A DNA stretch of 64,000 bases from Brevundimonas vitisensis (lineage in GTDB: Bacteria > Pseudomonadota > Alphaproteobacteria > Caulobacterales > Caulobacteraceae): assembly GCF_016656965.1 (NCBI RefSeq), contig NZ_CP067977.1:2132501-2196500 (forward strand), written 5' to 3'. Positions 1 to 64,000 of this stretch are shown here, in pieces; the first letter of the stretch is position 1; each line of letters opens with the position of its first letter. Below the pieces are notes generated by a model. That model was not told the DNA's origin. It made no database searches and was given only the letters and a program-made list of their open reading frames with translations. The translations under genes and the position numbers were made by a program.

Positions 1-36
1 CGCCGCGGCTTCGTGCGGTTCAGCAAGTCGTTCTGA
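1..36 (+). CDS. C-terminal end of a gene that starts before the window
   Basis: Twelve in-frame codons end in TGA at 34-36, and a strong plus-strand terminator follows 30 bases later, so this is probably the last piece of a real gene. The visible tail ends in Ser-Phe after alternating polar and hydrophobic residues. That would fit the terminal strand of an outer-membrane protein, but eleven residues are too few to name a family. Confidence 0.45.
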   Translation, partial: RRGFVRFSKSF

Positions 37-66
37 TTTCGATCGGATCGATCTGACAGTGAAGGA

Positions 67-100
67 GGGCGGCGGCGCGATCCGCCGCCCTTTTTCTTTT
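67..100 (+). terminator. Intrinsic terminator
   Basis: A perfect 9-bp GC stem (67-75 with 82-90) and a 6-nt loop are followed directly by a T-rich run (91-100). It closes the gene that enters from the left and separates it from the sulfotransferase-like gene at 156. Confidence 0.9.
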
Positions 101-155
101 GACCTGAGCGCTGGTCTCAACGAGACGAGCAGCCAAACCAGACACTGAGGCACGC

Positions 156-947
156 ATGGCGATCATTCGCGGAATAAAGGACACCTTGAACGCGCAGGTC
201 GCTCGCTTCGAACAGGTGCCGCTGTCACAGCCGGTGATGCTGAACAGCATTCCCAAGGGCGGTACCCACCTGATCCGCAACATCGTGCGGATGTTCGTGC
301 CGGTGGAGCAGCATCACGACCGCGACTTCGTCCAGATCCCCAACATGCACCAGCATCTGGACGCGTTCGACCCGAATGCCCCCAAGCTCTCCAGCGCCCA
401 TCTCCTGTTCAGCGATCAGTCCGCAGCCAATATCCGGTATGCCCGCCACATCCTGCTGATCCGGGACCCGTATGACTGGGTGCTGGCCCGGGCGCGCTTC
501 TTCGTCTCGGACGCTTTCGAGCAGGAGAATATCAAACACCTGAAGACGGGGCTGTTTTCCGCCGACCAGATCATCAACATGATGATCTTCGGCATCCATC
601 AGAAATCGCCATCGCTGATCGACATCTACACCCACAATGCTGTCGCATGGCTGGGCACAGCGGTGACGGTGATCCGCTATGAAGACATCATCGCGGCGCT
701 CAGGGACCTGGAGACCTCTCAGGCCGAAGCCTTCTTCGCCGATCTTCTCGGAGCCGCCGGGATCGCCATGCCCGCCGACTGGCGCGAACGGGTGCGGATC
801 GGGTCAGACCCGCGTCTCAGCCGTACGGCGCGCGAGAACCTCAAGCTGCCCGATGGCCTGACCTTTCCGAAAAGCCTGTCCGACACCCAGAAAGCCCTGG
901 TCGACTTTCAGGCCCCAGGCCTGCGACGCGCGCTCGGCTATACCTGA
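156..947 (+). CDS. Sulfotransferase-like protein
   Basis: A 263-residue protein with the two hallmarks of the PAPS-dependent sulfotransferase fold. Near the N-terminus is a phosphosulfate-binding loop, PKGGTH (33-38), a variant of the usual PKSGT. In the middle is RDPYDW (103-108), matching the RDPRD-type 3'-phosphate-binding motif. Such enzymes move sulfate from PAPS to carbohydrate, lipid or other acceptors; the acceptor here is unknown. There is no signal peptide, so it is probably cytoplasmic. The ATG at 156 has a modest GAGG upstream. It stands alone, and its 3' end overlaps the convergent HAD gene by 10 nt. The family is likely, the substrate open. Confidence 0.65.
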   Translation: MAIIRGIKDTLNAQVARFEQVPLSQPVMLNSIPKGGTHLIRNIVRMFVPVEQHHDRDFVQIPNMHQHLDAFDPNAPKLSSAHLLFSDQSAANIRYARHILLIRDPYDWVLARARFFVSDAFEQENIKHLKTGLFSADQIINMMIFGIHQKSPSLIDIYTHNAVAWLGTAVTVIRYEDIIAALRDLETSQAEAFFADLLGAAGIAMPADWRERVRIGSDPRLSRTARENLKLPDGLTFPKSLSDTQKALVDFQAPGLRRALGYT

Positions 948-1642
948 TCGGCCCGGGCCGCGATCCAGGCGGGAAGGTCGGCGATGGTGTCGAGTGCGCC
1001 GTAGCGGGGGTGGCCTTCGGGGGCGTCGGCCAGTTCGTGGGCCCAGGTGACGACATAGGGGATGTGCACGGCAAAGGCCCCCGCTTCGATGGCAGGCAGG
1101 ACGTCCGACTTCATCGAATTGCCGGCCATCAGGGCCTCGGCCGGGCCGGTGCCGTGGCGGTCGAACACCCGGCGATAGGTGCCGGTGTCCTTTTCCGACA
1201 CGATCTCGACCGCTGCGAACAGCTCGCCCAGGCCCGAGGCGGCCAGCTTGCGCTCCTGGTCCAGCAGGTCCCCCTTGGTGATCAGCACCAGCCGATAGCG
1301 CTCGGCCAGGGCGGCCAGGGTCTCGTCCACCCCCGGCAGGGTCTCGACCGGGTGGGCCAGCATTTCGCGCCCCGCCGCCAGGATTTCGCGCACGACCTCG
1401 GGCGGAGCACCGCCCTCGCACAGCTCCATCGCCGTCTCGATCATCGACAGGGTGAAGCCCTTCACCCCATAGCCATAGAGCCGCAGGTTCCGCCGCTCGA
1501 CCTCGGCCAGCCGCGTCTCGATGGTCTCGCGGTCGCCATGGTCATCCAAGAGATCGACGAACCGCGCATGGGTCAGGCGGAAGATCGTCTCATTGTGCCA
1601 AAGGGTGTCATCGGCATCGAGGCCGACGGTGGTGATGGTCAT
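938..1642 (-). CDS. HAD-superfamily hydrolase (phosphatase-like)
   Basis: Residues 9-13 carry the HAD motif DADDT, with nucleophile Asp9 and acid/base Asp11. A Thr-Lys pair in an ITKGD stretch serves as motifs II/III. GNSMKSD near the C-terminus is the acidic Mg-binding motif IV. At 234 residues it matches YjjG- or phosphoglycolate phosphatase-like members with a helical cap. I start at the ATG at 1642 because the fold begins immediately; the 18 codons upstream lie outside the domain. Its substrate is probably a small phosphate ester. It is divergent from the SDR at 1794 and convergent with the sulfotransferase-like gene. Confidence 0.8.
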   Translation of the reverse strand: MTITTVGLDADDTLWHNETIFRLTHARFVDLLDDHGDRETIETRLAEVERRNLRLYGYGVKGFTLSMIETAMELCEGGAPPEVVREILAAGREMLAHPVETLPGVDETLAALAERYRLVLITKGDLLDQERKLAASGLGELFAAVEIVSEKDTGTYRRVFDRHGTGPAEALMAGNSMKSDVLPAIEAGAFAVHIPYVVTWAHELADAPEGHPRYGALDTIADLPAWIAARADQV

Positions 1643-1793
1643 GGTCTGGGCTCCAGGCGAGGCCCCCGCTCTGGCCCGAGGCGGTCGCAGGTGCAAGGGC
1701 GGGGTGTCAACGCGACGCGTTGCGGTGCGCGGCGACCAGGGGCCTAGATAACCGCCAAGGCATCATCTCGCGCCGGAGCGACAAGGGATCAGC

Positions 1794-2483
1794 ATGACGG
1801 ACGAAGCAGCGGTCGTGATCGGTGCGACGGGGGGTGTGGGGGCGGCCGTGGTCGAACAGCTGCGCGCCTCTGGCCGCTATGGCGTGGTCCATGCCCTGTC
1901 GCGCTCCGGAACCGGGCTGGACCTGGAGGATGAAGCGACCATTGCTGCGGCGGCAACGACCATAGGGCAGGGCCCCGCTCCCACCCTGGTCTTCGTGGCC
2001 ACGGGCGTTCTTCACAACGGCCCATCGCCCGAGCGGACCTATCGGTCCCTTTCGGCCGCGCATCTGCTGCGGGACTATCGCGTCAACGCCATAGGCCCGG
2101 CTCTGGTCGCCAAGCATTTCCTGCCGCTGCTGCCACGGGACCGGCGGGCGGTCTTTGTGGCCTTGTCGGCGCGGGTGGGGTCGATCGGCGACAACCGTCT
2201 GGGCGGCTGGCATGCCTATAGGGCGTCCAAGGCGGCGCTGAACATGATCCTGACGAATCTGTCGATCGAGATGGCGCGCAGTCACCCTCAGGCGGTGATT
2301 GCGGGGCTGCATCCGGGCACGGTCGATACCGCCCTTAGTCGGCCGTTCCAGAAAGGGGTCTCGCCGGAGCGGCTGTTCACGCCAGACCGATCCGCACACG
2401 CGTTGCTGACGGTGCTGGATGGCCTGACGCCGGCCGACAGCGGTGGGGTGTTTGCCTGGGACGGGGTGCGCATCCCGGCCTGA
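1794..2483 (+). CDS. Short-chain dehydrogenase, C-factor (CsgA)-like
   Basis: A 229-residue classical SDR. The N-terminus has the cofactor-binding glycine motif GATGGVG (about 10-16). The active site has Ser125, Tyr142 and Lys146 (Y-R-A-S-K). The short length and the LSARVGSI stretch resemble the CsgA/YciK-like NAD(P) reductases often found alone in alphaproteobacteria. The substrate is unknown. A weak purine-rich RBS precedes the ATG. The 151-nt space shared with the divergent HAD gene contains CCTAGATAACC, which resembles a Caulobacter -10 element, but no clear -35 goes with it. Confidence 0.8.
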   Translation: MTDEAAVVIGATGGVGAAVVEQLRASGRYGVVHALSRSGTGLDLEDEATIAAAATTIGQGPAPTLVFVATGVLHNGPSPERTYRSLSAAHLLRDYRVNAIGPALVAKHFLPLLPRDRRAVFVALSARVGSIGDNRLGGWHAYRASKAALNMILTNLSIEMARSHPQAVIAGLHPGTVDTALSRPFQKGVSPERLFTPDRSAHALLTVLDGLTPADSGGVFAWDGVRIPA

Positions 2484-2595
2484 AGCCCTTCTCGCTGCCT
2501 GTTCACCGTCTCGATTCACCGCCTTCCTTGGCGATTTGTCAGTAAAGCCGGCGCAGGCTGACGGCCGGTTTCCTTGCGCGCTGCAGGAGGTGGTC

Positions 2596-3387
2596 ATGGC
2601 CTACCCAGGCGGCCCTGCGCCGCACTTGCCGGACTCCGGGCTCCAGCCCGCATCGACGACAGGCGACGGCCCGCCCTATGCTGCAGCCTATGAAAGCCTG
2701 ACCTTTCCCTATCTGACGCGCGGTCGGCGTGAACTCAGCGTGACCCTGGCGGCGCAGCCGGTGTTCGACCTGATCGCCCAGCGCGCGGTCAGCCGCCGGG
2801 TCCGCCGGATCATTCGCCACAAGGGGGGTGAACGCGCCCTGCTGGGCCGCCGCACGCTGGAGCCCGTCGACCTGCGCCGCATCGACCTTCTGACCCTGGG
2901 CCATGGCCTGGACCTGTTGCGGCTGAACAGCGAGGACAGCGGCGTCCTGCCCGCCTTCTGGCGGACGGCGGCGACCAGCCACGGCCGGTTTGCCCTGCTG
3001 TATGCGGGGCTCCAGCACCAGAGCGCCCCGGCCATGCTGCTGCTGGAAATCATGGGCGGGCCAGAGGTCGCGGGCGTCGAGGCCCTGGCCGAGGCGATCG
3101 GCCATCTGCAGACCGAGCGTCTCAACGTCATCCTGCATGTCGCGCCCGATGCCGATCTGATCGCGGGCATGGACGGAACCGGGGCGCACTGCCTGGCGAT
3201 CGACTTCGCCGGGGTGGACCAGACTGGCGCGAGGGGCTGGGAAGAGGCGACCCGCCTGATCGCGGCGGCCCGCCAGGCGGCGACCCAGGTCCTGATCCTG
3301 AATCTGCGTCCCGAAAGCGGCCCTGCCGCCGCTGCCGCCGGGGCCACACATGCCGTCTTTGCGCCGATGGAATCGCTGACGGTCTGA
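2596..3387 (+). CDS. Hypothetical protein, possibly a degenerate EAL-like domain
   Basis: A 263-residue soluble protein that I do not recognise firmly. The ATG at 2596 is preceded by CAGGAGG (2584-2590), so the longer frame upstream is not used. The C-terminal half has a pattern that loosely follows the EAL (c-di-GMP phosphodiesterase) barrel: an LLLEIMG strand, a helix-strand repeat, then CLAIDFAG where EAL proteins have a DDFG motif. The catalytic EAL triad and metal ligands are not evident, so any such domain would be inactive. It sits between the SDR and the permease without overlap. Confidence 0.6.
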   Translation: MAYPGGPAPHLPDSGLQPASTTGDGPPYAAAYESLTFPYLTRGRRELSVTLAAQPVFDLIAQRAVSRRVRRIIRHKGGERALLGRRTLEPVDLRRIDLLTLGHGLDLLRLNSEDSGVLPAFWRTAATSHGRFALLYAGLQHQSAPAMLLLEIMGGPEVAGVEALAEAIGHLQTERLNVILHVAPDADLIAGMDGTGAHCLAIDFAGVDQTGARGWEEATRLIAAARQAATQVLILNLRPESGPAAAAAGATHAVFAPMESLTV

Positions 3388-3469
3388 CTCTGCGGTTGAC
3401 GCCCCGGCCTGCGTTGGGCCTTTGATCGCCGCCATGGCCCGATCCCGGGCCGTTCAGTCGGGCGCAGGC

Positions 3470-4810
3470 ATGAGCGACAATCCCCTGGTGGCCAACACCC
3501 TGTCGGTCAACGAATTGTCGGATCGGCACAAGCTGGGCTGGGGTCTGGCGGCCTTGGTCGTGGCCGGGAACATGATCGGCTCGGGGCTATATCTGCTGCC
3601 GGTCAGCCTGGCCCCCATCGGCGCGTCCTCGGTGATCGGCTGGATCGTGGCGGCGATCGGTGCGGCGACCCTGGCCCTGGTGTTCGGCGCGCTCGGTCGC
3701 CTGCGACCCGAGGCCGATGGCCTTGCCGGGTTCGCCGAGGCGGGTCTGGGCCGGTTCGCCGGCTTCCAGGTCTCGCTGGCCTTTTGGATCGCCTGTCTGG
3801 TCGGCAATGTGGCCGTGGCCGTGGCGGCGACCGGCTATCTCGGTTTCTTCTGGCCTGTGCTGAAGGATCCGGTGGCGGCGACCCTGTGCAATCTCGGTCT
3901 GATCTGGGCCGCCACCCTGGCCTATATCGTAGGGGCGCGTACCGCCTCCTGGCTGGCGGCCACGGCCCTGGTGGTCGGCCTGATCCCGATCGTCATCGCC
4001 GTGGTGGCCGGGGCTGTGGCCTTCGATCCTGACCTGTTCGCCGCCTCCTGGAATCCGGCGGGTGGGTCGCTGGTCCAGTCGGTGCCCGCCTCCCTGGCCG
4101 TGATCTTCTGGGCCTATCTGGGGCTGGAGAGTGCGGCGGCCCTGTCGCACCGGGTGCGGCACCCGGCCCGCGACGTCGGGCGTGCCTCCATGGTGGGAGT
4201 GGCCCTGGCCACGGCCGTCTATATCGCCGCGACCGTCGCCGTGTTCGGCGTGGTGCCCCTGGCCCAGCTTTCCAACTCGACCAGTCCCTATGCCGATCTG
4301 GCCGGACAGGTGTTCGGTGCCTCCATCGCCGGTTTCGTTGCCCTGTGCGCCATCGCCAAGACCTTTGGCACCATCGGGGGCTGGACCATGATGGGCGGCG
4401 AGACGGCGCGCGCCGCCGCCCGCAAGGGCTATATGCCCGCCGGCTTTGGCCAGGGGGACCGCACCCCTATCGCCAATCCCCTGCTGGGGGCCGCCCTGAT
4501 GAGCGTGGTGGTGGTCCTGTCGGGCCAGCCGACCCTGGGCGGCCAGTTCGGCATGCTGGTGGGGGTGACCTCGGTGCTGGCCCTGCTCATCTATGCCGTC
4601 TGTTCCATCGCCCTGTGGCGCCTGGCCCGGCGGTCGCAGGCCCGGATCATCGCCGTCGCCGGACTGGCCTTCGCCCTGGCCGCCGTCGCTTTTGCTGCGC
4701 CCGGCTACATCCTGCCGTCGGCGGGCTTCTTCGTGCTGACGACCACGATCTGGTTCTGGCGGGTGCGTCGGTCACTGCCGCCGGTTGACCGGGGCGCTGC
4801 GGCCCCTTAG
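3470..4810 (+). CDS. APC-superfamily amino-acid permease/antiporter
   Basis: About 446 residues of almost continuous hydrophobic segments fit the 12 membrane helices of the amino acid-polyamine-organocation superfamily. The first helix carries GNMIGSGLYLLP, the broken-helix substrate-binding motif shared with AdiC, CadB and PotE. That points to exchange or uptake of a basic or neutral amino acid across the inner membrane. I choose the ATG at 3470 because the preceding 16 codons are Arg/Ala-rich and not family-like. It is followed after 59 nt by carA, with which it shares no evident function. Substrate not assignable. Confidence 0.8.
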   Translation: MSDNPLVANTLSVNELSDRHKLGWGLAALVVAGNMIGSGLYLLPVSLAPIGASSVIGWIVAAIGAATLALVFGALGRLRPEADGLAGFAEAGLGRFAGFQVSLAFWIACLVGNVAVAVAATGYLGFFWPVLKDPVAATLCNLGLIWAATLAYIVGARTASWLAATALVVGLIPIVIAVVAGAVAFDPDLFAASWNPAGGSLVQSVPASLAVIFWAYLGLESAAALSHRVRHPARDVGRASMVGVALATAVYIAATVAVFGVVPLAQLSNSTSPYADLAGQVFGASIAGFVALCAIAKTFGTIGGWTMMGGETARAAARKGYMPAGFGQGDRTPIANPLLGAALMSVVVVLSGQPTLGGQFGMLVGVTSVLALLIYAVCSIALWRLARRSQARIIAVAGLAFALAAVAFAAPGYILPSAGFFVLTTTIWFWRVRRSLPPVDRGAAAP

Positions 4811-4869
4811 CAACGCCGCGCCCCATTCCCGGTGTCTGCTGATCGGGATTCGGTGCTAAGGAGCCTGTC

Positions 4870-6045
4870 ATGACCGCTCAGCATCCCCATGCCCCCCTGA
4901 TCGAAGGCTGCACCGGCGTGCTGGCCCTGGCCGACGGCACCATCCTGCAAGGCATCGGCGTCGGGGCGACCGGCACGGCCCTGGGCGAGGTGGTCTTCAA
5001 CACGGCCATGACGGGTTATCAGGAAATCCTGACCGACCCGTCCTACATGAGCCAGATCCTGGCCTTCACCTTTCCCCACGTCGGCAACACCGGCACCAAT
5101 ATCGACGACATCGAGCAGATGGGCGGGGGGTCTGATACCTCCGCGCGCGGTGCGATCTTTCGCGACCTGCCGACCGATCCGGCCAATTGGCGCAGCGACG
5201 CCACCCTGGATGCCTGGATGAAGCGCCGCGGTGTCGTGGGCCTGTCCGGCATCGACACGCGCGCCCTGACCCGCATCATCCGCGAGCGTGGTGCCCCCCA
5301 TGCCGTGATCGCCCATGACCCCGAGGGCCGGTTCGACCTGGAGGCCCTGGTGGCTCAGGCCAAGGCCTGGACGGGCCTGGTCGGGCTGGACCTGGCCAAG
5401 GCGGCCTCCACCCTGCAGTCGTTCCAGTGGGACGAGGGGCTGTGGGACTGGCCCGCCGGCCATCCGCGCGTCGACGGGGCAGGCAAGTCGGTCGTGGTCA
5501 TCGACTATGGAGTGAAGCGCAACATCCTGCGGGCCCTGGCCTCCAGCGGCGTCGCCATCACCGTGGTGCCGGCCACGACCTCGGCCGAGGACATCCTGGC
5601 CCGCAACCCGGACGGGGTGGTCCTGTCCAACGGACCGGGCGATCCGGCGGCGACCGGCGAATATGCGGTGCCCGAAATCAAGAAGCTGGTGGAGTCGGGC
5701 AAGCCGATCTTCGGCATCTGCCTGGGGCATCAGATGCTGGCCCTGGCCCTGGGTGCCCGGACCGTCAAGATGGAGCAGGGGCACCACGGGGCCAACCATC
5801 CGGTCAAGGACCTGACGACGGGCAAGGTCGAGATCGTGTCCATGAACCACGGCTTCACCGTCGATCGCGACAGCCTGCCCGATGCCGTGATGGAAACCCA
5901 CGTCAGCCTGTTCGACGGCACCAACTGCGGCATCGCGCTCAAGGACCGGCCGGTCTTCAGCGTCCAGTACCACCCCGAGGCCTCGCCGGGCCCCACCGAC
6001 AGCCTGTATCTGTTCCAGCGCTTCCGCGACGCAATGGGCGTGTAA
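4870..6045 (+). CDS. carA: Carbamoyl-phosphate synthase small (glutaminase) subunit
   Basis: A 391-residue protein with the full CarA layout. The N-terminal small-subunit domain includes the ADGTILQG and [14 protein letters not shown] blocks. The C-terminal class-I glutamine amidotransferase has nucleophile Cys284 in GICLGHQ and the His368-x-Glu370 pair in HPEASPGP. It hydrolyses glutamine and channels ammonia to CarB for arginine and pyrimidine synthesis. AAGGAG lies just upstream of the ATG. carB is not adjacent; a patatin gene follows after 48 nt, so the large subunit must be elsewhere. Confidence 0.97.
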
Positions 6046-6093
6046 TCGTCTCGGGTGCCACGGCACCCTCTGACCCGCTGCAAGGAGATGGCC

Positions 6094-7236
6094 GTGCGTA
6101 TTCACTCACGCGTGCTGGCGGGCCTGACCCTGTCTTTTCTCTTGTCCGCCTGTGTCAGCGGCACCCGATCGGACTTTGCGGTCGAGGATCGCGGCGGGGC
6201 CGTGCCCATGGGTGTGACCGGGACGGACGATCGGCCCCTGCGTTTCTATCTGGACGATGAAAGTCGGGTCGCCTTCTTCGAGAAAGAGGTGCGGGAGGGC
6301 CTGCCGGTCGGACCGGACGGCCATCTGGATTTCGTCGCCCTTTCAGGCGGCGGATCGAACGGAGCCTTTACCGCAGGCCTGATGGTCGGCTGGACCGCAT
6401 CGGGCACCCGCCCGGACATGGAGATCGTGACCGGGGTCTCGACCGGGGCTCTGGCGGCACCCTTCGTCTTTCTGGGTCCCGACTGGGATGATGAGCTGAC
6501 CGAGGCCTATACCGGCGGGGCGGCCAGCCGCCTGCTGCAACGCCAGGGTCTGGGTACCTTCTTCGGGTCCGGAATCTATCGCGGTGAGCCGCTGCGGGCC
6601 CTGGTCGAACGCTATGTCACCGAGGAGATGCTGGTGGCGGTCGCGGCAGAGGCCAGGAAGGGGCGGGTGCTGCTGGTGGCGACCACCGATCTGGATTCCC
6701 AGCGAGGGGTCAGTTGGGACATGGGGGCCATCGCCATACGTGGCGGCCCGGACGCCCTGGCTCTATTCCGCAATGTTCTGGTCGCTTCGGCCAGTATTCC
6801 CGGCGCCTTTCCGCCGGTCCTGATCCCGTCGGAGAGCGGGGGGCTGCGGTTCGAGGAAATGCACGTCGACGGCGGGGTGGCGACCCCCTTCCTGGCTCTG
6901 CCCGATACCTTCTGGTCGTATCAGGATGATGCCGGCCGGCTGCGCGGGGCGCGGCTGCATGTGGTCGTCAACGGCCGGATCGCGCCCAGCTTCGACATCA
7001 CCCGGGACAGCCTGCAAGGGGTGTTGGGGCGCAGCGTGGACACCATGCTGCGTACCTCGCTGGTCTCGACCCTGGCAGGGAACCGCGCCTTCGCTGACCG
7101 TAACGGTCTGGTCTTCCGCTTCGCGGCCCTGCCGGACGACAGCACCGCCGATCCGCTGGACTTCGATGTCGAGGCGATGCGCGCGGTGTTCGAGGTGGGC
7201 CGGACCGGCGCGTTGGACGGCTCGATCTGGCGCTAA
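6094..7236 (+). CDS. Patatin-like phospholipase, predicted lipoprotein
   Basis: The N-terminus is a lipoprotein signal: charged start, hydrophobic core and lipobox L-S-A-C. The patatin catalytic set is complete: oxyanion-hole SGGGSNGAF (84-92), nucleophile Ser116 in G-V-S-T-G, and the dyad Asp259 in D-G-G. It should hydrolyse acyl esters of phospholipids at the cell envelope. I prefer the GTG at 6094, which sits 6 nt after AAGGAG; the ATG at 6088 abuts that RBS too closely. The gene ends convergently with rlmH, overlapping by 4 nt. No autotransporter domain is present. Confidence 0.85.
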   Translation: MRIHSRVLAGLTLSFLLSACVSGTRSDFAVEDRGGAVPMGVTGTDDRPLRFYLDDESRVAFFEKEVREGLPVGPDGHLDFVALSGGGSNGAFTAGLMVGWTASGTRPDMEIVTGVSTGALAAPFVFLGPDWDDELTEAYTGGAASRLLQRQGLGTFFGSGIYRGEPLRALVERYVTEEMLVAVAAEARKGRVLLVATTDLDSQRGVSWDMGAIAIRGGPDALALFRNVLVASASIPGAFPPVLIPSESGGLRFEEMHVDGGVATPFLALPDTFWSYQDDAGRLRGARLHVVVNGRIAPSFDITRDSLQGVLGRSVDTMLRTSLVSTLAGNRAFADRNGLVFRFAALPDDSTADPLDFDVEAMRAVFEVGRTGALDGSIWR

Positions 7237-7697
7237 TCCCGGTGATAGGGCGATCCGGCCAGGATGGTCACCGCCCGGTACAGCTGTTCGGCCAGCATGG
7301 CGCGGGCCAGGGCGTGGGGCCAGGTCTGGGGGCCGAAGGCCAGGGTTGATCCGGCAGCTGACAGGACGCTGGGGTCCAGCCCGTCCGCTCCGCCGATGGC
7401 GAACACCAGCCGCCTTTCGCCGCGATCCCTAAGCGCGGCAAGATGATCGGCAAAGGCGCGCGACGAATAGGTCCGGCCGCGTTCGTCGCAGGCGATCAGA
7501 TGGGCCCCCTCCGCCGCCTTCAGGATCAGCTCGGCCTCGGGGGCCTTGCCGGTCTTGCGCGGTTCCAGATCGACCAGGTCCAGCGGACCCAGCCCCAGGG
7601 CCCGCCCGGCCAGGGTTGCGCGATTGGCATAGTCGGCGGCCAGGGTCGCTTCGGGTCCGCGTCCCGGTCGGCCAATAGCGGCGATGGCCAGCTTCAT
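7233..7697 (-). CDS. rlmH: 23S rRNA pseudouridine(1915) N3-methyltransferase RlmH
   Basis: A 154-residue SPOUT-class methyltransferase. The C-terminal trefoil-knot region is typical of RlmH: IGGADGLDPS, then FGPQTWPHALARAMLAEQLYRA and a final SPYHRD. It methylates the pseudouridine at 1915 of helix 69 in assembled 70S ribosomes, using SAM. It is the last gene of the minus-strand run obgE-nadD-rsfS-rlmH and follows rsfS by 24 nt, the conserved alphaproteobacterial order. Confidence 0.96.
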   Translation of the reverse strand: MKLAIAAIGRPGRGPEATLAADYANRATLAGRALGLGPLDLVDLEPRKTGKAPEAELILKAAEGAHLIACDERGRTYSSRAFADHLAALRDRGERRLVFAIGGADGLDPSVLSAAGSTLAFGPQTWPHALARAMLAEQLYRAVTILAGSPYHRD

Positions 7698-7721
7698 CGG
7701 GCCGGGTTCAGGCTCAGGGGA

Positions 7722-8180
7722 TCAGACGCGCGCGGTGCGGTGCGCGCTGTCGACCGACCAGATCTTTTCGATGTTGTAGAAGGTCCGAACCTCGGGCCGG
7801 AACAGGTGGACGATCACGTCCCCCGCGTCGATCAGAACCCAGTCGCAGTGCGGCAGGCCCTCGACCTTGGCCTTGCCCAGGCCATGGTCCTTCAGCGTGC
7901 GCAGCAGGTGATCGGCCAGGGCGCCGACATGGCGGTGCGACCGGCCGGACGCCACGATCATGGCATCGGCCATGGGCGACTTTCCGCGCAGGTCGATCAG
8001 GACGATGTCCTGGGCCTTGTCGTCGTCCAGCTTGGCCAGCAGGGCCTCTTCCAGCGCGGTGCCGCCGACGGGCAGGGCTTCGCGCGGGCCGTCGAAGCCG
8101 GGACCATCATGGCCGGCCTCTGCGAAATCGGGGGCTAGGTCCGACCCGTCTTCGTCGTGAATGGGCGCAATCGCATCCAT
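7722..8180 (-). CDS. rsfS: Ribosome silencing factor RsfS
   Basis: A 152-residue protein. The C-terminal ~105 residues are the RsfS/Iojap domain: a VLIDLRGKSPMADAMIVASG block, then CDWVLIDAGDVIVHLFRPEVRTFYNIEKIW. RsfS binds L14 on the 50S subunit and blocks subunit joining in starvation. About 40 extra N-terminal residues are acidic and low in complexity, as in other Caulobacterales. The frame has no other usable start upstream before a stop, so the ATG at 8180 is firm. It lies between nadD and rlmH. Confidence 0.95.
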   Translation of the reverse strand: MDAIAPIHDEDGSDLAPDFAEAGHDGPGFDGPREALPVGGTALEEALLAKLDDDKAQDIVLIDLRGKSPMADAMIVASGRSHRHVGALADHLLRTLKDHGLGKAKVEGLPHCDWVLIDAGDVIVHLFRPEVRTFYNIEKIWSVDSAHRTARV

Positions 8181-8296
8181 TTCATGGGCCGTGTTCGATA
8201 CGGCTTCATTCTGCGCATCGTGCGCGGGCGAGGGGGTCAGTGGAAGGCTCCGGGACGGTGACTAAAGCAGACACCTAGCACAGATGGCGGGAAACG

Positions 8297-8866
8297 TCAC
8301 GCACCTGCGCGGCCTGCCCGGATCGCCGTCGAAGACTTGGCGTTCAGCGGCGCGGTCAGATAGGTCCAGGCCGGGGCCGGCATGGAGGGCAGCATGCGCG
8401 CCCGCTCCTGTGGCACGCGAAACGAAGCAAAGCGGGCGGCGGCAGGCGAGGTGCGGCTTTCCAGCAGCGAGCCGGGCCGTGCGATGACCGCCACAGGCAC
8501 GGCCCGCATGATGTCGGTCCATCCGCGCCAGCGATGGAAACCGGCCATATTGTCCGATCCCATCAGCCAGACGAACCGCACGCCGGGGTGCCGCGTCTGC
8601 AAGGCGCGCAGGGTATCGACCGTCCAGGTCGTGCCGACCCGCGTCTCGAAATCCGACACCACCATCTCGGGCCCCGTCGCCAGGGCGCGGGCCCCGGCCA
8701 TACGCTCGGCCAGGGGGGCGGTATGAGCGCTGTCCTTCAGCGGATTCTGCGGCGAGACCAGCCAGACCACCCGGTCCAGACCCAGCCGGTTCAGGGCCGT
8801 CTCGGCCAGGTGCAGATGGCCGTCATGCGCCGGATTGAACGACCCCCCGAACAGGCCGACCTTCAT
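8297..8866 (-). CDS. nadD: Nicotinate-nucleotide adenylyltransferase
   Basis: The protein opens with GLFGGSFNPAHDGH, where the HxGH motif (His14, His17) binds the triphosphate of ATP. Later come WLMGSDNMAGFHRW and the C-terminal SSTAIR motif. It converts nicotinate mononucleotide and ATP to deamido-NAD. From the ATG at 8866 it is 189 residues, normal for NadD. A TTG at 8953 would add 29 residues and cannot be excluded, since neither start has a strong RBS. The C-terminus is short: it ends soon after the SSTAIR motif. proB, often placed between obgE and nadD in relatives, is absent here. Confidence 0.93.
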   Translation of the reverse strand: MKVGLFGGSFNPAHDGHLHLAETALNRLGLDRVVWLVSPQNPLKDSAHTAPLAERMAGARALATGPEMVVSDFETRVGTTWTVDTLRALQTRHPGVRFVWLMGSDNMAGFHRWRGWTDIMRAVPVAVIARPGSLLESRTSPAAARFASFRVPQERARMLPSMPAPAWTYLTAPLNAKSSTAIRAGRAGA

Positions 8867-9023
8867 GCCTGCGGCCACGCCGAGGCCGTCGCGCAGGCCA
8901 CCCGCGCGCGGACCCTGGGCTTTCGGAGCGGGACCGGCGTGGAACAGCGGCAAGAGGGGCTCTGGACGAAACGGGAGTTATGCTCACTTGCGCCCTAACA
9001 CGCCGGATCGGCCCTGTCGCGCT

Positions 9024-10160
<1,137 letters not shown>

Positions 10161-10220
10161 TTAAGCCGATCGAAACGCGCGGCCCCTAGCTTGGCCGCAA
10201 ACATTCACGGAGAGATCAGA

Positions 10221-10982
10221 ATGATCTCGCTGACGGCCCCTGCCGCCTCGCCCTATCCGGCGCTCCGGACCCTGCGCGATCCGGTCCCGTCCCCGACGGC
10301 GCGGGACGAGACGCCGCGCGTCGCCCTGCCCAGCCTGTCCGAAATGCGCGACGCCCAGAAGGCGCAGAAGAAGGCGATGGCGGCGAAAAAGGTGCAGGCC
10401 GTGCGCGAACGCATGGACGCGCTGAAGCTGCTTGTTCGGATCGACCAGAAGTCCGCGCTGAAGATGACGGCAGAGCTGGCCAAGGAACTGAAATCGGCGG
10501 TGACCGACTATGTCGAGGCGGGCGGCAAGAACGTCACCGATGGCGACATGGCCATGATCCGCAAACAGGCGTCAGAGGCCCGTGACGCCGCCGACACCGC
10601 GGCCGATGGCGTGCCGGCCGCACCGGTGGAGGCAGATGGGGCACCGGCTGCCGCCGTCGATGCCGACGCCCGGCGCGCCCAACAGGCCTATGCCGTCGCC
10701 GCCGAGTTCGCCCAGGGCCAGGACCACCGCGCCGACCGCCTGGAGGCGGTCGAGAGCGCGGCCGTGGCGGATCGGGGGTTCTTTGAGCAGGTCAAGCTGG
10801 CGCTCGGCGAGCTGAAGAAAGCCCGCGAGGACATCAAGGCCGACTGGGCCCACACCCGCAAGCCGGGCCAGAAGGACTGGGACGCCTCGGATCAGGCCAT
10901 GGCCGAGCTCGAACAGGCGCTCGATTTCGCCCCCACAGGGGCACCGGAGCCGCTCTCCAGCGGGGCGTCCGTGAAAGCCTGA
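10221..10982 (+). CDS. Hypothetical Ala/Lys-rich helical protein
   Basis: A 253-residue protein of unknown family. The ATG at 10221 follows CGGAGAG, which rules out the longer Arg-rich extension. Residues 45 to about 110 are charged and helical (runs of Lys, Gln, Ala) and likely coiled coil; the rest is Ala-rich and low in complexity. There is no signal peptide or membrane segment. It is divergent from obgE and followed by a palindromic repeat. Composition resembles flagellar-associated or structural proteins, but nothing decides a role. Confidence 0.6.
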   Translation: MISLTAPAASPYPALRTLRDPVPSPTARDETPRVALPSLSEMRDAQKAQKKAMAAKKVQAVRERMDALKLLVRIDQKSALKMTAELAKELKSAVTDYVEAGGKNVTDGDMAMIRKQASEARDAADTAADGVPAAPVEADGAPAAAVDADARRAQQAYAVAAEFAQGQDHRADRLEAVESAAVADRGFFEQVKLALGELKKAREDIKADWAHTRKPGQKDWDASDQAMAELEQALDFAPTGAPEPLSSGASVKA

Positions 10983-11015
10983 ACCTAGGAACGATCGACA
11001 GTCGCCCGCTCTCTC

Positions 11016-11140
11016 CGTCATTCCGGGGCTTGGCGCTGCCAAGAACCCGGAACCCAGGGCCTCAGTCCGGGTCGGCGAGTTGACGCCGGAGACTGCTCTC
11101 CTGGGTTCCGGGTTCGCTCTGCGAGCGCCCCGGAATGACG
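11016..11140. repeat. Nested intergenic inverted repeat
   Basis: Outer arms of 13 nt (11016-11028 and 11128-11140) are perfect inverted copies ending in the word CGTCATTCCGGGG. Inner arms of 16 nt (11043-11058 and 11100-11115) are also perfect. The 125-nt unit lies between the convergent ends of the 10221 gene and ald and could fold into a long hairpin, perhaps acting as a bidirectional terminator. It looks like a dispersed palindromic element, though no second copy lies in this window. Confidence 0.8.
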
Positions 11141-11162
11141 GTGACCTGGCAGCGGGAAAGGA

Positions 11163-12281
11163 TCAGCCCTTGGCCCAGACGCCGAACGGGTCGCTCCAGT
11201 CCAGACCCAGGGCCTGGGCCACCGCCGGATAGGTGATCTCGCCGCGCAGGACGTTCAGGCCGCGCGCCAGGTGCGGATCGGCCTTCAGCGCGTCCAGGCC
11301 CTTGTTCGCCAGAGCCAGGCCGAAGGGCAGGGTGGCGTTGTTCAGGGCTTCGGAACTGGTGCGCGGTGCGGCGCCCGGCATGTTGGCGACGCAATAGTGG
11401 ACGACGCCATCGACGGTATAGGTCGGGTCCTCGTGGGTCGTGGCGTGGCTGGTCTCGAAACAGCCGCCCTGGTCGATGGCGACGTCGACCAGGACCGAGC
11501 CCGGCTTCATCAGCTTCAGATGCGCCTTCTTGACCAGCTTGGGCGCCTCGGCTCCCGGCACCAGGACGGCGCCGATCACTACATCCGCCTTCACGATCTC
11601 TTCCTCGATCGCGCCGATGGAGGAATAGCGGGTGATGACCCGCCCGCCCGTCACCTCGTCGATATAGGCCATGCGCGGGATCGACCGCTCCAGAACCACA
11701 ACCTCGGCCCCCAGACCCATGGCCATGCGGGCGGCGTTAAGGCCGACGACACCGCCGCCCAGCACCAGCACCCGCGCCGGGGCCACGCCCGGAACGCCGC
11801 AGAACAGCAGGCCCATGCCGCCATTGTGCTTCAGCAGGGTCTCGGCGGCGGAAAAGACGGCGATCCGGCCGGCGACTTCCGACATCGGCGCCAAGAGGGG
11901 CAGTCCGCCCCGCGCGTCGGTGACGGTCTCATAGGCGATGGCCGCGCATTTCGACGCGATCAGGCCGCGCGTCTGTTCGGGGTCGGGGGCCAGATGCAGA
12001 TAGGTATAGAGGATCTGGTCCTCGCGAAGCATTTCCCACTCGACCTTCTGGGGCTCCTTCACCTTCACGATCATGTCGTTGTCGGCAAAGATCGTGGCGG
12101 CATCGGCGACGATGGCCGCACCGGCACGGACATAGTCGTCGTCGGTGAAGCCAGCGCCCAGGCCGGCTCCGGTCTGGATCGCAACCGTGTGACCATGGGC
12201 GACGTACTCGCGCACGGCCGTGGGGGTCAGGCCGACCCGGTGTTCGTTCTTCTTGATTTCCTTGGGCACACCGACGCGCAT
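11163..12281 (-). CDS. ald: Alanine dehydrogenase
   Basis: A 372-residue protein starting MRVGVPKEIKKNEHRVG, the signature N-terminus of alanine dehydrogenase; Arg15 and Lys75-type ligands belong to the conserved substrate site. The NAD-binding Rossmann segment is VLVLGGGVVGLNAA. It interconverts L-alanine with pyruvate and ammonia using NAD. The ATG at 12281 has AGGGAGAG upstream; the 19 extra codons of the longer frame have no family similarity. A divergent Lrp-type gene 141 nt away probably controls it, as for AldR in other bacteria. Confidence 0.96.
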   Translation of the reverse strand: MRVGVPKEIKKNEHRVGLTPTAVREYVAHGHTVAIQTGAGLGAGFTDDDYVRAGAAIVADAATIFADNDMIVKVKEPQKVEWEMLREDQILYTYLHLAPDPEQTRGLIASKCAAIAYETVTDARGGLPLLAPMSEVAGRIAVFSAAETLLKHNGGMGLLFCGVPGVAPARVLVLGGGVVGLNAARMAMGLGAEVVVLERSIPRMAYIDEVTGGRVITRYSSIGAIEEEIVKADVVIGAVLVPGAEAPKLVKKAHLKLMKPGSVLVDVAIDQGGCFETSHATTHEDPTYTVDGVVHYCVANMPGAAPRTSSEALNNATLPFGLALANKGLDALKADPHLARGLNVLRGEITYPAVAQALGLDWSDPFGVWAKG

Positions 12282-12371
12282 TTCACTCTCTCCCTGTGAG
12301 GCGCTCCACCAGACTGGATGGACGCCGTTTGACGGCAATCTAGCGCCGCCCGAAACGCAGCATCCTGTTCA

Positions 12372-12404
12372 TTTCGACGACTGAACGGCGTAAAGTCGCG
12401 GAAA
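12372..12404. promoter_or_regulatory. Candidate Lrp-type operator between ald and its regulator
   Basis: Imperfect inverted repeat: TTTCGACGACT (12372-12382) and AGTCGCGGAAA (12394-12404), 9 of 11 positions matching, with an 11-nt centre. It lies in the ald/Lrp divergent region, 19 nt before the regulator's start codon. Its size fits a dimer site of an Lrp/AsnC protein. Assignment rests on symmetry and position only. Confidence 0.45.
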
Positions 12405-12422
12405 CCCGCATGGATTGCCCAA

Positions 12423-12899
12423 ATGAAGACCGTTTCTGCCGTTGCCCTGGATGTCACCGACAGAAAGATGTTGCGCGCGCTTCAGGGTGATGGGCGCATG
12501 ACCAATACCGAACTGGCGCGGTCGGTGAACCTGTCGGAAAGCGCCTGCCTGCGCCGGCTTCGTGCGCTGGAAGCGGCCGGGGTCATCAGCCGCTATGCCG
12601 CCATCATCAACGAACGGGCTGTGGGCCTGCCCATCAGCGTCTTCGTCACCGTCACCCTGTCGTCCCAGGCCGAAAGCGCCCTGACGGCATTCGAGACGGC
12701 CATCGCCACCGTGCCCGAGGTGGTGGAATGCTATCTGATGACCGGGGGCTCGGACTATCTGCTGCGGCTGGTCCTGCGCGACGTCGACGACCTGGAAAGA
12801 GTGCATTCACGAGAGTTGACCCGCATTCCCGGCGTGACCCGCGTTTCCTCCAGCGTGGCCATGCGTACGGTCGTCAAGCGCGGTGCCCTGCCGGTTTGA
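12423..12899 (+). CDS. Lrp/AsnC-family transcriptional regulator, probable regulator of ald
   Basis: A 158-residue protein in standard Lrp layout. An N-terminal winged helix-turn-helix spans about residues 10-60 (DVTDRKMLRALQGDGRM, then LSESACLRRLRALEAAGVI). A C-terminal RAM ligand-binding domain follows (CYLMTGGSDYLLRLVLRDVDDLE). Such proteins sense amino acids as octamers. The divergent ald gene makes alanine-responsive control of alanine catabolism the likely role, as with AldR. The nearby inverted repeat at 12372-12404 may be its site. Confidence 0.9.
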   Translation: MKTVSAVALDVTDRKMLRALQGDGRMTNTELARSVNLSESACLRRLRALEAAGVISRYAAIINERAVGLPISVFVTVTLSSQAESALTAFETAIATVPEVVECYLMTGGSDYLLRLVLRDVDDLERVHSRELTRIPGVTRVSSSVAMRTVVKRGALPV

Positions 12900-12955
12900 C
12901 TTCGGACTTGCATCGCCTCTCTCGCCTGCCCAAGTCGAAGTCCGGACAGGCGGGG

Positions 12956-13447
12956 ATGGGCTCAATGGATCGTGAGACTTGGGGCTGGGGACTGGTTGCC
13001 GTGGCCTGTTCGCTGGTGCTGGCGATCAAGGGGCTGGGACTGTTACCCCTGGGCCTGTTCGCCCTGGCCGTCGTCTGCGCCGCCCATCGTCCAAGCCGCA
13101 ATCTGGTGACCGGGCCCCTGACCCGCTTCGTCGAGGGAAGGCCCCATCGCTGGCTGCTGATCGGACTGGGTGCCGCCCTGCTGTGGCAGCTGGTGGGCGT
13201 GGAGCTGGCGCTGCTGCTGGCCGGTGATGTCCTGGCCTATGTCGAGCTGATGGCTGCGGTCGGCCTGATCTCGGCCAATGCCCGGCTGGCTCCGGTCAAG
13301 GCGGCGGTCCTAGCCCGCGTCCAGCGCGTTCAAGCGGGTGTCGGTGCCGTCGCAAATCGGTTCGCCCGCTCGGTTCGCGCCCCGCGCCGGGCGCGGCCCC
13401 GTCGACCTAAGTGTGATGCCGGCGCTCCGGGCTGGGCTTACGCCTGA
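12956..13447 (+). CDS. Small inner-membrane protein of unknown function
   Basis: About 163 residues with two or three hydrophobic segments in the first 90 and near 95-115, then a basic Arg/Pro-rich C-terminal tail. Start uncertain: ATG at 12956, or 12965 three codons later. No domain recognised. Its 3' end runs into the oppositely oriented gene at 13407-13628, a 41-nt tail-to-tail overlap, so the two mRNAs are complementary at their ends. Confidence 0.6.
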   Translation: MGSMDRETWGWGLVAVACSLVLAIKGLGLLPLGLFALAVVCAAHRPSRNLVTGPLTRFVEGRPHRWLLIGLGAALLWQLVGVELALLLAGDVLAYVELMAAVGLISANARLAPVKAAVLARVQRVQAGVGAVANRFARSVRAPRRARPRRPKCDAGAPGWAYA

Positions 13448-13628
13448 CGCGCTGAGCCACGGCCACGATCAGCCAGACCGCTCCGATCGCCGCGAGAAGC
13501 TCGCCGAGGCCCTGGACCAGGCCGTAGCTGTAGAAGCCTTCGATCCCCGCCAGGACCTGCGCCAGGGCGATCATCGCCGCACCCTTGGCCAGCAGGACCA
13601 GGGGCCAGACGAAAGGGCCGGATTTCAT
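13407..13628 (-). CDS. Small membrane protein coupled to gabD
   Basis: A 73-residue protein with two predicted membrane helices (about 6-24 and 32-55) and a basic C-terminal tail ending in His-His-Thr. It starts at the ATG at 13628, which overlaps the gabD stop codon in an ATGA arrangement, indicating translational coupling. The family is unknown. The length and twin-helix pattern resemble small envelope proteins that accompany transport or dehydrogenase genes. Confidence 0.65.
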   Translation of the reverse strand: MKSGPFVWPLVLLAKGAAMIALAQVLAGIEGFYSYGLVQGLGELLAAIGAVWLIVAVAQRVRRKPSPERRHHT

Positions 13629-15079
13629 CTCAGGGCCAGGGTCACGGCCTTGACGTCCACATATTCGTCGATGCCGTGGATCGAGCCTTCGCGGCCATAG
13701 CCCGACTGTTTGACACCGCCGAACGGCGCCACGGCCGTGGAGATCAGGCCGGTGTTGACGCCGCACATCCCCGCCTCGATCCGCCGTCCGATCCGCATGG
13801 CCCGGTCCAGGTCGCGGGTGAACAGATAGGATGCCAGGCCGAAGTCGCTGTCATTGGCCTTGCCCACCACTTCGTCCTCGGTCTCGAAGGCGAACACGGG
13901 GATCAGGGGCCCGAACGTTTCCTCGCGTCGGAACAGGGCATCATCGCCGCCGAGCGTCACGGTCGGCTGGAAGAACCGCCCGCCCAGGGCGTGCCGCGCC
14001 CCGCCGGTCAGCACCCGTCCGCCCGAGGCCGTGACCTGTTTCAGGTGATCCTCGACCTTGTCGACCGCCTTGTCCTCGATCAGGGGGCCGACCTTGACCC
14101 CGTCCTCGAAGGCGGGACCCACGGGGATCTTGGCCACTTCCGCGGCCAGCTTTTCGGCATAGGCCTCCGCCACCGAGGCCTCGACATAGACGCGGTTGGG
14201 ACAGACGCAGGTCTGGCCGGAATTCCGGAACTTGCCCTTGATCGTCTCGGCCACGGCCAGGTCGATGTCGGCATCGGCGAACACGATCAGCGGGGCCGCC
14301 CCGCCCAACTCCATCGACACCCGCTTCAAGGTGGGCGCGCATTGCTCGGCCAGCTTGCGCCCCACCGGCGTCGATCCGGTGAAGGACAGTTTGCGGATCA
14401 GGGGCGAGGCCGTCAGCACCCCGCCGATCGTGGCGGCATCCCCGGTGACGACGCTCAGCGCCCCCTTGGGCAGCCCGGCCTCATGGGCCAGTTCGGCCAG
14501 GGCAATGGCGGTGAAGGGCGTCTGGCTGGCCGGCTTGACCACCGCCGTACAGCCTGCGGCAAAGGCCGGGCCCAGCTTCCGCGTCAGCATGGCGGCGGGG
14601 AAATTCCACGGTGTGATCAGAGCGCATGGCCCGACCGCCTGCCGGAACGTCAGGATGACATGGCCCAGCGGGCTGTCCTGGCTCTCGCCGATCAGCCGCT
14701 CGGCCTCGCCTGCGAACCACTTCAGAAAGCCGTTGGCATAGGTCACCTCGCCCTTGGCCTCCTCGAACGGCTTGCCGTTCTCCAGCGCCATCAGCGCCCC
14801 CAGGCCGTCCAGATGGTCGTCGATCAGCCCGGCCCAGGCCCGCAGGAAGGCCGCCCGCTTGTGCGGGTCTGATGTCGACCAATCGGCAAACGCGTCATGC
14901 GCTGCCTGGACAGCGCGCCCGGTCTCTGCGGTGCCCAGATCGGGGATGTGGCCCAGCACCTCGCCCGTCGCCGGGTCATCGACCGCGATGCCCGTGCCGT
15001 TTGCTGCGATGGCCTCCCCTGCGATCAGGGCGTGCTGGCGCAACAGTTTCAGACCGGCTTGGCGGGCGGCGGTGTTCAT
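13625..15079 (-). CDS. gabD: NAD(P)-dependent succinate-semialdehyde dehydrogenase
   Basis: A 484-residue aldehyde dehydrogenase of GabD length. It has the TPWNFPAAMLTRK cofactor segment, the SFTGSTPVG loop, the catalytic Glu in SMELGGAAP, and nucleophile Cys291 in GQTCVCPNR. Cys293 gives the CVC pair seen in redox-sensitive GabD enzymes. It oxidises succinate semialdehyde to succinate in the GABA shunt or related routes. The ATG at 15079 was chosen because the 39 codons upstream are non-homologous. No gabT is visible nearby. Confidence 0.92.
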   Translation of the reverse strand: MNTAARQAGLKLLRQHALIAGEAIAANGTGIAVDDPATGEVLGHIPDLGTAETGRAVQAAHDAFADWSTSDPHKRAAFLRAWAGLIDDHLDGLGALMALENGKPFEEAKGEVTYANGFLKWFAGEAERLIGESQDSPLGHVILTFRQAVGPCALITPWNFPAAMLTRKLGPAFAAGCTAVVKPASQTPFTAIALAELAHEAGLPKGALSVVTGDAATIGGVLTASPLIRKLSFTGSTPVGRKLAEQCAPTLKRVSMELGGAAPLIVFADADIDLAVAETIKGKFRNSGQTCVCPNRVYVEASVAEAYAEKLAAEVAKIPVGPAFEDGVKVGPLIEDKAVDKVEDHLKQVTASGGRVLTGGARHALGGRFFQPTVTLGGDDALFRREETFGPLIPVFAFETEDEVVGKANDSDFGLASYLFTRDLDRAMRIGRRIEAGMCGVNTGLISTAVAPFGGVKQSGYGREGSIHGIDEYVDVKAVTLALR

Positions 15080-15096
15080 CGGACGATCTCCAGACC

Positions 15097-16254
15097 TCAG
15101 CGGATGAAATGGGGCACGAAGCGAGAGGTGTTCCGCGTTATGCGCCCCTTGTCCTCGCGTAACGCCAGACCCGCCGGTTCGTCCCCGACGATCCACGAAC
15201 CGACGATCACATGCTGGCCATCGAACCGCGGCGGGGCATGCAGGGCCTGAAGGATGGCCGTGCCGTCATAGCCTGCGTCGATACCCTCCTCGCGCGCCTC
15301 GCCCTCGACGATGGCGATATTGGCCCCCTCGCGCGAGAACAGCGGCTTTCGCACATGATCGGGGCCCAGCCGCGACGCCGCCGGGTCGTTTTCGAAATAG
15401 GCTTCCAGCAGATTGGGATGGCCCGGGTGCCGCTCCCACAACAGGGGCAGGATCCCCTTGTTCGACAGGATGGCCTTCCATGCCGGTTCCAGAACCGTCA
15501 CTCCGGCCCCCGGCAGAGGCTCGGCATAGTCGTCGCGCAGCATCTGCTCCCAGGGATAGAGTTTGAACATGGCCTGGATCAGCCAGTTCTCGTCGTCGAC
15601 GAACTGGCCGTCCGCGTTCAAGCCGATCTGGTCGATGGCGATGAATTTCGGGTCCAGCCCCGCCTGCCGCGCCAGGTCTTCCAGGAACCGCACGGTCTGG
15701 CGGTCCTCGACGAAGTCCGCGTCCGAGCTGAAATGAACGAAGCCACCGTCCGGGAAGATGGCCCGGAACCGGTCGATCAGCTTTTCATGCAGGCTGTTGA
15801 ACTGGTCCGCATCGGCCGGCAGCGTCCCGTCCGCGATCCGGTCCTCCAGCCACAGCCACTGGAACACCGCCGTCTCGAACACACTGGTCGGGGTATCGGC
15901 ATTGTATTCGTAAAGCTTGGCCGGGGACTGGCCGTCGTAGGCGAAGTCGAACCGGCCATAAAGCGACGGCTCGGCCCGCTTCCAGCTGTCGGCGACATAG
16001 TCGCGAGAGGCCTCAGGGATTTCCAGCAGGCTCATCAGCCGCTCGGATTTCACTGCCTCGTCGACCAGGTCCAGACACAGGCCATGCAGTTCGGCCGTCG
16101 GGGCCTCGATCCCGTCCTCGATCTGTTCGAGGCTGAACTCATAGGCCGCACTCTCGTCCCAATATCGCTCGCCGGAATCGTGATGCCAGGTGAACCCCAC
16201 CGCATCGGCCCGCGCCTGCCAGTCGGGCCGGGGGTCCAGGGTCAGACGCTTCAT
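15097..16254 (-). CDS. yjfC: Glutathionylspermidine synthase-like ATP-grasp protein (YjfC/YgiC type)
   Basis: A 385-residue protein matching the stand-alone synthetase domain of glutathionylspermidine synthase. It starts with the family N-terminus (RADAVGFTWH, then YWDESAAYEFSLEQIE) and later has FDFAYDGQSPAKLYEYNADTPTS-type blocks (about 105-125). ATP-grasp residues lie in the KPLFSREGANI and QALHAPPRFDGQHVIVGSWI stretches near the C-terminus. It lacks the amidase half, as in E. coli YjfC and YgiC, whose substrates are unsettled. It closes the PspA/DUF2170 minus-strand unit, so it belongs to the yjf-like set here. Confidence 0.88.
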   Translation of the reverse strand: MKRLTLDPRPDWQARADAVGFTWHHDSGERYWDESAAYEFSLEQIEDGIEAPTAELHGLCLDLVDEAVKSERLMSLLEIPEASRDYVADSWKRAEPSLYGRFDFAYDGQSPAKLYEYNADTPTSVFETAVFQWLWLEDRIADGTLPADADQFNSLHEKLIDRFRAIFPDGGFVHFSSDADFVEDRQTVRFLEDLARQAGLDPKFIAIDQIGLNADGQFVDDENWLIQAMFKLYPWEQMLRDDYAEPLPGAGVTVLEPAWKAILSNKGILPLLWERHPGHPNLLEAYFENDPAASRLGPDHVRKPLFSREGANIAIVEGEAREEGIDAGYDGTAILQALHAPPRFDGQHVIVGSWIVGDEPAGLALREDKGRITRNTSRFVPHFIR

Positions 16255-16264
16255 GGGTTACTCC

Positions 16265-16414
16265 GTCTCCTCCCCATCAAGGATGGGGAGGGGGACCACG
16301 AAGTGGTGGAGGGGCTCTTTCCGCCACACGATCGCGTCCGGTTAAACACCCCCTCCGTCACGGCGCTAAGACGCGCCGCGCCACCTCCCCATCGCTTCGC
16401 GACAGGGAGGAGAC
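16265..16414. repeat. Intergenic palindromic repeat, copy A
   Basis: A 150-nt unit bounded by perfect 10-nt inverted arms (16265-16274 and 16405-16414). It contains the 25-nt block 16291-16315, which recurs with two changes at 30238-30262. Both copies also carry a GCGTCCGG word followed by a CCCCCTCC run. It fills the gap between the yjfC-like and pspA-like genes and so may affect transcript processing of that unit. Confidence 0.8.
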
Positions 16415-16417
16415 AGT

Positions 16418-17161
16418 TCAGCCCCGGTCCTTGTCCACCGGCACGCTGGTGCCGATCATCGGCGTGACCACTGTCACCGGACGGGCCGAAAGCCGGGCCA
16501 GGACGTCGTCGGCCGAAGAGTGGCCGGGCAGAATGCCTGCTTCACGCAATTTGGCGTCCAGATCGGCGCCGGTGCGCTTGTCTTCCAGTTCCTGGCCAGC
16601 CCGCAGCTTTTCTTCGTTGATGGCCTGGCGCTGCTTGATGCGTTGCAGGCTGTCGGCGGCCGATCCGATCCGCGACTGGGCCCCCGCCGATTGCAGGGCG
16701 ACCGAGGTCTGGGCCCGCTGGACCGAGTCGTTCACCTTCACGATGTCGATCTCGCGCCGCAGGGTCTCGATCTTCTGATCGGTGGTGGCGATGGCCGTGC
16801 GCAGGCGGGCTTCAGCCGCCTTCATGTCCTCGATCAGCGGCCCGCGCGTGCCGATCTCGGTTTCCAGCTCGGCGATCCGCTGGGCGACCTCGCGCGCCAG
16901 ATCCTCGCGACCCTGCGACAGGGCGCTGCGGACCGAGCTTTCGTACTTGGCGATCTGCTCGCCGAAGCTCTTGAGTTCGTTCTCGGCCATCCGGCGACGG
17001 GCGACCAGTCCGGCCAGGTCGTCGCGGGCCTTGCCCTGGGCGTTGTCGGCGTCGCGGATCTCCTGGTCCAGGATCTTCAGCGCATTGGCATCGACCACCC
17101 CTTGGGCGGCGTCATGGGCGGTGCCGCGGAACAGGGCGGACAGTTTGGCGAGCATGGACAT
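16418..17161 (-). CDS. yjfJ: PspA/IM30-family membrane-stress protein (YjfJ type)
   Basis: A 247-residue, almost entirely helical protein with the PspA/IM30 coiled coil spanning roughly residues 25-190 (LDQEIRDADNAQGKARDDLAG and following heptads). The N-terminal amphipathic helix MSMLAKLSALFRG fits membrane binding. PspA proteins polymerise on damaged inner membranes. Its neighbours (DUF2170 upstream, synthetase downstream, DUF2491/DUF350/DUF1190 divergent) make it the YjfJ type rather than a classic PspF-controlled PspA; pspBC are absent. Start at 17161; an alternative ATG lies two codons inside. Confidence 0.9.
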   Translation of the reverse strand: MSMLAKLSALFRGTAHDAAQGVVDANALKILDQEIRDADNAQGKARDDLAGLVARRRMAENELKSFGEQIAKYESSVRSALSQGREDLAREVAQRIAELETEIGTRGPLIEDMKAAEARLRTAIATTDQKIETLRREIDIVKVNDSVQRAQTSVALQSAGAQSRIGSAADSLQRIKQRQAINEEKLRAGQELEDKRTGADLDAKLREAGILPGHSSADDVLARLSARPVTVVTPMIGTSVPVDKDRG

Positions 17162-17183
17162 GTCTTCGATTTCCCCGGGTGGA

Positions 17184-17633
17184 TCAGGCGGCCGTGTCGG
17201 CGCCGAAGGTTTCACGCAGTTCGGTCGCATCGATGGCGTTCTGGGCCAGGGTGCGCAGTTCGATCAGTATGGTCTGCAGGCTGGTCCGGCACGACAGCTC
17301 GCCCATCAGCTCATAGACGTCTTCGCCCCCGACCGAGGTAATGGCGAAGTTCGACAGGGGCACGATCCGCTGGGCCTTCAGAAGGAATTCGTTGAACGCG
17401 TGCCGGTCGTTCTGCTCGGCCACGGGCCACAGCAGGACCGAGCAGACGATCTGGTCGCCGCCGACGCTCAGATAGATCGGCAGGTCGCCGAAGTCGTGCA
17501 TGGTGGCCAGCAGGACCGGATCGGCCCCCTCCACGACCCGCAGGCTCAGCTCGCCGTCGCGGATCAAGGGCGATGCGTCCAGCGCCGCCTTGATGGCGGG
17601 CACGGTCCAGGCAGTTTCGATCACGGCATCCAT
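17184..17633 (-). CDS. yjfI: DUF2170 protein (YjfI type)
   Basis: A 149-residue acidic soluble protein with the DUF2170 pattern: VLLATMHDFGDLPIYLSVGG, then VCSVLLWPVAEQNDRHAFNEF, and a C-terminal EDVYELMGELSCRTSL. It begins the minus-strand unit and is followed by the PspA homologue after 22 nt, exactly as in E. coli yjfIJ. The biochemical role is unknown; constant association with a PspA protein suggests it regulates or chaperones it. Confidence 0.87.
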   Translation of the reverse strand: MDAVIETAWTVPAIKAALDASPLIRDGELSLRVVEGADPVLLATMHDFGDLPIYLSVGGDQIVCSVLLWPVAEQNDRHAFNEFLLKAQRIVPLSNFAITSVGGEDVYELMGELSCRTSLQTILIELRTLAQNAIDATELRETFGADTAA

Positions 17634-17780
17634 CGGTCAGTCAGCTCCGAAAGCGGGTGTGGCCTTAAAGGTGTGGGGTCCGGTCGTCAGGACAAGCCCC
17701 CTCGGTGGCTTCCTGTAGCGTAATCCTCAGCGCGCCAACATCCCGCTCGCGGCCGGGGCCGTTCCGCGATAGGAGAGGAT

Positions 17781-18425
17781 ATGTTCAAGCGTCTGTTCGG
17801 ACAGAAGCCGTCGGAGCCGGTCAGGACCCTGGCCGAAGTCCGCAACATCACGGTCGGTCGGACCGTGGCCCTGGACCCCTTGGCCTGGCGGCGCCTGGGT
17901 GCGGATACCCATTTTGCGCTCGATCGCGACGCGCTGGAGATTACGGCCCAGGGCGTGGTGGCCCTGGACGGCGGCACCTTCGTGCATCGCTTCTATACCG
18001 ACGACCATGTGATGCTTCAGGCCATGAGCGACGACGAGGCCGGGCAGGTCGCCTACGACTTCACCCTGTTCACGCCCTGGTCGTCTGCCTATCCGCCCGA
18101 CGATCGCGCCCGGCGGCTGTGGCGTGACCGATTGTCCGAGCCGGTCTTCAAGGGCGCACCCGAGGGCCTGCCCGAATATCCCCGCTTCTGGTTCAGCGAA
18201 GACGACGCCCGTCAGCCGCCGGTCACCCTGTGGGAAAGCATCTATGACGACCGCACGGCGACCACGCCCTACGCCAAGATCTTCCAGACCTGCATGCTTT
18301 ATGCCCGCGATCTGCCCGACGGACGCGAACTGATGATTGCCCTGGAGCAGGAGCCCGAAGGGGGCGACGTCAGTCATGAGATCATGATCGGCATCCCCCT
18401 GGAAATGGCGGAGTTCCGGGCGTGA
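17781..18425 (+). CDS. yjfK: DUF2491 protein (YjfK type)
   Basis: A 214-residue soluble protein matching DUF2491. It has an RTVALDPLAWRRLG segment, an acidic centre with FVHRFYTDDHVMLQAMS, a conserved FWFSEDD turn, and C-terminal LMIALEQEPEGGDVSHEIMIG. An RBS (AGGAG) lies at about 17772. It starts the plus-strand arm of the yjf-like module, divergent from the DUF2170 gene across 147 nt that presumably holds both promoters. Function unknown; in E. coli it lies between the PspA homologue and the DUF350 protein. Confidence 0.85.
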   Translation: MFKRLFGQKPSEPVRTLAEVRNITVGRTVALDPLAWRRLGADTHFALDRDALEITAQGVVALDGGTFVHRFYTDDHVMLQAMSDDEAGQVAYDFTLFTPWSSAYPPDDRARRLWRDRLSEPVFKGAPEGLPEYPRFWFSEDDARQPPVTLWESIYDDRTATTPYAKIFQTCMLYARDLPDGRELMIALEQEPEGGDVSHEIMIGIPLEMAEFRA

Positions 18426-18499
18426 ACGACCCTCACTCTCTTCGTCACTCCCGATCGCTGCGTGCCAGCGGATAACGGAAGCCAACAGGAGCTAAACCC

Positions 18500-18910
18500 A
18501 TGGACTGGTTCGCGTTTCAGACGGGGGCGATCGCCTTCATCATCGCCTTTGCTGCGGCGGTGGTGTTCTTCGTGGCGTTCAAGTACGTCTATCAGTGGGT
18601 CACGCCCTATCATGAGCGGGATCTGATCCGTCAGGGCAATACGGCGGCTGCCGTCGCGCTGGGCGGGGCTCTGATCGGCTATGTCCTGCCGCTGGCCTCG
18701 GCCTTGTCGCACACCGTCAGCCTTCCGGAATTTGCGGCCTGGGCCCTGCTGGCCGGGGTGATCCAGATCGTCGCCTTCATCGTCGTCAGCCGCTTTGTCT
18801 ACAAGGCCCTGGCTGCCCGGATCGAGGCTGGCGAGCTGGCGGCGGGGGTCTATCTGGCCTCCATCTCCATCGGCGTCGGTCTGCTCAACGCTGCCTGCAT
18901 GACGGCCTGA
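18500..18910 (+). CDS. yjfL: DUF350 membrane protein (YjfL type)
   Basis: A 136-residue protein with four hydrophobic helices, consistent with two DUF350 repeats. It contains the typical VTPYHERDLIRQGNTAAAVALGGALIGYVLPLAS region (about 33-66), with glycine-rich packing in the second helix. DUF350 proteins are inner-membrane proteins of unknown, possibly channel-like, function that travel with PspA and synthetase genes. A good AGGAG precedes the ATG. Confidence 0.87.
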   Translation: MDWFAFQTGAIAFIIAFAAAVVFFVAFKYVYQWVTPYHERDLIRQGNTAAAVALGGALIGYVLPLASALSHTVSLPEFAAWALLAGVIQIVAFIVVSRFVYKALAARIEAGELAAGVYLASISIGVGLLNAACMTA

Positions 18911-18918
18911 GGCGCATC

Positions 18919-19530
18919 ATGACTGATCAGACTCTGCCCCAAACCACCACCTTCCGCCGCCTGAAGCGCTCGCGCACCCTTCAGGTGACCAGCCTGATGG
19001 CCACCACGGCGTTTTCGCTGTCGGCCTGCAACTCGCCCCAAGTCGCCGCGCCGTCCGGCCCTCCGCAGCCGACCCTGGCCTATACCTCACTGGCAGAGTG
19101 CAAGGCCGAGGACGTCATCGCCGATGCCGAGTGCGACGCCGCCTATGCCGAGGCCCAGAAACAGGCCGAAGCCACCTCGCCCCGCTATGCCACGCGCGAG
19201 GAGTGCGAGGGTCAATGGGGTCCGTCGCAGTGCGAGCCACGCGGCAATGGCTCCTTCTTCGGTCCCCTGGCCACGGGCTTCATCATCGGCCAGCTGCTGA
19301 ACGGCGGCGGTTATCGCGGCGGTGGCCCGCTGTATCGCGACCGCGACAACCGTTATTCCAACGGTTACGGCGGCGGCTATCTGGCGCGAGACTATCGCAC
19401 CGGTCGCACCATCACGGACGCCCGTGACCATACCCCGGCGGCCCGCCAGGCCCCTTCGCGGGTGCAGAGCCGCACCACCGTGGTCTCTCGTGGCGGGTTC
19501 GGCGGCGGGGGTCGCAGCTACGGCGGCTGA
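18919..19530 (+). CDS. yjfM: DUF1190 lipoprotein (YjfM/YgiB type)
   Basis: A 203-residue protein with an unusually long, basic N-region, a hydrophobic stretch (about 25-37) and a lipobox ending at Cys38 (L-S-A-C). The DUF1190 part follows: ECKAEDVIADAECDAAYAEA, a second paired-Cys segment, a membrane-like FIIGQLLNGGG and a Gly/Tyr/Arg-rich tail. It lies 8 nt after the DUF350 gene and completes the yjf-like set. Probably an envelope lipoprotein; activity unknown. Confidence 0.82.
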   Translation: MTDQTLPQTTTFRRLKRSRTLQVTSLMATTAFSLSACNSPQVAAPSGPPQPTLAYTSLAECKAEDVIADAECDAAYAEAQKQAEATSPRYATREECEGQWGPSQCEPRGNGSFFGPLATGFIIGQLLNGGGYRGGGPLYRDRDNRYSNGYGGGYLARDYRTGRTITDARDHTPAARQAPSRVQSRTTVVSRGGFGGGGRSYGG

Positions 19531-21201
19531 TCAGTCGCCGATGGTGTCCAGGTCGCGGCCCCGCGTCTCGGGCAAGCAGATCAGGCTGACGATCACCGCC
19601 AGCAGGGTGAAGCCGACCGAATACCAAAGGCCGAAATAGATGTTCCCCGACCAGGCCACCAAGGCGAAGCTGGCTGCGGGCAGCAGACCGCCGATCCAGC
19701 CGGTGCCGACGTTGTAGGGCAGGCTCATGGCCGTATATCGCACCCGGGTCGGGAACAGCTCGACCAGGGCTGCGGCCTGAGGTCCATAGAGGGCGCAGGC
19801 GGCGATGATGAAGATCATCATGATCCCGAAGACGGCGGGCAAGTTGATCCGCGCCGGATCGGCCCGGTCCGGATAGCCGGCGCTGACCAGGGCCGCCTTG
19901 ATGCGGCCGTCCACTTCGGCGCGCGCAGCCTTCAGGGCGGCCGGCGTCAGGCCCGCGCCCTCGACCGAGGCCACCTCCACCGCGCCGATGCGAACCACGG
20001 CAACCGTGCCCGTCGGAGCCGCCTGGTTGTCGTAGGAGACCCCGGCGTTGGACAGCACATTCTTGGCGATGTCGCAGGAACTGGCGAAGGCGGTCTTGCC
20101 CACGGGATCAAACTGGATGGCACAGGTCGCCGGATCGGCCACCACCACCACGGGCGAAGAGGCCTGGGCCTCGGCCAGGGCCGGATTGGCCGCCCGGGTC
20201 AGGGCATGAAAACCAGGGAAGAAGGCGATCAGGGCCAGGATCATCCCACCCAGCATGACCGGCTTTCGTCCCACCTTGTCCGATAGCCAGCCGAAAAAGA
20301 CATAGAGGAAGGCCGAACAGACCGTCACCGCCAGCACCAGCTGATCGACGGTCGACACCTCCACTTTCAGAACCCGCTCCATGAAGAAGCGGGTATAGAA
20401 ATAGCCGCAGTACCAGACCGCGCCCTGGGCGATCATGATGCCGAACAGGGCGATCAGCACGTATTTGCCGTTCTTCCAGGTGCCAAAGGCCTCGCGGTAA
20501 GGGGTCCGGCGTGCCCCGCCCTCCGCCTCCATCCGCTTGTAGGCCGGGCTCTCGTTCAGCTTGAGCCTGATCCACAGCGACACGATCAGCAGGAGCAGCG
20601 ACAGCAGGAAGGGGATGCGCCAGCCCCACTCGTCGAAGGCCTCGGTTCCGAGAATGGCCCGCGTCGTCAGGATGACGCTGAGCGCGCCGATCAGACCCAG
20701 GGCCGCCGTGGTCTGAATCCAGCCGGTCAGCAGGCCGCGCCTGGGCCGCGGGGAATGTTCGGCGACATAGATGGCGGCTCCGCCGTATTCTCCGCCCAGG
20801 GCAAAGCCCTGAAGGATGCGCATCAGGATCAGCAGGATCGGAGCGACGATGCCGATCTGGTCATAGTCGGGCAACAGACCGATGGCGACCGTGGCAAATC
20901 CCATCAGGCTGATGGTCACCAGAAAGGTGGTCTTGCGTCCCGTCTTGTCGCCGAACCAGCCGAAAACCAGCGCGCCGAGGGGCCGCACCACGAAGCCGAC
21001 GCCAAAGGTCAACAATGCCAGGATGTAGGAGGCCGCCTCGCCGACATCGGCATAGAAATGCCGGGCGATGACGGTGGTCAGCGAGCCGAAGATGAAGAAG
21101 TCATACCATTCGAAGGCCGTGCCCGCTGCGGAGGCTCCGACCACGGTTCGCAATCCGGGCTCGCCCTGTTCGCGATCCCTCGACCCTTCGATATCAGCCA
21201 T
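19531..21201 (-). CDS. MFS transporter of the metabolite:H+ symporter (MHS) family
   Basis: A 556-residue, 12-helix protein. Between helices 2 and 3 is the MFS motif GWFGDKTGRK, repeated in the second half as GWLSDKVGRKP. FALGGEYGGAAIYVAEHSP is the MHS-specific helix 5 signature found in ShiA and ProP. The substrate is probably a carboxylate or compatible solute. Unusually, about 110 extra residues after helix 9 form a periplasmic loop containing two cysteines that could form a disulfide. The ATG at 21201 follows GGGGAA; a TTG four codons upstream is less likely. It shares a convergent end with the DUF1190 gene. Confidence 0.85.
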   Translation of the reverse strand: MADIEGSRDREQGEPGLRTVVGASAAGTAFEWYDFFIFGSLTTVIARHFYADVGEAASYILALLTFGVGFVVRPLGALVFGWFGDKTGRKTTFLVTISLMGFATVAIGLLPDYDQIGIVAPILLILMRILQGFALGGEYGGAAIYVAEHSPRPRRGLLTGWIQTTAALGLIGALSVILTTRAILGTEAFDEWGWRIPFLLSLLLLIVSLWIRLKLNESPAYKRMEAEGGARRTPYREAFGTWKNGKYVLIALFGIMIAQGAVWYCGYFYTRFFMERVLKVEVSTVDQLVLAVTVCSAFLYVFFGWLSDKVGRKPVMLGGMILALIAFFPGFHALTRAANPALAEAQASSPVVVVADPATCAIQFDPVGKTAFASSCDIAKNVLSNAGVSYDNQAAPTGTVAVVRIGAVEVASVEGAGLTPAALKAARAEVDGRIKAALVSAGYPDRADPARINLPAVFGIMMIFIIAACALYGPQAAALVELFPTRVRYTAMSLPYNVGTGWIGGLLPAASFALVAWSGNIYFGLWYSVGFTLLAVIVSLICLPETRGRDLDTIGD

Positions 21202-21268
21202 TGGTTTCCCCAACCCTGGTGCTTCTGCTGAGCGCCTGATCGGATGCTAGCTTGGCCATAGACAAACG

Positions 21269-21300
21269 AAAACCCCGCCAACCTTGCGGTCGACGGGGTT
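21269..21300 (-). terminator. Probable terminator after the entericidin gene
   Basis: On the minus strand a 7-bp stem AACCCCG/CGGGGTT (21294-21300 with 21271-21277) is followed by TTTTCG. It lies 55 nt beyond the stop of the entericidin-like gene and before the MHS transporter start. The U-tract is short, so efficiency may be moderate. Confidence 0.55.
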
Positions 21301-21354
21301 CCGGCTCGCGGCCGAGGTCGGGGAGACCGACCGCGAGTGTGCGTTGATCTCAGA

Positions 21355-21492
21355 TCAGCAGGTGCGGCCTTCGGCGCACTGCTCGACAGCCTGGCCAGCG
21401 GCCTGAGCGTCTTCACCCACGCCGGCGACGGTGTTGCAGGCGGCGGTGGTCAGGGCGGCGGCGGTCGCGATCAGAACGAAAATCTTGCGCAT
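21355..21492 (-). CDS. ecnAB: Entericidin-like small lipoprotein
   Basis: A 45-residue precursor. The N-terminus MRKIFVLIATAAALTTAAC is a lipoprotein signal with lipobox T-A-A-C (Cys19). The mature 27 residues continue N-T-V-A-G-V-G-E-D-A and end in Cys-Ala-Glu-Gly-Arg-Thr-Cys. This is the EcnA/EcnB entericidin pattern: short envelope lipoproteins linked to stress and lysis control. An EcfG-type promoter lies about 67 nt upstream (21559-21583), so it should be induced by the adjacent general stress regulators. Too short for most gene callers. Confidence 0.85.
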   Translation of the reverse strand: MRKIFVLIATAAALTTAACNTVAGVGEDAQAAGQAVEQCAEGRTC

Positions 21493-21556
21493 GGGAAGGC
21501 TCCGGTGAATGAAACAGGTCGGGCGAGAACCTTGGCCGTCGTCCTCGTCTGCCTGA

Positions 21557-23329
21557 TCAACGCGATGCGCGCGGCGCGGTTCCGTATGGAACTACTTCTC
21601 CGGGGGGGCGCGTCGCTTCAGGCGTGGCGAAGGTCATCCGCGCGATGGTTCCGCCTCCCGGTGCCGGCGTCAGATCGGCCTCGCCGCGCAACTGTTTGGC
21701 AAAGGCCCCCATCAGGGTACGGCCGACGCCGGCGCGGGCTTCCTCATCCATCCCGGGGCCATTGTCCTCGACCTCCAGCACACTGGTCGTCCCATTGACG
21801 CGGAAGCGGACCTTGAGGTCGCCCCCTCGCCCGGCAAAAGCGTGTTTCTGGGCATTGGCGACCGCTTCCACCAGCCACAGGGCGAGCGGTGCCAGTTTGT
21901 CGGGATCGACCAGCAGGGAATCGGCATCGACCGCACTGGTCACGACCGGCCCCCGCATGGCCTCGCCGGCCACCAGCTGCCCGACCAGTTCGGTCAGGAA
22001 GACCTTGGCGTCAGCGTGCCTTATGTCGTCGCTCTGATAGAGGGTGCGATAGATCAGGGCCAGGGCCGCGATCCTCTGGAGCGTATCGCCCAGGGCCGCC
22101 TTGGCCGGTGCATCCTTGAGGGCCCGCTGCTGCATGCTGAGCAGGGACGAGATGATCTGAAGGTTGTTTTTCACCCGGTGGTGGATCTCGCGCATCAGCG
22201 CGTCTTTTTCCTCCAGCGAGTCGGTCAGTGATCGGTCCCTTGCCGTGATCGCCTCGGCCAGCTCGTCGAGGGTGCGGGCCAGGACCCGGATCTCGGACGG
22301 GGCATTGACCGCCTGAACCGGTCGCACCGAAAACCGTCCCCGGGCATAGATGGCGGCGATCCGCTCCAGATAATCCAGCCAGCGGATCACGATCCGCTCC
22401 GACACCAGCATCACCGCCGCAAAGGCCAACAGCCAGGCCCCCAGCGGCAGCAGAAGCGTCCCGATCGGGTTCAGGCGGGCCCAGGACAACCAGCCCGGCG
22501 CTGGCGCAGACAGCAGGACATAGACATCGCGTCCCGCCAGGGCCGCCCCGGCATAGACGCGCCTGTGACCCGACGCATCCACAGCTTCGAACTGGGCCGA
22601 GGAACCGGCCCGCGCGCGCTCGACCCAGCCGGCAACGCTGTCGCCCCGGCTGGCCTGGAACGCCTGGGGGTCTGTGGCGATGAGGATGTTGCCGTCCGCA
22701 TCGGTCAGGGCCGCCTCGGAGCCCTCCGGCAAGGCCCGGTCGCGCGTGTCAGGTTGAAGGGCACTGAGGGGGATGATCGCCGCCATGGACCCGTCAAAGG
22801 CCCCCAGAGGGCGCTCCAGACGGATCGCCGCGATCAGGGCAGGGCCGTCCGTCGCGCCGTCTGGAGCACGGGCGACCGTCATCGGTTCGCCCAGGCGCAG
22901 CCGGGTAAACCAGGGGTCGCGCCCGGCCTGGGCCTGCCAGGCGGCGGCCGAGGGCCGGAGGTCAGAGGCACAGGTGGCCGTGCCCGTGGCACTGTAGCGA
23001 ACCAGGCTGGAATAGCCGTCGAGCCTGTCGACCAGAGCCGTCAGGCGCGGCCCGCAGAAGGGGCCCAGTGTTTCGGGACGCAGCGCCTGCAAAAGCACAG
23101 CAGCCCCGTCCAGTCGGCTCTTGGCCGCTGCCGCGCTGCGTTCGGCCGCCAGGGTCAGGTCGGTGCGCCGATCTTCGGCCTGACGCCGGAAGTCGTTCAC
23201 CGTCTGGACGGCGCTCAGGATCAGTATGGGGGCCAGGGCGACGGCCATGGCCATGCCCATGCGAAAGCGGATGCCCTGGAACCGTGGCGCGGCCAGCCCT
23301 CGGCCCAATGACCGTCCCAGACGCACCAC
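21557..23329 (-). CDS. phyK: HWE/HisKA_2-type sensor histidine kinase of the general stress response (PhyK-like)
   Basis: A 590-residue membrane kinase: helix at about 25-45, a periplasmic sensor of about 230 residues, a second helix near 285-310, a linker, then the kinase. The phosphoacceptor lies in EIHHRVKNNLQ (His384, the His before Arg), the HisKA_2 type. The ATP-binding domain has EAVANAQKHA as N-box and VEDNGPGMD. Kinases of this type phosphorylate PhyR. The gene directly follows ecfG with 4 nt between them, the Caulobacter sigT-phyK order. Periplasmic signal unknown. Confidence 0.88.
   Translation of the reverse strand: MVRLGRSLGRGLAAPRFQGIRFRMGMAMAVALAPILILSAVQTVNDFRRQAEDRRTDLTLAAERSAAAAKSRLDGAAVLLQALRPETLGPFCGPRLTALVDRLDGYSSLVRYSATGTATCASDLRPSAAAWQAQAGRDPWFTRLRLGEPMTVARAPDGATDGPALIAAIRLERPLGAFDGSMAAIIPLSALQPDTRDRALPEGSEAALTDADGNILIATDPQAFQASRGDSVAGWVERARAGSSAQFEAVDASGHRRVYAGAALAGRDVYVLLSAPAPGWLSWARLNPIGTLLLPLGAWLLAFAAVMLVSERIVIRWLDYLERIAAIYARGRFSVRPVQAVNAPSEIRVLARTLDELAEAITARDRSLTDSLEEKDALMREIHHRVKNNLQIISSLLSMQQRALKDAPAKAALGDTLQRIAALALIYRTLYQSDDIRHADAKVFLTELVGQLVAGEAMRGPVVTSAVDADSLLVDPDKLAPLALWLVEAVANAQKHAFAGRGGDLKVRFRVNGTTSVLEVEDNGPGMDEEARAGVGRTLMGAFAKQLRGEADLTPAPGGGTIARMTFATPEATRPPGEVVPYGTAPRASR
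21559..21583 (-). promoter_or_regulatory. EcfG-type promoter for the entericidin gene
   Basis: On the minus strand GGAAC (21583-21579) and CGTT (21562-21559) are separated by exactly 16 nt, the consensus of alphaproteobacterial EcfG sigma factors. It overlaps the last codons of the histidine-kinase gene and points at the entericidin gene, giving a leader of about 60 nt. Confidence 0.8.
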
Positions 23330-23333
23330 CCGC

Positions 23334-23936
23334 TCAGCCCTGCCGAGTGCCGCTCAGGCGATCTGCATCGGCCAGGATGGAGCGCATGGCGTCGCCGGCC
23401 GCCTTGCCGTCGCGGGCGTAGCCACCGCGTTCCAGCGTGGCCAGCAAGGCGCGCCGGGCACGGCTGACGCGGCTCTTTACCGTGCCCACCGCGCACTGAC
23501 AGATGTCGGCAGCCTCTTCGTAGGCAAAGCCGCCGGCCCCGACCAGGATAAGCGCTTCGCGCTGTTCCTTGGGCAGGGTGTTCAAAGCCATGCGCAGTTC
23601 GTCCAGTGCGACGGGGGCCTCGGGATCGTCCACAGCGACCAAGGTCCGCTCGGCGGCTTCCTGATCGAGCTGCGACTGCCGCCACGAACGGCGCTTTTCC
23701 GAATAGAACTGGTTGCGCAGGATCATGAAGGTCCAGGCCTTCATGTTCGTGCCCATTTGATAGCTGGCCCGCGCATCCCACGCCTTCATCATGGCGTCCT
23801 GGGCCAGATCGTCGGCAGCCGTCGGGTCCCCCGTCAGGGTCCGCGCGAACGCGCGCAGATGCGGGATCAGGGTGATCAGCTGCGCCTTGAAGGCATTGTC
23901 GTCCGCAGAGGGCGGCTTGGGGGCCGGTCCGGTCAT
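23334..23936 (-). CDS. ecfG: ECF sigma factor EcfG/SigT
   Basis: A 200-residue group ECF15 sigma factor. Region 2 lies at about residues 22-90 (HLRAFARTLTGDPTAADDLAQDAMMKAWDARASYQMGTNMKAWTF, seen in parts). Region 4 lies at about 130-180 (LPKEQREALILVGAGGFAYEEAADI, then GTVKSRVSRARRAL). It directs RNA polymerase to GGAAC-N16/17-CGTT promoters under stress. Its start overlaps the nepR stop (ATGA), and its anti-sigma is NepR. Called sigT in Caulobacter. Confidence 0.95.
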   Translation of the reverse strand: MTGPAPKPPSADDNAFKAQLITLIPHLRAFARTLTGDPTAADDLAQDAMMKAWDARASYQMGTNMKAWTFMILRNQFYSEKRRSWRQSQLDQEAAERTLVAVDDPEAPVALDELRMALNTLPKEQREALILVGAGGFAYEEAADICQCAVGTVKSRVSRARRALLATLERGGYARDGKAAGDAMRSILADADRLSGTRQG

Positions 23937-24139
23937 GCGCCACCCTTGCCGGTGCGGTCATCCGCACGGCGCAGAATATCCAGGAACTCGTCCGGCACCG
24001 GCTCGTTAACCACCTCGTCGAACATGTGGCGGAGCTTTACGCCAATGGCCTGTTGGCGCAGGCGCGCCTCTTCAAGGCCAGCTTCGTTATCCGAGGCCGC
24101 CGAGTTGCGTCGGGTGGGTTCAGAGTTTTCAATCATCAA
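23933..24139 (-). CDS. nepR: Anti-sigma factor NepR
   Basis: A 68-residue protein with the NepR core: IGVKLRHMFDEVVNEPVPDEFLDILRRAD, the two helices that clamp EcfG. The N-terminal third is acidic and disordered, and the C-terminus is short. NepR holds EcfG inactive until phosphorylated PhyR binds it. It is first in the nepR-ecfG-kinase unit, coupled to ecfG by a 4-nt overlap, and is preceded by its own EcfG promoter (24184-24208), giving positive feedback with co-produced anti-sigma. Confidence 0.95.
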   Translation of the reverse strand: MMIENSEPTRRNSAASDNEAGLEEARLRQQAIGVKLRHMFDEVVNEPVPDEFLDILRRADDRTGKGGA

Positions 24140-24183
24140 GGGATCGATCGCCGCCGCTGGCTGCTGGGTAGGTGGTCGCCGGG

Positions 24184-24208
24184 AACGTCACCCGCGTGCT
24201 GGGGTTCC
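24184..24208 (-). promoter_or_regulatory. EcfG-type promoter for nepR-ecfG
   Basis: On the minus strand GGAAC (24208-24204), a 16-nt spacer and CGTT (24187-24184) match the EcfG consensus exactly. It lies 45 nt before the nepR start codon and makes the stress sigma factor autoregulated. Confidence 0.88.
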
Positions 24209-24249
24209 GTCATGGCTCAGCTTTAATGTGACCAGATTTTCAGACAAGC

Positions 24250-24274
24250 GGAACCGTTGCGGATTTGATACGTT
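24250..24274 (+). promoter_or_regulatory. EcfG-type promoter for phyR
   Basis: GGAAC (24250-24254), a 16-nt spacer and CGTT (24271-24274) match the EcfG consensus exactly. It sits 58 nt before the phyR start codon and 42 nt from the opposing nepR promoter, so both arms of the switch respond to EcfG. Confidence 0.88.
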
Positions 24275-24331
24275 TGCAGCGCCTACGGCGGCCTCATGGT
24301 AGGGGTTGCTTCCTGTCGGGGATTTTTTGAA

Positions 24332-25126
24332 ATGAGCCTACTCGCCCGTCTCGCGCCGCACCTGCCTTATGTGCGCCGTTACGCTCGTGCCCTCACGGGC
24401 GATCAGACCACGGGCGACAACTATGTCCGCGTCGCGCTTGAAGCCCTGGCCGCCGGCGAACGTCAGCTGCCCTCGGACATGACGCCGCGTGTGGCCCTGT
24501 ACCACGTGTTCCATGCCATCTGGTCCTCGACCGGTGCCCGTCTGGAGGATGCCAGCGGCCTGGAAGCGGGAGATGATGCCGCCAGCCGCCTGATGCGGAT
24601 CTCGCCCCGTTCGCGCCAGGCTTTCCTGCTGACGGCGCTCGAAGGGTTCACGCCATCGGAGGCCGCCCAGATTCTCGGCGCGGACGCCCATGACGTCGAG
24701 CGTCTGATCAGCGAAGCCCAGGCCGATATCGACGCCGAACTGGCCACCGATGTCCTGATCATCGAGGACGAAGCCATCATCTCGGCGGACATCGAAAGCC
24801 TGGTGCGCGAACTGGGTCACAACGTCACCGCCACCGCCACCACCCACGACGAAGCGGTCGACGCCGTGGCCCGTCACCGTCCGGGTCTGGTTCTGGCCGA
24901 CATTCAGCTGGCCGACGGTTCCTCGGGCATCGATGCGGTCAAGGACATCCTGAAACGCTTCGACGTTCCGGTCATCTTCATCACGGCCTTCCCCGAGCGT
25001 CTGCTGACCGGCGAACGGCCCGAGCCGACGTTCCTGATCACCAAGCCGTTCCAGCCGGAAACGGTCAAGGCGGCGATCAGCCAGGCCTTGTTCTTCCACC
25101 CCACGCGCCAGAAGCAGGCCGCCTGA
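24332..25126 (+). CDS. phyR: General stress response regulator PhyR (anti-anti-sigma)
   Basis: A 264-residue protein with a sigma-like N-terminal domain (about 1-130; LPYVRRYARALTGDQ, later SPRSRQAFLLTALEGFTPSEAAQILG) and a C-terminal receiver domain (about 137-255). The phosphoacceptor is Asp190 in L-A-D-I-Q-L, with the acidic pair in IIEDEA, Thr in FITAFPE and Lys in ITKPF. Phosphorylation exposes the sigma-like domain, which captures NepR and frees EcfG. The start at 24332 follows from homology; the 12 codons upstream are not family-like. It is divergent from nepR. Confidence 0.96.
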   Translation: MSLLARLAPHLPYVRRYARALTGDQTTGDNYVRVALEALAAGERQLPSDMTPRVALYHVFHAIWSSTGARLEDASGLEAGDDAASRLMRISPRSRQAFLLTALEGFTPSEAAQILGADAHDVERLISEAQADIDAELATDVLIIEDEAIISADIESLVRELGHNVTATATTHDEAVDAVARHRPGLVLADIQLADGSSGIDAVKDILKRFDVPVIFITAFPERLLTGERPEPTFLITKPFQPETVKAAISQALFFHPTRQKQAA

Positions 25127-25135
25127 GGTCAGTGC

Positions 25136-25160
25136 CGGAGGGGAAGGATCTTCCCCTCCG
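25136..25160 (+). terminator. Perfect hairpin after phyR, probable terminator
   Basis: A 10-bp perfect stem, CGGAGGGGAA (25136-25145) with TTCCCCTCCG (25151-25160), and a 5-nt loop start 9 nt after the phyR stop. The downstream run is C/T-rich rather than a clean U-tract, as often in high-GC alphaproteobacteria. Confidence 0.6.
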
Positions 25161-25226
25161 TCCCGCACGCTTTGCCCCTCGTCGCCTCATGGGCTAGGCA
25201 GGGATCAAGAAAGTGCGAGGGTTTAG

Positions 25227-26462
25227 ATGCGTGTCTTGATTCTGGGTGGTGACGGATTCTGTGGCTGGCCCACGGCCCTGCACTTGTCGGCGCGGGGCTG
25301 GGACGTCACCGTGGTCGACAATCTGTCACGCCGGAACATCGACAACGAACTGGAAGTGCGTTCCCTGACGCCCATCCGCACCATGGGCGAGCGCATCGCC
25401 GCCTGGCAGGCCATCAGCGGGCGCAAGATCGACTTCGTCAACATGACGGTGGGCAAGGAGTTCGACCGTCTGGTGGCTCTGATCCGTGATGTCCGCCCCG
25501 ACAGCGTGGTGCATTTCGCCGAACAGCGCGCGGCCCCCTATTCGATGAAGTCGGCGCGGCACAAACTCTATACCGTCGACAATAATCTGAATGCGACCAA
25601 CCACCTCCTGGCGGCTATCGTCGAGAGCGGCCAGGACGTGCATCTGGCGCACCTCGGCACCATGGGGGTCTATGGCTATGCGACAGCGGGTCTTCGCATC
25701 CCGGAGGGCTATCTGAAGGTCACGGTGGAAACGGACCACGGGCCGACCGAACAGGAAATCCTGTTCCCGCCCAATCCGGGGTCCATCTATCACATGACCA
25801 AGACCCAGGACGCCCTGCTGTTCCAGTTCTATGCCCGCAATGACAATCTGCGGATCACCGACCTGCACCAGGGGATCGTCTGGGGCACCCAGACCGAGGA
25901 GACCCGCCAGGACGAGCGGCTGATCAACCGGTTCGACTATGACGGCGACTATGGCACGGTCCTGAACCGCTTCCTGATGCAGGCGGCGGTCGGCCATCCC
26001 CTGACGGTGCACGGCTCTGGCGGCCAGACCCGCGCCTTCATCCATATTCAGGACACGGTCCGCTGCGTCGAGCTGGCGCTGAAGAACCCGCCCAAGGCCG
26101 GCGAGCGGGTCAAGATCCTGAACCAGATGACCGAAAGCCACCGGGTCCGCGACCTGGCCGCCATGATCGCTAACCTGACCGGGGCCGAGGTCGCCCAGGT
26201 GCCCAATCCCCGTCAGGAAGCCGACGAGAACGATCTGGTCGTGGCCAATGACCAGTTCCGCGACCTCGGCCTGAAGCCGATCACCCTGCGGCAGGGTCTG
26301 ATGGACGAGGTGACGGACATCGCCCGCCGCTATGCCGACCGGGTCGACATGACCAAGATCCCCTGCGTTTCCAGCTGGAACAGCCGCCGAGCCGAAGCGC
26401 TCACGGCCGACGCTCCTGCCGCTTCGGCGGCCCGGCCTGAACCTGCGGCGGTGCGCGCCTGA
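25227..26462 (+). CDS. sqdB: UDP-sulfoquinovose synthase-like NAD-dependent sugar epimerase
   Basis: A 411-residue extended SDR. The N-terminus GGDGFCGWPTALHLS carries the NAD motif as in SqdB/SQD1. The SqdB-like blocks HFAEQRAAPYSM, HLGTMGVYG and catalytic Y-H-M-T-K follow, then RAFIHIQDTVRCVELAL. SqdB adds sulfite to UDP-glucose to make UDP-sulfoquinovose for sulfolipid or glycans. The C-terminal Ala/Pro-rich tail is extra. No SqdD/SqdX-type glycosyltransferase lies nearby; instead an SDR gene overlaps the stop codon. Family identity is good; the product is inferred. Confidence 0.82.
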   Translation: MRVLILGGDGFCGWPTALHLSARGWDVTVVDNLSRRNIDNELEVRSLTPIRTMGERIAAWQAISGRKIDFVNMTVGKEFDRLVALIRDVRPDSVVHFAEQRAAPYSMKSARHKLYTVDNNLNATNHLLAAIVESGQDVHLAHLGTMGVYGYATAGLRIPEGYLKVTVETDHGPTEQEILFPPNPGSIYHMTKTQDALLFQFYARNDNLRITDLHQGIVWGTQTEETRQDERLINRFDYDGDYGTVLNRFLMQAAVGHPLTVHGSGGQTRAFIHIQDTVRCVELALKNPPKAGERVKILNQMTESHRVRDLAAMIANLTGAEVAQVPNPRQEADENDLVVANDQFRDLGLKPITLRQGLMDEVTDIARRYADRVDMTKIPCVSSWNSRRAEALTADAPAASAARPEPAAVRA

Positions 26463-27346
26463 CCGCGTCACTGCTGATCTTTGGCGGCGGATATCTGGGC
26501 CAGGCCGCCGGACGCGCCGTCATCGCGGCGGGCGGCCGAGCCATGGCGACGTCTCGCGATCCCCAGCGGCGTGCATCCCTGATCCAGGCGGGGATGGAGG
26601 CGATCGACCCGGCGGACCAGGAGGCCCTGTCGAACGCCGTCGCCACCTGCGGCCGTATTCTGATTACAGCCCCGCCCGAGGGGCCCGGCTGTCCGGGCGC
26701 GCGGGCTCTGATCCCGGCGATTGCCGCGACCGGCACCTATCCCGATTGGGTCGGCTATGTCTCTTCGACAGCCGTCTATGGCGATCGTGACGGCGGCTGG
26801 GCGTTCGAAGGCGATGCCCTGAATGCCGCCAGCCTGGAAGGTGCGCGCCGGGTCCGGGCCGAGCGCGACTGGCTGGACGCAGGCCAGGGCATGGGGCTGA
26901 CGGTGCAGATTTTCCGACTGCCCGCCATCTATGGACCGGGCCGCTCGATCGTCGACCGGCTGAGCGCGGGCACGGCGCGTATCGTGGTCAAGCCGGGCCA
27001 GATCTTCAACCGGGTCCATGTCCAGGACGCTGTAGACGGCCTGTTCGCTTCGATGGCCCGGCCGCGACCGGGCGCGGCCTATAATCTTTGCGACGACGAG
27101 CCTGCCCCTTCCGACGTGGTCACCGCCTGGGCCGCGGCACGTCTGGGGCTTGAGACCCCGCCCCAGGTGGACTGGACCGATCCGTCGGTCTCGGAATCGA
27201 TGCGGCGCTTCTACCGTGATTCAAAACGCGTCTCGAATGCCTTGGCCAAGGCCGAACTGGGCTGGCGACCGCGCCACCCGACCTGGCGGGAGGGGCTCGA
27301 GGCGATTATCGCAGAGGCCGAGCAGCAGGCGGCCGGTCAGGCATAG
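26459..27346 (+). CDS. NAD(P)-dependent epimerase/SDR (YeeZ-like), apparent CTG start
   Basis: About 295 residues. The protein must begin before the first in-frame ATG (26543), because the codons from 26462 to 26542 encode the Rossmann motif [14 protein letters not shown]. That stretch has no ATG, GTG or TTG, and the frame is closed by TGA at 26438-26440. The best-placed start is CTG at 26459, overlapping the sqdB stop as CTGA. Downstream are the SSTAVYGD active-site segment, [12 protein letters not shown] and [10 protein letters not shown], typical of YeeZ-like sugar-epimerase relatives. Substrate unknown; coupling to sqdB suggests nucleotide-sugar or envelope metabolism. Confidence 0.72.
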
Positions 27347-27984
27347 GGATCAGCGCCCGTAGCGCGCGCGATCGCAGCCCGCAGCTCGGGCAGGCCGCCC
27401 CCCTTTTCGGCCGAGGTCACGGCCACCTCTGGAAACGCAGCCGGGCGCTTGGAGATGGCCTTCAGGGTTGCTGCGGCGACGGCCTCAGCCTCGCCGGCCT
27501 TCAGCTTGTCGGCCTTGGTCAGCACGATCTGATAGCTGACGGCGGCCTTATCCAGAGCGTCCAGCGCCTCGGTATCGACCGCCTTCAGGCCATGGCGGCT
27601 GTCGATCAGCAGATAGACCCGCTTCAGCGTCACCCGACCGCGCAGATAGTCGCGGCCCAGGTCCTGGAATTTCTTGACCGTCGTGCGCGAGGCCTTGGCC
27701 CAGCCATAGCCCGGCAGGTCGACCAGCCGCATTCGCCCGTCCAGGTCGAAGAAGTTGACCTCTCGCGTCCGGCCCGGCTCGTTGGAGGCCCGCGCCAGCT
27801 TGTGCATTCCGACCAGGCCGTTGATCAGGCTGGACTTGCCGACGTTGGACCGGCCGGCAAAAGCGACTTCCGGCAGGTCCGGATCGGGCAGTTGCTCGAT
27901 CTTGGCGCAGCCCATGACGAAGGTCGCAGGCCGCGAGAACAGGACCCGTGCAGCCTCGATCTCTTCGTCGGTGAAGTCGGTCAA
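27337..27984 (-). CDS. engB: Ribosome-biogenesis GTPase EngB (YihA/YsxC)
   Basis: A 215-residue TrmE-Era-class GTPase. It has P-loop GRSNVGKSS, the switch region [19 protein letters not shown] and the LTKADK base-recognition motif. EngB acts in 50S maturation. The frame runs upstream through yidC without a good ATG; TTG at 27984 overlaps the yidC stop as TTGA and places the conserved [18 protein letters not shown] at the N-terminus, so I take that start. It ends convergently over the SDR by 10 nt. Confidence 0.93.
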
Positions 27985-29807
27985 GTGGCTGTCTTCTTGA
28001 TGTATTTGTCGATGAACTGGTCGATCGGGTTCTCGGCCTTGAAGCGGTGCATGATCACATACTGCTGCAGGATCGACAGGATGTTGTTCCACGACCAATA
28101 GACCAGCAGGCCTGCCGCAAAGGGCGCCATGATGAAGGTGAACACCAGCGGCATGAAGGCGAAGATCTTGCGCTGGACCGGATCGGGCGCGGGCGGGTTC
28201 ATCGCCTGCTGCAGCCACATGGTGGCACCGTAGAAGATGGCCAGGACGCTGAGCGCCAGGGTAAAGCCGCCGCCACCGTGGATCGAGATCAGCCCACCGA
28301 TCAGCGGCACGGTGGACGGATCCCACGGGATCAGGCCGAACAGGGTCCAGATGTTGGACGGATCGCGCACGCTGAGGTCCTGGATCCAGCCGAAGAAGGG
28401 CGCGTGGCGCATCTCGATGGTGACGAACAGCACCTTGTACAGGGCATAGAAGACCGGGATCTGGATGATGATCGGGATACATCCGGCCAGAGGGTTGATC
28501 TTCTCGCGCTGATACAGGGCCATCAGCTCCTGCTGCTGTTTAGGCGCGTCGTCGGCGTATTTCTTCTTCAGTTCCTCCATCTTGGGCTGGAGGTTCCGCA
28601 TCTTGGACAGGCTCTCATAGGCCTTGTTGGCCAGGGGGAACATGATGACCTTGACCACGACGGTCAGGGCCAGGATGGCCAGGCCGAAGTTGCCGAACAC
28701 GCCGAAGAAGAAGTCCACGACCAGGAAGATCGGCCGCGTCAGGAAGAACAGGAAACCCCAGTCGATCGCATAGATGAAGCGCGGCAGGTCCAGCGACTTT
28801 TCGTAATCGGCCAGAACCTCGTTGCGCTTGGCTCCGGCGAACAGGCGCTGGGTCTCCACGATCTGGGCCCCCGGCGCGACGGTGCGGACCGAGCCCTGCA
28901 GATTGGCTTCGTGGACGTTCAGCCCGTTGACGTCGCGAACGCGGAACTCGGCACCCACCGTCTCGGCCTGGTCCGGGATCAGCGCGGCCATCCAGTATTT
29001 GTCGGTGATGCCCAACCAGCCGCCGGTCGTCTCATGCTGGACGCGGCCCTTCTTGACCCAGTCGTTGTACTTGACCTGTTCGGTCGAGAAGCCAGAGCCC
29101 TTGGAGAAGGTGCCAATGGCGCCTTCGTGCAGGATCGGCTGCTTGCCCAGGTCCGAAGGGATGCCCTGACGCTCGACCCGGCCATAGGGGCGCAGGGTGA
29201 TCGCCTGGGTGCCCAGGTTGGCGACCGTATCGGTGACGGTGAAGACATAGCGGTCGTCGACCGCGACAACTCGCGTGAAGCGCAGGCCCTGTCCATTGTC
29301 CCAGGTCAGGGTGACCGGCGTGGTCGGCGTCAGCACCGAACCGGCCGTCAACTGCCAGGGCGTATTCGGCCCGGGGACGCCGCCGGCGACATTGGCTCCG
29401 ATCCAGCCGAACTGGGCGAAATAGGCATGGTTCATGCCCTGGGGTCGGAACAGTTCAACCGGGGGCGAGCCCTCGGCCAGAGTCTGATCGTATTCGGTCA
29501 GGAACAGGTCGTCGATCCGGCTGCCGACCAGCGACAGCGATCCGCGCAGGGTCGGCGTCTGGATCGGCACGCGCTTGGCGGTGCCCAGGGCCTGGCGACG
29601 ATCGGTGATGAAGACGGTGGGCGCGCCCGAGGCATCGGCGGCCGTGCCGACCTGGCCGGGTACCGGGGCTGACTTTTCCGCAGCAGCCAACTGGGCGGCC
29701 CGGCGGGCATCGGCCTGGGGCTGCAGCACGAACGCCTGATAGGCGAACAGGAAGATGACCGTGATCACGATGAAGATGATCGTGTTCCGGCTGTTCTCGC
29801 TTTTCAT
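27981..29807 (-). CDS. yidC: Membrane protein insertase YidC
   Basis: A 608-residue protein: N-terminal membrane helix (about 8-25), a large periplasmic domain (about 60-345), and the conserved C-terminal insertase core of five helices. The core includes [23 protein letters not shown] (cytoplasmic coiled-coil loop) and the [21 protein letters not shown] helix. It inserts inner-membrane proteins alone or with SecYEG. It overlaps rnpA upstream (ATGA) and engB downstream (TTGA). yidD, often placed between rnpA and yidC, is absent. Confidence 0.97.
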
Positions 29808-30214
29808 GGAGGTCCAGGGTCCTGGCCGGGAGCGGCACTGTCAGAGGGCGCGTCGCGGAGCGCGGGCCGGGGCGTCGCCAGCCTTGTAAGCGCCGATTTC
29901 ACATCGTCAAGCAAACGGTCCCACGGACGGTCCGCCGTGCCCATGCGGGCGATGAACACATAGTCGCAGCCGGGGCAGCCGTGCAGGGGCAGAAGCGCCC
30001 TGGCTGCCTCGCGCAGTCGTCGCTTGGCGCGGTTGCGAATGACGGCACCGCCGATCTTGCGGGTGGCGGTGAAACCGACGCCGACCGCGGCTTCTGCATC
30101 GGCCCGATGCAGTTGCTGAACCACGACGGCCCCGCGGGCCTGAGAAACGCCTTTCGCGGCCGCCAGAAACTGGGGCCGCGAGGTCAGGCGACGAATTTCG
30201 AAAGGTTCACTCAT
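29804..30214 (-). CDS. rnpA: Ribonuclease P protein component
   Basis: A 136-residue basic protein with the RnpA signature IRNRAKRRLREAARAL (the RNR motif) and the TATRKIGGAV strand before it. It assists the RNase P RNA in cutting tRNA 5' leaders. The start MSEPFEIRRLTSRPQF at 30214 is chosen over a longer frame that runs into the intergenic repeat. It has an extended Pro/Ala-rich C-terminus. Its stop overlaps the yidC start; rpmH lies upstream beyond the repeat. Confidence 0.93.
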   Translation of the reverse strand: MSEPFEIRRLTSRPQFLAAAKGVSQARGAVVVQQLHRADAEAAVGVGFTATRKIGGAVIRNRAKRRLREAARALLPLHGCPGCDYVFIARMGTADRPWDRLLDDVKSALTRLATPRPALRDAPSDSAAPGQDPGPP

Positions 30215-30218
30215 CTGT

Positions 30219-30339
30219 TCCTCCCCCCTTGGGGGAAGGGGACCGCGAAGCGGTGGAGGGGCCAACCCCAGACAGGCACTTCGCGTCCGGCCCCCTCCAC
30301 CACGCACAGCGCGGTCTTCCTCTCCCGACGGGAGAGGAA
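30219..30339. repeat. Intergenic palindromic repeat, copy B
   Basis: About 121 nt with imperfect inverted ends (30219-30228 and 30330-30339). It contains the 25-nt block 30238-30262, a near-identical copy of 16291-16315. It occupies the whole gap between rpmH and rnpA, just upstream of the rnpA start, so rnpA translation or the rpmH/rnpA expression ratio may depend on its folding. Confidence 0.8.
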
Positions 30340-30359
30340 TGAAGAAGGCGATGTCCGCC

Positions 30360-30494
30360 TTACGCCGTCAGGCGTTTGCGGCCCTTGGCGCGACGACGCG
30401 CAACGATCTTCTGTCCGTTCTTGGTGGCCATCCGCGAACGGAAGCCGTGACGGCGCTTGCGCACGAGTCGCGACGGCTGATAGGTCCGCTTCAC
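30360..30494 (-). CDS. rpmH: 50S ribosomal protein L34
   Basis: 44 residues, the full and standard bacterial L34: [20 protein letters not shown], then [21 protein letters not shown]. It starts with GTG at 30494, eight bases after GAGGAG. It leads the rpmH-rnpA-yidC-engB unit that in many bacteria lies near the chromosome origin, but no dnaA or origin is visible here. Confidence 0.97.
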
Positions 30495-30653
30495 GGTCGG
30501 CTCCTCAAAGCTGAATACAGGAAGCACCGGACATGAAGGCGTCCAGCGCAGGAGGGCGGGCGTATAAGGCGGCAGAAGGTGGGTGTCAACGCCGACTTCG
30601 TCCAGATCGACCAAGGCGTAACCCGGATGCCATCCGGGCAGGGTGGAGTGAAG

Positions 30654-31373
30654 ATGGATAAGGTCCGGCGTTTCGCGCCCCTGATCGTTCTGGCGGCGGT
30701 GATCGCCTTGGTGTTTGGCATGGGCTGGAACCAATATCTGTCGTTGGACACGATCCGCGACCATGGCCAGGGCTTCCGCGACTTCACGGCCGCCAACTAT
30801 CTGCTCAGCCTGCTGCTGCTCATGGCATTGTTCGCGGCGATGACGGCCAGCGTCGTGCCGGGCGTCTTCTTCATCACGATTACGGCCGGCTATCTCTTCG
30901 GGCCCTGGGTCGGTGGGGTGTCGACCGCAATCGCGGCGACCCTGGGCGCCTTGGCCATCTATTGGGTGGCGCGCACGGCCCTGGGGCGATCGCTGCGGGA
31001 ACAGGCCCAGGCCAAGGCCGGGTTGATGCAGAAGGTCTGCGACGCCATCGACCGCGACACCTTCTGGTATGTCCTGGCCTCGCGTCTGGCCGTGGTGGTG
31101 CCGTTCCACATGATCAATGTCGCGGCGGGCCTGATGGCGGTGCGCCTGGTCCCCTATACCACCGCGACGGTGATCGGCCTTTTGCCGGCCCATATCATCT
31201 ATTGCTGGATCGGGGCGCGGCTGAACCAGTTGCTGGTCAGCGACCCGGATCCGGATTTCCAGGCCCTGTTCAACCAGTTCTGGGCTCCGATGCTGGGCGT
31301 CTTTGTGCTGGCGGTCGTTCTGCCCCTCGTCCTGAAGCGGGCCCAGGCCGCCTTTCAGAAGCGCCCGGCATGA
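30654..31373 (+). CDS. VTT-domain (TVP38/TMEM64, DedA-like) membrane protein
   Basis: 239 residues with five to six hydrophobic helices. The VTT signature is clear: [23 protein letters not shown] (about 70-93), a helix-break-helix re-entrant segment, later [18 protein letters not shown]. Such proteins act in lipid scrambling or envelope maintenance. The ATG at 30654 follows GTGGAG. It is coupled to the histidine kinase by a 4-nt ATGA overlap, suggesting the kinase monitors or controls the same membrane process. Confidence 0.85.
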
Positions 31374-32818
31374 CGGAAGTGCCTCTACATCTGCGGGCTC
31401 GAGACGCGATCCTGCGGCGGCTGCATCGCCCGTCGTTCGATGGCCTTTCGGGCCAGTTGCTGATCCTGACGGCGGCCTTCACCCTGGCAGTCGAGGCCCT
31501 GATCATTGCGCCGAGCGCGGCGTCGTTTCACGAGCGCTGGCTGCTGGACCGACTGCAGGCCGCCGAACTGGCCTCGGTGGGGGTCGAGGCTCTGCCCTAT
31601 TCCATGGTGGAGGATGAGACGGCCGAACAGCTGCTGACCATCGGCGGCGTTCAGGCCGTGGTCGTCGGCGAACAGGGCGTGCGCCGCCTGCTGCTGCAGG
31701 CCCCCAACCTGCCGCGTGCGCCCGATCTGATCGATCTGCGCGATCGCGGCGTCTGGGCCCGTCTGGCGGATCCCTGGCGGACCCTGGCGGGCCACCCCGA
31801 CCGTTCGGTGCGGGTCCAGGCGCGGCCGCGCTATCGGTCCGGCGATTTCATCGAGATCCTGGCCCCGGCCGAGCCGCTGAAACAGGAACTGCGCGCCTTC
31901 CTGCTGAACAGCCTTCTGATGTCCTTGCTGATCTCGGCGGTGGCGGGGGGACTGCTGTATGCGGCCCTGGCCTATCTTGTGCTTCGGCCGCTCAGCCGGG
32001 TCACCCGCTCGATCGAGCGGTTCGCCGACGATCCGGAATCGCAGCCTGAGCCGCCCAGCGCCCGCCGGGACGAAATCGGCCGCGTCGAGCGCGAACTGGT
32101 CCGCATGCAGCAGGAAGTCCGCGATTCCCTGCGCAGCCGTGCGCGGCTGGCCACGCTGGGCGAGGCGGTGGCCAAGATCAATCACGACCTGCGCAACATG
32201 CTGACCTCGGCCCAGATCGCGTCGGATCGCCTGGCGGTGTCGGCAGACCCCCATGTGGCCAAGGCTCTGCCCCGGCTGGAGCGGGCGCTGGGCCGTGCCG
32301 CTGCCCTGACGCGCAATGTGCTCGACTATGGCAAGAGCGAGGAACCAGCCCCTCAGGTGCAGAAGGTTTCGCTCAGCCGGGCCGCCATCGCGGCTGCCGA
32401 GGACGCAGGGCTGGAAGGCGACGGGGTGCGTCTGGCCCGGGCCATTCCGGCCCGTCTGATGGTCCAGGCGGACCCGGATCATCTGCATCGCATCCTGGTC
32501 AATCTGATGCGCAATGCCCGTCAGGCGATCGAGACCGATCCTCTGCGCAACGGACGTCGTCGGGGTGTCGGGACCGTGCGGATTTCGGCGAGCACCGAGC
32601 CGGGATGGGTGCGGGTTCAGATCGCCGACGACGGGCCAGGCATTCCCGAGCGCCTGTCCAGCCGCCTGTTCGACCCGTTCGTCAGCGGGGCGGCCTCTGA
32701 CGGGACCGGCCTGGGGCTGACCATTTCACGCGAGCTGGCTGTGGCCCATGGCGGTGAACTGCGTCTGGTTGAAACCGGACCGCGCGGAACCACGTTCGAA
32801 CTGCGCCTGCCGCTGTGA
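31370..32818 (+). CDS. Membrane sensor histidine kinase
   Basis: 482 residues. Helix one (about 25-45), a periplasmic domain of about 120 residues, helix two (about 180-205), and a HAMP linker ([14 protein letters not shown]). The HisKA helix has the phosphoacceptor His in [10 protein letters not shown]. The ATPase domain has N-box [11 protein letters not shown]1 DDGPGIP and G2 GTGLGLTIS. No response regulator is adjacent, so its partner is encoded elsewhere. Start ATG overlaps the VTT gene stop. Signal unknown. Confidence 0.9.
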
Positions 32819-32882
32819 AGCGCCTTGCCACGCAACGGCCCCGTTTCAAGCCGAGCTTGACCGTGTACCGAGGAGACCTCCG

Positions 32883-33326
32883 ATGAAGATGATCCTGTCC
32901 GTCGCCTGTGCAGTCCTGGCTCTGTCAGCGCTTCCCGCTGCGGCTCAGTCGGTCCCCGATCCCGAGGCGGATGCCCGTATGCAGGCCCGCGGCGAGGCTT
33001 ATTCCCGCGCCGAGGATTCCGAACAGGATCCGGCCGAGCTGGAGCGCACCCGCCAGTTAAACGCCGAGATCGCCGCCCGCAACCTTGCGGCCGAAGAGCG
33101 TGAGGCGGCCGACAACGCCGCCTATGCCGCCGCGCTGGAAGCCTCGGCCCTGGCCGACGAGGCCTATCGCCGGGACGTCGCCGCCGCCGAAACCGCCCGC
33201 GCCAACCATGAGGCGGCCGTCAGAGCCGCCGATGCCGCCCGCAGGGCCTGGGAGGCCGACCGCGCCGCCTGGCTGGCCGACTGCCGCGCCCGCCACAATG
33301 CTGCGATCTGTGTCGTGCCTGACTGA
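32883..33326 (+). CDS. Secreted Ala/Glu-rich helical protein
   Basis: 147 residues. A Sec signal peptide (MKMILSVACAVLALSALPAAAQ) is probably cut after Ala-Ala-Ala, leaving an almost wholly helical, Ala/Glu/Arg-rich mature protein that is probably coiled coil. It ends with two cysteines around ADCRARHNAAICVVPD, likely a disulfide. GAGGAG precedes the ATG. Function unknown; presumably periplasmic. Confidence 0.7.
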   Translation: MKMILSVACAVLALSALPAAAQSVPDPEADARMQARGEAYSRAEDSEQDPAELERTRQLNAEIAARNLAAEEREAADNAAYAAALEASALADEAYRRDVAAAETARANHEAAVRAADAARRAWEADRAAWLADCRARHNAAICVVPD

Positions 33327-33439
33327 CCGCGAAGCGTAACCTTTCGACGCGCCGTGGCGAACTGGACGTCATGAGACGTTGAATGGGCGGGCACGGCATG
33401 ACACCGTCCGGTCCGGCCGTCGCGCCATCGGGAGGGGCC

Positions 33440-34231
33440 ATGACCGAGTTCGCCGCCGAAGCCAGCCCAGTGACACCGGGCAGGTCGCCCGTCAGACACG
33501 CCGATCGCCCCCTGCCGGGCGGACGCACCGACACCTATCGCCACCCGCCCCTGGTACGGATCAGCCATTGGCTGAACGTCATTGCCGTGGTCGTGCTGAT
33601 CATGAGCGGGCTGAACATCCTGGCCGCCCACCCGCAGCTTTACTGGGGCCTGCGGTCCACCTTCGACGATCCCTGGGTCGCGTTCGGCACCATCCCGAAC
33701 TGGGTGATGCTGCCGCAGGGACGGAACCTGGCCGAGGCCCGGCACTGGCATTTCTTCTTTGCCTGGGTCTTCGTCATCAACGGCCTGATCTATCTGGCCT
33801 ATGGCTTCGTCACGCGCCGGTTCGGCAGGCGGCTGTGGCCGACCGGGGCGGACCTGAAGGGCTTCTGGCCCTCGGTGAAGGAACACGCCCGCTTCCACTT
33901 CCCCAAGGATGACGAGGCCAGGACCTATAACGTCATCCAGAAGCTGACCTATGTGACCATGATCCTGGTCGTGCTGCCGATGATGCTGATCACCGGCCTG
34001 TCGATGTCGCCGGGCTTCAACGCCATTGGCGGCATCCTTCTGGACCTGATGGGGGGACGACAGTCGGCGCGGACGCTGCACTTCATCTCGGCCGCCCTGA
34101 TCGTGGGCTTCATCGTCATTCACGTCGGCCTGGTGATCTGGACCGGCCTCTACAACAACATGCGGGCAATGATCACCGGCTGGTTCGTGATCGAGCCCAG
34201 CACACGCAAGGACGAGGGAGGGGCGTCATGA
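33440..34231 (+). CDS. Cytochrome b561/hydrogenase-type b cytochrome
   Basis: About 263 residues with four main membrane helices. Histidines suited to bind heme lie in RISHWLNV (helix 1), EARHWHFFFAW (helix 2) and LHFISAALIVGFIVIHVGL (last helix). This is the Ni/Fe-hydrogenase-type cytochrome b family, which links quinols to a periplasmic partner. The ATG at 33440 follows GGAGGGG; two earlier ATGs (33383, 33398) would only add a disordered tail. It overlaps the molybdoenzyme gene by 4 nt, so the two very likely form one complex. Confidence 0.85.
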   Translation: MTEFAAEASPVTPGRSPVRHADRPLPGGRTDTYRHPPLVRISHWLNVIAVVVLIMSGLNILAAHPQLYWGLRSTFDDPWVAFGTIPNWVMLPQGRNLAEARHWHFFFAWVFVINGLIYLAYGFVTRRFGRRLWPTGADLKGFWPSVKEHARFHFPKDDEARTYNVIQKLTYVTMILVVLPMMLITGLSMSPGFNAIGGILLDLMGGRQSARTLHFISAALIVGFIVIHVGLVIWTGLYNNMRAMITGWFVIEPSTRKDEGGAS

Positions 34232-34983
34232 ACCGCCGTGACTGGCTGAGCCGGGCCCTGGCCACGGCCGGCGTTCTGACCTTGGCGGCTTGCCAGCGGG
34301 CGGAGCAGGCGGGTCAGCGTCTGCTGGTCAGCGCCGAGGAATTGACCCGGCGGGCGCAGCGCCTGATCATCCCGCGCGAGGCCCTGGCCCCCGAATACGA
34401 CATCAGCGAAATCTCCGACGATTTCCGGGCCAACGGGTCGATCAATCCGGCGGCGGCCGACTATGTCGCGCTGAGGGATGCAGGGTTCGCCGACTATCGC
34501 CTGGAGATCGGCGGACTGGTCGAGCGGCCGCTCAGCCTGTCGCTGGCCGAACTGCGCGCCCGGCCGTCGCGGACCCAGATCACCAAGCACGACTGCGTCG
34601 AGGGCTGGACCTCCATCGGCCAGTGGAGCGGGGCCAAACTGGCCGATCTGCTGGACGAAGCTGGGCTGAAGCCCGAGGCGAAATACATCGTCTTCTATTG
34701 CTTCGATGCCCTGACCCAGACCGAGACGGGGCCGCGCTACTACGAGAGCATCGACCTGATCGACGCCTATCACCCCCAGACCATCCTGGCCTATGACATG
34801 AACGGCGAGACCCTGCCCGTCCCGCACGGTGCGCCGCTCAGACTGCGGGTAGAGCGGCAGCTGGGCTACAAACACGCCAAATATATTCGCCGGATCGAGG
34901 CGGTCGAAAGCTTCGATCACATCGCGGGCGGTAAAGGCGGCTATTGGCCCGATCGCGGCTATGAGTGGTACGCGGGCATCTGA
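34228..34983 (+). CDS. Periplasmic molybdopterin oxidoreductase of the sulfite-oxidase fold
   Basis: 251 residues. The N-terminus has a twin Arg (N-R-R-D-W-L) followed by a hydrophobic run ending L-A-A-C, so Tat export with lipid attachment is plausible. The body is the sulfite oxidase/MsrP molybdopterin fold, with the Mo-ligand Cys in HDCVEGW and TILAYDMNGETLPVPHGAPLRLRV typical of the cofactor pocket. Electrons would come from or go to the coupled cytochrome b. The partner differs from MsrQ of the MsrPQ system, so the substrate may be a methionine sulfoxide or another small oxo compound. Confidence 0.85.
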   Translation: MNRRDWLSRALATAGVLTLAACQRAEQAGQRLLVSAEELTRRAQRLIIPREALAPEYDISEISDDFRANGSINPAAADYVALRDAGFADYRLEIGGLVERPLSLSLAELRARPSRTQITKHDCVEGWTSIGQWSGAKLADLLDEAGLKPEAKYIVFYCFDALTQTETGPRYYESIDLIDAYHPQTILAYDMNGETLPVPHGAPLRLRVERQLGYKHAKYIRRIEAVESFDHIAGGKGGYWPDRGYEWYAGI

Positions 34984-35010
34984 CTGACCGGCCTTGCGGA
35001 TGCCGGGCCG

Positions 35011-35571
35011 TCAGGGCTCCAGCTCGATGTCCCAGTACAGATAGTCCAGCCAGCTCTGGTGCAGGTAGTGCGGCGGGAATTTGCGACCGAACTCCTGAAG
35101 TTGCCATGCGCTGGGCCGATGCGGTGCGCGGCGTATGGGCATCCCGGCCTGGTCAGGGGTCCGGCCGCCTTTTCGCAGATTGCAGGGCGAACAGGCCGCA
35201 ACGATGTTTTCCCAGGTCGTGCGGCCCCCGCGCGATCGCGGCACGACGTGGTCGAAGGTCAGCTCGGCCGAGGCCCCGCAATACTGACAGGTGAAGCCGT
35301 CGCGCAGAAAGACGTTGAAGCGGGTAAAGGCCGGCTGGCGGTCCTGGTCCACATAGGACTTCAGCGCAATCACGCTGGGCAGGACGATTTCCATGGAAGG
35401 GCTGCGGACGACCTTGTCATAGGTCGAGATGACATCGACGCGATCCTGATAGACCGCCTTGACCACGTCTTCCCATGGCCAGATCGACAGCGGGTAATAG
35501 GACAGCGGTCGGAAGTCGGCGTTCAGCACCAGGGCGGGCCAGCCGGACGGCGGACGGTGAAGGGCCTGCAT
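35011..35571 (-). CDS. HNH endonuclease
   Basis: 186 residues with the full HNH core: CQYCG (first Zn pair), FDHVVPRSRGGRTTWENIV (His-Asn) and CSPCNLRKGGRTP (second Zn pair), residues about 93-145. The N-terminal LNADFRPLSYYPLSIWPWEDVVKA is the conserved extension of a chromosomal HNH family found widely in alphaproteobacteria. It is probably a structure-specific nuclease of unknown purpose rather than a mobile homing enzyme. It stands alone, convergent with the molybdoenzyme gene. Confidence 0.88.
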   Translation of the reverse strand: MQALHRPPSGWPALVLNADFRPLSYYPLSIWPWEDVVKAVYQDRVDVISTYDKVVRSPSMEIVLPSVIALKSYVDQDRQPAFTRFNVFLRDGFTCQYCGASAELTFDHVVPRSRGGRTTWENIVAACSPCNLRKGGRTPDQAGMPIRRAPHRPSAWQLQEFGRKFPPHYLHQSWLDYLYWDIELEP

Positions 35572-35705
35572 CAGGGCCTCCTGGTCCGGTAAGGGATGAT
35601 CGACGCGACAGGACTGAAGACAGGTCTCCTTCCTTGGCTGACCTTGACCCTATCCCTGATTCGACTACGCCGCCATGACTTGAAGATCGCGGTTTCGTGA
35701 CGGCC

Positions 35706-36356
35706 TCATCCTCGGGCGGGCGTGCCCGGAAAGGCGGGCAGGCTCCAGCCCCAGACCAGGGCCCCGGCGCGCAGGGCGAAACCGCAAGGTGCCGCCAACA
35801 ATGCCGCCGGCCAGGCATCCAGACCCAGGAACCGCCCCACCACGAACAGGGTCGCGGCCAGCAGGGCGGCCGAGACGGTGATCTCTCGTCGCAGCAGGAT
35901 GGAGGGTTGACCGGCCAGCAGATCGCGGACGATGCCGCCGAAACAGGCCGTCAGGGCCCCCATGACGATGCAGATCAGGGGGGCGACGCCCACGGCCTCG
36001 GCCTTGGCCGCGCCCATGACGCCATAGGCGGCCAGGCCGATCGCATCCAGCCACAGCAGGGCCCGGAACCGCCAGTCGCGAGCCCCGACCAGCCAGACCG
36101 CCAGCGAGGCCATCAGGCAGACCGCGATATAGCGCCAGTCCTGGACCCAGAAGACCGGCGCGCCGATCAGCACATCGCGCAAGGTGCCGCCCCCGACGCC
36201 AGTGATGGCTCCAAAGAAGGCGAAGGTGACAAGGTCGTGCTTCTGCCGCGCGGCAGCCAGGGCCCCGGTGGCGGCGAAGACGGCCACCCCTGCGAAATCC
36301 AGGGCTCCCAGCACCGTCTCGGGGTCCGTCAGGGCCGGATCGACCAGGATCGTCAT
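35706..36356 (-). CDS. TRIC/UPF0126-family cation-channel-like membrane protein (YicG type)
   Basis: 216 residues, seven hydrophobic helices arranged as two repeats. Glycine motifs FAGVAVFAATGALAAARQKHD and FFGAITGVGGGTLRDVLIG, and the repeat ACFGGIVRDLLAGQPSILLR, mark the UPF0126 family now known as bacterial TRIC channels (trimeric K+-selective). The ATG overlaps the stop of the glycosylase gene upstream. Physiological role unknown. Confidence 0.88.
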   Translation of the reverse strand: MTILVDPALTDPETVLGALDFAGVAVFAATGALAAARQKHDLVTFAFFGAITGVGGGTLRDVLIGAPVFWVQDWRYIAVCLMASLAVWLVGARDWRFRALLWLDAIGLAAYGVMGAAKAEAVGVAPLICIVMGALTACFGGIVRDLLAGQPSILLRREITVSAALLAATLFVVGRFLGLDAWPAALLAAPCGFALRAGALVWGWSLPAFPGTPARG

Positions 36357-37054
36357 GGCTTCTTGCCCTTGGCGGCTCGCCCGCGGGACGGGGCGGTTTT
36401 AGCGGTCGGAACGGGTTCAATCATGACCTCGCCGCGTTTGACCGCCCCATACCAGCCCCACAGCAGATGGGCCGCCACGCCCCGGTGCGGGCGCCAGATC
36501 TCGGCCCGGGCATAGGCGGCCTTCTCACTGGGCCGGACGTCTGCGCCGTCGGCCCAGCGCATCGCCTCCTGCAGGGCGACGTCGCCGCCAGGAAACACGT
36601 CCAGCCGCCCTTCGCAGAACATCAAAAAGGTCTCGGCCGTCCATTTTCCGACCCCCTTTATGGCCGTCAGGCGCGCAATGGCCTCCTCGTCCGACAGCCG
36701 CTCCAGATGGTCGAAGTCGATCAGGCCGTCGGTCTGGGCGCGGGCGATCTCATGGCCATAGCGGGCCTTTTGCCCTGACAGGCCAAAGCCGCGCAGGGTC
36801 TCGATATCCAGGGCCAGCACGGCCTGCGGCGTTACTTCGCCCAGCCCGGCCACGACCCGTGCCCAGATGGAGGCAGCAGCCGCGACCGAGACCTGTTGCT
36901 CCACGATCATGCGGAACAGGCCCTCGAACCCGCCGGGCCGCAGCCGCCATTCGAAAGGCGGCATCTGAGCGTGGACGCGCGCCAGGGCCGGGTCGGCAAC
37001 GGCCAGGGCAGCCCGTGCGGCAGCGATGTCGGCAGGAGAGGGGGCAAGGGCCAT
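36353..37054 (-). CDS. DNA-3-methyladenine glycosylase II (HhH-GPD family)
   Basis: 233 residues with an HhH-GPD core: FEGLFRMIVEQQVSVAAAASIWARVV, helix-hairpin-helix LTAIKGVGKWTAETFLMF, and the catalytic Asp in FPGGDVALQEAM. It removes alkylated purines as AlkA/Mag1 does. It lacks the N-terminal AraC/Ada part. The ATG at 37054 is chosen; a TTG at 37090 is possible. Cotranscribed with the TRIC gene. Confidence 0.9.
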   Translation of the reverse strand: MALAPSPADIAAARAALAVADPALARVHAQMPPFEWRLRPGGFEGLFRMIVEQQVSVAAAASIWARVVAGLGEVTPQAVLALDIETLRGFGLSGQKARYGHEIARAQTDGLIDFDHLERLSDEEAIARLTAIKGVGKWTAETFLMFCEGRLDVFPGGDVALQEAMRWADGADVRPSEKAAYARAEIWRPHRGVAAHLLWGWYGAVKRGEVMIEPVPTAKTAPSRGRAAKGKKP

Positions 37055-37135
37055 GACGCGCGACCCTAGAGCGAGGACCGCTTCACGCAAAGAGACGCTG
37101 ACGGCGACGTCCGCTTCCCGCTAGTTTGCATCTCG

Positions 37136-37975
37136 ATGATCACCCGTTTCGCTCCCTCGCCGACCGGCGGCCTGCACAAGGGCCATGCCTTTTCCGCCCT
37201 GACGGCGTGGACGGCGGCGCAGGCGTCGGGCGGGCGGTTCCTGCTGCGGATCGAGGACACCGATTTCACCCGCTGTCGGCCCGAGCATGAGGCGGCCATC
37301 CTGGATGACCTGAGGTGGCTGGGTCTGGACTGGGAAAGCCCCGTCCGCCGCCAGTCCGAGCACCGGGGCGAGTATGAGGCGGCGCTGGAGGGCCTGCGCG
37401 ATCGAGGTCTGCTGTATCGATGCTTTCGGACGCGCAAGGAACTGATGGCCACGGCGGGCGTGGCCCCGCACGGCGACGATCCCGCCGACCCCCAGGCCTT
37501 TGCCCATGGGCCGCACGATCCGGCCGAGGAAGCCGAGCGACTGGCGCGGGGCGAGGCCTTTGCCTGGCGGCTGTCGCTGGATCGCGCGCGCGAGGTTCTG
37601 GACGGTTTCGACGCCCTGACCTGGGTGGAGGAAGCGCATCGACCCGGCATCCACACGGCCCGACCCGAGCGGCTGGGCGACATGGTTCTGGGCCGCAAGG
37701 ACATCGGGGCGGGCTATGTGCTGGCCGCCGTCATCGACGACGCGGCCCAAGGGGTCACCCATGTGATCCGGGGCGAGGATTTGGTCGAGGTGACCTCGGT
37801 CCAGCGGGTGCTTCAGGCCCTGCTGGGCCTGCCCACGCCCGTCTATCGCCATCATCCGCTGATCCTGGGCGCTGACGGGCGCCGTCTGGCCAAGCGGGAC
37901 CGCTCGGCGACCCTGGGCGATATCCGCGCCTCGGGCGTCAGCGCGGCGGACCTGCGGGCCGAGCTGGGGTTTTGA
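37136..37975 (+). CDS. gluQ: Glutamyl-queuosine tRNA(Asp) synthetase
   Basis: 279 residues. The truncated GluRS catalytic domain FAPSPTGGLHKGHAFSAL holds the HIGH-like motif (here LHKGH), and LAKRDRSATLG is the KMSKS-like motif. The anticodon-binding half of GluRS is absent. It attaches glutamate to the queuosine in tRNA-Asp. Zn-binding cysteines of the E. coli enzyme are mostly missing, as in other alphaproteobacteria. It is divergent from the glycosylase and meets ppk2 tail to tail with no gap. Confidence 0.92.
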   Translation: MITRFAPSPTGGLHKGHAFSALTAWTAAQASGGRFLLRIEDTDFTRCRPEHEAAILDDLRWLGLDWESPVRRQSEHRGEYEAALEGLRDRGLLYRCFRTRKELMATAGVAPHGDDPADPQAFAHGPHDPAEEAERLARGEAFAWRLSLDRAREVLDGFDALTWVEEAHRPGIHTARPERLGDMVLGRKDIGAGYVLAAVIDDAAQGVTHVIRGEDLVEVTSVQRVLQALLGLPTPVYRHHPLILGADGRRLAKRDRSATLGDIRASGVSAADLRAELGF

Positions 37976-38725
37976 TCAGGGTGCCAGACGCCCAGCGGCC
38001 TGATCGGCCGGAAAGACGATCGCCTTGTCGGGACGGTGGTGGACCTGGCCGGGGCAGTCCAGCCGGGTCAGGACGTGCCGGATGACGTTCAGCCGCGCCA
38101 GTTTCTTGTCGTCGGTGGCGACGATGGTCCAGGGCGCGCGCCGGGCATGGGTGGCCGCCAGCATCTGGTCCCTGGCCTGGGAATAGGCGTCCCAGCGCGC
38201 CTGGGCCTCGGCATCCAGGGGCGAAACCTTGAAGCGCTTCAGCGGATCGGCAACCCGCTCGGCCAGGCGTTTGGCCTGTTCCTCGCGGCTGATGTCCAGC
38301 CAGAATTTGATCAGGATGATGCCGTCGTCGGTCAGCATCCGCTCGAACAGCGGGGCCTCCCTCAGGAAGGCCTCATGCTGGGCGGGGGTGCAAAAGCCCA
38401 TGACCGGCTCGACCCCGCCGCGATTGTACCAGGACCGGTTCAGAATGACCGTCTCGCCCGCCGCCGGCAGGTGGGGGACATAGCGCTGGAAATACCACTG
38501 GCTGGTCTCGCGCTCGTTCGGTTTGGGCAGGGCCACGACGCGGGTCTGGCGCGGAGACATATATTCCGTCAGCCGCTTGATCGCCCCGTCCTTGCCGGCG
38601 CTGTCGCGGCCCTCGAACACGATCAGGGTGCGAACCCCCTGCTCGATGGCCCAGGCCTGGGCCTCGACCCACTGAATCTGAAGGTTCTCCAGCGTGCGGT
38701 CGTAGTCGTCTTTTTTCTTGCCCAT
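37976..38725 (-). CDS. ppk2: Polyphosphate kinase 2 family protein
   Basis: 249 residues, a one-domain PPK2. It has the Walker A loop FEGRDSAGKDGAIKRL, lid-type Arg residues in SPRQTRVVALPKPNERETSQWYFQRYV, and the Walker B and metal region VILNRSWYNRGGVEPVMGFC. It transfers phosphate between polyphosphate and nucleoside diphosphates. Start at ATG 38725; a GTG ten codons upstream is possible. Divergent from the extensin-like gene. Confidence 0.92.
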   Translation of the reverse strand: MGKKKDDYDRTLENLQIQWVEAQAWAIEQGVRTLIVFEGRDSAGKDGAIKRLTEYMSPRQTRVVALPKPNERETSQWYFQRYVPHLPAAGETVILNRSWYNRGGVEPVMGFCTPAQHEAFLREAPLFERMLTDDGIILIKFWLDISREEQAKRLAERVADPLKRFKVSPLDAEAQARWDAYSQARDQMLAATHARRAPWTIVATDDKKLARLNVIRHVLTRLDCPGQVHHRPDKAIVFPADQAAGRLAP

Positions 38726-38802
38726 GGGTTCACTGTGGGCGCCCGGCTCGGCCACGGCAAGAGACGGTCGCCCGATGAAGCATTTCCGGTTATGAGCGAT
38801 CG

Positions 38803-39564
38803 ATGAAGCGGGACTTGGCGGACTTCTGGAATCTGGTTTGGGAGGTCGCGCTGTGCGCCTGCGCGGCCTTCGCTCTGCTGAACGCCTTTGCCCCGCATCA
38901 GGACCTGCCCTGGAAGCCGCTGGATCTGAACCGGCCGATCGGCCAGGCGACGGCGGCCAAGGTAGCCGACTTTGAACTGCCGCCTGCCGCCGCCGCTGAA
39001 CAGATCGAGGCGGCGACCGACGCCTGTATCCAGGTCTTGCGCGAGGCCGGGGTGACCGTCGAGCGCGCGCCCGACGTCGACGACGGCGGCTTCTGCCAGG
39101 TGCGGGGCGCCGTGCGGATCACCGGCGGCGACATTACGCCTCTGTCGCCCGGCGGGCTGACGATGCAGTGCCCGCTGGCCGTTCGCTATGTGATCTGGGA
39201 CCGTCAGGTGCTGCAGCCCGCCGCCCGCGAGGTGTTCGGCTCCGACGCCGCCCAGGTCCAGAATTTCGGCACCTATTCCTGCCGCCGCATCTATGGCCAG
39301 ACCGATGAGTCTGCCCGGCCCAGCGAGCATGCCCGCGCCAATGCCCTGGACGTGTCGGGTGTCCGGCTGAAGGACGGGCGGGTGGTCAGCGTGCTGGACG
39401 ACTGGTCCGGAGAGGGGGCGACGGGCACGGACGGATCGCGCTTCCTGCGGCGTTTGCGGGACGGGGCGTGCCGGGTCTTCGCCACGGTCCTGACCCCCGA
39501 GTATAACGAAGCGCACCGCGATCACCTGCACCTGGACGGAGCCTCAAGGGGCCTGTGCGCCTGA
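38803..39564 (+). CDS. Extensin-like C-terminal domain protein
   Basis: 253 residues. A single N-terminal membrane anchor (about 13-30) precedes a periplasmic extensin_C domain: CPLAVRYVIWDRQVLQPAA, GTYSCRRIYG, SEHARANALDVSGV and a final HRDHLHLDG. The His and Asp residues resemble D,D-peptidase/MepA-like metal sites. Six cysteines may form disulfides. Common in Caulobacterales and Rhizobiales; a cell-wall function is suspected but not shown. Confidence 0.85.
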   Translation: MKRDLADFWNLVWEVALCACAAFALLNAFAPHQDLPWKPLDLNRPIGQATAAKVADFELPPAAAAEQIEAATDACIQVLREAGVTVERAPDVDDGGFCQVRGAVRITGGDITPLSPGGLTMQCPLAVRYVIWDRQVLQPAAREVFGSDAAQVQNFGTYSCRRIYGQTDESARPSEHARANALDVSGVRLKDGRVVSVLDDWSGEGATGTDGSRFLRRLRDGACRVFATVLTPEYNEAHRDHLHLDGASRGLCA

Positions 39565-39773
39565 CGCAGGCGGTAACCGTCTTCGCGCCTTGGGCGAATC
39601 GCTTTCGGGTTGACCGACCCGTTTTCCCATAAGACAACATCACCGCAGTCCGGATTTCGCGTGGGGTCCACACCCGCGTTTCGCTCCTTCGCCTGAACGA
39701 GCTGTCCAGATGGACTGACGGGCGTCCGCTGGCGGGCGTCTGCCTGGAAAAGCGCGTTGACGGAGAGCGCAAG

Positions 39774-39977
39774 ATGGCGACCGGCACGGTCAAGTGGTTC
39801 AACACCACCAAGGGCTTTGGATTCATCCAGCCCGACGGCGGCGGCAATGATGTGTTCGTGCACATCACCGCCGTTCAAAAGGCGGGGCTTACCGGCCTCG
39901 ATGAGAACGCCAAGGTCGAGTACGAGCTGGAATCCCAGCGCGGCAAGACGGCGGCGGTCGATCTGAAACTGCTCTGA
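39774..39977 (+). CDS. cspA: Cold-shock protein (CspA family)
   Basis: 67 residues, one OB-fold with both RNA-binding motifs: GTVKWFNTTKGFGFIQ (RNP1) and NDVFVHI (RNP2). It binds single-stranded RNA and prevents structure formation. CGGAGAG precedes the ATG. The 209-nt gap before it has no gene; TTGACC (39610-39615) and TAAGAC (39630-39635) could be the -35/-10 pair, giving a leader of over 130 nt as in many cold-shock mRNAs. Confidence 0.95.
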   Translation: MATGTVKWFNTTKGFGFIQPDGGGNDVFVHITAVQKAGLTGLDENAKVEYELESQRGKTAAVDLKLL

Positions 39978-39992
39978 TCCGGACTTTCCGGT

Positions 39993-40922
39993 TCAGAGGC
40001 TGACGGGCGCGGGACCAGCCGGTTCCGCGCCCGTTTTGCTGCCGGGGCGGGTCGACCACTGGGCCAGGACCACGGCGGCCAGGACGACGGCCCCGCCCAG
40101 CATCTGGATCGGGGTCATCGTCTCGGCGAACACCAGCCAGCTCAGCCCTGCGGCCACGACCGGCTGGATCAGGATGGTCACGGCGGTGATCCCGGCAGGC
40201 AGCCGCCCCAGGGCCCAGGCCACGCCGCCCTGACCCACCACATGCATGACTCCCAGGGCGATGCAGGCCATCCAGCCGCCCGGCCCGGCGGGCAGGATGT
40301 TCTCTCCCAGAACCAGGGCCACCATCAGCAGCAGGGGCGTGCCGATGCCGGTGGACCACAGCATGACGCGGCTGGCGCTCATGGTCCGGCGGGCGGCCTT
40401 CACGGCCAGGAAATAGCCGCTGTACCAGACCGCTACCGACAGGGAGAACAGGTCGCCCAACAGAGGATTGGTGCCCTGACCGCCATCGGCCCCGGCGGCC
40501 ATGGCAAAGGCGCCGCCCAGGGCCAGGGCCAGGGACAGCAGGAACAGTCGGCCGGGCCGATCCCGGAACGCCAGCCAGGCGAACAGGGTCACCACCACCG
40601 GGGTCAGGTTGCACAGGACCGTCGCATTGGCGACCGAGGTCATCACGATCCCATAGTGCCAGAACGACAGGTCCAGCACGAAGAACAGGCCCGCCAGCGC
40701 CGCCCAGCGTCCGGGCCGTCCCGTCCCCTCCGCCCCCGGCCGGGCCGTGACCAGAAGCAGCAACGGCACAGCGAAGGCGAAGCGCCAGAACCCTGCCGCC
40801 GCCGGTCCCGTCTCGGTCAGCCGCACCAGGATCGGCGCCAGCCCCAGGACGCAGGCCGCCCCGATCAGGACGATCAGCGCCATGGCGCGCGGCGAAAGGG
40901 ACGAAACGGGTGCGGACGACAT
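39993..40922 (-). CDS. EamA/DMT-family transporter
   Basis: 309 residues, ten hydrophobic helices forming two EamA repeats (each about 140 residues), with the repeat-defining Pro/Gly in FWRFAFAVPLLLL and LGRLPAGITAVTILIQPVVAAGLSWLVFAET. Drug/metabolite exporters of this family handle amino acids or small metabolites; the substrate is unknown. ATG 40922 is preferred to a longer Arg-rich frame. Convergent with cspA. Confidence 0.85.
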   Translation of the reverse strand: MSSAPVSSLSPRAMALIVLIGAACVLGLAPILVRLTETGPAAAGFWRFAFAVPLLLLVTARPGAEGTGRPGRWAALAGLFFVLDLSFWHYGIVMTSVANATVLCNLTPVVVTLFAWLAFRDRPGRLFLLSLALALGGAFAMAAGADGGQGTNPLLGDLFSLSVAVWYSGYFLAVKAARRTMSASRVMLWSTGIGTPLLLMVALVLGENILPAGPGGWMACIALGVMHVVGQGGVAWALGRLPAGITAVTILIQPVVAAGLSWLVFAETMTPIQMLGGAVVLAAVVLAQWSTRPGSKTGAEPAGPAPVSL

Positions 40923-41182
40923 GGCCCTTCGCCTACAGCCCCGGCCGCGCGGCGCAAGCCCTGTCGGCCGGATTAACAAGGAGTGACCGGGCCACGGAAC
41001 AGGCGCGAAACGAATCAGGACCGAATCGCTGACCTGGTCCGATTCAGGCTTTGTTCCCTACAAGATGTTGTATGCACAGGGCCTTCGCCGCCTAGACGGT
41101 CGCGTGTCTGCGGACAGGCCGGGCCGGAATTCGCCGCCGCTTCTTCCCCTCCTGCCCATCAGACGCTAGGTCAGGCGCACGT

Positions 41183-41259
41183 GGCCCCGTAGCTCAGCCG
41201 CATAGAGCAAGGCTTTCCTAAAGCCGAGGTCGCAGGTTGGAGTCCTGCCGGGGTCGCCA
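41183..41259 (+). tRNA. tRNA-Arg (anticodon CCU)
   Basis: 77 nt folding as a cloverleaf with encoded CCA (41257-41259). The acceptor stem GGCCCCG/CGGGGTC has one G-U pair. D stem GCTC/GAGC, anticodon loop TTCCTAA (41215-41221, CCT), T stem GCAGG/CCTGC. It is odd in two ways. Position 19 is C and position 56 is G, a reversal of the universal G19-C56 tertiary pair. The first pair of the anticodon stem (27-43) is A-G. Pairing overall is good, so it may still work. Confidence 0.9.
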
Positions 41260-41319
41260 CCCTCCTTCATTTTCGCTCCTGTGGTGCCGTCGGCGAGTGG
41301 CGAGCGCGCGAAGAAAAAC

Positions 41320-41346
41320 CAGTCCACTCAGTCCACTCAGTCCACA
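41320..41346. repeat. Tandem repeat, three 9-nt units
   Basis: The word CAGTCCACT is repeated twice exactly, then once with its last base changed to A. It is not inside a gene. Confidence 0.85.
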
Positions 41347-41625
41347 TGGTCGGCGACGCGATCTGCGCCCTGCAGGCCCGGATGCCGTCCTGGATGATCG
41401 GACATCCCCGCCCCGACGGGAGATTCCGCGCTGCTGCTGTCAAAGACCGGGCACCCTCGCGAGCGCAACGCCGGACATGGGCAGGAAGGGAGAGGGATCA
41501 AGGGCGGAAAAGGAATAAAGTCCTACTCGACGCAAGGTCGGCCGTTCGCTAGCGCTCTCAACGGTCGGGAGCGGAGTTGTCGCCGTCCAACTAGGGCTCT
41601 TTTTGGGGTCGGTGGCATTTTATGG

Positions 41626-41739
41626 TTGCTGGGCCTTCCAATCTGGATCGGACTGTTGTTGGGCGTGCTGTCCGTGGTCGCCAACGCGTTTCTTCTTCGA
41701 TGGGAGGACAGGCAGCCTGGCGGTTTTGACGACCTCTAA
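41626..41739 (+). CDS. Possible 37-residue membrane peptide or gene remnant
   Basis: From a TTG at 41626 the frame reads LLGLPIWIGLLLGVLSVVAN, one clear membrane helix, then F-L-L-R-W-E-D-R-Q-P-G-G-F-D-D-L and stop. The helix plus WEDRQPGGF tail looks selected rather than random. But no ATG exists in the frame, the RBS is poor, and the frame stays open far upstream with unconvincing codons. Either a small protein with a TTG start or the end of a decayed gene. Confidence 0.35.
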   Translation: MLGLPIWIGLLLGVLSVVANAFLLRWEDRQPGGFDDL

Positions 41740-41817
41740 TCCTCTGGCCCGACCCTCGAGGGGAGAAATGACACCCCAAGTCAGCAATGGGTCGAAACAG
41801 ATCCGTCGGGTTGCGCC

Positions 41818-42183
41818 TCAGGACTTGAGCGTGCGCCGGACGGCTCTCTCTTGCCACAGGGTTATCGGACCGAAATAGGCGGCCAGGACGATAAAGATGA
41901 TGAAGCCCACCGCGACCTGGGGGCTTGGCAGGAGCGGCCAGGCTGCGGCGAAGAATGATGCGATGAGCAGGTTCGCGATCACCACTGCCCAACGGCTCGA
42001 CGGCGTGCGATTGCGCAGCGCAGCAATGTTCATGAGCGCACAGCAGACGACGGCAAGGCCGCTGCCGGCAAACCACAACGCCTCAAGCGAAAGCTGTCGG
42101 TACATTGGAAGCGTCAAGCCGAGATGCAAAACGCCCAGGAGCAGGCCCAGTGAAGCCAGCAGCCAAATAGCTTTCCGGGTCAT
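41818..42183 (-). CDS. Membrane protein of the PadR-linked unit
   Basis: 121 residues with four predicted helices (about 6-25, 35-55, 65-85 and 88-105). Family unknown. The ATG at 42183 overlaps the stop of the upstream membrane gene (ATGA), so it is the third gene of the PadR unit. A three-gene PadR/integral-membrane/integral-membrane order suggests an envelope function under PadR repression. Confidence 0.7.
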   Translation of the reverse strand: MTRKAIWLLASLGLLLGVLHLGLTLPMYRQLSLEALWFAGSGLAVVCCALMNIAALRNRTPSSRWAVVIANLLIASFFAAAWPLLPSPQVAVGFIIFIVLAAYFGPITLWQERAVRRTLKS

Positions 42184-42719
42184 GCGGCGCGCTCGAGGCG
42201 ACGGGCCAGGGAATGAGCGAGGGCTGCGATCCCGAGGAATGTCGCCAGGATCAGATAGGCCTCTATAGACAAGGCGCGGACAAACCCCGGTGGCTCGGCG
42301 AGCCCTCCAGCCCATGCGCTCACAAACGCGGTGTTCAGCGCGATTCCGCCCAGGGCAAACGCGGACATGCCTCGAAGACCCCAGCGAGCCGTAGCGGCGG
42401 CTCCCACCGCATAGGTGAAGCCGAGCACGGTCATCATCGGATCAAGCGGCCCGAATGTCCCGAGATGAGCGTGGATCGTGATCAGCCCTGCAAGCGACGC
42501 GCAGGCGGCGACAAGCCCGCCTTGCGTAATCTGGCGTACTCCATCCGGCGTCCAGATGCGCCAGACCACCGCCGCCGCGAGACACCCGGTTGCGAAGCGA
42601 AGCCGCTGGGCCGCTGGAATGAACTGGAACTCCGTTTCCATCGCTCTGAACCAGACCTCACGGTCGGCAGGACCGACCCTGACGGCGAAGTTGAACAGCA
42701 GTGCGGTGAACCTGGTCAT
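42180..42719 (-). CDS. Membrane protein of the PadR-linked unit
   Basis: 179 residues. The N-terminal segment (about 1-45) resembles the cytoplasmic prefix seen in PadR-associated permeases (RFTALLFNFAVRVGPADREVWF, then a charged helix), and four to five membrane helices follow. The start at 42719 overlaps the PadR stop codon. Function unknown; the constant pairing of such proteins with PadR genes supports co-regulation. Confidence 0.72.
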   Translation of the reverse strand: MTRFTALLFNFAVRVGPADREVWFRAMETEFQFIPAAQRLRFATGCLAAAVVWRIWTPDGVRQITQGGLVAACASLAGLITIHAHLGTFGPLDPMMTVLGFTYAVGAAATARWGLRGMSAFALGGIALNTAFVSAWAGGLAEPPGFVRALSIEAYLILATFLGIAALAHSLARRLERAA

Positions 42720-43027
42720 GCCATGGCCTCTCTGGAACGCGATTTGGACGGTTTGGCCGCTTTGGCAGACTGCGCGCGGGCGAACTCGAGCCCTGCGCTG
42801 GTCAGTCGATAGGCATGCCTGGGGGGGCGCCCCGGCTGCAACGACGGCTTCCACTCCGACTCCAGAAGGCCCTGTTCAGTGAGGCGCGCGAGGGTCGGGT
42901 ACAGGGTGCCGGACCCAAGCCCGGTCAGTTTGCTCAACTCATAGCCATATTGCCACGCCTGAGGCTGATCGGCGAACTGGGCGAGCAGGGTGCGGGTCTG
43001 GCTGGAGGCGTTTGCAGGACGTGTCAT
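42716..43027 (-). CDS. PadR-family transcriptional repressor
   Basis: 103 residues. It is a winged helix with the PadR hallmark GYELSKLTGLGSGTLYPTLARLTEQGLLESEW and a wing R-P-P-R-H-A-Y-R-L-T. The C-terminal dimerisation helix is short (class 2-like PadR), ending in a Lys/Ser-rich tail. A palindrome 6 nt before its start codon (43033-43054) is a likely operator, so it should repress its own three-gene unit. Confidence 0.9.
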   Translation of the reverse strand: MTRPANASSQTRTLLAQFADQPQAWQYGYELSKLTGLGSGTLYPTLARLTEQGLLESEWKPSLQPGRPPRHAYRLTSAGLEFARAQSAKAAKPSKSRSREAMA

Positions 43028-43032
43028 TCCCT

Positions 43033-43054
43033 TAACTCGCCATATGTCGAGTTA
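43033..43054. promoter_or_regulatory. Probable PadR operator
   Basis: Palindrome TAACTCG-N8-CGAGTTA centred on CATATG; 20 of 22 positions are symmetric. It ends 6 nt before the padR start codon. TTGACT on the minus strand (43062-43057) could be the -35 of the promoter it would block. Confidence 0.65.
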
Positions 43055-43215
43055 TGAGTCAAGCGCTGTCTTCTGGGCTGTTTCCGTCCCCCGCACGAAG
43101 GCGATCAGCGGACGCGCTTCCCCTCGCCCGAGGGCCAAACTGGCACCGGCCTGAACCCCGGGTCGGCGCAAGGCCTCACCCGGGGAGAAATGCGAGACTC
43201 GGTGCGAGCCCGCCG

Positions 43216-43614
43216 TCAGGCCTTGTCGATGGCGGCGGCGATCTGGTCGGTGGAGTGGCCGGTCAGGTCCTTGGCGATTTCGCCGACCAGGCGGCCTTGC
43301 GTTTCCTTGTGCCAGCCCTTGCGCAGCTGACCCAGGGTCTTGGGCGCGGCGATGACCAGCAGGTGCTGGACCTGATTGGTCAGGACCATCTTGTTCAACA
43401 CATCGGCCACGCCCATCGCAAAGCCGTCCTCGGCCTGGGTGTCGTTGTCGGGGTTGGCCTCGCTGGAGATGCGGCCGGCGGCCCCCGAGGCGCGCTCCTC
43501 GATCGCCGGGGTGGGGCGGGCGGTCAGGGCGATGTCCTGCTGGCCGGTCTGTTCGAACAGGGCGAGCTTCTCGCCGTCGACGACGGCCACGAGGGTGCCT
43601 TTGGACAGGATCAT
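43216..43614 (-). CDS. Host-attachment family protein
   Basis: 132 residues matching the Host_attach family (first named from an Agrobacterium attachment gene). The N-terminal strand LVAVVDGEKLALFEQTGQ precedes a variable Glu/Asp-rich stretch. The C-terminal core is VLNKMVLTNQVQHLLVIAAPKTLGQLRKGWHKE, then EIAKDLTGHSTDQIAAAI. The fold is thought to resemble the baeRF/eRF1-like nucleic-acid-binding proteins; the attachment role is not general. No operon partners. A GGCAAC-N17-CGTT sequence upstream is only a weak EcfG match. Confidence 0.85.
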   Translation of the reverse strand: MILSKGTLVAVVDGEKLALFEQTGQQDIALTARPTPAIEERASGAAGRISSEANPDNDTQAEDGFAMGVADVLNKMVLTNQVQHLLVIAAPKTLGQLRKGWHKETQGRLVGEIAKDLTGHSTDQIAAAIDKA

Positions 43615-43768
43615 GGGGCGGCTCCGATTTGTTGAGGGTCTTCATCAACGACCCTGCGGCGGTGTCGGTTGCCGGATCGGGCGATCTGCGTTGACAGCGG
43701 TGGTCAAACGCGGCTTGCCTAGGGGCTCATCTCACCGGCCCGGCGCAGGGCGACCGGAGCGCACGTCC

Positions 43769-44866
43769 ATGACCCTTCGACACAGCCGCCGATCGGTGAT
43801 GGCCCTGGGGGCGGCAGCCGGGCTGGCACCCCTGTCCACCTCGGCCTGGAGCCAGGAGCGGCCGGAGCGCAAACTGGGCTATGCCATCGTCGGCCTGGGT
43901 CAGTATGCGGATGTCATCCTGCCGCGGTTTGCCGAATGCCGTCATTCGCGCGTCACGGCCCTGGTCAGCGGATCGCCGGAAAAGGCCCGCCGCTATGGCG
44001 CGCAATACGGCGTGCCGGACCATGGCCTGTATGACTATGCGAATTTCGACACCATCCGGGACAATCCGGATGTCGACATCGTCTATGTCATCCTGCCCAA
44101 CGGCCTGCACCACGAATACACCCTGCGGGCGGCGGCGGCGGGCAAGCATGTGATGTGCGAAAAGCCGATGGCCAATACGGCGGCGGAGGCCGAGGACATG
44201 ATCCGGGCGTGCCGCGACGCCGACCGCAAGCTGATGATCGGCTATCGCTGCCGGTTCGAGGCAGGCAACAAGGAGGCGATCCGGGTCGTGCGCGAGGGCG
44301 AGATCGGTGCGCCGCGCATCGTGACCGCCGACCACGGCTTTCCCATCAGCCCGAACCAGTGGCGGCTGAACCGGGCGCTGGCAGGGGGCGGGTCGCTGAT
44401 GGACATCGGCATCTACAGTCTTCAGGCCGCGCGCTATCTGACGGGGGAAGAGCCGGTCGAGGTCAGCGCGATGGAATCGACCGATCGCAGCGACCCCCGG
44501 TTTGCCGAGGTCGAGGACACGATCAATTTCCAGCTGAGGTTCCCGTCCGGCGCCGTGGCCAACTGCGTCTCGACCTATGGCTCGCACCACAACCGCTATC
44601 GGGTGACGGGGACCAAGGGGTGGATCGAGGCCGAGCCGGGCACCGCCTATGGCGACAACACCCTGCGCCTGCACCGCGACTGGCAGACCCGGCCCCATGC
44701 GGTGCCGACGGGCCAGAACCAGTTCTCGGCCCAGCTGGACCATCTGTCGATCTGCGTCATGACCGGGGCCGAGCCGCTGGTTCCGGGCGAGGAAGGCCTG
44801 CGCGACATGCGGATCATCGAGGCCATCTATCGCGCCGCGCGCGAAGGCCGGTCGGTCGCGCTGTAG
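43769..44866 (+). CDS. Exported Gfo/Idh/MocA-family oxidoreductase
   Basis: 365 residues. A Tat-type signal (SRRSVMALGAAAGLAPLS) comes first. The NAD(P) Rossmann domain IVGLGQYADVILPRF and the catalytic block HVMCEKPMANTAAEA (Lys of EKP) follow, then the C-terminal alpha/beta domain with GGGSLMDIGIYSLQAARYL. It resembles periplasmic glucose-fructose oxidoreductase. The next gene is a lactonase-like protein, so the pair may oxidise a sugar to a lactone and hydrolyse it. Confidence 0.88.
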   Translation: MTLRHSRRSVMALGAAAGLAPLSTSAWSQERPERKLGYAIVGLGQYADVILPRFAECRHSRVTALVSGSPEKARRYGAQYGVPDHGLYDYANFDTIRDNPDVDIVYVILPNGLHHEYTLRAAAAGKHVMCEKPMANTAAEAEDMIRACRDADRKLMIGYRCRFEAGNKEAIRVVREGEIGAPRIVTADHGFPISPNQWRLNRALAGGGSLMDIGIYSLQAARYLTGEEPVEVSAMESTDRSDPRFAEVEDTINFQLRFPSGAVANCVSTYGSHHNRYRVTGTKGWIEAEPGTAYGDNTLRLHRDWQTRPHAVPTGQNQFSAQLDHLSICVMTGAEPLVPGEEGLRDMRIIEAIYRAAREGRSVAL

Positions 44867-44901
44867 GCCGTCCCTTTCTGTTTCCTGTCCCGGAGTTCCC
44901 C

Positions 44902-45933
44902 ATGCGTCCCTCACGCCGTCTCGCCCTGGCCGGTGGCCTGGCTGCCGCCGCCGCAGCCTGTGCCGGGCGACCCGTGGGGGCGGTGCCCGATCCCCGCTTT
45001 CGGACCCTGGGCCGGGTCGAGCGGCTGTCGCCGGCCATGGACGGTATCGTGGCGCCGGATGCCGTGATCCAGGTGCTGGCCGAGGGCTTCACCTGGTCGG
45101 AGGGGCCGGTCTGGATCGCTGAGGGCGGCTATCTGCTGTTCAGCGACGTGCCCAACAACCGGATCCACCGCTGGTCAGAGGCGGACGGTCTGTCGGTGTT
45201 CATGGAGCCGTCCGGCTATGACGGCCCGGCAACCGACGCCTTTCGCGAGGCCGGGTCGAACGGGCTGATCGTGGGGCCGAAGGGCTCCATCCTGATGGCG
45301 GATCACGGCAACCGCGCCGTCGCCCGGCTGGACCTGGCGACCCAGGCCAAGACCCTGCTGGCCACGCAGTTCGGCGGGCGGCGGTTCAGCTCGCCGAACG
45401 ATCTGGTCCAGGGGGCCGGGGGGGCGATCTTCTTCACCGACCCGCCCTATGGTCTGGCGGGGATGGACCAGTCGCCGCTGAAGGAACAGGGGCACAATGG
45501 CGTCTATCGGCTGGATGCGGACGGGGCGGTTTCGCTGCTGGTCCGTGACCTGACCTTTCCGAACGGGATCGGCCTGTCGCCGGATCGGCGCACCCTTTAC
45601 GTCGCCGTGTCGGACCCGGCCCATGCGGTGGTGATGGCCTATGGGCTGGACGCGCGGGGAGGGGTCACCGACGGGCGGGTGCTGAGAGATTTCACCGCCA
45701 TGGTCGGGGCCGACAACCCGGGTCTGCCCGACGGCCTGGTCGTGGACGAGGCGGGGCGGCTGTTCTGCACCGGGCCGGGGGGTGTCCATGTGCTGGCCGC
45801 GGATGGTCAGGCCCTGGGGCTGATCCGCACCGATGGCCCGGCCGCCAACTGCACCTTCGGCGAGGATGGGCGGACCCTGTTCATCACGGCTGGGGCGAAC
45901 CTGCTGCGGATCCGAACGCTGACGCGCGGCTGA
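44902..45933 (+). CDS. SMP-30/gluconolactonase-like exported protein
   Basis: 343 residues. Twin-Arg start (S-R-R-L-A-L-A-G-G) and a Cys near residue 20 suggest export, perhaps as a lipoprotein. A six-bladed propeller follows with the SMP-30 metal ligands: Glu in WSEGPVWI, Asn in SSPNDLV, Asn in FPNGIGLSPD and Asp in LPDGLVVD. It should hydrolyse a lactone in the periplasm. It follows the Gfo/Idh/MocA gene by 35 nt, a functional match. Confidence 0.88.
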   Translation: MRPSRRLALAGGLAAAAAACAGRPVGAVPDPRFRTLGRVERLSPAMDGIVAPDAVIQVLAEGFTWSEGPVWIAEGGYLLFSDVPNNRIHRWSEADGLSVFMEPSGYDGPATDAFREAGSNGLIVGPKGSILMADHGNRAVARLDLATQAKTLLATQFGGRRFSSPNDLVQGAGGAIFFTDPPYGLAGMDQSPLKEQGHNGVYRLDADGAVSLLVRDLTFPNGIGLSPDRRTLYVAVSDPAHAVVMAYGLDARGGVTDGRVLRDFTAMVGADNPGLPDGLVVDEAGRLFCTGPGGVHVLAADGQALGLIRTDGPAANCTFGEDGRTLFITAGANLLRIRTLTRG

Positions 45934-45938
45934 GGCGG

Positions 45939-46295
45939 CTATTCGCGCAGAATCTTCTGCATCGAACGGCCCTTGGCCAGTTCGTCGATCATCTTGTCCA
46001 GATAGCGGATTTCCCGCATCAGCGGATCTTCGATGGTCTCGACGCGGACACCGCAGATCAGGCCGGTGATCGTGGTCCGGGCCGGGTTCAGCCGGGGAGC
46101 CTGGGCGAAGAAGGTCTCGAAATCGGTCTTGTCCGCCAGATGGGTGTCCAACTGGACTTGGGTGTAGCCGGTCAGCCAGGTGATGATCTGATCGACCTCT
46201 TCACGGCTGCGCCCCTTCCGCTCGGCCTTGGCGACATAGTGAACATGCACGCTGGCGACGCTCATCCGATAGACGCGGTGCGGGACCTCCGTCAT
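45939..46295 (-). CDS. DUF2200 protein
   Basis: 118 residues, small soluble, DUF2200 throughout: [24 protein letters not shown] near the N-terminus, ITWLTGYTQ and [20 protein letters not shown] blocks in the middle, and [23 protein letters not shown] at the end. Function unknown. It overlaps the end of the CoA-transferase frame by 4 nt and so may be co-transcribed with it. Confidence 0.87.
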
Positions 46296-47443
46296 CCGTG
46301 CACCACGCCGTCATGGCGCAGGGCCGCAATCGCCTCAGCGTCGAAACCGGCCTCGGCCAAGATGGCATCGGTGTCGGCCCCGATGGGGCGGGGGGCACGC
46401 GGCGGGCCGGGCGGGGTCTGTGACAGGCGCGGTGCAGGCGCGGGCTGTGTGATGCCGTCCAGGGTGACGAAGGTCTGGCGGGCGGCATTGTGCGGATGGT
46501 CGCGCGCCTCCGGCATGGACAGGACCGGCGTCAGGCAGGCGGCGTCCGCCTCGAACGCCTCGGCCCATTCGTCGCGCGTCCGGGTCAGGAAGACGTCCTG
46601 CAGCCGGGCCTTCAGCACGGGCCAGTCGGCGGGCGACATCTGGGCATCGAAGGCCGGGTCATCGGTCAGGCCCGCCACGCGGCGCAGGGCCGCATAGAAG
46701 GCCGGCTCGATCGCACCGACCGCCACATGACCCCCGCAGCGGGTCCGGTAGGTGTCATAGAAATGGGTCCCGCCATCCAGCAGATTGACCCCCCGTTTGT
46801 CGCGCCAAAGCCCCTGGGCCCGGAAGCCCCAGGTGATGGCACTGAGCAGGGCCGAGCCGTCGGTCATGGCGCAATCCACCACCTGGCCCCGGCCCGTGGT
46901 GCGCGCCGACAGGATGGCGGCCAGCATTCCGAAGGCCAGCATCATGCCGCCGCCGCCGAAATCGCCCAGCAGGTTCTGCGGTGCGATGGGGCGGCCGCCC
47001 TTCTCGCCGATGCCGTGCAGCACGCCGGACAGGGCGATGTAGTTGATGTCGTGGCCGACCCGCTGGGCCCAGGGACCGGTCTGGCCCCAACCGGTCATCC
47101 GGCCATAGGCCAGGGCCGGGTTGACGGCCAGAAGGTCGTCAGGCCCCAGACCCAGACGCTCCATCACGCCCGGCCGGAACCCCTCGATCAGGCCGTCGGC
47201 CGTCTTGACCAGGGCCTTGATCACGCCGGCGGCCTGGGGCGATTTCAGGTCCAGTGCGATGGACCGGCGCGACCGCGACAGGATGTCGGCCGGGCGGCCC
47301 GAGGCAGGTTGCAGGGGGTTGCCGCCCGGACGCTCGACGCAGATCACCTCTGCCCCATGGTCGGCCAGCATCATGCCGGCAAAGGGGCCGGGCCCCAGGC
47401 CCGCGATCTCGATAATGCGAATGCCGGAAAGTGCGCCTGTCAT
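46292..47443 (-). CDS. CaiB/BaiF-family CoA-transferase or alpha-methylacyl-CoA racemase
   Basis: 383 residues of class III CoA-transferase fold. It has the N-terminal [33 protein letters not shown] segment and a racemase-like centre ([20 protein letters not shown], with His and Asp suited to alpha-methyl racemisation rather than the transferase Asp). Members either move CoA between acids or invert the 2-methyl group of branched side chains, as in steroid or pristanate breakdown. It lies in the catabolic block. Confidence 0.88.
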
Positions 47444-47480
47444 CCGACCGTTCTAGCGAAGAAGATCGGAAAGGGGCAGG

Positions 47481-48686
47481 TCAGCGCGGCAGCTTGTCGG
47501 GACGATAGTCCTGTGGGAGGCCCAGGATGCGCTCGGCCACGGTGTTCAGCAGCATTTCGTCCGTGCCGCCCGCGATCCGCAAGGTGGGCTGGTCCATCCA
47601 GGACATGGCGAAATCGGTCTTGGGCCGCGGGTGTGCGGCGGCATCGAAGCGCAGACCATCCGTGCCCAGAAGATCAAGCGCGCACAGGGCCACCTCGCGT
47701 CGGCCTCGTGCTCCGACCAGTTTGTGGATCGACCCCTCTGGTCCCGGCTCTCGCCCGGCGGCCAGTTCCAGTATGGATTTCTCGCTGATCGCCAAAAGGC
47801 CCTGCTGGGTGGCGTAGGCCTGAGCGATCACGGCCCGGACGCGGCCATCTTCCAGGGCCGGGCGACCGTCTAGCTGCGCTTCGCGGGCCAGGCTGATCAG
47901 GGCATCCAGCGGTGGCCCGAAGCCGGTCTCGTCGGCGGCGGCGGTGTAGCGCTCGATCATCAGGGTCTCGACCGCCAGCCGGAACCCGTCGCCCACCCCG
48001 CCCAGGCGCCAGGCGTCGGGAACGCGAACGTCGTCGAAGAAGACCTCGTTGAACTCTGCAGCGCTATGCAGCTGGCGGATCGGACGCACCGTCACGCCTT
48101 GGGCCTTCAGATCAACGAAGAAATAGGTCAGGCCGCGGTGCTTGGGCGCGTCGGGATCGGTGCGTGCGACGATGACACCATAGTCGGAGTACTGGGCAAA
48201 GGTGGTCCAGACCTTCTGTCCACTGATGATCCAGTCCTCACCGTCGCGGACGGCCCGGGTCCGCACAGCCGCCAGGTCGGAGCCGGTGGAGGGCTCGGAG
48301 AAAAGCTGGGACCAGATCTGCTCGCCGCGCAGGGCCGGGGGCACGAAGCGCGCCTTCTGCTCAGGCGTCGCATAGCGCAGCATCATCGGGATCGGCATCG
48401 ACAGGCTGATGACGAAATAGCCTGCCGGAAAGCCTCTCGCTGCCTCCTCGGCCACGAAGATGACCTGTTCCAGCTGGGTCAAACCCGCGCCGCCGTACTC
48501 TGTGGGGAAGGTCAGGCCCGCATAGCCGGCGGCCGCCTTGGTCGCTTGCCACCGCCGGGCCAGGGCGATGTCGTCATCCAGCGACAGACCCAGGCGCGCG
48601 GCCTGTCCGTACTCGGCGACGTGAGGGTCCATGAAGGCGACGACACGATCGCGGAACGCCTCCAGTTCGGGGGACAAGGAGGTCAT
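47481..48686 (-). CDS. Acyl-CoA dehydrogenase, large subunit of a pair
   Basis: 401 residues, complete ACAD fold. The middle strand domain holds QLFSEPSTGSDLAAVRT, the flavin/substrate loop KVWTTFAQYSDYGV follows, the helix with the conserved Glu-Arg is LMIERYTAA, and the end is GGTDEMLLNTVAERILGLP. It should dehydrogenate a CoA thioester at C2-C3. The start at 48686 overlaps the next acyl-CoA dehydrogenase gene, and the two differ in residues as the alpha and beta subunits of heteromeric enzymes do. Confidence 0.9.
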   Translation of the reverse strand: MTSLSPELEAFRDRVVAFMDPHVAEYGQAARLGLSLDDDIALARRWQATKAAAGYAGLTFPTEYGGAGLTQLEQVIFVAEEAARGFPAGYFVISLSMPIPMMLRYATPEQKARFVPPALRGEQIWSQLFSEPSTGSDLAAVRTRAVRDGEDWIISGQKVWTTFAQYSDYGVIVARTDPDAPKHRGLTYFFVDLKAQGVTVRPIRQLHSAAEFNEVFFDDVRVPDAWRLGGVGDGFRLAVETLMIERYTAAADETGFGPPLDALISLAREAQLDGRPALEDGRVRAVIAQAYATQQGLLAISEKSILELAAGREPGPEGSIHKLVGARGRREVALCALDLLGTDGLRFDAAAHPRPKTDFAMSWMDQPTLRIAGGTDEMLLNTVAERILGLPQDYRPDKLPR

Positions 48687-49783
48687 GCGGCGACTCCGGC
48701 GATGACGCGGCGTGCGACCACATCCTGCCATGGCCCGCGACCGCCCAGTTCCAGAGCCAGGGCGCGACTGCGGCGGAAGAACAGATGCAGGTCATGTTCC
48801 CAGGTGATGCCAATGGCACCATGGGTCTGGATGGCCTCTGTGGCGGCGAACTCGTAAGCGTCTATGGCGGTCAGGCGCGCGGCTCCAGCGCGCAGGACCA
48901 GATCACCGGCATCGTCCCGCAGTGACAGGGCGGCCCGCAGGGCATTGCCGCGCGCCAGTTCATTGGCAACATACATCTCGGCGATGCGGTGCTTGATAGC
49001 CTGGAATTTGCCGATCGGCTGGCCGAACGCCTGGCGCTCATTGGCGAAGTTGCGCGCACGCTCCATGCAGGCTTCGGCACCGCCCAGCTGTTCAAACGCC
49101 ACTATGACGGCGACACGGGCCAGCAGTTCCAGCGCGGCATCCCCGGCGTGTTCGGTCGCCAGAACTTCTGCTGGTGCACTGTTGAAGTGCAGAACCGCAT
49201 AACCGCGGCTGTTGTCGAAGGTCTGAACGGGTTCGGGGTGTGCCTGCTCGTCCAGAGCCACCAGGACCAGGACATCCCCCCCGGTCGCGGTGTCTCGCGC
49301 CACGGTGACCAGCAGGTCTGCCCAGGCCCCGGCGGCGACCAGGCCGGTGGCCCCGGACAGCCTGCCGTCCGTCCAAGCCAGCCGTTCGCCTCCATCCAGG
49401 GCGGAGGTCAGGTCTATTGCCCCGGTCCTTTCGCCGTTCGCCAGCCCGGCCAGATACCGGCCCTGCTGATCATTGCTGCCAAAGCGGCGCAGAGCCTCGC
49501 TCACCCCATAGCCGGTGGACAGGAAGGGAGCCCCGCCGACGAACCGCCCGACGACCTCTGCCGTCAGACATAGCGCGATCGGCCCCAGGCCCAGGCCGCC
49601 GTGATCTTCGGATATGGTGATGCCGGTCCAACCCATGTCGCGGCAGGTCGTCCAGAAGCGGTCGTCATGAGCCCCGACCCGTTCCAGCAGATGGCGCAGC
49701 CCATCCGGCGACCAGCCGTCCGACAGGACGCGCTCGGCCTCCTGAACGATCTGGCGATGGTCGTCGTCCAGCAAGAAGGGCAT
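48683..49783 (-). CDS. Acyl-CoA dehydrogenase-like partner subunit
   Basis: 366 residues, ACAD fold with RARNFANERQAFGQPIGKFQAIKHRIAEMYV and THGAIGITWEHDLHLFFRRSRAL. The helix where active members show a Glu-Arg pair reads LLARVAVIVAFEQLGG, so the base is not evident. It is probably the non-catalytic, FAD-sharing subunit of a heteromer with its overlapping neighbour. Coupled by a 4-nt overlap to 47481-48686. Confidence 0.85.
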   Translation of the reverse strand: MPFLLDDDHRQIVQEAERVLSDGWSPDGLRHLLERVGAHDDRFWTTCRDMGWTGITISEDHGGLGLGPIALCLTAEVVGRFVGGAPFLSTGYGVSEALRRFGSNDQQGRYLAGLANGERTGAIDLTSALDGGERLAWTDGRLSGATGLVAAGAWADLLVTVARDTATGGDVLVLVALDEQAHPEPVQTFDNSRGYAVLHFNSAPAEVLATEHAGDAALELLARVAVIVAFEQLGGAEACMERARNFANERQAFGQPIGKFQAIKHRIAEMYVANELARGNALRAALSLRDDAGDLVLRAGAARLTAIDAYEFAATEAIQTHGAIGITWEHDLHLFFRRSRALALELGGRGPWQDVVARRVIAGVAA

Positions 49784-49792
49784 GGGCGTCCT

Positions 49793-51901
49793 CTACAGGC
49801 CCGCAGCGATAAGGGCGGGGGCATCCTTCCACCCCTTGCCCTCGGCGACCAGCCGCTCCAGCAGGCGCGACGGGCCCCAGCGCGTCTGGCCGTTCTCGGC
49901 CCCCAGGGTGCGGGCGGTGGCCAGCACCTTGTCCAGGCCGATCTGCTCTCCCCAGAACATCGGCCCGCCGGTGTGCACGGGGAAGCCATAGCCGTTGACC
50001 CACGCCACATCGATGTCGGACGCGCGGATGGCGATGCCTTCCTCCAGCTCCTTGGCCCCTTCGTTGACCAGGGGGTGGAACAGTCGGGCCAGAATCTCCT
50101 CGTCGGTAAAGCTGCGCTGTTCGATGCCCTGGCGCTGTGCCTCAGCGCGGATCAGGTCCAGGGCGGCGGGGTCGGGGAGACGCTCGCGACCGTCATACCG
50201 GTAGAAGCCGGCGGAGGACTTCTGTCCGATGCGCCCGGCCTCGACCATGCGCTCGACCAGTTCGGGCATTCGCTCGTCGGCCGGAAGGGTCAGTTTGCGA
50301 ACAGCGCGCACATTGACGGCCTGGGCCATGCCCGCCAAGTCGCGCATGGCCAGGGGACCCATGGCCATGCCGAACTGTTCGGCCACGCGGTCAATCTGTT
50401 CCGGCGTCGCGCCACGTTCCAGCATGTATTCGGCGTTGACGGTGTAATACTGCAGCATCCGGTTGCCGATGAAGCCGTCGCAGTTGCCGGCCAGAACCGG
50501 GGCCTTTCCGATCTGCTTGCCCAGGGCCATGACGGTGGCGATCGTCTCGGCGCTGGTTTTCGATCCGCGCACCGCCTCCAGCAGCTTCATCACATTGGCG
50601 GGGCTGAAGAAGTGCGCCCCAATGACCTTGTCAGGCCGGGTCGTGGCGGAGGCGATCTGGTCGATGTCGAGTGACGAGGTATTGGTGCCCAGGATGGCAT
50701 GGGGCGGGGTTGCCTTGTCCAGCAGGGCGAAGATCTTCTGCTTCAGGGCCATGTCCTCGAACACCGCCTCGATGGCCATGTCCACGTCGCCCAGGTCGTC
50801 ATAGCCGCCGACCGGCTCGATCCGCCCGAACCGCTCGTCAAGCTGCGCCTGGGTAATCGAGCCGCGCGAAAGCGAGGTTTCATAGGTCTTGCGGATCACG
50901 CCCATGCCGCGCGCCAGGGCCTCCGCGTCGATGTCCAGCAGCTTGACCGGGATACCGGCATTGGCGAACGACATGGCGATGCCGCCGCCCATCAGGCCAG
51001 AGCCGATCACCACCACCTTGCGGATCGGCAGCGGTTTGATGTCGGCTGGGACGTCCGGAATCTTGCGGGCTTCCCGCTCGGCGAAGAAATAGTGGATCAG
51101 GGCCTTGCGCTGATCGCTCTCCATCAGCGCCTTGAACTGCTCGTTCTCAAAGGCCTTGGCGTCGTCGAAGCTCCGGGTGGTAGCAGCCTCGATGACGTCG
51201 ACGATTCGGGCCGGAGCGATCTGGCCGCGCCATTTCTTGCCGGCCCTGGCGCGGAAGTCGGCGAAGACCTTTGGGTCTACGCCGGTGATCTTGTCGTTGC
51301 GATCGCGGACGGGCGGCGGGGTGCCCTCGGCCGCCAGCTTCAGGGCATAGCCGATGGCGTCGGCCTTAAGGTCGAAGACGATGGCATCCACGATGCCCAG
51401 CTTGTTCGCCTCCACCGCGCCGATGTGGCGACCGGTGGTGATGGCCTCCAACGCGACCACGACGCCGGTCAGGCGCGGCAGGCGGATCGTACCCCCGGCC
51501 CCCGGAAGCAGGCCCAGTTTTACCTCGGGCAGGCCGACCTTGGCCGACTGGACGGCGACGCGGGCATGGCAGGTCAGGGCCAGTTCCAGTCCTCCGCCCA
51601 GGGCCGTGCCGTGGATGGCGGCGACGATCGGCTTCGGGCTGGCTTCGAACTGGGCCTGGAGAGTCTGCAGCCGCGGCTCGGCGGCACTGTTGGGTGTGCC
51701 GAACTCGCTGATGTCCGCCCCGGCGATGAAGATGGTGCCGCTGCCGATCACGACGATGGCCTTGACCGCCGGGTCGGCGATGGCTCGCGCCACGCCCTCC
51801 CCCAGGCCGGCGCGGACCGCCAGGCTGAGCGCATTGACGGGGGGGTAGGCCACGGTCAGGACGGCGACCGAACTCTGGACGGCATAGTCGACAGTGGACA
51901 T
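49793..51901 (-). CDS. Enoyl-CoA hydratase/3-hydroxyacyl-CoA dehydrogenase fusion (FadB/FadJ type)
   Basis: 702 residues. The crotonase domain (about 1-190) has both glutamates, in [11 protein letters not shown] and [16 protein letters not shown] linker follows, then the NAD-binding domain with [16 protein letters not shown] (about 300-480) and the His-Glu active site in [17 protein letters not shown], and the C-terminal dimerisation domain. It does steps two and three of beta-oxidation. The start at 51901 removes 20 unrelated residues. Probably serves the catabolic block; thiolase is not adjacent. Confidence 0.93.
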
Positions 51902-52017
51902 AAAAGCTCCGGGGACAGGACCTCTCTGTCTTAGGCGCGGGCGGAAGTCCGGCTCAACCACACCGCGCGCCTGGCCGGGCTTGATCGCTCACGCGATAGG
52001 CCCGGACCGCAGCGGGG

Positions 52018-52785
52018 TCAGGCCAGGACTTGCCCGTCGTCGGCGGCGAATACGCCCCCTGTGATGGTGCGCGAAGCATCCGATGCCAGGAAGGTGACGA
52101 TGCCATCCAGATCCTCCGGATTCATCACCCGGCGGCGAGGAAAGGTCTTGATCAGCTTCTGTCCGCCTTCGCCCGCCAGCCAATCGGCGTTCAGTTCTGT
52201 GACGATCCAGCCGGGGCAGATGGTGTTGACGTTGATGCCGTGGCGCGCCCATTCGCGGGCCAGCCCCTTGCCCAGCATGGCCACCCCGGCCTTGGAAGCC
52301 GAATAGGCGGTCAGTCCGGCCAGGGGCCGTAGGGACCCGACCGAGCCCAGCAGGATGATCCGTCCCCGCGACGGGTCGGGCGACGCGATCAGGCGGCGGG
52401 CCCCCTCGCGCGCCGTCAGATAGACACCCTGCACATTGATCCTCAGCAACTGGCCCAGGTCGTCGGAGGGCAGCTCCGTGGCCGGGCCCTGGGCGTTGAC
52501 GCCCGCATTGGCCAGGATCAGGTCGACCGTGCCGAAGGTTGCCTCGGCATGGTCGTAGGCGGCGATGATGGAAGCTTCGTCCTCCACGTCCATCTCGACC
52601 GGTTCGATCCGCCCGCCGTCGGCCCTGATGGCGTCGGCGAGGGACTTCAGCCGGTCCAGCCGTCGCGCCCCGGCTACGACATTGACGCCTTGCGCCGCCA
52701 GCATCCGGGCAAAGCGGGCCCCCAGCCCGGAGGAGGCGCCGGTCACCAGAGCGGTGCGGCCGGTCAGATCGAAGGGGGAAGGCAT
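52018..52785 (-). CDS. Short-chain dehydrogenase
   Basis: 255 residues, classical SDR: TGASSGLGARFAR (12-24 region), NAG in LANAGVN, catalytic Ser in LLGSVGSLRPLAG, and Y-S-A-S-K in LTAYSASKAGVAMLGK. PGWIVTELNA follows. Probably a hydroxy/keto interconversion in the catabolic block. It lies between the FadB-type gene and the Old Yellow Enzyme gene, same strand. Confidence 0.88.
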   Translation of the reverse strand: MPSPFDLTGRTALVTGASSGLGARFARMLAAQGVNVVAGARRLDRLKSLADAIRADGGRIEPVEMDVEDEASIIAAYDHAEATFGTVDLILANAGVNAQGPATELPSDDLGQLLRINVQGVYLTAREGARRLIASPDPSRGRIILLGSVGSLRPLAGLTAYSASKAGVAMLGKGLAREWARHGINVNTICPGWIVTELNADWLAGEGGQKLIKTFPRRRVMNPEDLDGIVTFLASDASRTITGGVFAADDGQVLA

Positions 52786-52812
52786 GCGTCGGGACTCCGT
52801 GGCATTGGGGTT

Positions 52813-53967
52813 TCAATAAAGCTGGGCGAGCAGGGCCTTGCCGAACGGGATCCGCTGATCCAGCCGGCCCGTGCGGACCTTCTCGGCCCAGTCTGGATCG
52901 GCCAGCATGGCGCGGCCCACGGCGATCATGTCGAACTCGCCCGCCGCCATCAGGGCCTCGACCCGGTCGACGCCGTCCAGGTCGGAATCGCCGAAGCTGA
53001 TGGTCTGGGTATTGACCTGGGTGGGCGAGGCCTTGGCAGTCGAGGCGACCCCGGCCAGGCCCACGCTGCCGACAGCGATGACGGGTTTGCCAGTGATGTG
53101 GCGGGTCCAGCCGGCCAATGTCCGCTCGGACAGATCGCGAAATCCGGCCTCCCAGAAACGGCGGGTGGAGGCATGGAAGATGGACACCCCTGCGTCGGAC
53201 AATGGCCCCAGGAGGGTCTCCAGCTCCTGAGGTGTCTGGGCCAGGCGCGCCCGGTAGTCCTGCTGCTTGAACTGGGACCAGCGGAACGACAGGGGAAAGT
53301 CCGGCCCGACCCGATCGCGGATCGCCCGCACCACCTCGATGCCGAAGCGCGCACGGGCGGCCAGGGTCGGCCCGCCCCAGGAATCGTCGCGGCGATTCGT
53401 CTCGTGCCAGAAGAAGGTGTCGATCAGATACCCGTGGGCGGCGTGCAGTTCGACGCCGTCGAAGCCCAACGCCTGAGCATTGGCGGCGGCGCTCGCATAG
53501 GCGTCGATGACGTCGGCGATGTCCGTCTCGGTCATCGGCTTGGTGACGTGGGTGGTGTTCTCGAAGGCGTTCAGGTTCTCGGACGGTCCAAAGCCCGGCA
53601 CCTCGCGATCGGGGGCCATGCCGATCTCGCGAAAACTGCCCGTGTGCCAGAGCTGAGGCATGATCCTGCCGCCCTCGGCATGGACGGCATCCACGACCCG
53701 CTTCCACCCGGCCAGTGATGCCTCGCCATAGAAGCGGGGCACATTCTCATAGCTGTGGGCCGAGGGGTGGCCGATATAGGTGGCCTCGGTGACGATCAGC
53801 CCGCAGCCGCCCCGCGCCCTGCGTGCGTAATATTGGACCACATCGTCGTGCGGGATTTCCTCTGGGCAGAAGTATCGCGACATCGGGGCCATGACCACGC
53901 GGTTAGCCAGATGCAGCGGGCCGATCGTTAGGGGCTGAAACAGCGGACTGTCGGAACCGGCGGTCAT
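52813..53967 (-). CDS. NADH:flavin oxidoreductase, Old Yellow Enzyme family
   Basis: 384 residues, one TIM barrel: LANRVVMAPMSRYF for FMN binding, QLWHTGS, and GVELHAAHGYLIDTFFWHETNRRDDSWGG with the HxxH catalytic pair. The barrel ends in GEFDMIAVGRAMLADPDW. Such enzymes reduce alpha,beta-unsaturated ketones or 2-enoyl groups. It lacks the extra FAD/NADH domains and 4Fe-4S cysteines of BaiCD/BaiH-type reductases. Start ATG 53967. It is divergent from the CoA ligase. Confidence 0.9.
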   Translation of the reverse strand: MTAGSDSPLFQPLTIGPLHLANRVVMAPMSRYFCPEEIPHDDVVQYYARRARGGCGLIVTEATYIGHPSAHSYENVPRFYGEASLAGWKRVVDAVHAEGGRIMPQLWHTGSFREIGMAPDREVPGFGPSENLNAFENTTHVTKPMTETDIADVIDAYASAAANAQALGFDGVELHAAHGYLIDTFFWHETNRRDDSWGGPTLAARARFGIEVVRAIRDRVGPDFPLSFRWSQFKQQDYRARLAQTPQELETLLGPLSDAGVSIFHASTRRFWEAGFRDLSERTLAGWTRHITGKPVIAVGSVGLAGVASTAKASPTQVNTQTISFGDSDLDGVDRVEALMAAGEFDMIAVGRAMLADPDWAEKVRTGRLDQRIPFGKALLAQLY

Positions 53968-54138
53968 GTCGGGGTCCTTTGGCAGGGGCAGGCCTACAGA
54001 CTGGTTGGGACGCAACGCACGCGCCAGCAGGCAGTCGGGGTCATCGCATGGCCGATCAAGCATGAGATCGGCTTAGGCGCACCGGGACCTGCGGTCTAAT
54101 GTGGCGGCTGGCCCTGCGTCAGACGGGGCGATGATGGG

Positions 54139-55533
54139 ATGAGAAACGGCATGCTGGACGCCGCTGCGGGTGCACCGGATCGGACGCTGAACACTTCGGG
54201 CAACGGTCTGGGTTATCAGGCGAGCAACGCGTCCAAGTGGAGCGACCGCCCCTGGCTCGATCCGATCGAGGCCGCACCGCGCGACCAGATCGAGGCCAGG
54301 CAGGAAGCGATGCTGCTGGAGCAGATGCAATGGATCGCGACCCGGTCGGCGGTAGTGCGTGAACTGTGGGCCGCGGCGGGGGTGGATCCGCTGAGCATTG
54401 TCTCGCTCGCCGACTTCAAGACCAGGGCTCCCTTCATGGACAAGGATGCGATCCGCGCCTTCCGCGACCGGACGGGCGATCCGTTCGGCGGGGTTCTGTG
54501 TGTCGATCGCGACGAACTGCACAACATCGGGTCCAGTTCCGGCACCACGGGTGATCCGACCATCTTTGCCGAGCGTTGGGACCGGGGGTATGAGGGGCCG
54601 TTCACCCCGCGCGAATACTGGATGCTGGGCCTTCGCCCTGGCGACTATGTGCTGGAGATGAGCACGGTCATGCGCGGCATCGGTCATCGCATCACCCGTG
54701 CCGCCGGGGCCATTCCCCTGCTGCTGAATCACGATCCCAACGAGGTGGAGACGGCGGTCGATCTGATCCTGAAATACCGCCCGACGATCTTCTTTCACCT
54801 GTCGTCCCCGGTCATCTACGGGCTGGAACGGATGGAGCGCGAGAAGGGGATCGACATGGTCGACCTGTTCTCCAGCTTCCGCGCCTGCGTCTATGGCGGG
54901 GAGCCGATCGGACCGCGCATGCAGGCGACGCTGGATCGCTGGGGGGCCAAGGTGTTCGAATTCTCCAGTCTGGGGGATTCCGGGACCATCTGGGAATGCG
55001 AGCACGGCGATGGCTTCCATGCCTGGGAGGACATCGGCCTGGTCGAGGTGCTGAAGCCAGGCACGGATGAACCGGTGGCGGACGGCGAGGGGGGCGAGTT
55101 GGTCGTGACCGCCCTGCACAACAAGACCGATCCCCTGATCCGCTATCGCTCGGGCGACTTTGTGCGCTTCACCCGCGCGCCCTGCGCCTGCGGCCGGACC
55201 CATGTGCGTCTTTGGCCGCTGGGACGGCTGGGTGACGAGGTGGTGGTGAACGGCAGGTCGGTCCTGCCGCGCGATGTCTGGACCGCAGTGGAACAGGTTG
55301 CCGAAACGTCCGCCGGACTATTCCAGATCATTCGGCCCCAGCGCGAACTGTCAGAATTGAAGCTGAGGGTCGGCTATGACGGCGATCCGCCCGATCATGC
55401 CGATGTCGCCCGCCGCGTCGCCGACGAGGTCGAGGCCCGTGTCGGTGTCCGCCCGCAGGTCGAGCTGACGCCCAACAGCGAGCTGATCAAACTGGGTCCG
55501 CCGCACAAGATTCCTCGTGTCGCAAAGGCCTGA
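54139..55533 (+). CDS. CoA ligase of the phenylacetate-CoA ligase (PaaK) type
   Basis: 464 residues of the PaaK-type adenylating fold: GSSSGTTGDPTIF (P-loop), YGGEPIGPRM, FSSLGDSGTIWE near the AMP pocket, YRSGDFVRF, and the C-terminal Lys in GPPHKIPRVAKA. It activates a carboxylic acid to its CoA ester through an acyl-AMP. The acid is probably the entry substrate of the catabolic block. The start could be 54139 or 54151. It overlaps the next gene by one base. Confidence 0.9.
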   Translation: MRNGMLDAAAGAPDRTLNTSGNGLGYQASNASKWSDRPWLDPIEAAPRDQIEARQEAMLLEQMQWIATRSAVVRELWAAAGVDPLSIVSLADFKTRAPFMDKDAIRAFRDRTGDPFGGVLCVDRDELHNIGSSSGTTGDPTIFAERWDRGYEGPFTPREYWMLGLRPGDYVLEMSTVMRGIGHRITRAAGAIPLLLNHDPNEVETAVDLILKYRPTIFFHLSSPVIYGLERMEREKGIDMVDLFSSFRACVYGGEPIGPRMQATLDRWGAKVFEFSSLGDSGTIWECEHGDGFHAWEDIGLVEVLKPGTDEPVADGEGGELVVTALHNKTDPLIRYRSGDFVRFTRAPCACGRTHVRLWPLGRLGDEVVVNGRSVLPRDVWTAVEQVAETSAGLFQIIRPQRELSELKLRVGYDGDPPDHADVARRVADEVEARVGVRPQVELTPNSELIKLGPPHKIPRVAKA

Positions 55534-56231
55534 TGATGAGCCTCGCCCCCCAATCCGCCTGGACCGCCTACGACCCAGACGCCCCCGACGCCCTGTGGGC
55601 CATCGGCACAGCCTCCTCAGCCGGAGGCCCCGTCGAATATGCCCTGTCGAACCGCGATGTTGAGGCCGACGCCCTATGGGCCGCGCGTCAACTGGATGCC
55701 CTGGGTGTCGGCCAGGGGTCGCTGATCGACCTGATCCACAACTATCGCGAGGGCGGACAGTTCTGGCCCTTCTATCTGGCGGCCTTGCGGATCGGCGCCG
55801 TCGTGCTGAACGGCATGGCGACACCGTGGGATGTCAGTCGCACCGAAATGTATGCGCGCCGTTTCGATCTGCAGGTCCTGATGGGGGCTGGCGGTCAGAC
55901 AGTGGAGGGGCTGGGCAGCTTCGGCTTTGACCCTGCAGCGGTGCTGCGACGCACCCAGGTCCTGGTCGCGCGCGAGGAGGCGGTGCCGGGCCTGCGTGAG
56001 ATGGGGCTGGACCCGCACAGCCTGGCCTTTCTGGGGCCGCTCGTCCTGATCACCTCTCCGGGTGAGGCTGGCGCACCCTATGACGCGGATCAATGGACCG
56101 TCGCCGCCGACGCCGCCGGGCACCTGCGGGTGACGTCTGCCGCCGCGCGCGCCTGCGGCTTCGTCGATCTGGACACCGGGCGGACGGGGCGGGTTGTCGA
56201 TGGCCGCATCCATCTCGATCCGGCGTCATGA
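55533..56231 (+). CDS. Truncated AMP-binding (acyl-CoA synthetase N-terminal) protein
   Basis: 232 residues. It resembles only the first subdomain of an AMP-forming ligase: ADALWAARQLDALGVGQGSL, then FWPFYLAALRIGAVVLNG. The catalytic SSGTTG loop, the GEP segment and the C-terminal lid are absent. The ATG overlaps the PaaK-type gene stop and its own stop overlaps the next start, so it is kept as an operon member, perhaps a partner subunit, rather than decaying. No frameshifted remainder is seen downstream. Confidence 0.65.
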   Translation: MMSLAPQSAWTAYDPDAPDALWAIGTASSAGGPVEYALSNRDVEADALWAARQLDALGVGQGSLIDLIHNYREGGQFWPFYLAALRIGAVVLNGMATPWDVSRTEMYARRFDLQVLMGAGGQTVEGLGSFGFDPAAVLRRTQVLVAREEAVPGLREMGLDPHSLAFLGPLVLITSPGEAGAPYDADQWTVAADAAGHLRVTSAAARACGFVDLDTGRTGRVVDGRIHLDPAS

Positions 56232-56785
56232 GTCAGCCGGACCTGCTGGCCCGACTGGAACGGGTCGAGGCGCAGCTGGCGATCCAGCAACTGGCCATTC
56301 GTTATGCCATGGCGGTGGACGCCCGGGACATCGATACCTGGCTGGGGCTGTTCGTCGACGACATCGACTGCGGACGCCGGGGTCGGGGGCGAGAGGCCCT
56401 ACGAACCTTCATCGAGCCGGCCACGCGCGACTTCTATCGTACCGTTCATTCCATCACCGGCCATGCCATCGATGCGATCGAGGGTGACCGGGCCAGGGGG
56501 CGGGTCTATTGCCGGGCAGAGCACGAATACGGCGACCAGTGGATCGTCATGGCCTGCGTCTACCACGACACCTATGAGCGCCGGGACGGGACCTGGTATT
56601 TCGCGGGGCGGGAAGAGGACTTCTTTTACACCTGCGATGTGCTGGAAAGGCCGCAGGACGTCGACTTCGCGCGGTGGCCGGGGCCCGCGCCGAAACACAA
56701 TCCGCCGATGATGCTGCCGCGCTTTCCGAACTGGCAGACCTTCTGGAGCGGTACCGACGTGTCGGCCATCAGCCGCAAGCCCTGA
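56228..56785 (+). CDS. NTF2/SnoaL-fold dehydratase-like protein
   Basis: 185 residues, one cone-shaped NTF2 fold. Tyr26, Asp31 and His79 have the same spacing as the Tyr30/Asp35/His83 triad that I recall for the bile-acid 7alpha-dehydratase BaiE. Near the N-terminus is LAIRYAMAVDARDIDTW and later HSITGHAIDAIEGDRA. It may remove water from a hydroxylated ring or a 3-hydroxyacyl group. Its ATG overlaps the upstream stop codon. SnoaL-fold isomerase is the alternative. Confidence 0.75.
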   Translation: MSQPDLLARLERVEAQLAIQQLAIRYAMAVDARDIDTWLGLFVDDIDCGRRGRGREALRTFIEPATRDFYRTVHSITGHAIDAIEGDRARGRVYCRAEHEYGDQWIVMACVYHDTYERRDGTWYFAGREEDFFYTCDVLERPQDVDFARWPGPAPKHNPPMMLPRFPNWQTFWSGTDVSAISRKP

Positions 56786-56791
56786 TCGCCC

Positions 56792-57598
56792 TCAGGTTCC
56801 GGCCAGGAAGTCGCGAAGGTCGGGCATGTGTCCCTGGTGGCTCTGCGCCCCGCCATCGACGCTGTAGACCTGGCCATTGACGAAGCCCGCCTCGTCGCTG
56901 GCCAGATAGACCGCCATCCAGCCGATGTCGTCGGGGCGACCGCCGCGGGTGACCACGTTCTGACGCATCAGCGCCTTTTCCAGCTTGGCCCGGCGGTCGT
57001 CGACCACCGGCTTGGTCGGGATGTAGCCGGGCGAAATGGCGTTGCAGCGCACCCCCTGGATTCCGTGCTGGGCCGCCACATAGCGGGTCAAGGTCGCCAG
57101 ACCAGCTTTTGAACAGGCGTAGGCCGTATTGGCCAGGTCCCCCAGGTTCATCGAGTTGGAGCAGATATTGATGATGGCTCCCGATCCCTGCGCCACCATG
57201 TGCGGCACGGCCTCGCGGCACATCAGCATGGGCCCGCGCAGATTGATGGCCATCAGCCTGTCCCACAGGTCGCTGGTCTGTTTCAGCAGGGGGCCGTCCT
57301 GGGTCGCGGCCAGGACCGTGGCGGCGGCATTGTTGACCACCACATCCAGTCGCCCGAACCGGTCGACCGTCTGGGCCACCAGGGCCTTGATCGAGTTTTC
57401 AGATCCGATGTCGCCGATCAGGGCGACCGCGTCACCGCCCTCGCTCCGCAGCCGCTCGGCCAAGGTCTCGGCCTTGTCCAGGTCGATGTCGGCGATGACC
57501 ACGCGCGCGCCCTGCGACACGAACAGCGCGGCAGTTCCAGCCCCGATCCCCGACGCCGCCCCGGTGATGATCGACACTTTTCCGGCCAGCCGTGTCAT
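56792..57598 (-). CDS. Short-chain dehydrogenase
   Basis: 268 residues, classical SDR: TGAASGIGAGTAAL, the VVNNAAATV turn, catalytic Ser in INICSNSMNLGD, and YACSKAGLATLTRY with Tyr-x-x-x-Lys. It is family-typical and convergent with the NTF2 gene. The start ATG 57598 removes a long non-homologous extension. Role inferred as a hydroxy/keto oxidoreductase in the same catabolic block. Confidence 0.88.
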   Translation of the reverse strand: MTRLAGKVSIITGAASGIGAGTAALFVSQGARVVIADIDLDKAETLAERLRSEGGDAVALIGDIGSENSIKALVAQTVDRFGRLDVVVNNAAATVLAATQDGPLLKQTSDLWDRLMAINLRGPMLMCREAVPHMVAQGSGAIINICSNSMNLGDLANTAYACSKAGLATLTRYVAAQHGIQGVRCNAISPGYIPTKPVVDDRRAKLEKALMRQNVVTRGGRPDDIGWMAVYLASDEAGFVNGQVYSVDGGAQSHQGHMPDLRDFLAGT

Positions 57599-57754
57599 GC
57601 TCGTCTCCCGCGCCACTGCGTGCTGCAGACTATGGGCTGGTTCGACCAGCGTCGCGACGCCGCTGTCCGTGATCGCAACAGCGATAGCCGCAGGCCCACA
57701 GTGGCGCGCATCGCGATGACGTGGGAGGCAGGCCATGACCAGACGGAAGACGCC

Positions 57755-58198
57755 ATGATCGATCACAGTCATATCGGGGCCGAGACGGAGGAGGTGTCCA
57801 TCCTCGTCGAACAGAGCCAGCTGAAGCTGTTCTGCCAGGCGACCGGCGAGACGAATGCCGTTTTCTGGGACGCCGAGGCGGCGCGGGCAGCGGGGCTGGA
57901 CGCGGTGCCGACGCCGCCGACCTATGCCCAGACCCTGCTGAACCTCAGCCCGTTCAGGACCAATCTGGTCCTGGATGTGATGCAGGTCGACCTAGCGCGT
58001 ATGCTGCATGGGGAACAGGCGTTCGAGCATCATCACCCGATCCGGGTGGGTGACACCGTGCGACTGAAGCAGCGGGTTGCCGACATCTATGACAAGAAGG
58101 GCGGTGCGCTGGAGTTCATCGTTCTGGAAACGGTCGCCCGCAATCAGGACGACGTCGTCTGCTGCACGCTGAAAAGCGTCGCTGTGGTCCGGAACTGA
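57755..58198 (+). CDS. MaoC-like hot-dog protein lacking the hydratase residues
   Basis: 147 residues, MaoC N-terminal type: LKLFCQATGETNAVFWDAEAARAAG, then HHHPIRVGDTVRLKQRVADIYDKKGGALEF. In hydratases the catalytic motif is D-x-N-P-x-H; here it reads E-T-N-A-V-F, with the catalytic His replaced by Phe. It lies 7 nt before a MaoC gene that keeps the motif, so the two probably form a heteromer, as ChsH1/ChsH2 do. Confidence 0.82.
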   Translation: MIDHSHIGAETEEVSILVEQSQLKLFCQATGETNAVFWDAEAARAAGLDAVPTPPTYAQTLLNLSPFRTNLVLDVMQVDLARMLHGEQAFEHHHPIRVGDTVRLKQRVADIYDKKGGALEFIVLETVARNQDDVVCCTLKSVAVVRN

Positions 58199-58205
58199 GG
58201 CCGCC

Positions 58206-58625
58206 ATGAAAGCAATCGATCTGTCGAATGTCGCCGTCGGCGATGCCCTGCCCACCCTGACGACGGAACCGGTCACCCCGCTGACGCTGGCCCTGTTCGC
58301 GGGTGGATCGGGCGATCACAACCCGATCCACCTGGATCCGGAGTTCGCGGCCTCGGGCGGATTCCCCGAGGTCTTTGCCCACGGCATGCTGTCAATGGCC
58401 TATCTGGGACGCGCCCTGACCGACTGGGCGGGGCCGACCGCGGTGCGGTCGTTCAGCGTGCGGTTCGCCGCCATCACACCCTTGCGGGCCCGCCTGGCCT
58501 GTGGCGGCGAGGTGGTGGAGATTCTGGGGCGGGACGGTGAGCGCCTGGCCAGGCTGACGGTGACGGCTGCTGTCGTGGACGGGCCGGTGACCTTGATGGG
58601 CGATGCTCTGGTCCGGATTGCTTGA
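58206..58625 (+). CDS. MaoC-like enoyl-CoA hydratase
   Basis: 139 residues, hot-dog fold with the hydratase-2 motif G-D-H-N-P-I-H-L-D (Asp37, His42), then FPEVFAHGMLSMAYLGRALTDW. It hydrates 2-enoyl-CoA. Together with the adjacent degenerate MaoC it resembles split heteromeric steroid side-chain hydratases. Confidence 0.88.
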   Translation: MKAIDLSNVAVGDALPTLTTEPVTPLTLALFAGGSGDHNPIHLDPEFAASGGFPEVFAHGMLSMAYLGRALTDWAGPTAVRSFSVRFAAITPLRARLACGGEVVEILGRDGERLARLTVTAAVVDGPVTLMGDALVRIA

Positions 58626-58628
58626 GCC

Positions 58629-59774
58629 GTGGACCTGAGTTTTTCGCCCGAGGACAATGCCTTTCGCGATGAGGTCCGCGCCTTCATCGCAAGCGAGCTG
58701 TCGCCCGAGACGCGGCGCCGGGTCGAAGAAGGGCGCGCCCTGACCAAGGCCGATGTGGTCGACTGGCAGCGGACCCTGAACGCGCGCGGATGGGCCACAC
58801 CCAGCTGGCCAGCCTCTGCCGGAGGGCCGGGCTGGACTGCTGTGCAGCGATACATCTTCATGGATGAGCTCTATGCCGCCAGCGCGCCGGAGCCCCTGTC
58901 CTTCAATGTATCGATGATCGGACCGGTCCTGATCGAATACGGCAATCAGGACCAGAAGGAACGGTTCCTGAAGGCCACCGCCAATCTGGACATCTGGTGG
59001 GCCCAAGGGTTTTCCGAGCCGGGGGCAGGGTCGGATCTGGCTGCCTTGTCGACGACAGCGGAGAGAGATGGCGATCACTACGTCGTCAATGGCCAGAAGC
59101 TGTGGCAGGGCATGGCCCACCGGGCCGACTGGATGTTCACCCTGGTCCGCACCGATCCGGCGGCCCCCAAGAAGCAGGGGGGTATCAGCTTTCTGCTGAT
59201 CGATCTGAGGTCGCCGGGCATCACCATCCGGCCCATCATCACGATCGACGGTCGGCATGAGGTGAATGAGGTCTTTCTGGACGATGTCCGCGTGCCCGTG
59301 GCCGACCGGATCGGCGAGGAGAACCAGGGCTGGACCTATGCCAAATACCTTTTGTCCAACGAGCGCACCGGCATCGCGCGCATCGGCATGACGCGGCGGG
59401 TGCTGGCGCGCGTGCGCGATGCGCTGGGTGCCTCCGGGGCCGAAGGTCGGTATGGGCGGGAGGCCGATGCCATCGAGGCGGAGTTGAAGGCGCTGGAGAT
59501 CACCCAGTTGCGGGTGCTGGCGGCCCAGGCCGCGGGTCAGACCGATCCGCGATCCTCAATCCTGAAGATCAAGGGAACGGAGCTGCGTCAGGCGGCGTCG
59601 GAACTGCTGATGCGTGTCATCGGACCGGCAGGGCTGGAGTTCGTCTATGAGGGCGAGGGAGAGGCCCCCTTCGAGGCGGCATCCAACTATTTCACCCTGC
59701 GGGCCGCCTCCATCTATGGCGGGGCGTCAGAGGTGCAGAAGAACATCATCGCCTCCAGCGTGCTGGGGCTGTGA
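58629..59774 (+). CDS. Acyl-CoA dehydrogenase, catalytic-type subunit
   Basis: 381 residues. Middle domain WWAQGFSEPGAGSDLAALST, loop KLWQGMAHRADWMFTLVRTD, Glu-Arg in LLSNERTGIARIG, and C-terminal SIYGGASEVQKNIIASSVLGL. It uses a GTG start (58629) three nt after the MaoC gene. It forms a pair with the next ACAD gene, which lacks these motifs. Likely a heteromeric ACAD for a bulky substrate. Confidence 0.92.
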   Translation: MDLSFSPEDNAFRDEVRAFIASELSPETRRRVEEGRALTKADVVDWQRTLNARGWATPSWPASAGGPGWTAVQRYIFMDELYAASAPEPLSFNVSMIGPVLIEYGNQDQKERFLKATANLDIWWAQGFSEPGAGSDLAALSTTAERDGDHYVVNGQKLWQGMAHRADWMFTLVRTDPAAPKKQGGISFLLIDLRSPGITIRPIITIDGRHEVNEVFLDDVRVPVADRIGEENQGWTYAKYLLSNERTGIARIGMTRRVLARVRDALGASGAEGRYGREADAIEAELKALEITQLRVLAAQAAGQTDPRSSILKIKGTELRQAASELLMRVIGPAGLEFVYEGEGEAPFEAASNYFTLRAASIYGGASEVQKNIIASSVLGL

Positions 59775-60775
59775 GCATGAATTTCGACCTGACCGAAGAC
59801 CAGGCCATGCTGAAGGACACCGCCGAGCGGCTGTTCGCCGAGGCGGCGGACGGGGCCGGCGTTTGGGCGCGGATGGCCGAGATGGGCCTGCTGGCCGCGC
59901 CCTTTGCCGAGGATGACGGCGGTCTGGGCCTGGGGCCGGTGGAAACGATGATCGTAGGCGAGGCGATGGGCCGGGCGCAGGCAGTGACGCCCTATGCCGG
60001 TGCCATCACTGCCGCTGGAACGGCATTGCGGCTTGCGGACCGTGCGCCCGAGGGCCTGATCGCGGCCCTGGCTGGTGGGGAGAAGCGGGTCGCCTGGGCC
60101 TGCGACGGCGATTTGGCGGCCACGACAACGCTCGACGGCTGGCGGCTGTCGGGCCACAAGATCAATGTCGACCATGCGGCGGGCGCAGACGCTTTCGTGG
60201 TCACAGCTCTGGATGGTGCAAGTCCGTTGGTGCTGATCGTGACGGCGGATGCGGCAGGGCTGACCCAGCGCGACTACCGCCTGTTCGACGGGGCGGCGGC
60301 GTCAGAACTCCGTTTCGAGGGTGTGGGTCCGACAGCCGTCCTGGCCGAGGGCGAGACGGCTGAGGCGCTGATCGCGCGGGCCGGGGAGCACCATACGGCG
60401 GCGCGGGCGGCTGAGGCCGTCGGCCTGATGCAGGCCGTGCTGGATGCGACGCTGGAGCATCTGAAAACCCGGCGTCAGTTCGGTATGACCCTGTCCAGCT
60501 TTCAGGCCCTTCGGCACAAGGCGGCGGATATGCTGGTGGCCCAGGAACAGGCCCGGTCCATGGCGATGTTCGCGGCGCTGTCCGTCGAAGATCCGGATGC
60601 GGACGTCAGGCGCAAGGCCCTGAGCCAAGTCCGGTCGGTGGTGGGCAAGGCGGCGCGTCTGGTCGCCCAGACAGGGGTTCAGCTGCACGGCGGTATCGGG
60701 GTCACCGAAGAACACCCCGTCGGGCGCGCCTCCCGTCGCTTGACGCTGATCGATCTGGAGATGGAACGCGGATGA
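59771..60775 (+). CDS. Acyl-CoA dehydrogenase-like partner subunit
   Basis: 334 residues, shorter than standard. It has KTRRQFGMTLSSFQALRHKAADMLV and GVQLHGGIGVTEEHPVGRASRRL, but the Glu-Arg helix of the catalytic-type neighbour is not evident: the corresponding stretch reads GEHHTAARAAEAVG. The GTG at 59771 overlaps the previous stop (GTGA); an ATG lies two codons later. Likely the non-catalytic half of a heteromer with 58629-59774. Confidence 0.85.
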   Translation: MSMNFDLTEDQAMLKDTAERLFAEAADGAGVWARMAEMGLLAAPFAEDDGGLGLGPVETMIVGEAMGRAQAVTPYAGAITAAGTALRLADRAPEGLIAALAGGEKRVAWACDGDLAATTTLDGWRLSGHKINVDHAAGADAFVVTALDGASPLVLIVTADAAGLTQRDYRLFDGAAASELRFEGVGPTAVLAEGETAEALIARAGEHHTAARAAEAVGLMQAVLDATLEHLKTRRQFGMTLSSFQALRHKAADMLVAQEQARSMAMFAALSVEDPDADVRRKALSQVRSVVGKAARLVAQTGVQLHGGIGVTEEHPVGRASRRLTLIDLEMERG

Positions 60776-61476
60776 CCGGCGCAGTGCGCCCCCTCGACGG
60801 CGAACTGGCCCTGATCGTCACGCACGGCCTGTCCATCATCGCGGGGGTGGCCGAAGGTCTGGACGATGCGGGGGCGGATGTCCGGGTTGTGGCGGACCCG
60901 CGCCTGTCGGGATCGCGCGATCTGGTCAGGGAGGTTTTGCTGGAGGCCCTGGATGGCCGCGTGCCTGCTTTGGTGGTGGTCAGTCTGCTGAACCATGATG
61001 TCGCAGATCAGCGACCCATGGCGGACCAGAGCCCTGCCGACTGGCGGACCGGGGCTATCGCGCCGATCCGTATGGCCATGCAGGTCCTCAGCGTCCTGGG
61101 CGAGGTGATGAAGCCCGCCGGTCGGGGAAGTATCGTCTTCCTGGCCCCCTCGCTGTCGCTGGTCGGCGGCGACGGCCGCGTGGCCTTGGTGACGGCGCTG
61201 GAAGGGCAGCGGGGTCTGGTCAAGTCCGTGGCGCGCCAGTGGGGCGCAACCGGGGTGACGGTCAACTGGATCGCTGCGGCGCCGGTTGCCCTGTCGGATC
61301 AGTTTGCTGCGGCAACCCTGGCAACCAAGGGCGATGCCGTTCCTGTGGCGCTGGGACGCCGACCCAATGCACGGGCCGAGATCGCCTCGCTCGCGGCCTG
61401 GCTGGCCGGGCCGGGCGGGCGGGGCGTGACGGGGGCGACCCTGATGCTGGATGGCGGCGAATGGATGGTGCCATGA
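60772..61476 (+). CDS. Degenerate SDR-family protein (pseudoenzyme)
   Basis: 234 residues with an SDR ground plan but no active site. Where active SDRs have TGxxxGxG it reads VTHGLSIIAG; where Tyr-x-x-x-Lys should be it reads L-V-T-A-L. Conserved flanks QRGLVKSVARQWG and TGATLMLDGG make the alignment to the next gene clear. Start overlaps the ACAD stop and its stop overlaps the next SDR start, so it is a maintained operon member, probably a structural partner. Confidence 0.82.
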   Translation: MTGAVRPLDGELALIVTHGLSIIAGVAEGLDDAGADVRVVADPRLSGSRDLVREVLLEALDGRVPALVVVSLLNHDVADQRPMADQSPADWRTGAIAPIRMAMQVLSVLGEVMKPAGRGSIVFLAPSLSLVGGDGRVALVTALEGQRGLVKSVARQWGATGVTVNWIAAAPVALSDQFAAATLATKGDAVPVALGRRPNARAEIASLAAWLAGPGGRGVTGATLMLDGGEWMVP

Positions 61477-62264
61477 GCGCGATGGACTGGACCCCTGTGG
61501 CCGGTCTGCTGGCCGGACGCACGGCCCTGGTCACCGGGGCCAGTGGGGGTGTCGGGCGGGGTCTGGCACAGGCCCTGGCCCTGGCCGGGGCGTCCGTCAC
61601 GGTCGCGGCCCGCAGTCCGGTCGGCGGACACGAGACGGTGGCCCTGATAGACGCCGCCGGGGGACGGGCGCTGTTCGTGCCGACCGATGTCTGCGACGAC
61701 GTCGCCGTCCGGACGGCCGTCGATCGCACCGTTCAGGCTTTCGGTGGGCTGGACATTGTCGTGCACAATGCGGCCAGCACCCTTTCGAAGCCGACGCCGC
61801 TGGAAGCGATCGACGAAGCCTTGTGGCTGGAACAGGCCGGGGTGTCGCTGGACGCCCTGCATCACCTGGCTACAGCCTCCCTGCCGCACCTGCGGGGTAC
61901 CGGGCGCGGGCGTTTCCTGGTTCTGACCTCGGCCCAGGGGCAGCACGGGGGGGCGATGAACCCGGCCTATACGGCCCTGAAGGCGGCACAGAGAGGCTTC
62001 GTCAAATCACTGGCGCGCGAATGGGGTCCGCATGGAGTGGTCGTCAACGCCTTGGCTCCGGCGGCTCTGACCGATGCTGCGCGAACCTATCTGGAAGCCG
62101 ATCCGGACCGCACGCGCGAGGCGATGAAGAGTTTCCCTCTCGGGCGGATGGGCGACATGCGCGACGATATCGGACCGGCCGCCGTCGCCCTGTGCAGCGA
62201 TCTGTGGCGTTATGTGACCGGTCAGACCGTCAATGTGGACGGCGGCTATTACACCGCGCTTTAG
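61473..62264 (+). CDS. Short-chain dehydrogenase, canonical
   Basis: 263 residues with all SDR motifs: VTGASGGVGRGLAQAL, HNAASTL, Ser in LVLTSAQGQHGG, and Y-T-A-L-K. Its ATG overlaps the stop of the degenerate SDR, whose C-terminal half is alignable to it. It probably oxidises a 3-hydroxyacyl-CoA or ring hydroxyl. It ends convergently with the aldehyde dehydrogenase, overlapping by 4 nt. Confidence 0.9.
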   Translation: MSAMDWTPVAGLLAGRTALVTGASGGVGRGLAQALALAGASVTVAARSPVGGHETVALIDAAGGRALFVPTDVCDDVAVRTAVDRTVQAFGGLDIVVHNAASTLSKPTPLEAIDEALWLEQAGVSLDALHHLATASLPHLRGTGRGRFLVLTSAQGQHGGAMNPAYTALKAAQRGFVKSLAREWGPHGVVVNALAPAALTDAARTYLEADPDRTREAMKSFPLGRMGDMRDDIGPAAVALCSDLWRYVTGQTVNVDGGYYTAL

Positions 62265-63694
62265 GCCGAAGCCGTCAACTTCACGTCCAGATAGGCCAGC
62301 AGACCCTCGGCCCCGCCTTCCGAACCGTGACCGGAATCGCGCACGCCGCCGAAGGGTGTCTCGGGGTTCGACACGGCCAGAGTGTTGATGCCGACCATGC
62401 CCGCCTTCAACGCAGCCCCGATATCGGCAACCCGTCGCGCCGAGGAACTGAAGGCATAGGCGGCCAGGCCATAGGGCAGGCTGTTGGCCCGCCCCACGAC
62501 CTCGTCGAAGTCGTCGAACGGTACGATAGGGGCCACCGGCCCGAACGGCTCTTCGCACATGACCAGGGCCGCATCGTCCAGGCCCGTGATGACCGTGGGC
62601 GCATAGAACCAGCCCTCGTTTCCGTGCCGCTCTCCACCCGTCTCGATCCGACCGCCCCGGTCGCGTGCGTCCTGAACCAGGGCCTCCATCGCCGCGATCC
62701 GGCGGGGATTGGCCAGCGGGCCCATCTGGACTCCCGCACCGAGGCCGTCGCCGACCTTCAGGCTGCGGGCCACCTCAGTGAACCGCGCCGCGAAACGATC
62801 GTGAACTGCCGCCTGGACGAAGAAGCGTGTGGGGGAGATGCAGACCTGTCCGGCATTGCGGTATTTGGCGATGGCGGCCGTCTCGGCCACCGCCTCGACA
62901 TCGACATCGTCGAAAACGATCACCGGGCCATGCCCGCCCAGTTCCATGGTGGTGCGCTTCAGATCATCTGCGCATAGCCGCATCAGCGACTTGCCGATGG
63001 CGGTCGAGCCGGTGAAGGATACTTTGCGAATTTCGGATGCGGCGATCAGCCGGGCCGAGACGGTGGCCGGGTCGCCGAACACAAGGTTCAGCACGCCCGC
63101 CGGCAAGCCCGCGTCAGCAAAGGCCCGTGCGATCTCGACGGCGGTGCCCGGCACCTCCTCCGCCGCCTTCAATACCAGGGTACAGCCCGCGGCCAGCGCC
63201 CCGCCGATCTTGCGACAGGGCGTCAGGGCCGGGAAGTTCCAGGGGGTGAAGGCCGCCGCCGGTCCGACCGGTTCGTGCGTCACCGTCATCACCACGCCGG
63301 GAACCCGGCTGGGCACCACGCGGCCATAGGTGCGGCGACCCTCCTCGGCATACCAGTCGATGACGTCCGCAGCGTAGGCGATCTCGCCCCGGCTCTCGGC
63401 CAAGGGCTTGCCCTGTTCCAGGGTCATGACGACGGCGATGGCTTCAATCCGTTCACGGATCAAAGCGGCTGCGCGGCGCAGGATCGCCGAGCGCTCCACG
63501 GCCGTTGTCGCCGCCCAGGCGGGAAAGGCGCGGGCCGCAGCCGCCACGGCCTCGTCCAGATCGGCATCCGTGGCATGGGGCAGGTCGGCAATCGGACGGG
63601 CCGTGGCGGGATTGAAGACAGGCTCGGTGGTGCGTGTGTCCGCGGACACAAAGCGTCCGTCTATGAACAGGGCCAGGGTCGAATAGTCGGTCAT
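62261..63694 (-). CDS. NAD(P)-dependent aldehyde dehydrogenase (GabD-like)
   Basis: 477 residues, full [36 protein letters not shown], the catalytic Glu in [12 protein letters not shown], and nucleophile Cys in [11 protein letters not shown]. Closest in pattern to succinate-semialdehyde dehydrogenases, but its position beside the GMC gene suggests it oxidises an aldehyde of the catabolic block to an acid. ATG 63694 overlaps the GMC stop, so they are coupled. Confidence 0.93.
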
Positions 63695-64000
63695 GCGCGC
63701 GCGTCCTCCAGGATCATGTCGGCGGCCTTTTCGGCGATCATGACGATGCCGGCATGGGTGTTGCCCGACAGGACGAACGGCATGATCGAACCGTCCACAA
63801 CCCGAAGCCCGCCGATGCCGCGCACCCGCAACCGGGCATCCACGACGGCACCCGCATCGTTGCCCATCCGCGCCGTACAGGTGGGGTGGTAGATGGTCGA
63901 ACCCCTGGCACGGCAATAGGCCAGCAGATCTTTGTCCGAGGCGCAGTCCAGGCCGGGCTCGACTTCGTGGTCGATGAAGGGGGCGATGGCGGGCTGGCGC
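63691..64000 (-). CDS. GMC-family oxidoreductase, C-terminal part (runs off the window)
   Basis: Only the last 102 residues are visible. They show the GMC C-terminal signature: [42 protein letters not shown] (active His and Asn region), and [10 protein letters not shown]. The family (choline dehydrogenase, alcohol oxidases) uses FAD to oxidise alcohols. Coupled to the aldehyde dehydrogenase gene, it fits an alcohol-to-aldehyde-to-acid route. The N-terminal FAD domain lies beyond 64000. Confidence 0.92.

Follow-up and report, generated by a model that had tools for sequence, protein, structure and literature searches.

The closest described relatives of the locus reported here include the PaaK-type AMP-forming CoA ligases, such as PaaK1/PaaK2, BT_0428, and 2-hydroxyisobutyryl-CoA ligase. 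PaaK1 is described as dimerising through its N-terminal domain. For Azoarcus evansii, both phenylacetate:CoA ligases are given as monomers in the accessible part of the source (PMC8388817), and dimerisation may therefore not be obligatory in the PaaK family. More generally, the aryl-CoA ligases for which that part states a native form are monomers or (homo)dimers, and a truncated paralogue as partner is not described there (PMC8388817). That one of two partners can be inert is established from ChsH1-ChsH2 and HadAB; in ChsH1-ChsH2 and HadAB/HadBC, according to the accessible text, an active subunit is combined with an inert homologue, which holds the part of the substrate that is bulky or long (PMC11321319). 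Those systems have the MaoC fold, whereas the case considered here concerns an adenylating enzyme. Among acyl-CoA dehydrogenases, ChsE4-ChsE5 and Tcur3483/Tcur3481 are the best-scoring solved relatives of one pair in our locus (ACADc and ACADd), with the difference that steroid-nucleus enzymes were not found in this genome.

Gene content and extent of the catabolic block

We analyzed a window of 64,000 nucleotides of Brevundimonas vitisensis (contig NZ_CP067977.1, positions 2,132,501 to 2,196,500), in which a sequence-only reading had described a catabolic block at 46292..64000. Pfam and NCBIfam scans confirmed the gene classes and gene order given there. On the minus strand, the block begins with a divergent CaiB/BaiF family III CoA-transferase (46292..47443; PF02515, 294.5 bits; best NCBIfam model at 127 of 750 bits), followed by the alpha-type acyl-CoA dehydrogenase ACADa (47481..48686; Pfam, with EP..GSD and ER motifs), the beta-type ACADb (48683..49783; Pfam without a middle-domain match; best NCBIfam model IpdE2, 124 of 450 bits), a FadB-type enoyl-CoA hydratase/3-hydroxyacyl-CoA dehydrogenase (49793..51901), and an SDR oxidoreductase (52018..52785), the last two assigned by Pfam and NCBIfam. 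Further along, the genes outside the enzymes treated below comprise an SDR on the minus strand (56792..57595; hydroxysteroid-dehydrogenase models, below cut-off), a degenerate SDR (60772..61476, plus strand; matches over its C-terminal part only), a further SDR (61473..62264, plus strand; translation read by eye, with a homologue in locus L006), and, on the minus strand, an aldehyde dehydrogenase (62261..63706; PF00171) and the 3' part of a GMC oxidoreductase (63691..64000), whose gene extends past the window to 65337. The genes found in the window also agree with the earlier statement that it holds no thiolase, aldolase, or ring-cleaving oxygenase.

The block extends ~34 kb beyond position 64000 and reaches ~97.6 kb in extended coordinates. 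Past the window it encodes proteins of the thiolase fold, a further three dehydrogenase pairs, and another two ligases. The part inside the window would form approximately the first third of a catabolic island of ~51 kb. Among the functions that the sequence-only reading had proposed to look for past 64000, thiolase-fold proteins and aldolase-like thiolase/OB-fold pairs are present; no KshA match was found in the organism's own genome. The island sits in a strain-variable region, the region being absent between the same flanks in three of the four relatives examined. Insertion at a tRNA-Arg (41183) was considered and is not supported, because no tRNA was found in the four stretches searched in relatives. 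The small gene 45939-46295 was likewise discarded as a left boundary, since its relative in genome G105 lies 780 kb from argF and is therefore uninformative on this point.

Comparison with bile-acid and steroid pathways

The sequence-only reading had likened the block to the bai operon of bile-acid 7-dehydroxylation. This likeness extends to broad enzyme classes only (CaiB, OYE, NTF2, SDR), and the locus differs from the operon in OYE architecture and ligase family. The Old Yellow Enzyme (52813..53967, minus strand, ORF open to 54063; PF00724) has a single FMN domain and 385-416 aa depending on start choice, and is not a BaiCD/BaiH-type protein of ~640 aa with an Fe-S/FAD part. Against the BaiCD model (length 642) it scored 168 bits (cut-off 825), with residues 41-262 of the protein aligned to model positions 4-216, and its PDB relatives are Sye4, GTN reductase, morphinone reductase, and OPR. 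A BaiB-type ligase was not found either, as judged from the PaaK-type assignment of the ligase rather than from a BaiB model. The SnoaL_4/NTF2-fold protein (56228..56785, plus strand; PF13577) has LinA as its best PDB match (35.9 bits), and no chain named BaiE was among the 18 at E<=1. We rejected the Bai reading on the architecture of the OYE, the family of the ligase, and the solved relatives of the NTF2 protein; a reductive 7-dehydroxylation pathway of this type is scarcely credible here.

The other half of the earlier comparison, heteromeric beta-oxidation of the steroid type, is supported at family level by sequence comparison for ACADc, ACADd, and the MaoC pair, with a weaker call for ACADd. 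In the PDB, ACADc (58629..59774, plus strand) matched 4x28_A best (191.6 bits), then Tcur3483 (165.8) and 8hk0_A (120.6; named only as an acyl-CoA dehydrogenase), and its Glu aligned with chain residue 247 of 4x28_A; 4x28 is presumably ChsE4-ChsE5. For ACADd (59771..60775, plus strand), the best matches were Tcur3481 (6wy8_A, 75.2 bits) and 4x28_D (74.1), and the steroid-type call is weaker because generic dehydrogenases follow closely at 72.9. As in the ChsE4-ChsE5 type, the alpha and beta genes adjoin and the alpha subunit carries the Glu. Across the island, E-R occupies the Glu column in 5/5 alpha subunits; in the beta subunits, an E stands in this column in 3/5, within a gapped stretch, and E-R in none of the five. 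The two MaoC-type genes, both on the plus strand, differ in motif content: the first (57749..58198; PF13452; HadA-like below cut-off) lacks D-x-N-P-x-H, and the second (58206..58625; PF01575; HadB in PDB) contains the dyad motif SGDHNPIH. This restriction of the dyad motif to one subunit is shared with ChsH1-ChsH2 and HadAB/HadBC.

These steroid-type dehydrogenase and MaoC pairs, together with the aldolase-like thiolase/OB-fold pairs, would fit complete degradation of a steroid or bile acid by the island. Against this, the complete genome contained no match to KshA_C or PF00848 (Rieske ring oxygenase) and no KstD candidate: of its 18 PF00890 matches, two are full-length and read as SdhA and NadB, and 16 cover short N-terminal stretches only. 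The genome's 11 PF00903 matches, assessed by the length of their frames with 4/11 read and the LigB type outside the search, likewise yielded no candidate for a two-domain extradiol dioxygenase; two frames exceeded 290 aa, one HPPD-like and one with a single VOC domain. Since the genome yielded no candidate for KshA, a Rieske ring oxygenase, or KstD, the presence of the entire 9,10-seco steroid pathway appears unlikely from sequence, full steroid-nucleus degradation was rejected as the likeliest reading, and we consider complete steroid or bile-acid degradation by the island improbable.

A narrower option is that the island only shortens or removes the side chain of some polycycle, such as a steroid or terpenoid, while other cells take over the nucleus. 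The presence of side-chain-type tools in a complete genome in which nucleus enzymes were not found is consistent with this, but the aldehyde dehydrogenase, GMC, OYE, NTF2, and amidohydrolase proteins and the many SDRs suggest further chemistry, and we regard this option as rather unlikely. It concerns the substrate and can be compatible with the ligase-partner reading developed below. A bulky branched or alicyclic acid stays plausible as the substrate, whereas the steroid nucleus is disfavored as a growth substrate. The gene neighborhoods on five named plasmids, examined for clues to the substrate, showed no recognisable pathway, and a search of the openly readable literature on the pathway in these genera found no publication.

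The open reading frame behind the CoA ligase

The ligase gene (54139..55533, plus strand) had been called PaaK-like, and NCBIfam ranking, PDB profile, and fold bear this out. An ORF on the same strand (55533..56231), unnamed in the earlier reading, lies directly behind the gene and overlaps its stop; its own stop in turn shares an ATGA overlap with the NTF2-fold gene. This ORF had no match in Pfam or NCBIfam. Aligned with the ligase by hhalign, it gave 97.8% and E 1e-12, covering ligase residues 123-361, and its AlphaFold model (pLDDT 95.2) had PaaK-type ligases as the first 19 Foldseek rows and the first 14 VIA-align rows, so that profile comparison and predicted model both point to the fold of the PaaK N-terminal domain. 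The same structure comparisons also returned 3hgu, 3hgv, and 3l2k, which have the PaaK fold and ~350 residues and which we take to be an EhpF-type phenazine biosynthesis protein, longer than the ORF product and biosynthetic. Regular expressions for the P-loop (A3), R-[YF]-R-[ST]-x-D (A7 Asp), and HKIPR (A10 Lys) matched 0, 0, and 0 of 73 partner proteins and 80, 76, and 48 of 86 ligases, the ligase counts arising partly by construction because the loci were collected via P-loop and GPPHKIPR patterns. By alignment and predicted model, the partner is a stand-alone, truncated PaaK-fold domain without the P-loop, A7, and lysine motifs.

We found a partner near 70/80 related ligases (the best 80 of 140 loci encoding a relative), in 68 loci by tblastn at 1e-4 and in L018 and L031 by HMM, and the gene pair is present in both Proteobacteria and Actinomycetota. 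In 65/68 loci, the distance between the ligase stop and the start of the partner is -34 to +106 nt, with gaps that lean small because the script took the start codon nearest to that stop. Ligase and partner distances are correlated (r = 0.975, 70 pairs; 0 of 1000 permutations), also for pairs with ligase identity under 65% (r = 0.71, 28 pairs; 0 of 1000 permutations), both values ignoring shared descent. For the ligases of L022 and L023 (45% identity), the ~10 kb examined contains no partner, six more distant ligases (L076, L077, L082-L085) lack one, and the partner does not adjoin the ligase in L013/L015 and in the plasmid locus L092. Since loci were found through the ligase, cases of a partner without a ligase are under-sampled. 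A ligase-independent search matched 2/131 genomes of the genus (our own and G049, where the match is weak and partial) and 12/398 genomes of a phylum sample (our own and 11 weak partial matches). Scoring covered 7 to 21 first-look candidates in each genome, so partners may have been missed. Natural ligase-partner fusions were discarded as candidates: the long frames in L017 and L029 belong to the partner and not to the ligase (coordinate arithmetic; two checked), and no ligase homologue exceeded 496 aa among the matches listed (120 of 876).

An alternative is that the partner is a pseudo-ligase with a role apart from the PaaK-like enzyme, for example serving a FadD-type ligase, binding an acyl-adenylate or acyl-CoA, or acting as a regulator, with the nearby ligase reflecting operon membership only. 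In L092, the PaaK-like ligase is 14 kb away and the partner is followed by a gene annotated as AMP-binding, and a FadD-type gene stands 3' of the partner in 12/68 loci. However, its position directly behind a PaaK-like gene in 65/68 loci (found via the ligase) and its own predicted PaaK-type fold argue against such a role, which we consider unlikely.

A proposed two-subunit CoA ligase

We instead propose, tentatively and as close to an even call, a two-subunit AMP-forming CoA ligase in which an active PaaK-type subunit pairs with a truncated dead paralogue that tunes the pocket for bulky acids. The partner is read here as a cut-down PaaK paralogue: the core of the N-terminal domain is retained, whereas the N-terminal part and the C-terminal domain are gone, together with the P-loop and the A7 and lysine motifs. 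It may replace one protomer of the PaaK-type homodimer, giving a complex with one active site, and may shape or stabilise the acyl pocket; an inert ligase partner would echo the inert MaoC subunit. At the level of the island, a bulky branched or alicyclic carboxylic acid would be activated and then shortened through CoA-bound beta-oxidation by enzymes that are repeatedly two-subunit, namely the dehydrogenase alpha/beta pairs, the MaoC pair, and the CoA ligase. We put the probability of this overall reading, a ~51-kb bulky-acid island with recurrent two-subunit enzymes that include a ligase with an inert PaaK-type partner affecting substrate range, at roughly one half. In the openly readable literature, no title or abstract opening among the matches listed describes a CoA ligase with a heteromeric, pseudoenzyme, or noncatalytic subunit, which is weak evidence of absence.

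The catabolic gene set for bulky organic acids in this environmental bacterium is real and is not a bile-acid operon, which corrects the earlier reading of the block; its pathway is neither Bai-type nor complete 9,10-seco steroid degradation. A family of 'hypothetical proteins' without a Pfam model also gains a concrete proposed role. If the proposal is true, this would possibly be the first two-subunit AMP-forming CoA ligase of such a kind, and these catabolic islands would open with a heteromeric step, in line with their dehydrogenation and hydration steps. The pairing of active and inert homologous subunits known from steroid hydratases and dehydrogenases would then extend to adenylating enzymes, and the partner would serve as a marker for uncharacterised bulky-acid catabolic islands.

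Content and extent of the catabolic island

The window (G000:C1:2132501-2196500) lies on a host chromosome of 2.98 Mb, a single contig given as 100% complete; extended coordinates continue its numbering (L004 position + 63500; L086 position + 83500 for these two stretches). Pfam and NCBIfam scans bore out the gene classes and order of the sequence-only reading, and, as it had claimed, neither a thiolase nor a ring-cleaving oxygenase showed up within the window. The search past 64000 for thiolase and retro-aldolase genes that it had suggested turned up thiolase-fold genes, two of them aldolase-like candidates. Family scans of the first stretch beyond the window revealed a GMC oxidoreductase, a DAO-type oxidoreductase, an amidohydrolase, a 4HBT thioesterase, FolE, a thiolase, crotonases, a second CaiB, GntR and IclR regulators, and a PRK06158-type thiolase with an OB-fold ChsH2_C partner. 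Farther right we found three more dehydrogenase pairs, one more thiolase, one more thiolase-fold/OB pair and two FadD-type ligases, all named by reading translations except the first of those dehydrogenases. The island ends at about 97.6 kb (extended), where ArgF and ArgD start. The FolE gene (GTP cyclohydrolase I, extended 69099-69680; L004:5599-6180, -), above its NCBIfam cut-off, overlaps the thioesterase and thiolase genes; it may supply a pterin cofactor to one of the reactions, or may be a stray duplicate.

Homologues of window 35-38 kb and extended 97.1-99 kb lie about 5 kb apart in three of four relatives and 59 kb apart in B. vitisensis; the fourth relative (G105) has the right flank alone in common. 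The variable region spans window 38000 to extended 97100 and contains a tRNA-Arg(CCT) (41183-41259); no tRNA was found in the four relative stretches. Caulobacter sp. BK020 (L006) shares 17 of the genes with their order conserved, and identities range from 52 to 89%.

Steroid-type and Bai-like readings

At the level of enzyme families, the proposed steroid-type architecture largely stands for the acyl-CoA dehydrogenases and the MaoC pair. The alpha-type dehydrogenase ACADc (58629-59774) has 4x28_A of ChsE4-ChsE5 as its top PDB match (191.6 bits), ahead of Tcur3483 (165.8) and 8hk0_A (120.6), and a Glu aligns with residue 247 of 4x28_A, which we take to be the catalytic Glu. The steroid-type call is weaker for the beta-type ACADd (59771-60775; Tcur3481, 75.2; 4x28_D, 74.1) because generic dehydrogenases score close behind (72.9). 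A Thermomonospora curvata enzyme is described as a bile-acid-specific heterotetramer, without locus names (PMC8399759), and the catalytic Glu is placed in the alpha subunit, with FAD contacted at its ADP-ribose by the beta subunit (PMC11153573). Each of the island's five alpha subunits has the EP..GSD and E-R motifs, and four of the five beta subunits match R-x-QFG (regex); loss of the Glu in beta subunits is not clean, since three of five have E at that column, within a gapped stretch of the alignment. MaoCb (58206-58625), closest to HadB, carries SGDHNPIH; MaoCa (57749-58198) has no match to the motif. Two adjacent SDRs, one degenerate in its N-terminal half (60772-61476) and the other of normal appearance (61473-62264), may form a further pair of active and inert subunits.

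Read by eye, Thio1 and Thio3, two of the island's four thiolase-fold proteins, have Cys at the expected nucleophile position. Thio2 and Thio4 have none there, and each adjoins an OB-fold gene, resembling the retro-aldolase pairs Ltp2-ChsH2 and Sal-Shy. The analogy with Ltp2 and Sal, which we take as aldolase-type comparison enzymes, and the absence of the Cys suggest that Thio2 and Thio4 are aldolase-like. The Cys-less proteins lie at extended 77802-79315 and 93504 to about 95070.

As a whole pathway, the steroid-type reading is unlikely to hold: the own genome has no match to KshA_C and none to PF00848, and its two full-length PF00890 proteins read as SdhA and NadB. Its one P450 lies outside the island.

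The Bai label is wrong, and the block is not Bai-like. The Old Yellow Enzyme (52813-53967, -) scored 168 bits where the BaiCD model requires 825, aligning best to the N-terminal portion of that model. The solved structures related to it are single-domain Old Yellow Enzymes. The CaiB protein (46292-47443, -) fell under the cut-off of all seven NCBIfam models listed, and LinA is the closest by sequence to the NTF2-fold protein (56228-56785, +) among solved structures. The ligase (54139-55533, +) is PaaK-type, as first read (NCBIfam ranking, PDB profile, fold).

A proposed partner gene behind the ligase

The start codon of the proposed partner gene (55533-56231, +), which the sequence-only reading had passed over, overlaps the stop of the ligase (TGATG), and its own stop overlaps the NTF2 start (ATGA). 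The window copy has no Pfam match up to E 10 and no NCBIfam match up to 1e-3. We found 23 homologues among 5.8 billion proteins by sequence search, and at least 27 by profile search among the 7997 candidates sharing most words; source names, where listed, are all 'hypothetical protein', and precomputed Pfam domains are absent from every one. B. vitisensis was the only clear carrier in a genus search of 131 genomes (G049, weak partial match); homologues in Brevundimonas sp. share 83% (ligase) and 57% (partner) identity.

Among ligase-derived loci (the best 80 of 140 encoding a relative), 68 have the partner (tblastn, 1e-4) and an HMM adds two (L018, L031), giving 70/80. In two of the other ten the ligase gene runs off the contig (L044, L079), two loci have no partner in the stretch examined (L022, L023), and six have distant ligases (L076, L077, L082-L085). 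Of the 68, 65 have the partner immediately after the ligase; it is upstream and separated in L013 and L015 (7754-8344 in both), and a fragment 524 nt away in L070. The pair also occurs on plasmids of Rhodococcus jostii RHA1, Sphingomonas paeninsulae, Massilia putida and Rhodococcus sp. DMU1 (annotation, 'hypothetical protein'). On Novosphingobium resinovorum pSA2 (L092), 14 kb separate the ligase from the partner, and an annotated AMP-binding protein directly follows the partner (L092:33475-35711).

Around the 80 ligases (tblastn, 1e-8), Thio2-like proteins occur in 53 loci, amidohydrolase-like in 48, ACADc-like in 41, NTF2 in three (L006, L042, L047) and OYE in one. A FadD-type gene comes after the partner in 12/68. 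The pair thus recurs in varied beta-oxidation neighbourhoods, and the window's full gene set is rare among these loci.

A possible heterodimeric CoA ligase

The partner keeps the core of the N-terminal domain, described as the dimerisation domain of PaaK1 (PMC8388817). On the simplest reading, ligase and partner would form a heterodimer with one active site, in which the partner would be free to adapt to the substrate. The same argument is made for inert MaoC subunits (PMC11321319), our model for such adaptation. The review that describes PaaK1 also calls the two phenylacetate:CoA ligases of Azoarcus evansii monomers (PMC8388817), which makes it less likely that PaaK-type ligases must dimerise in general. 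Together, the block is real and its steroid-type architecture is supported at family level, and the partner gene may mark out a novel CoA ligase variant.
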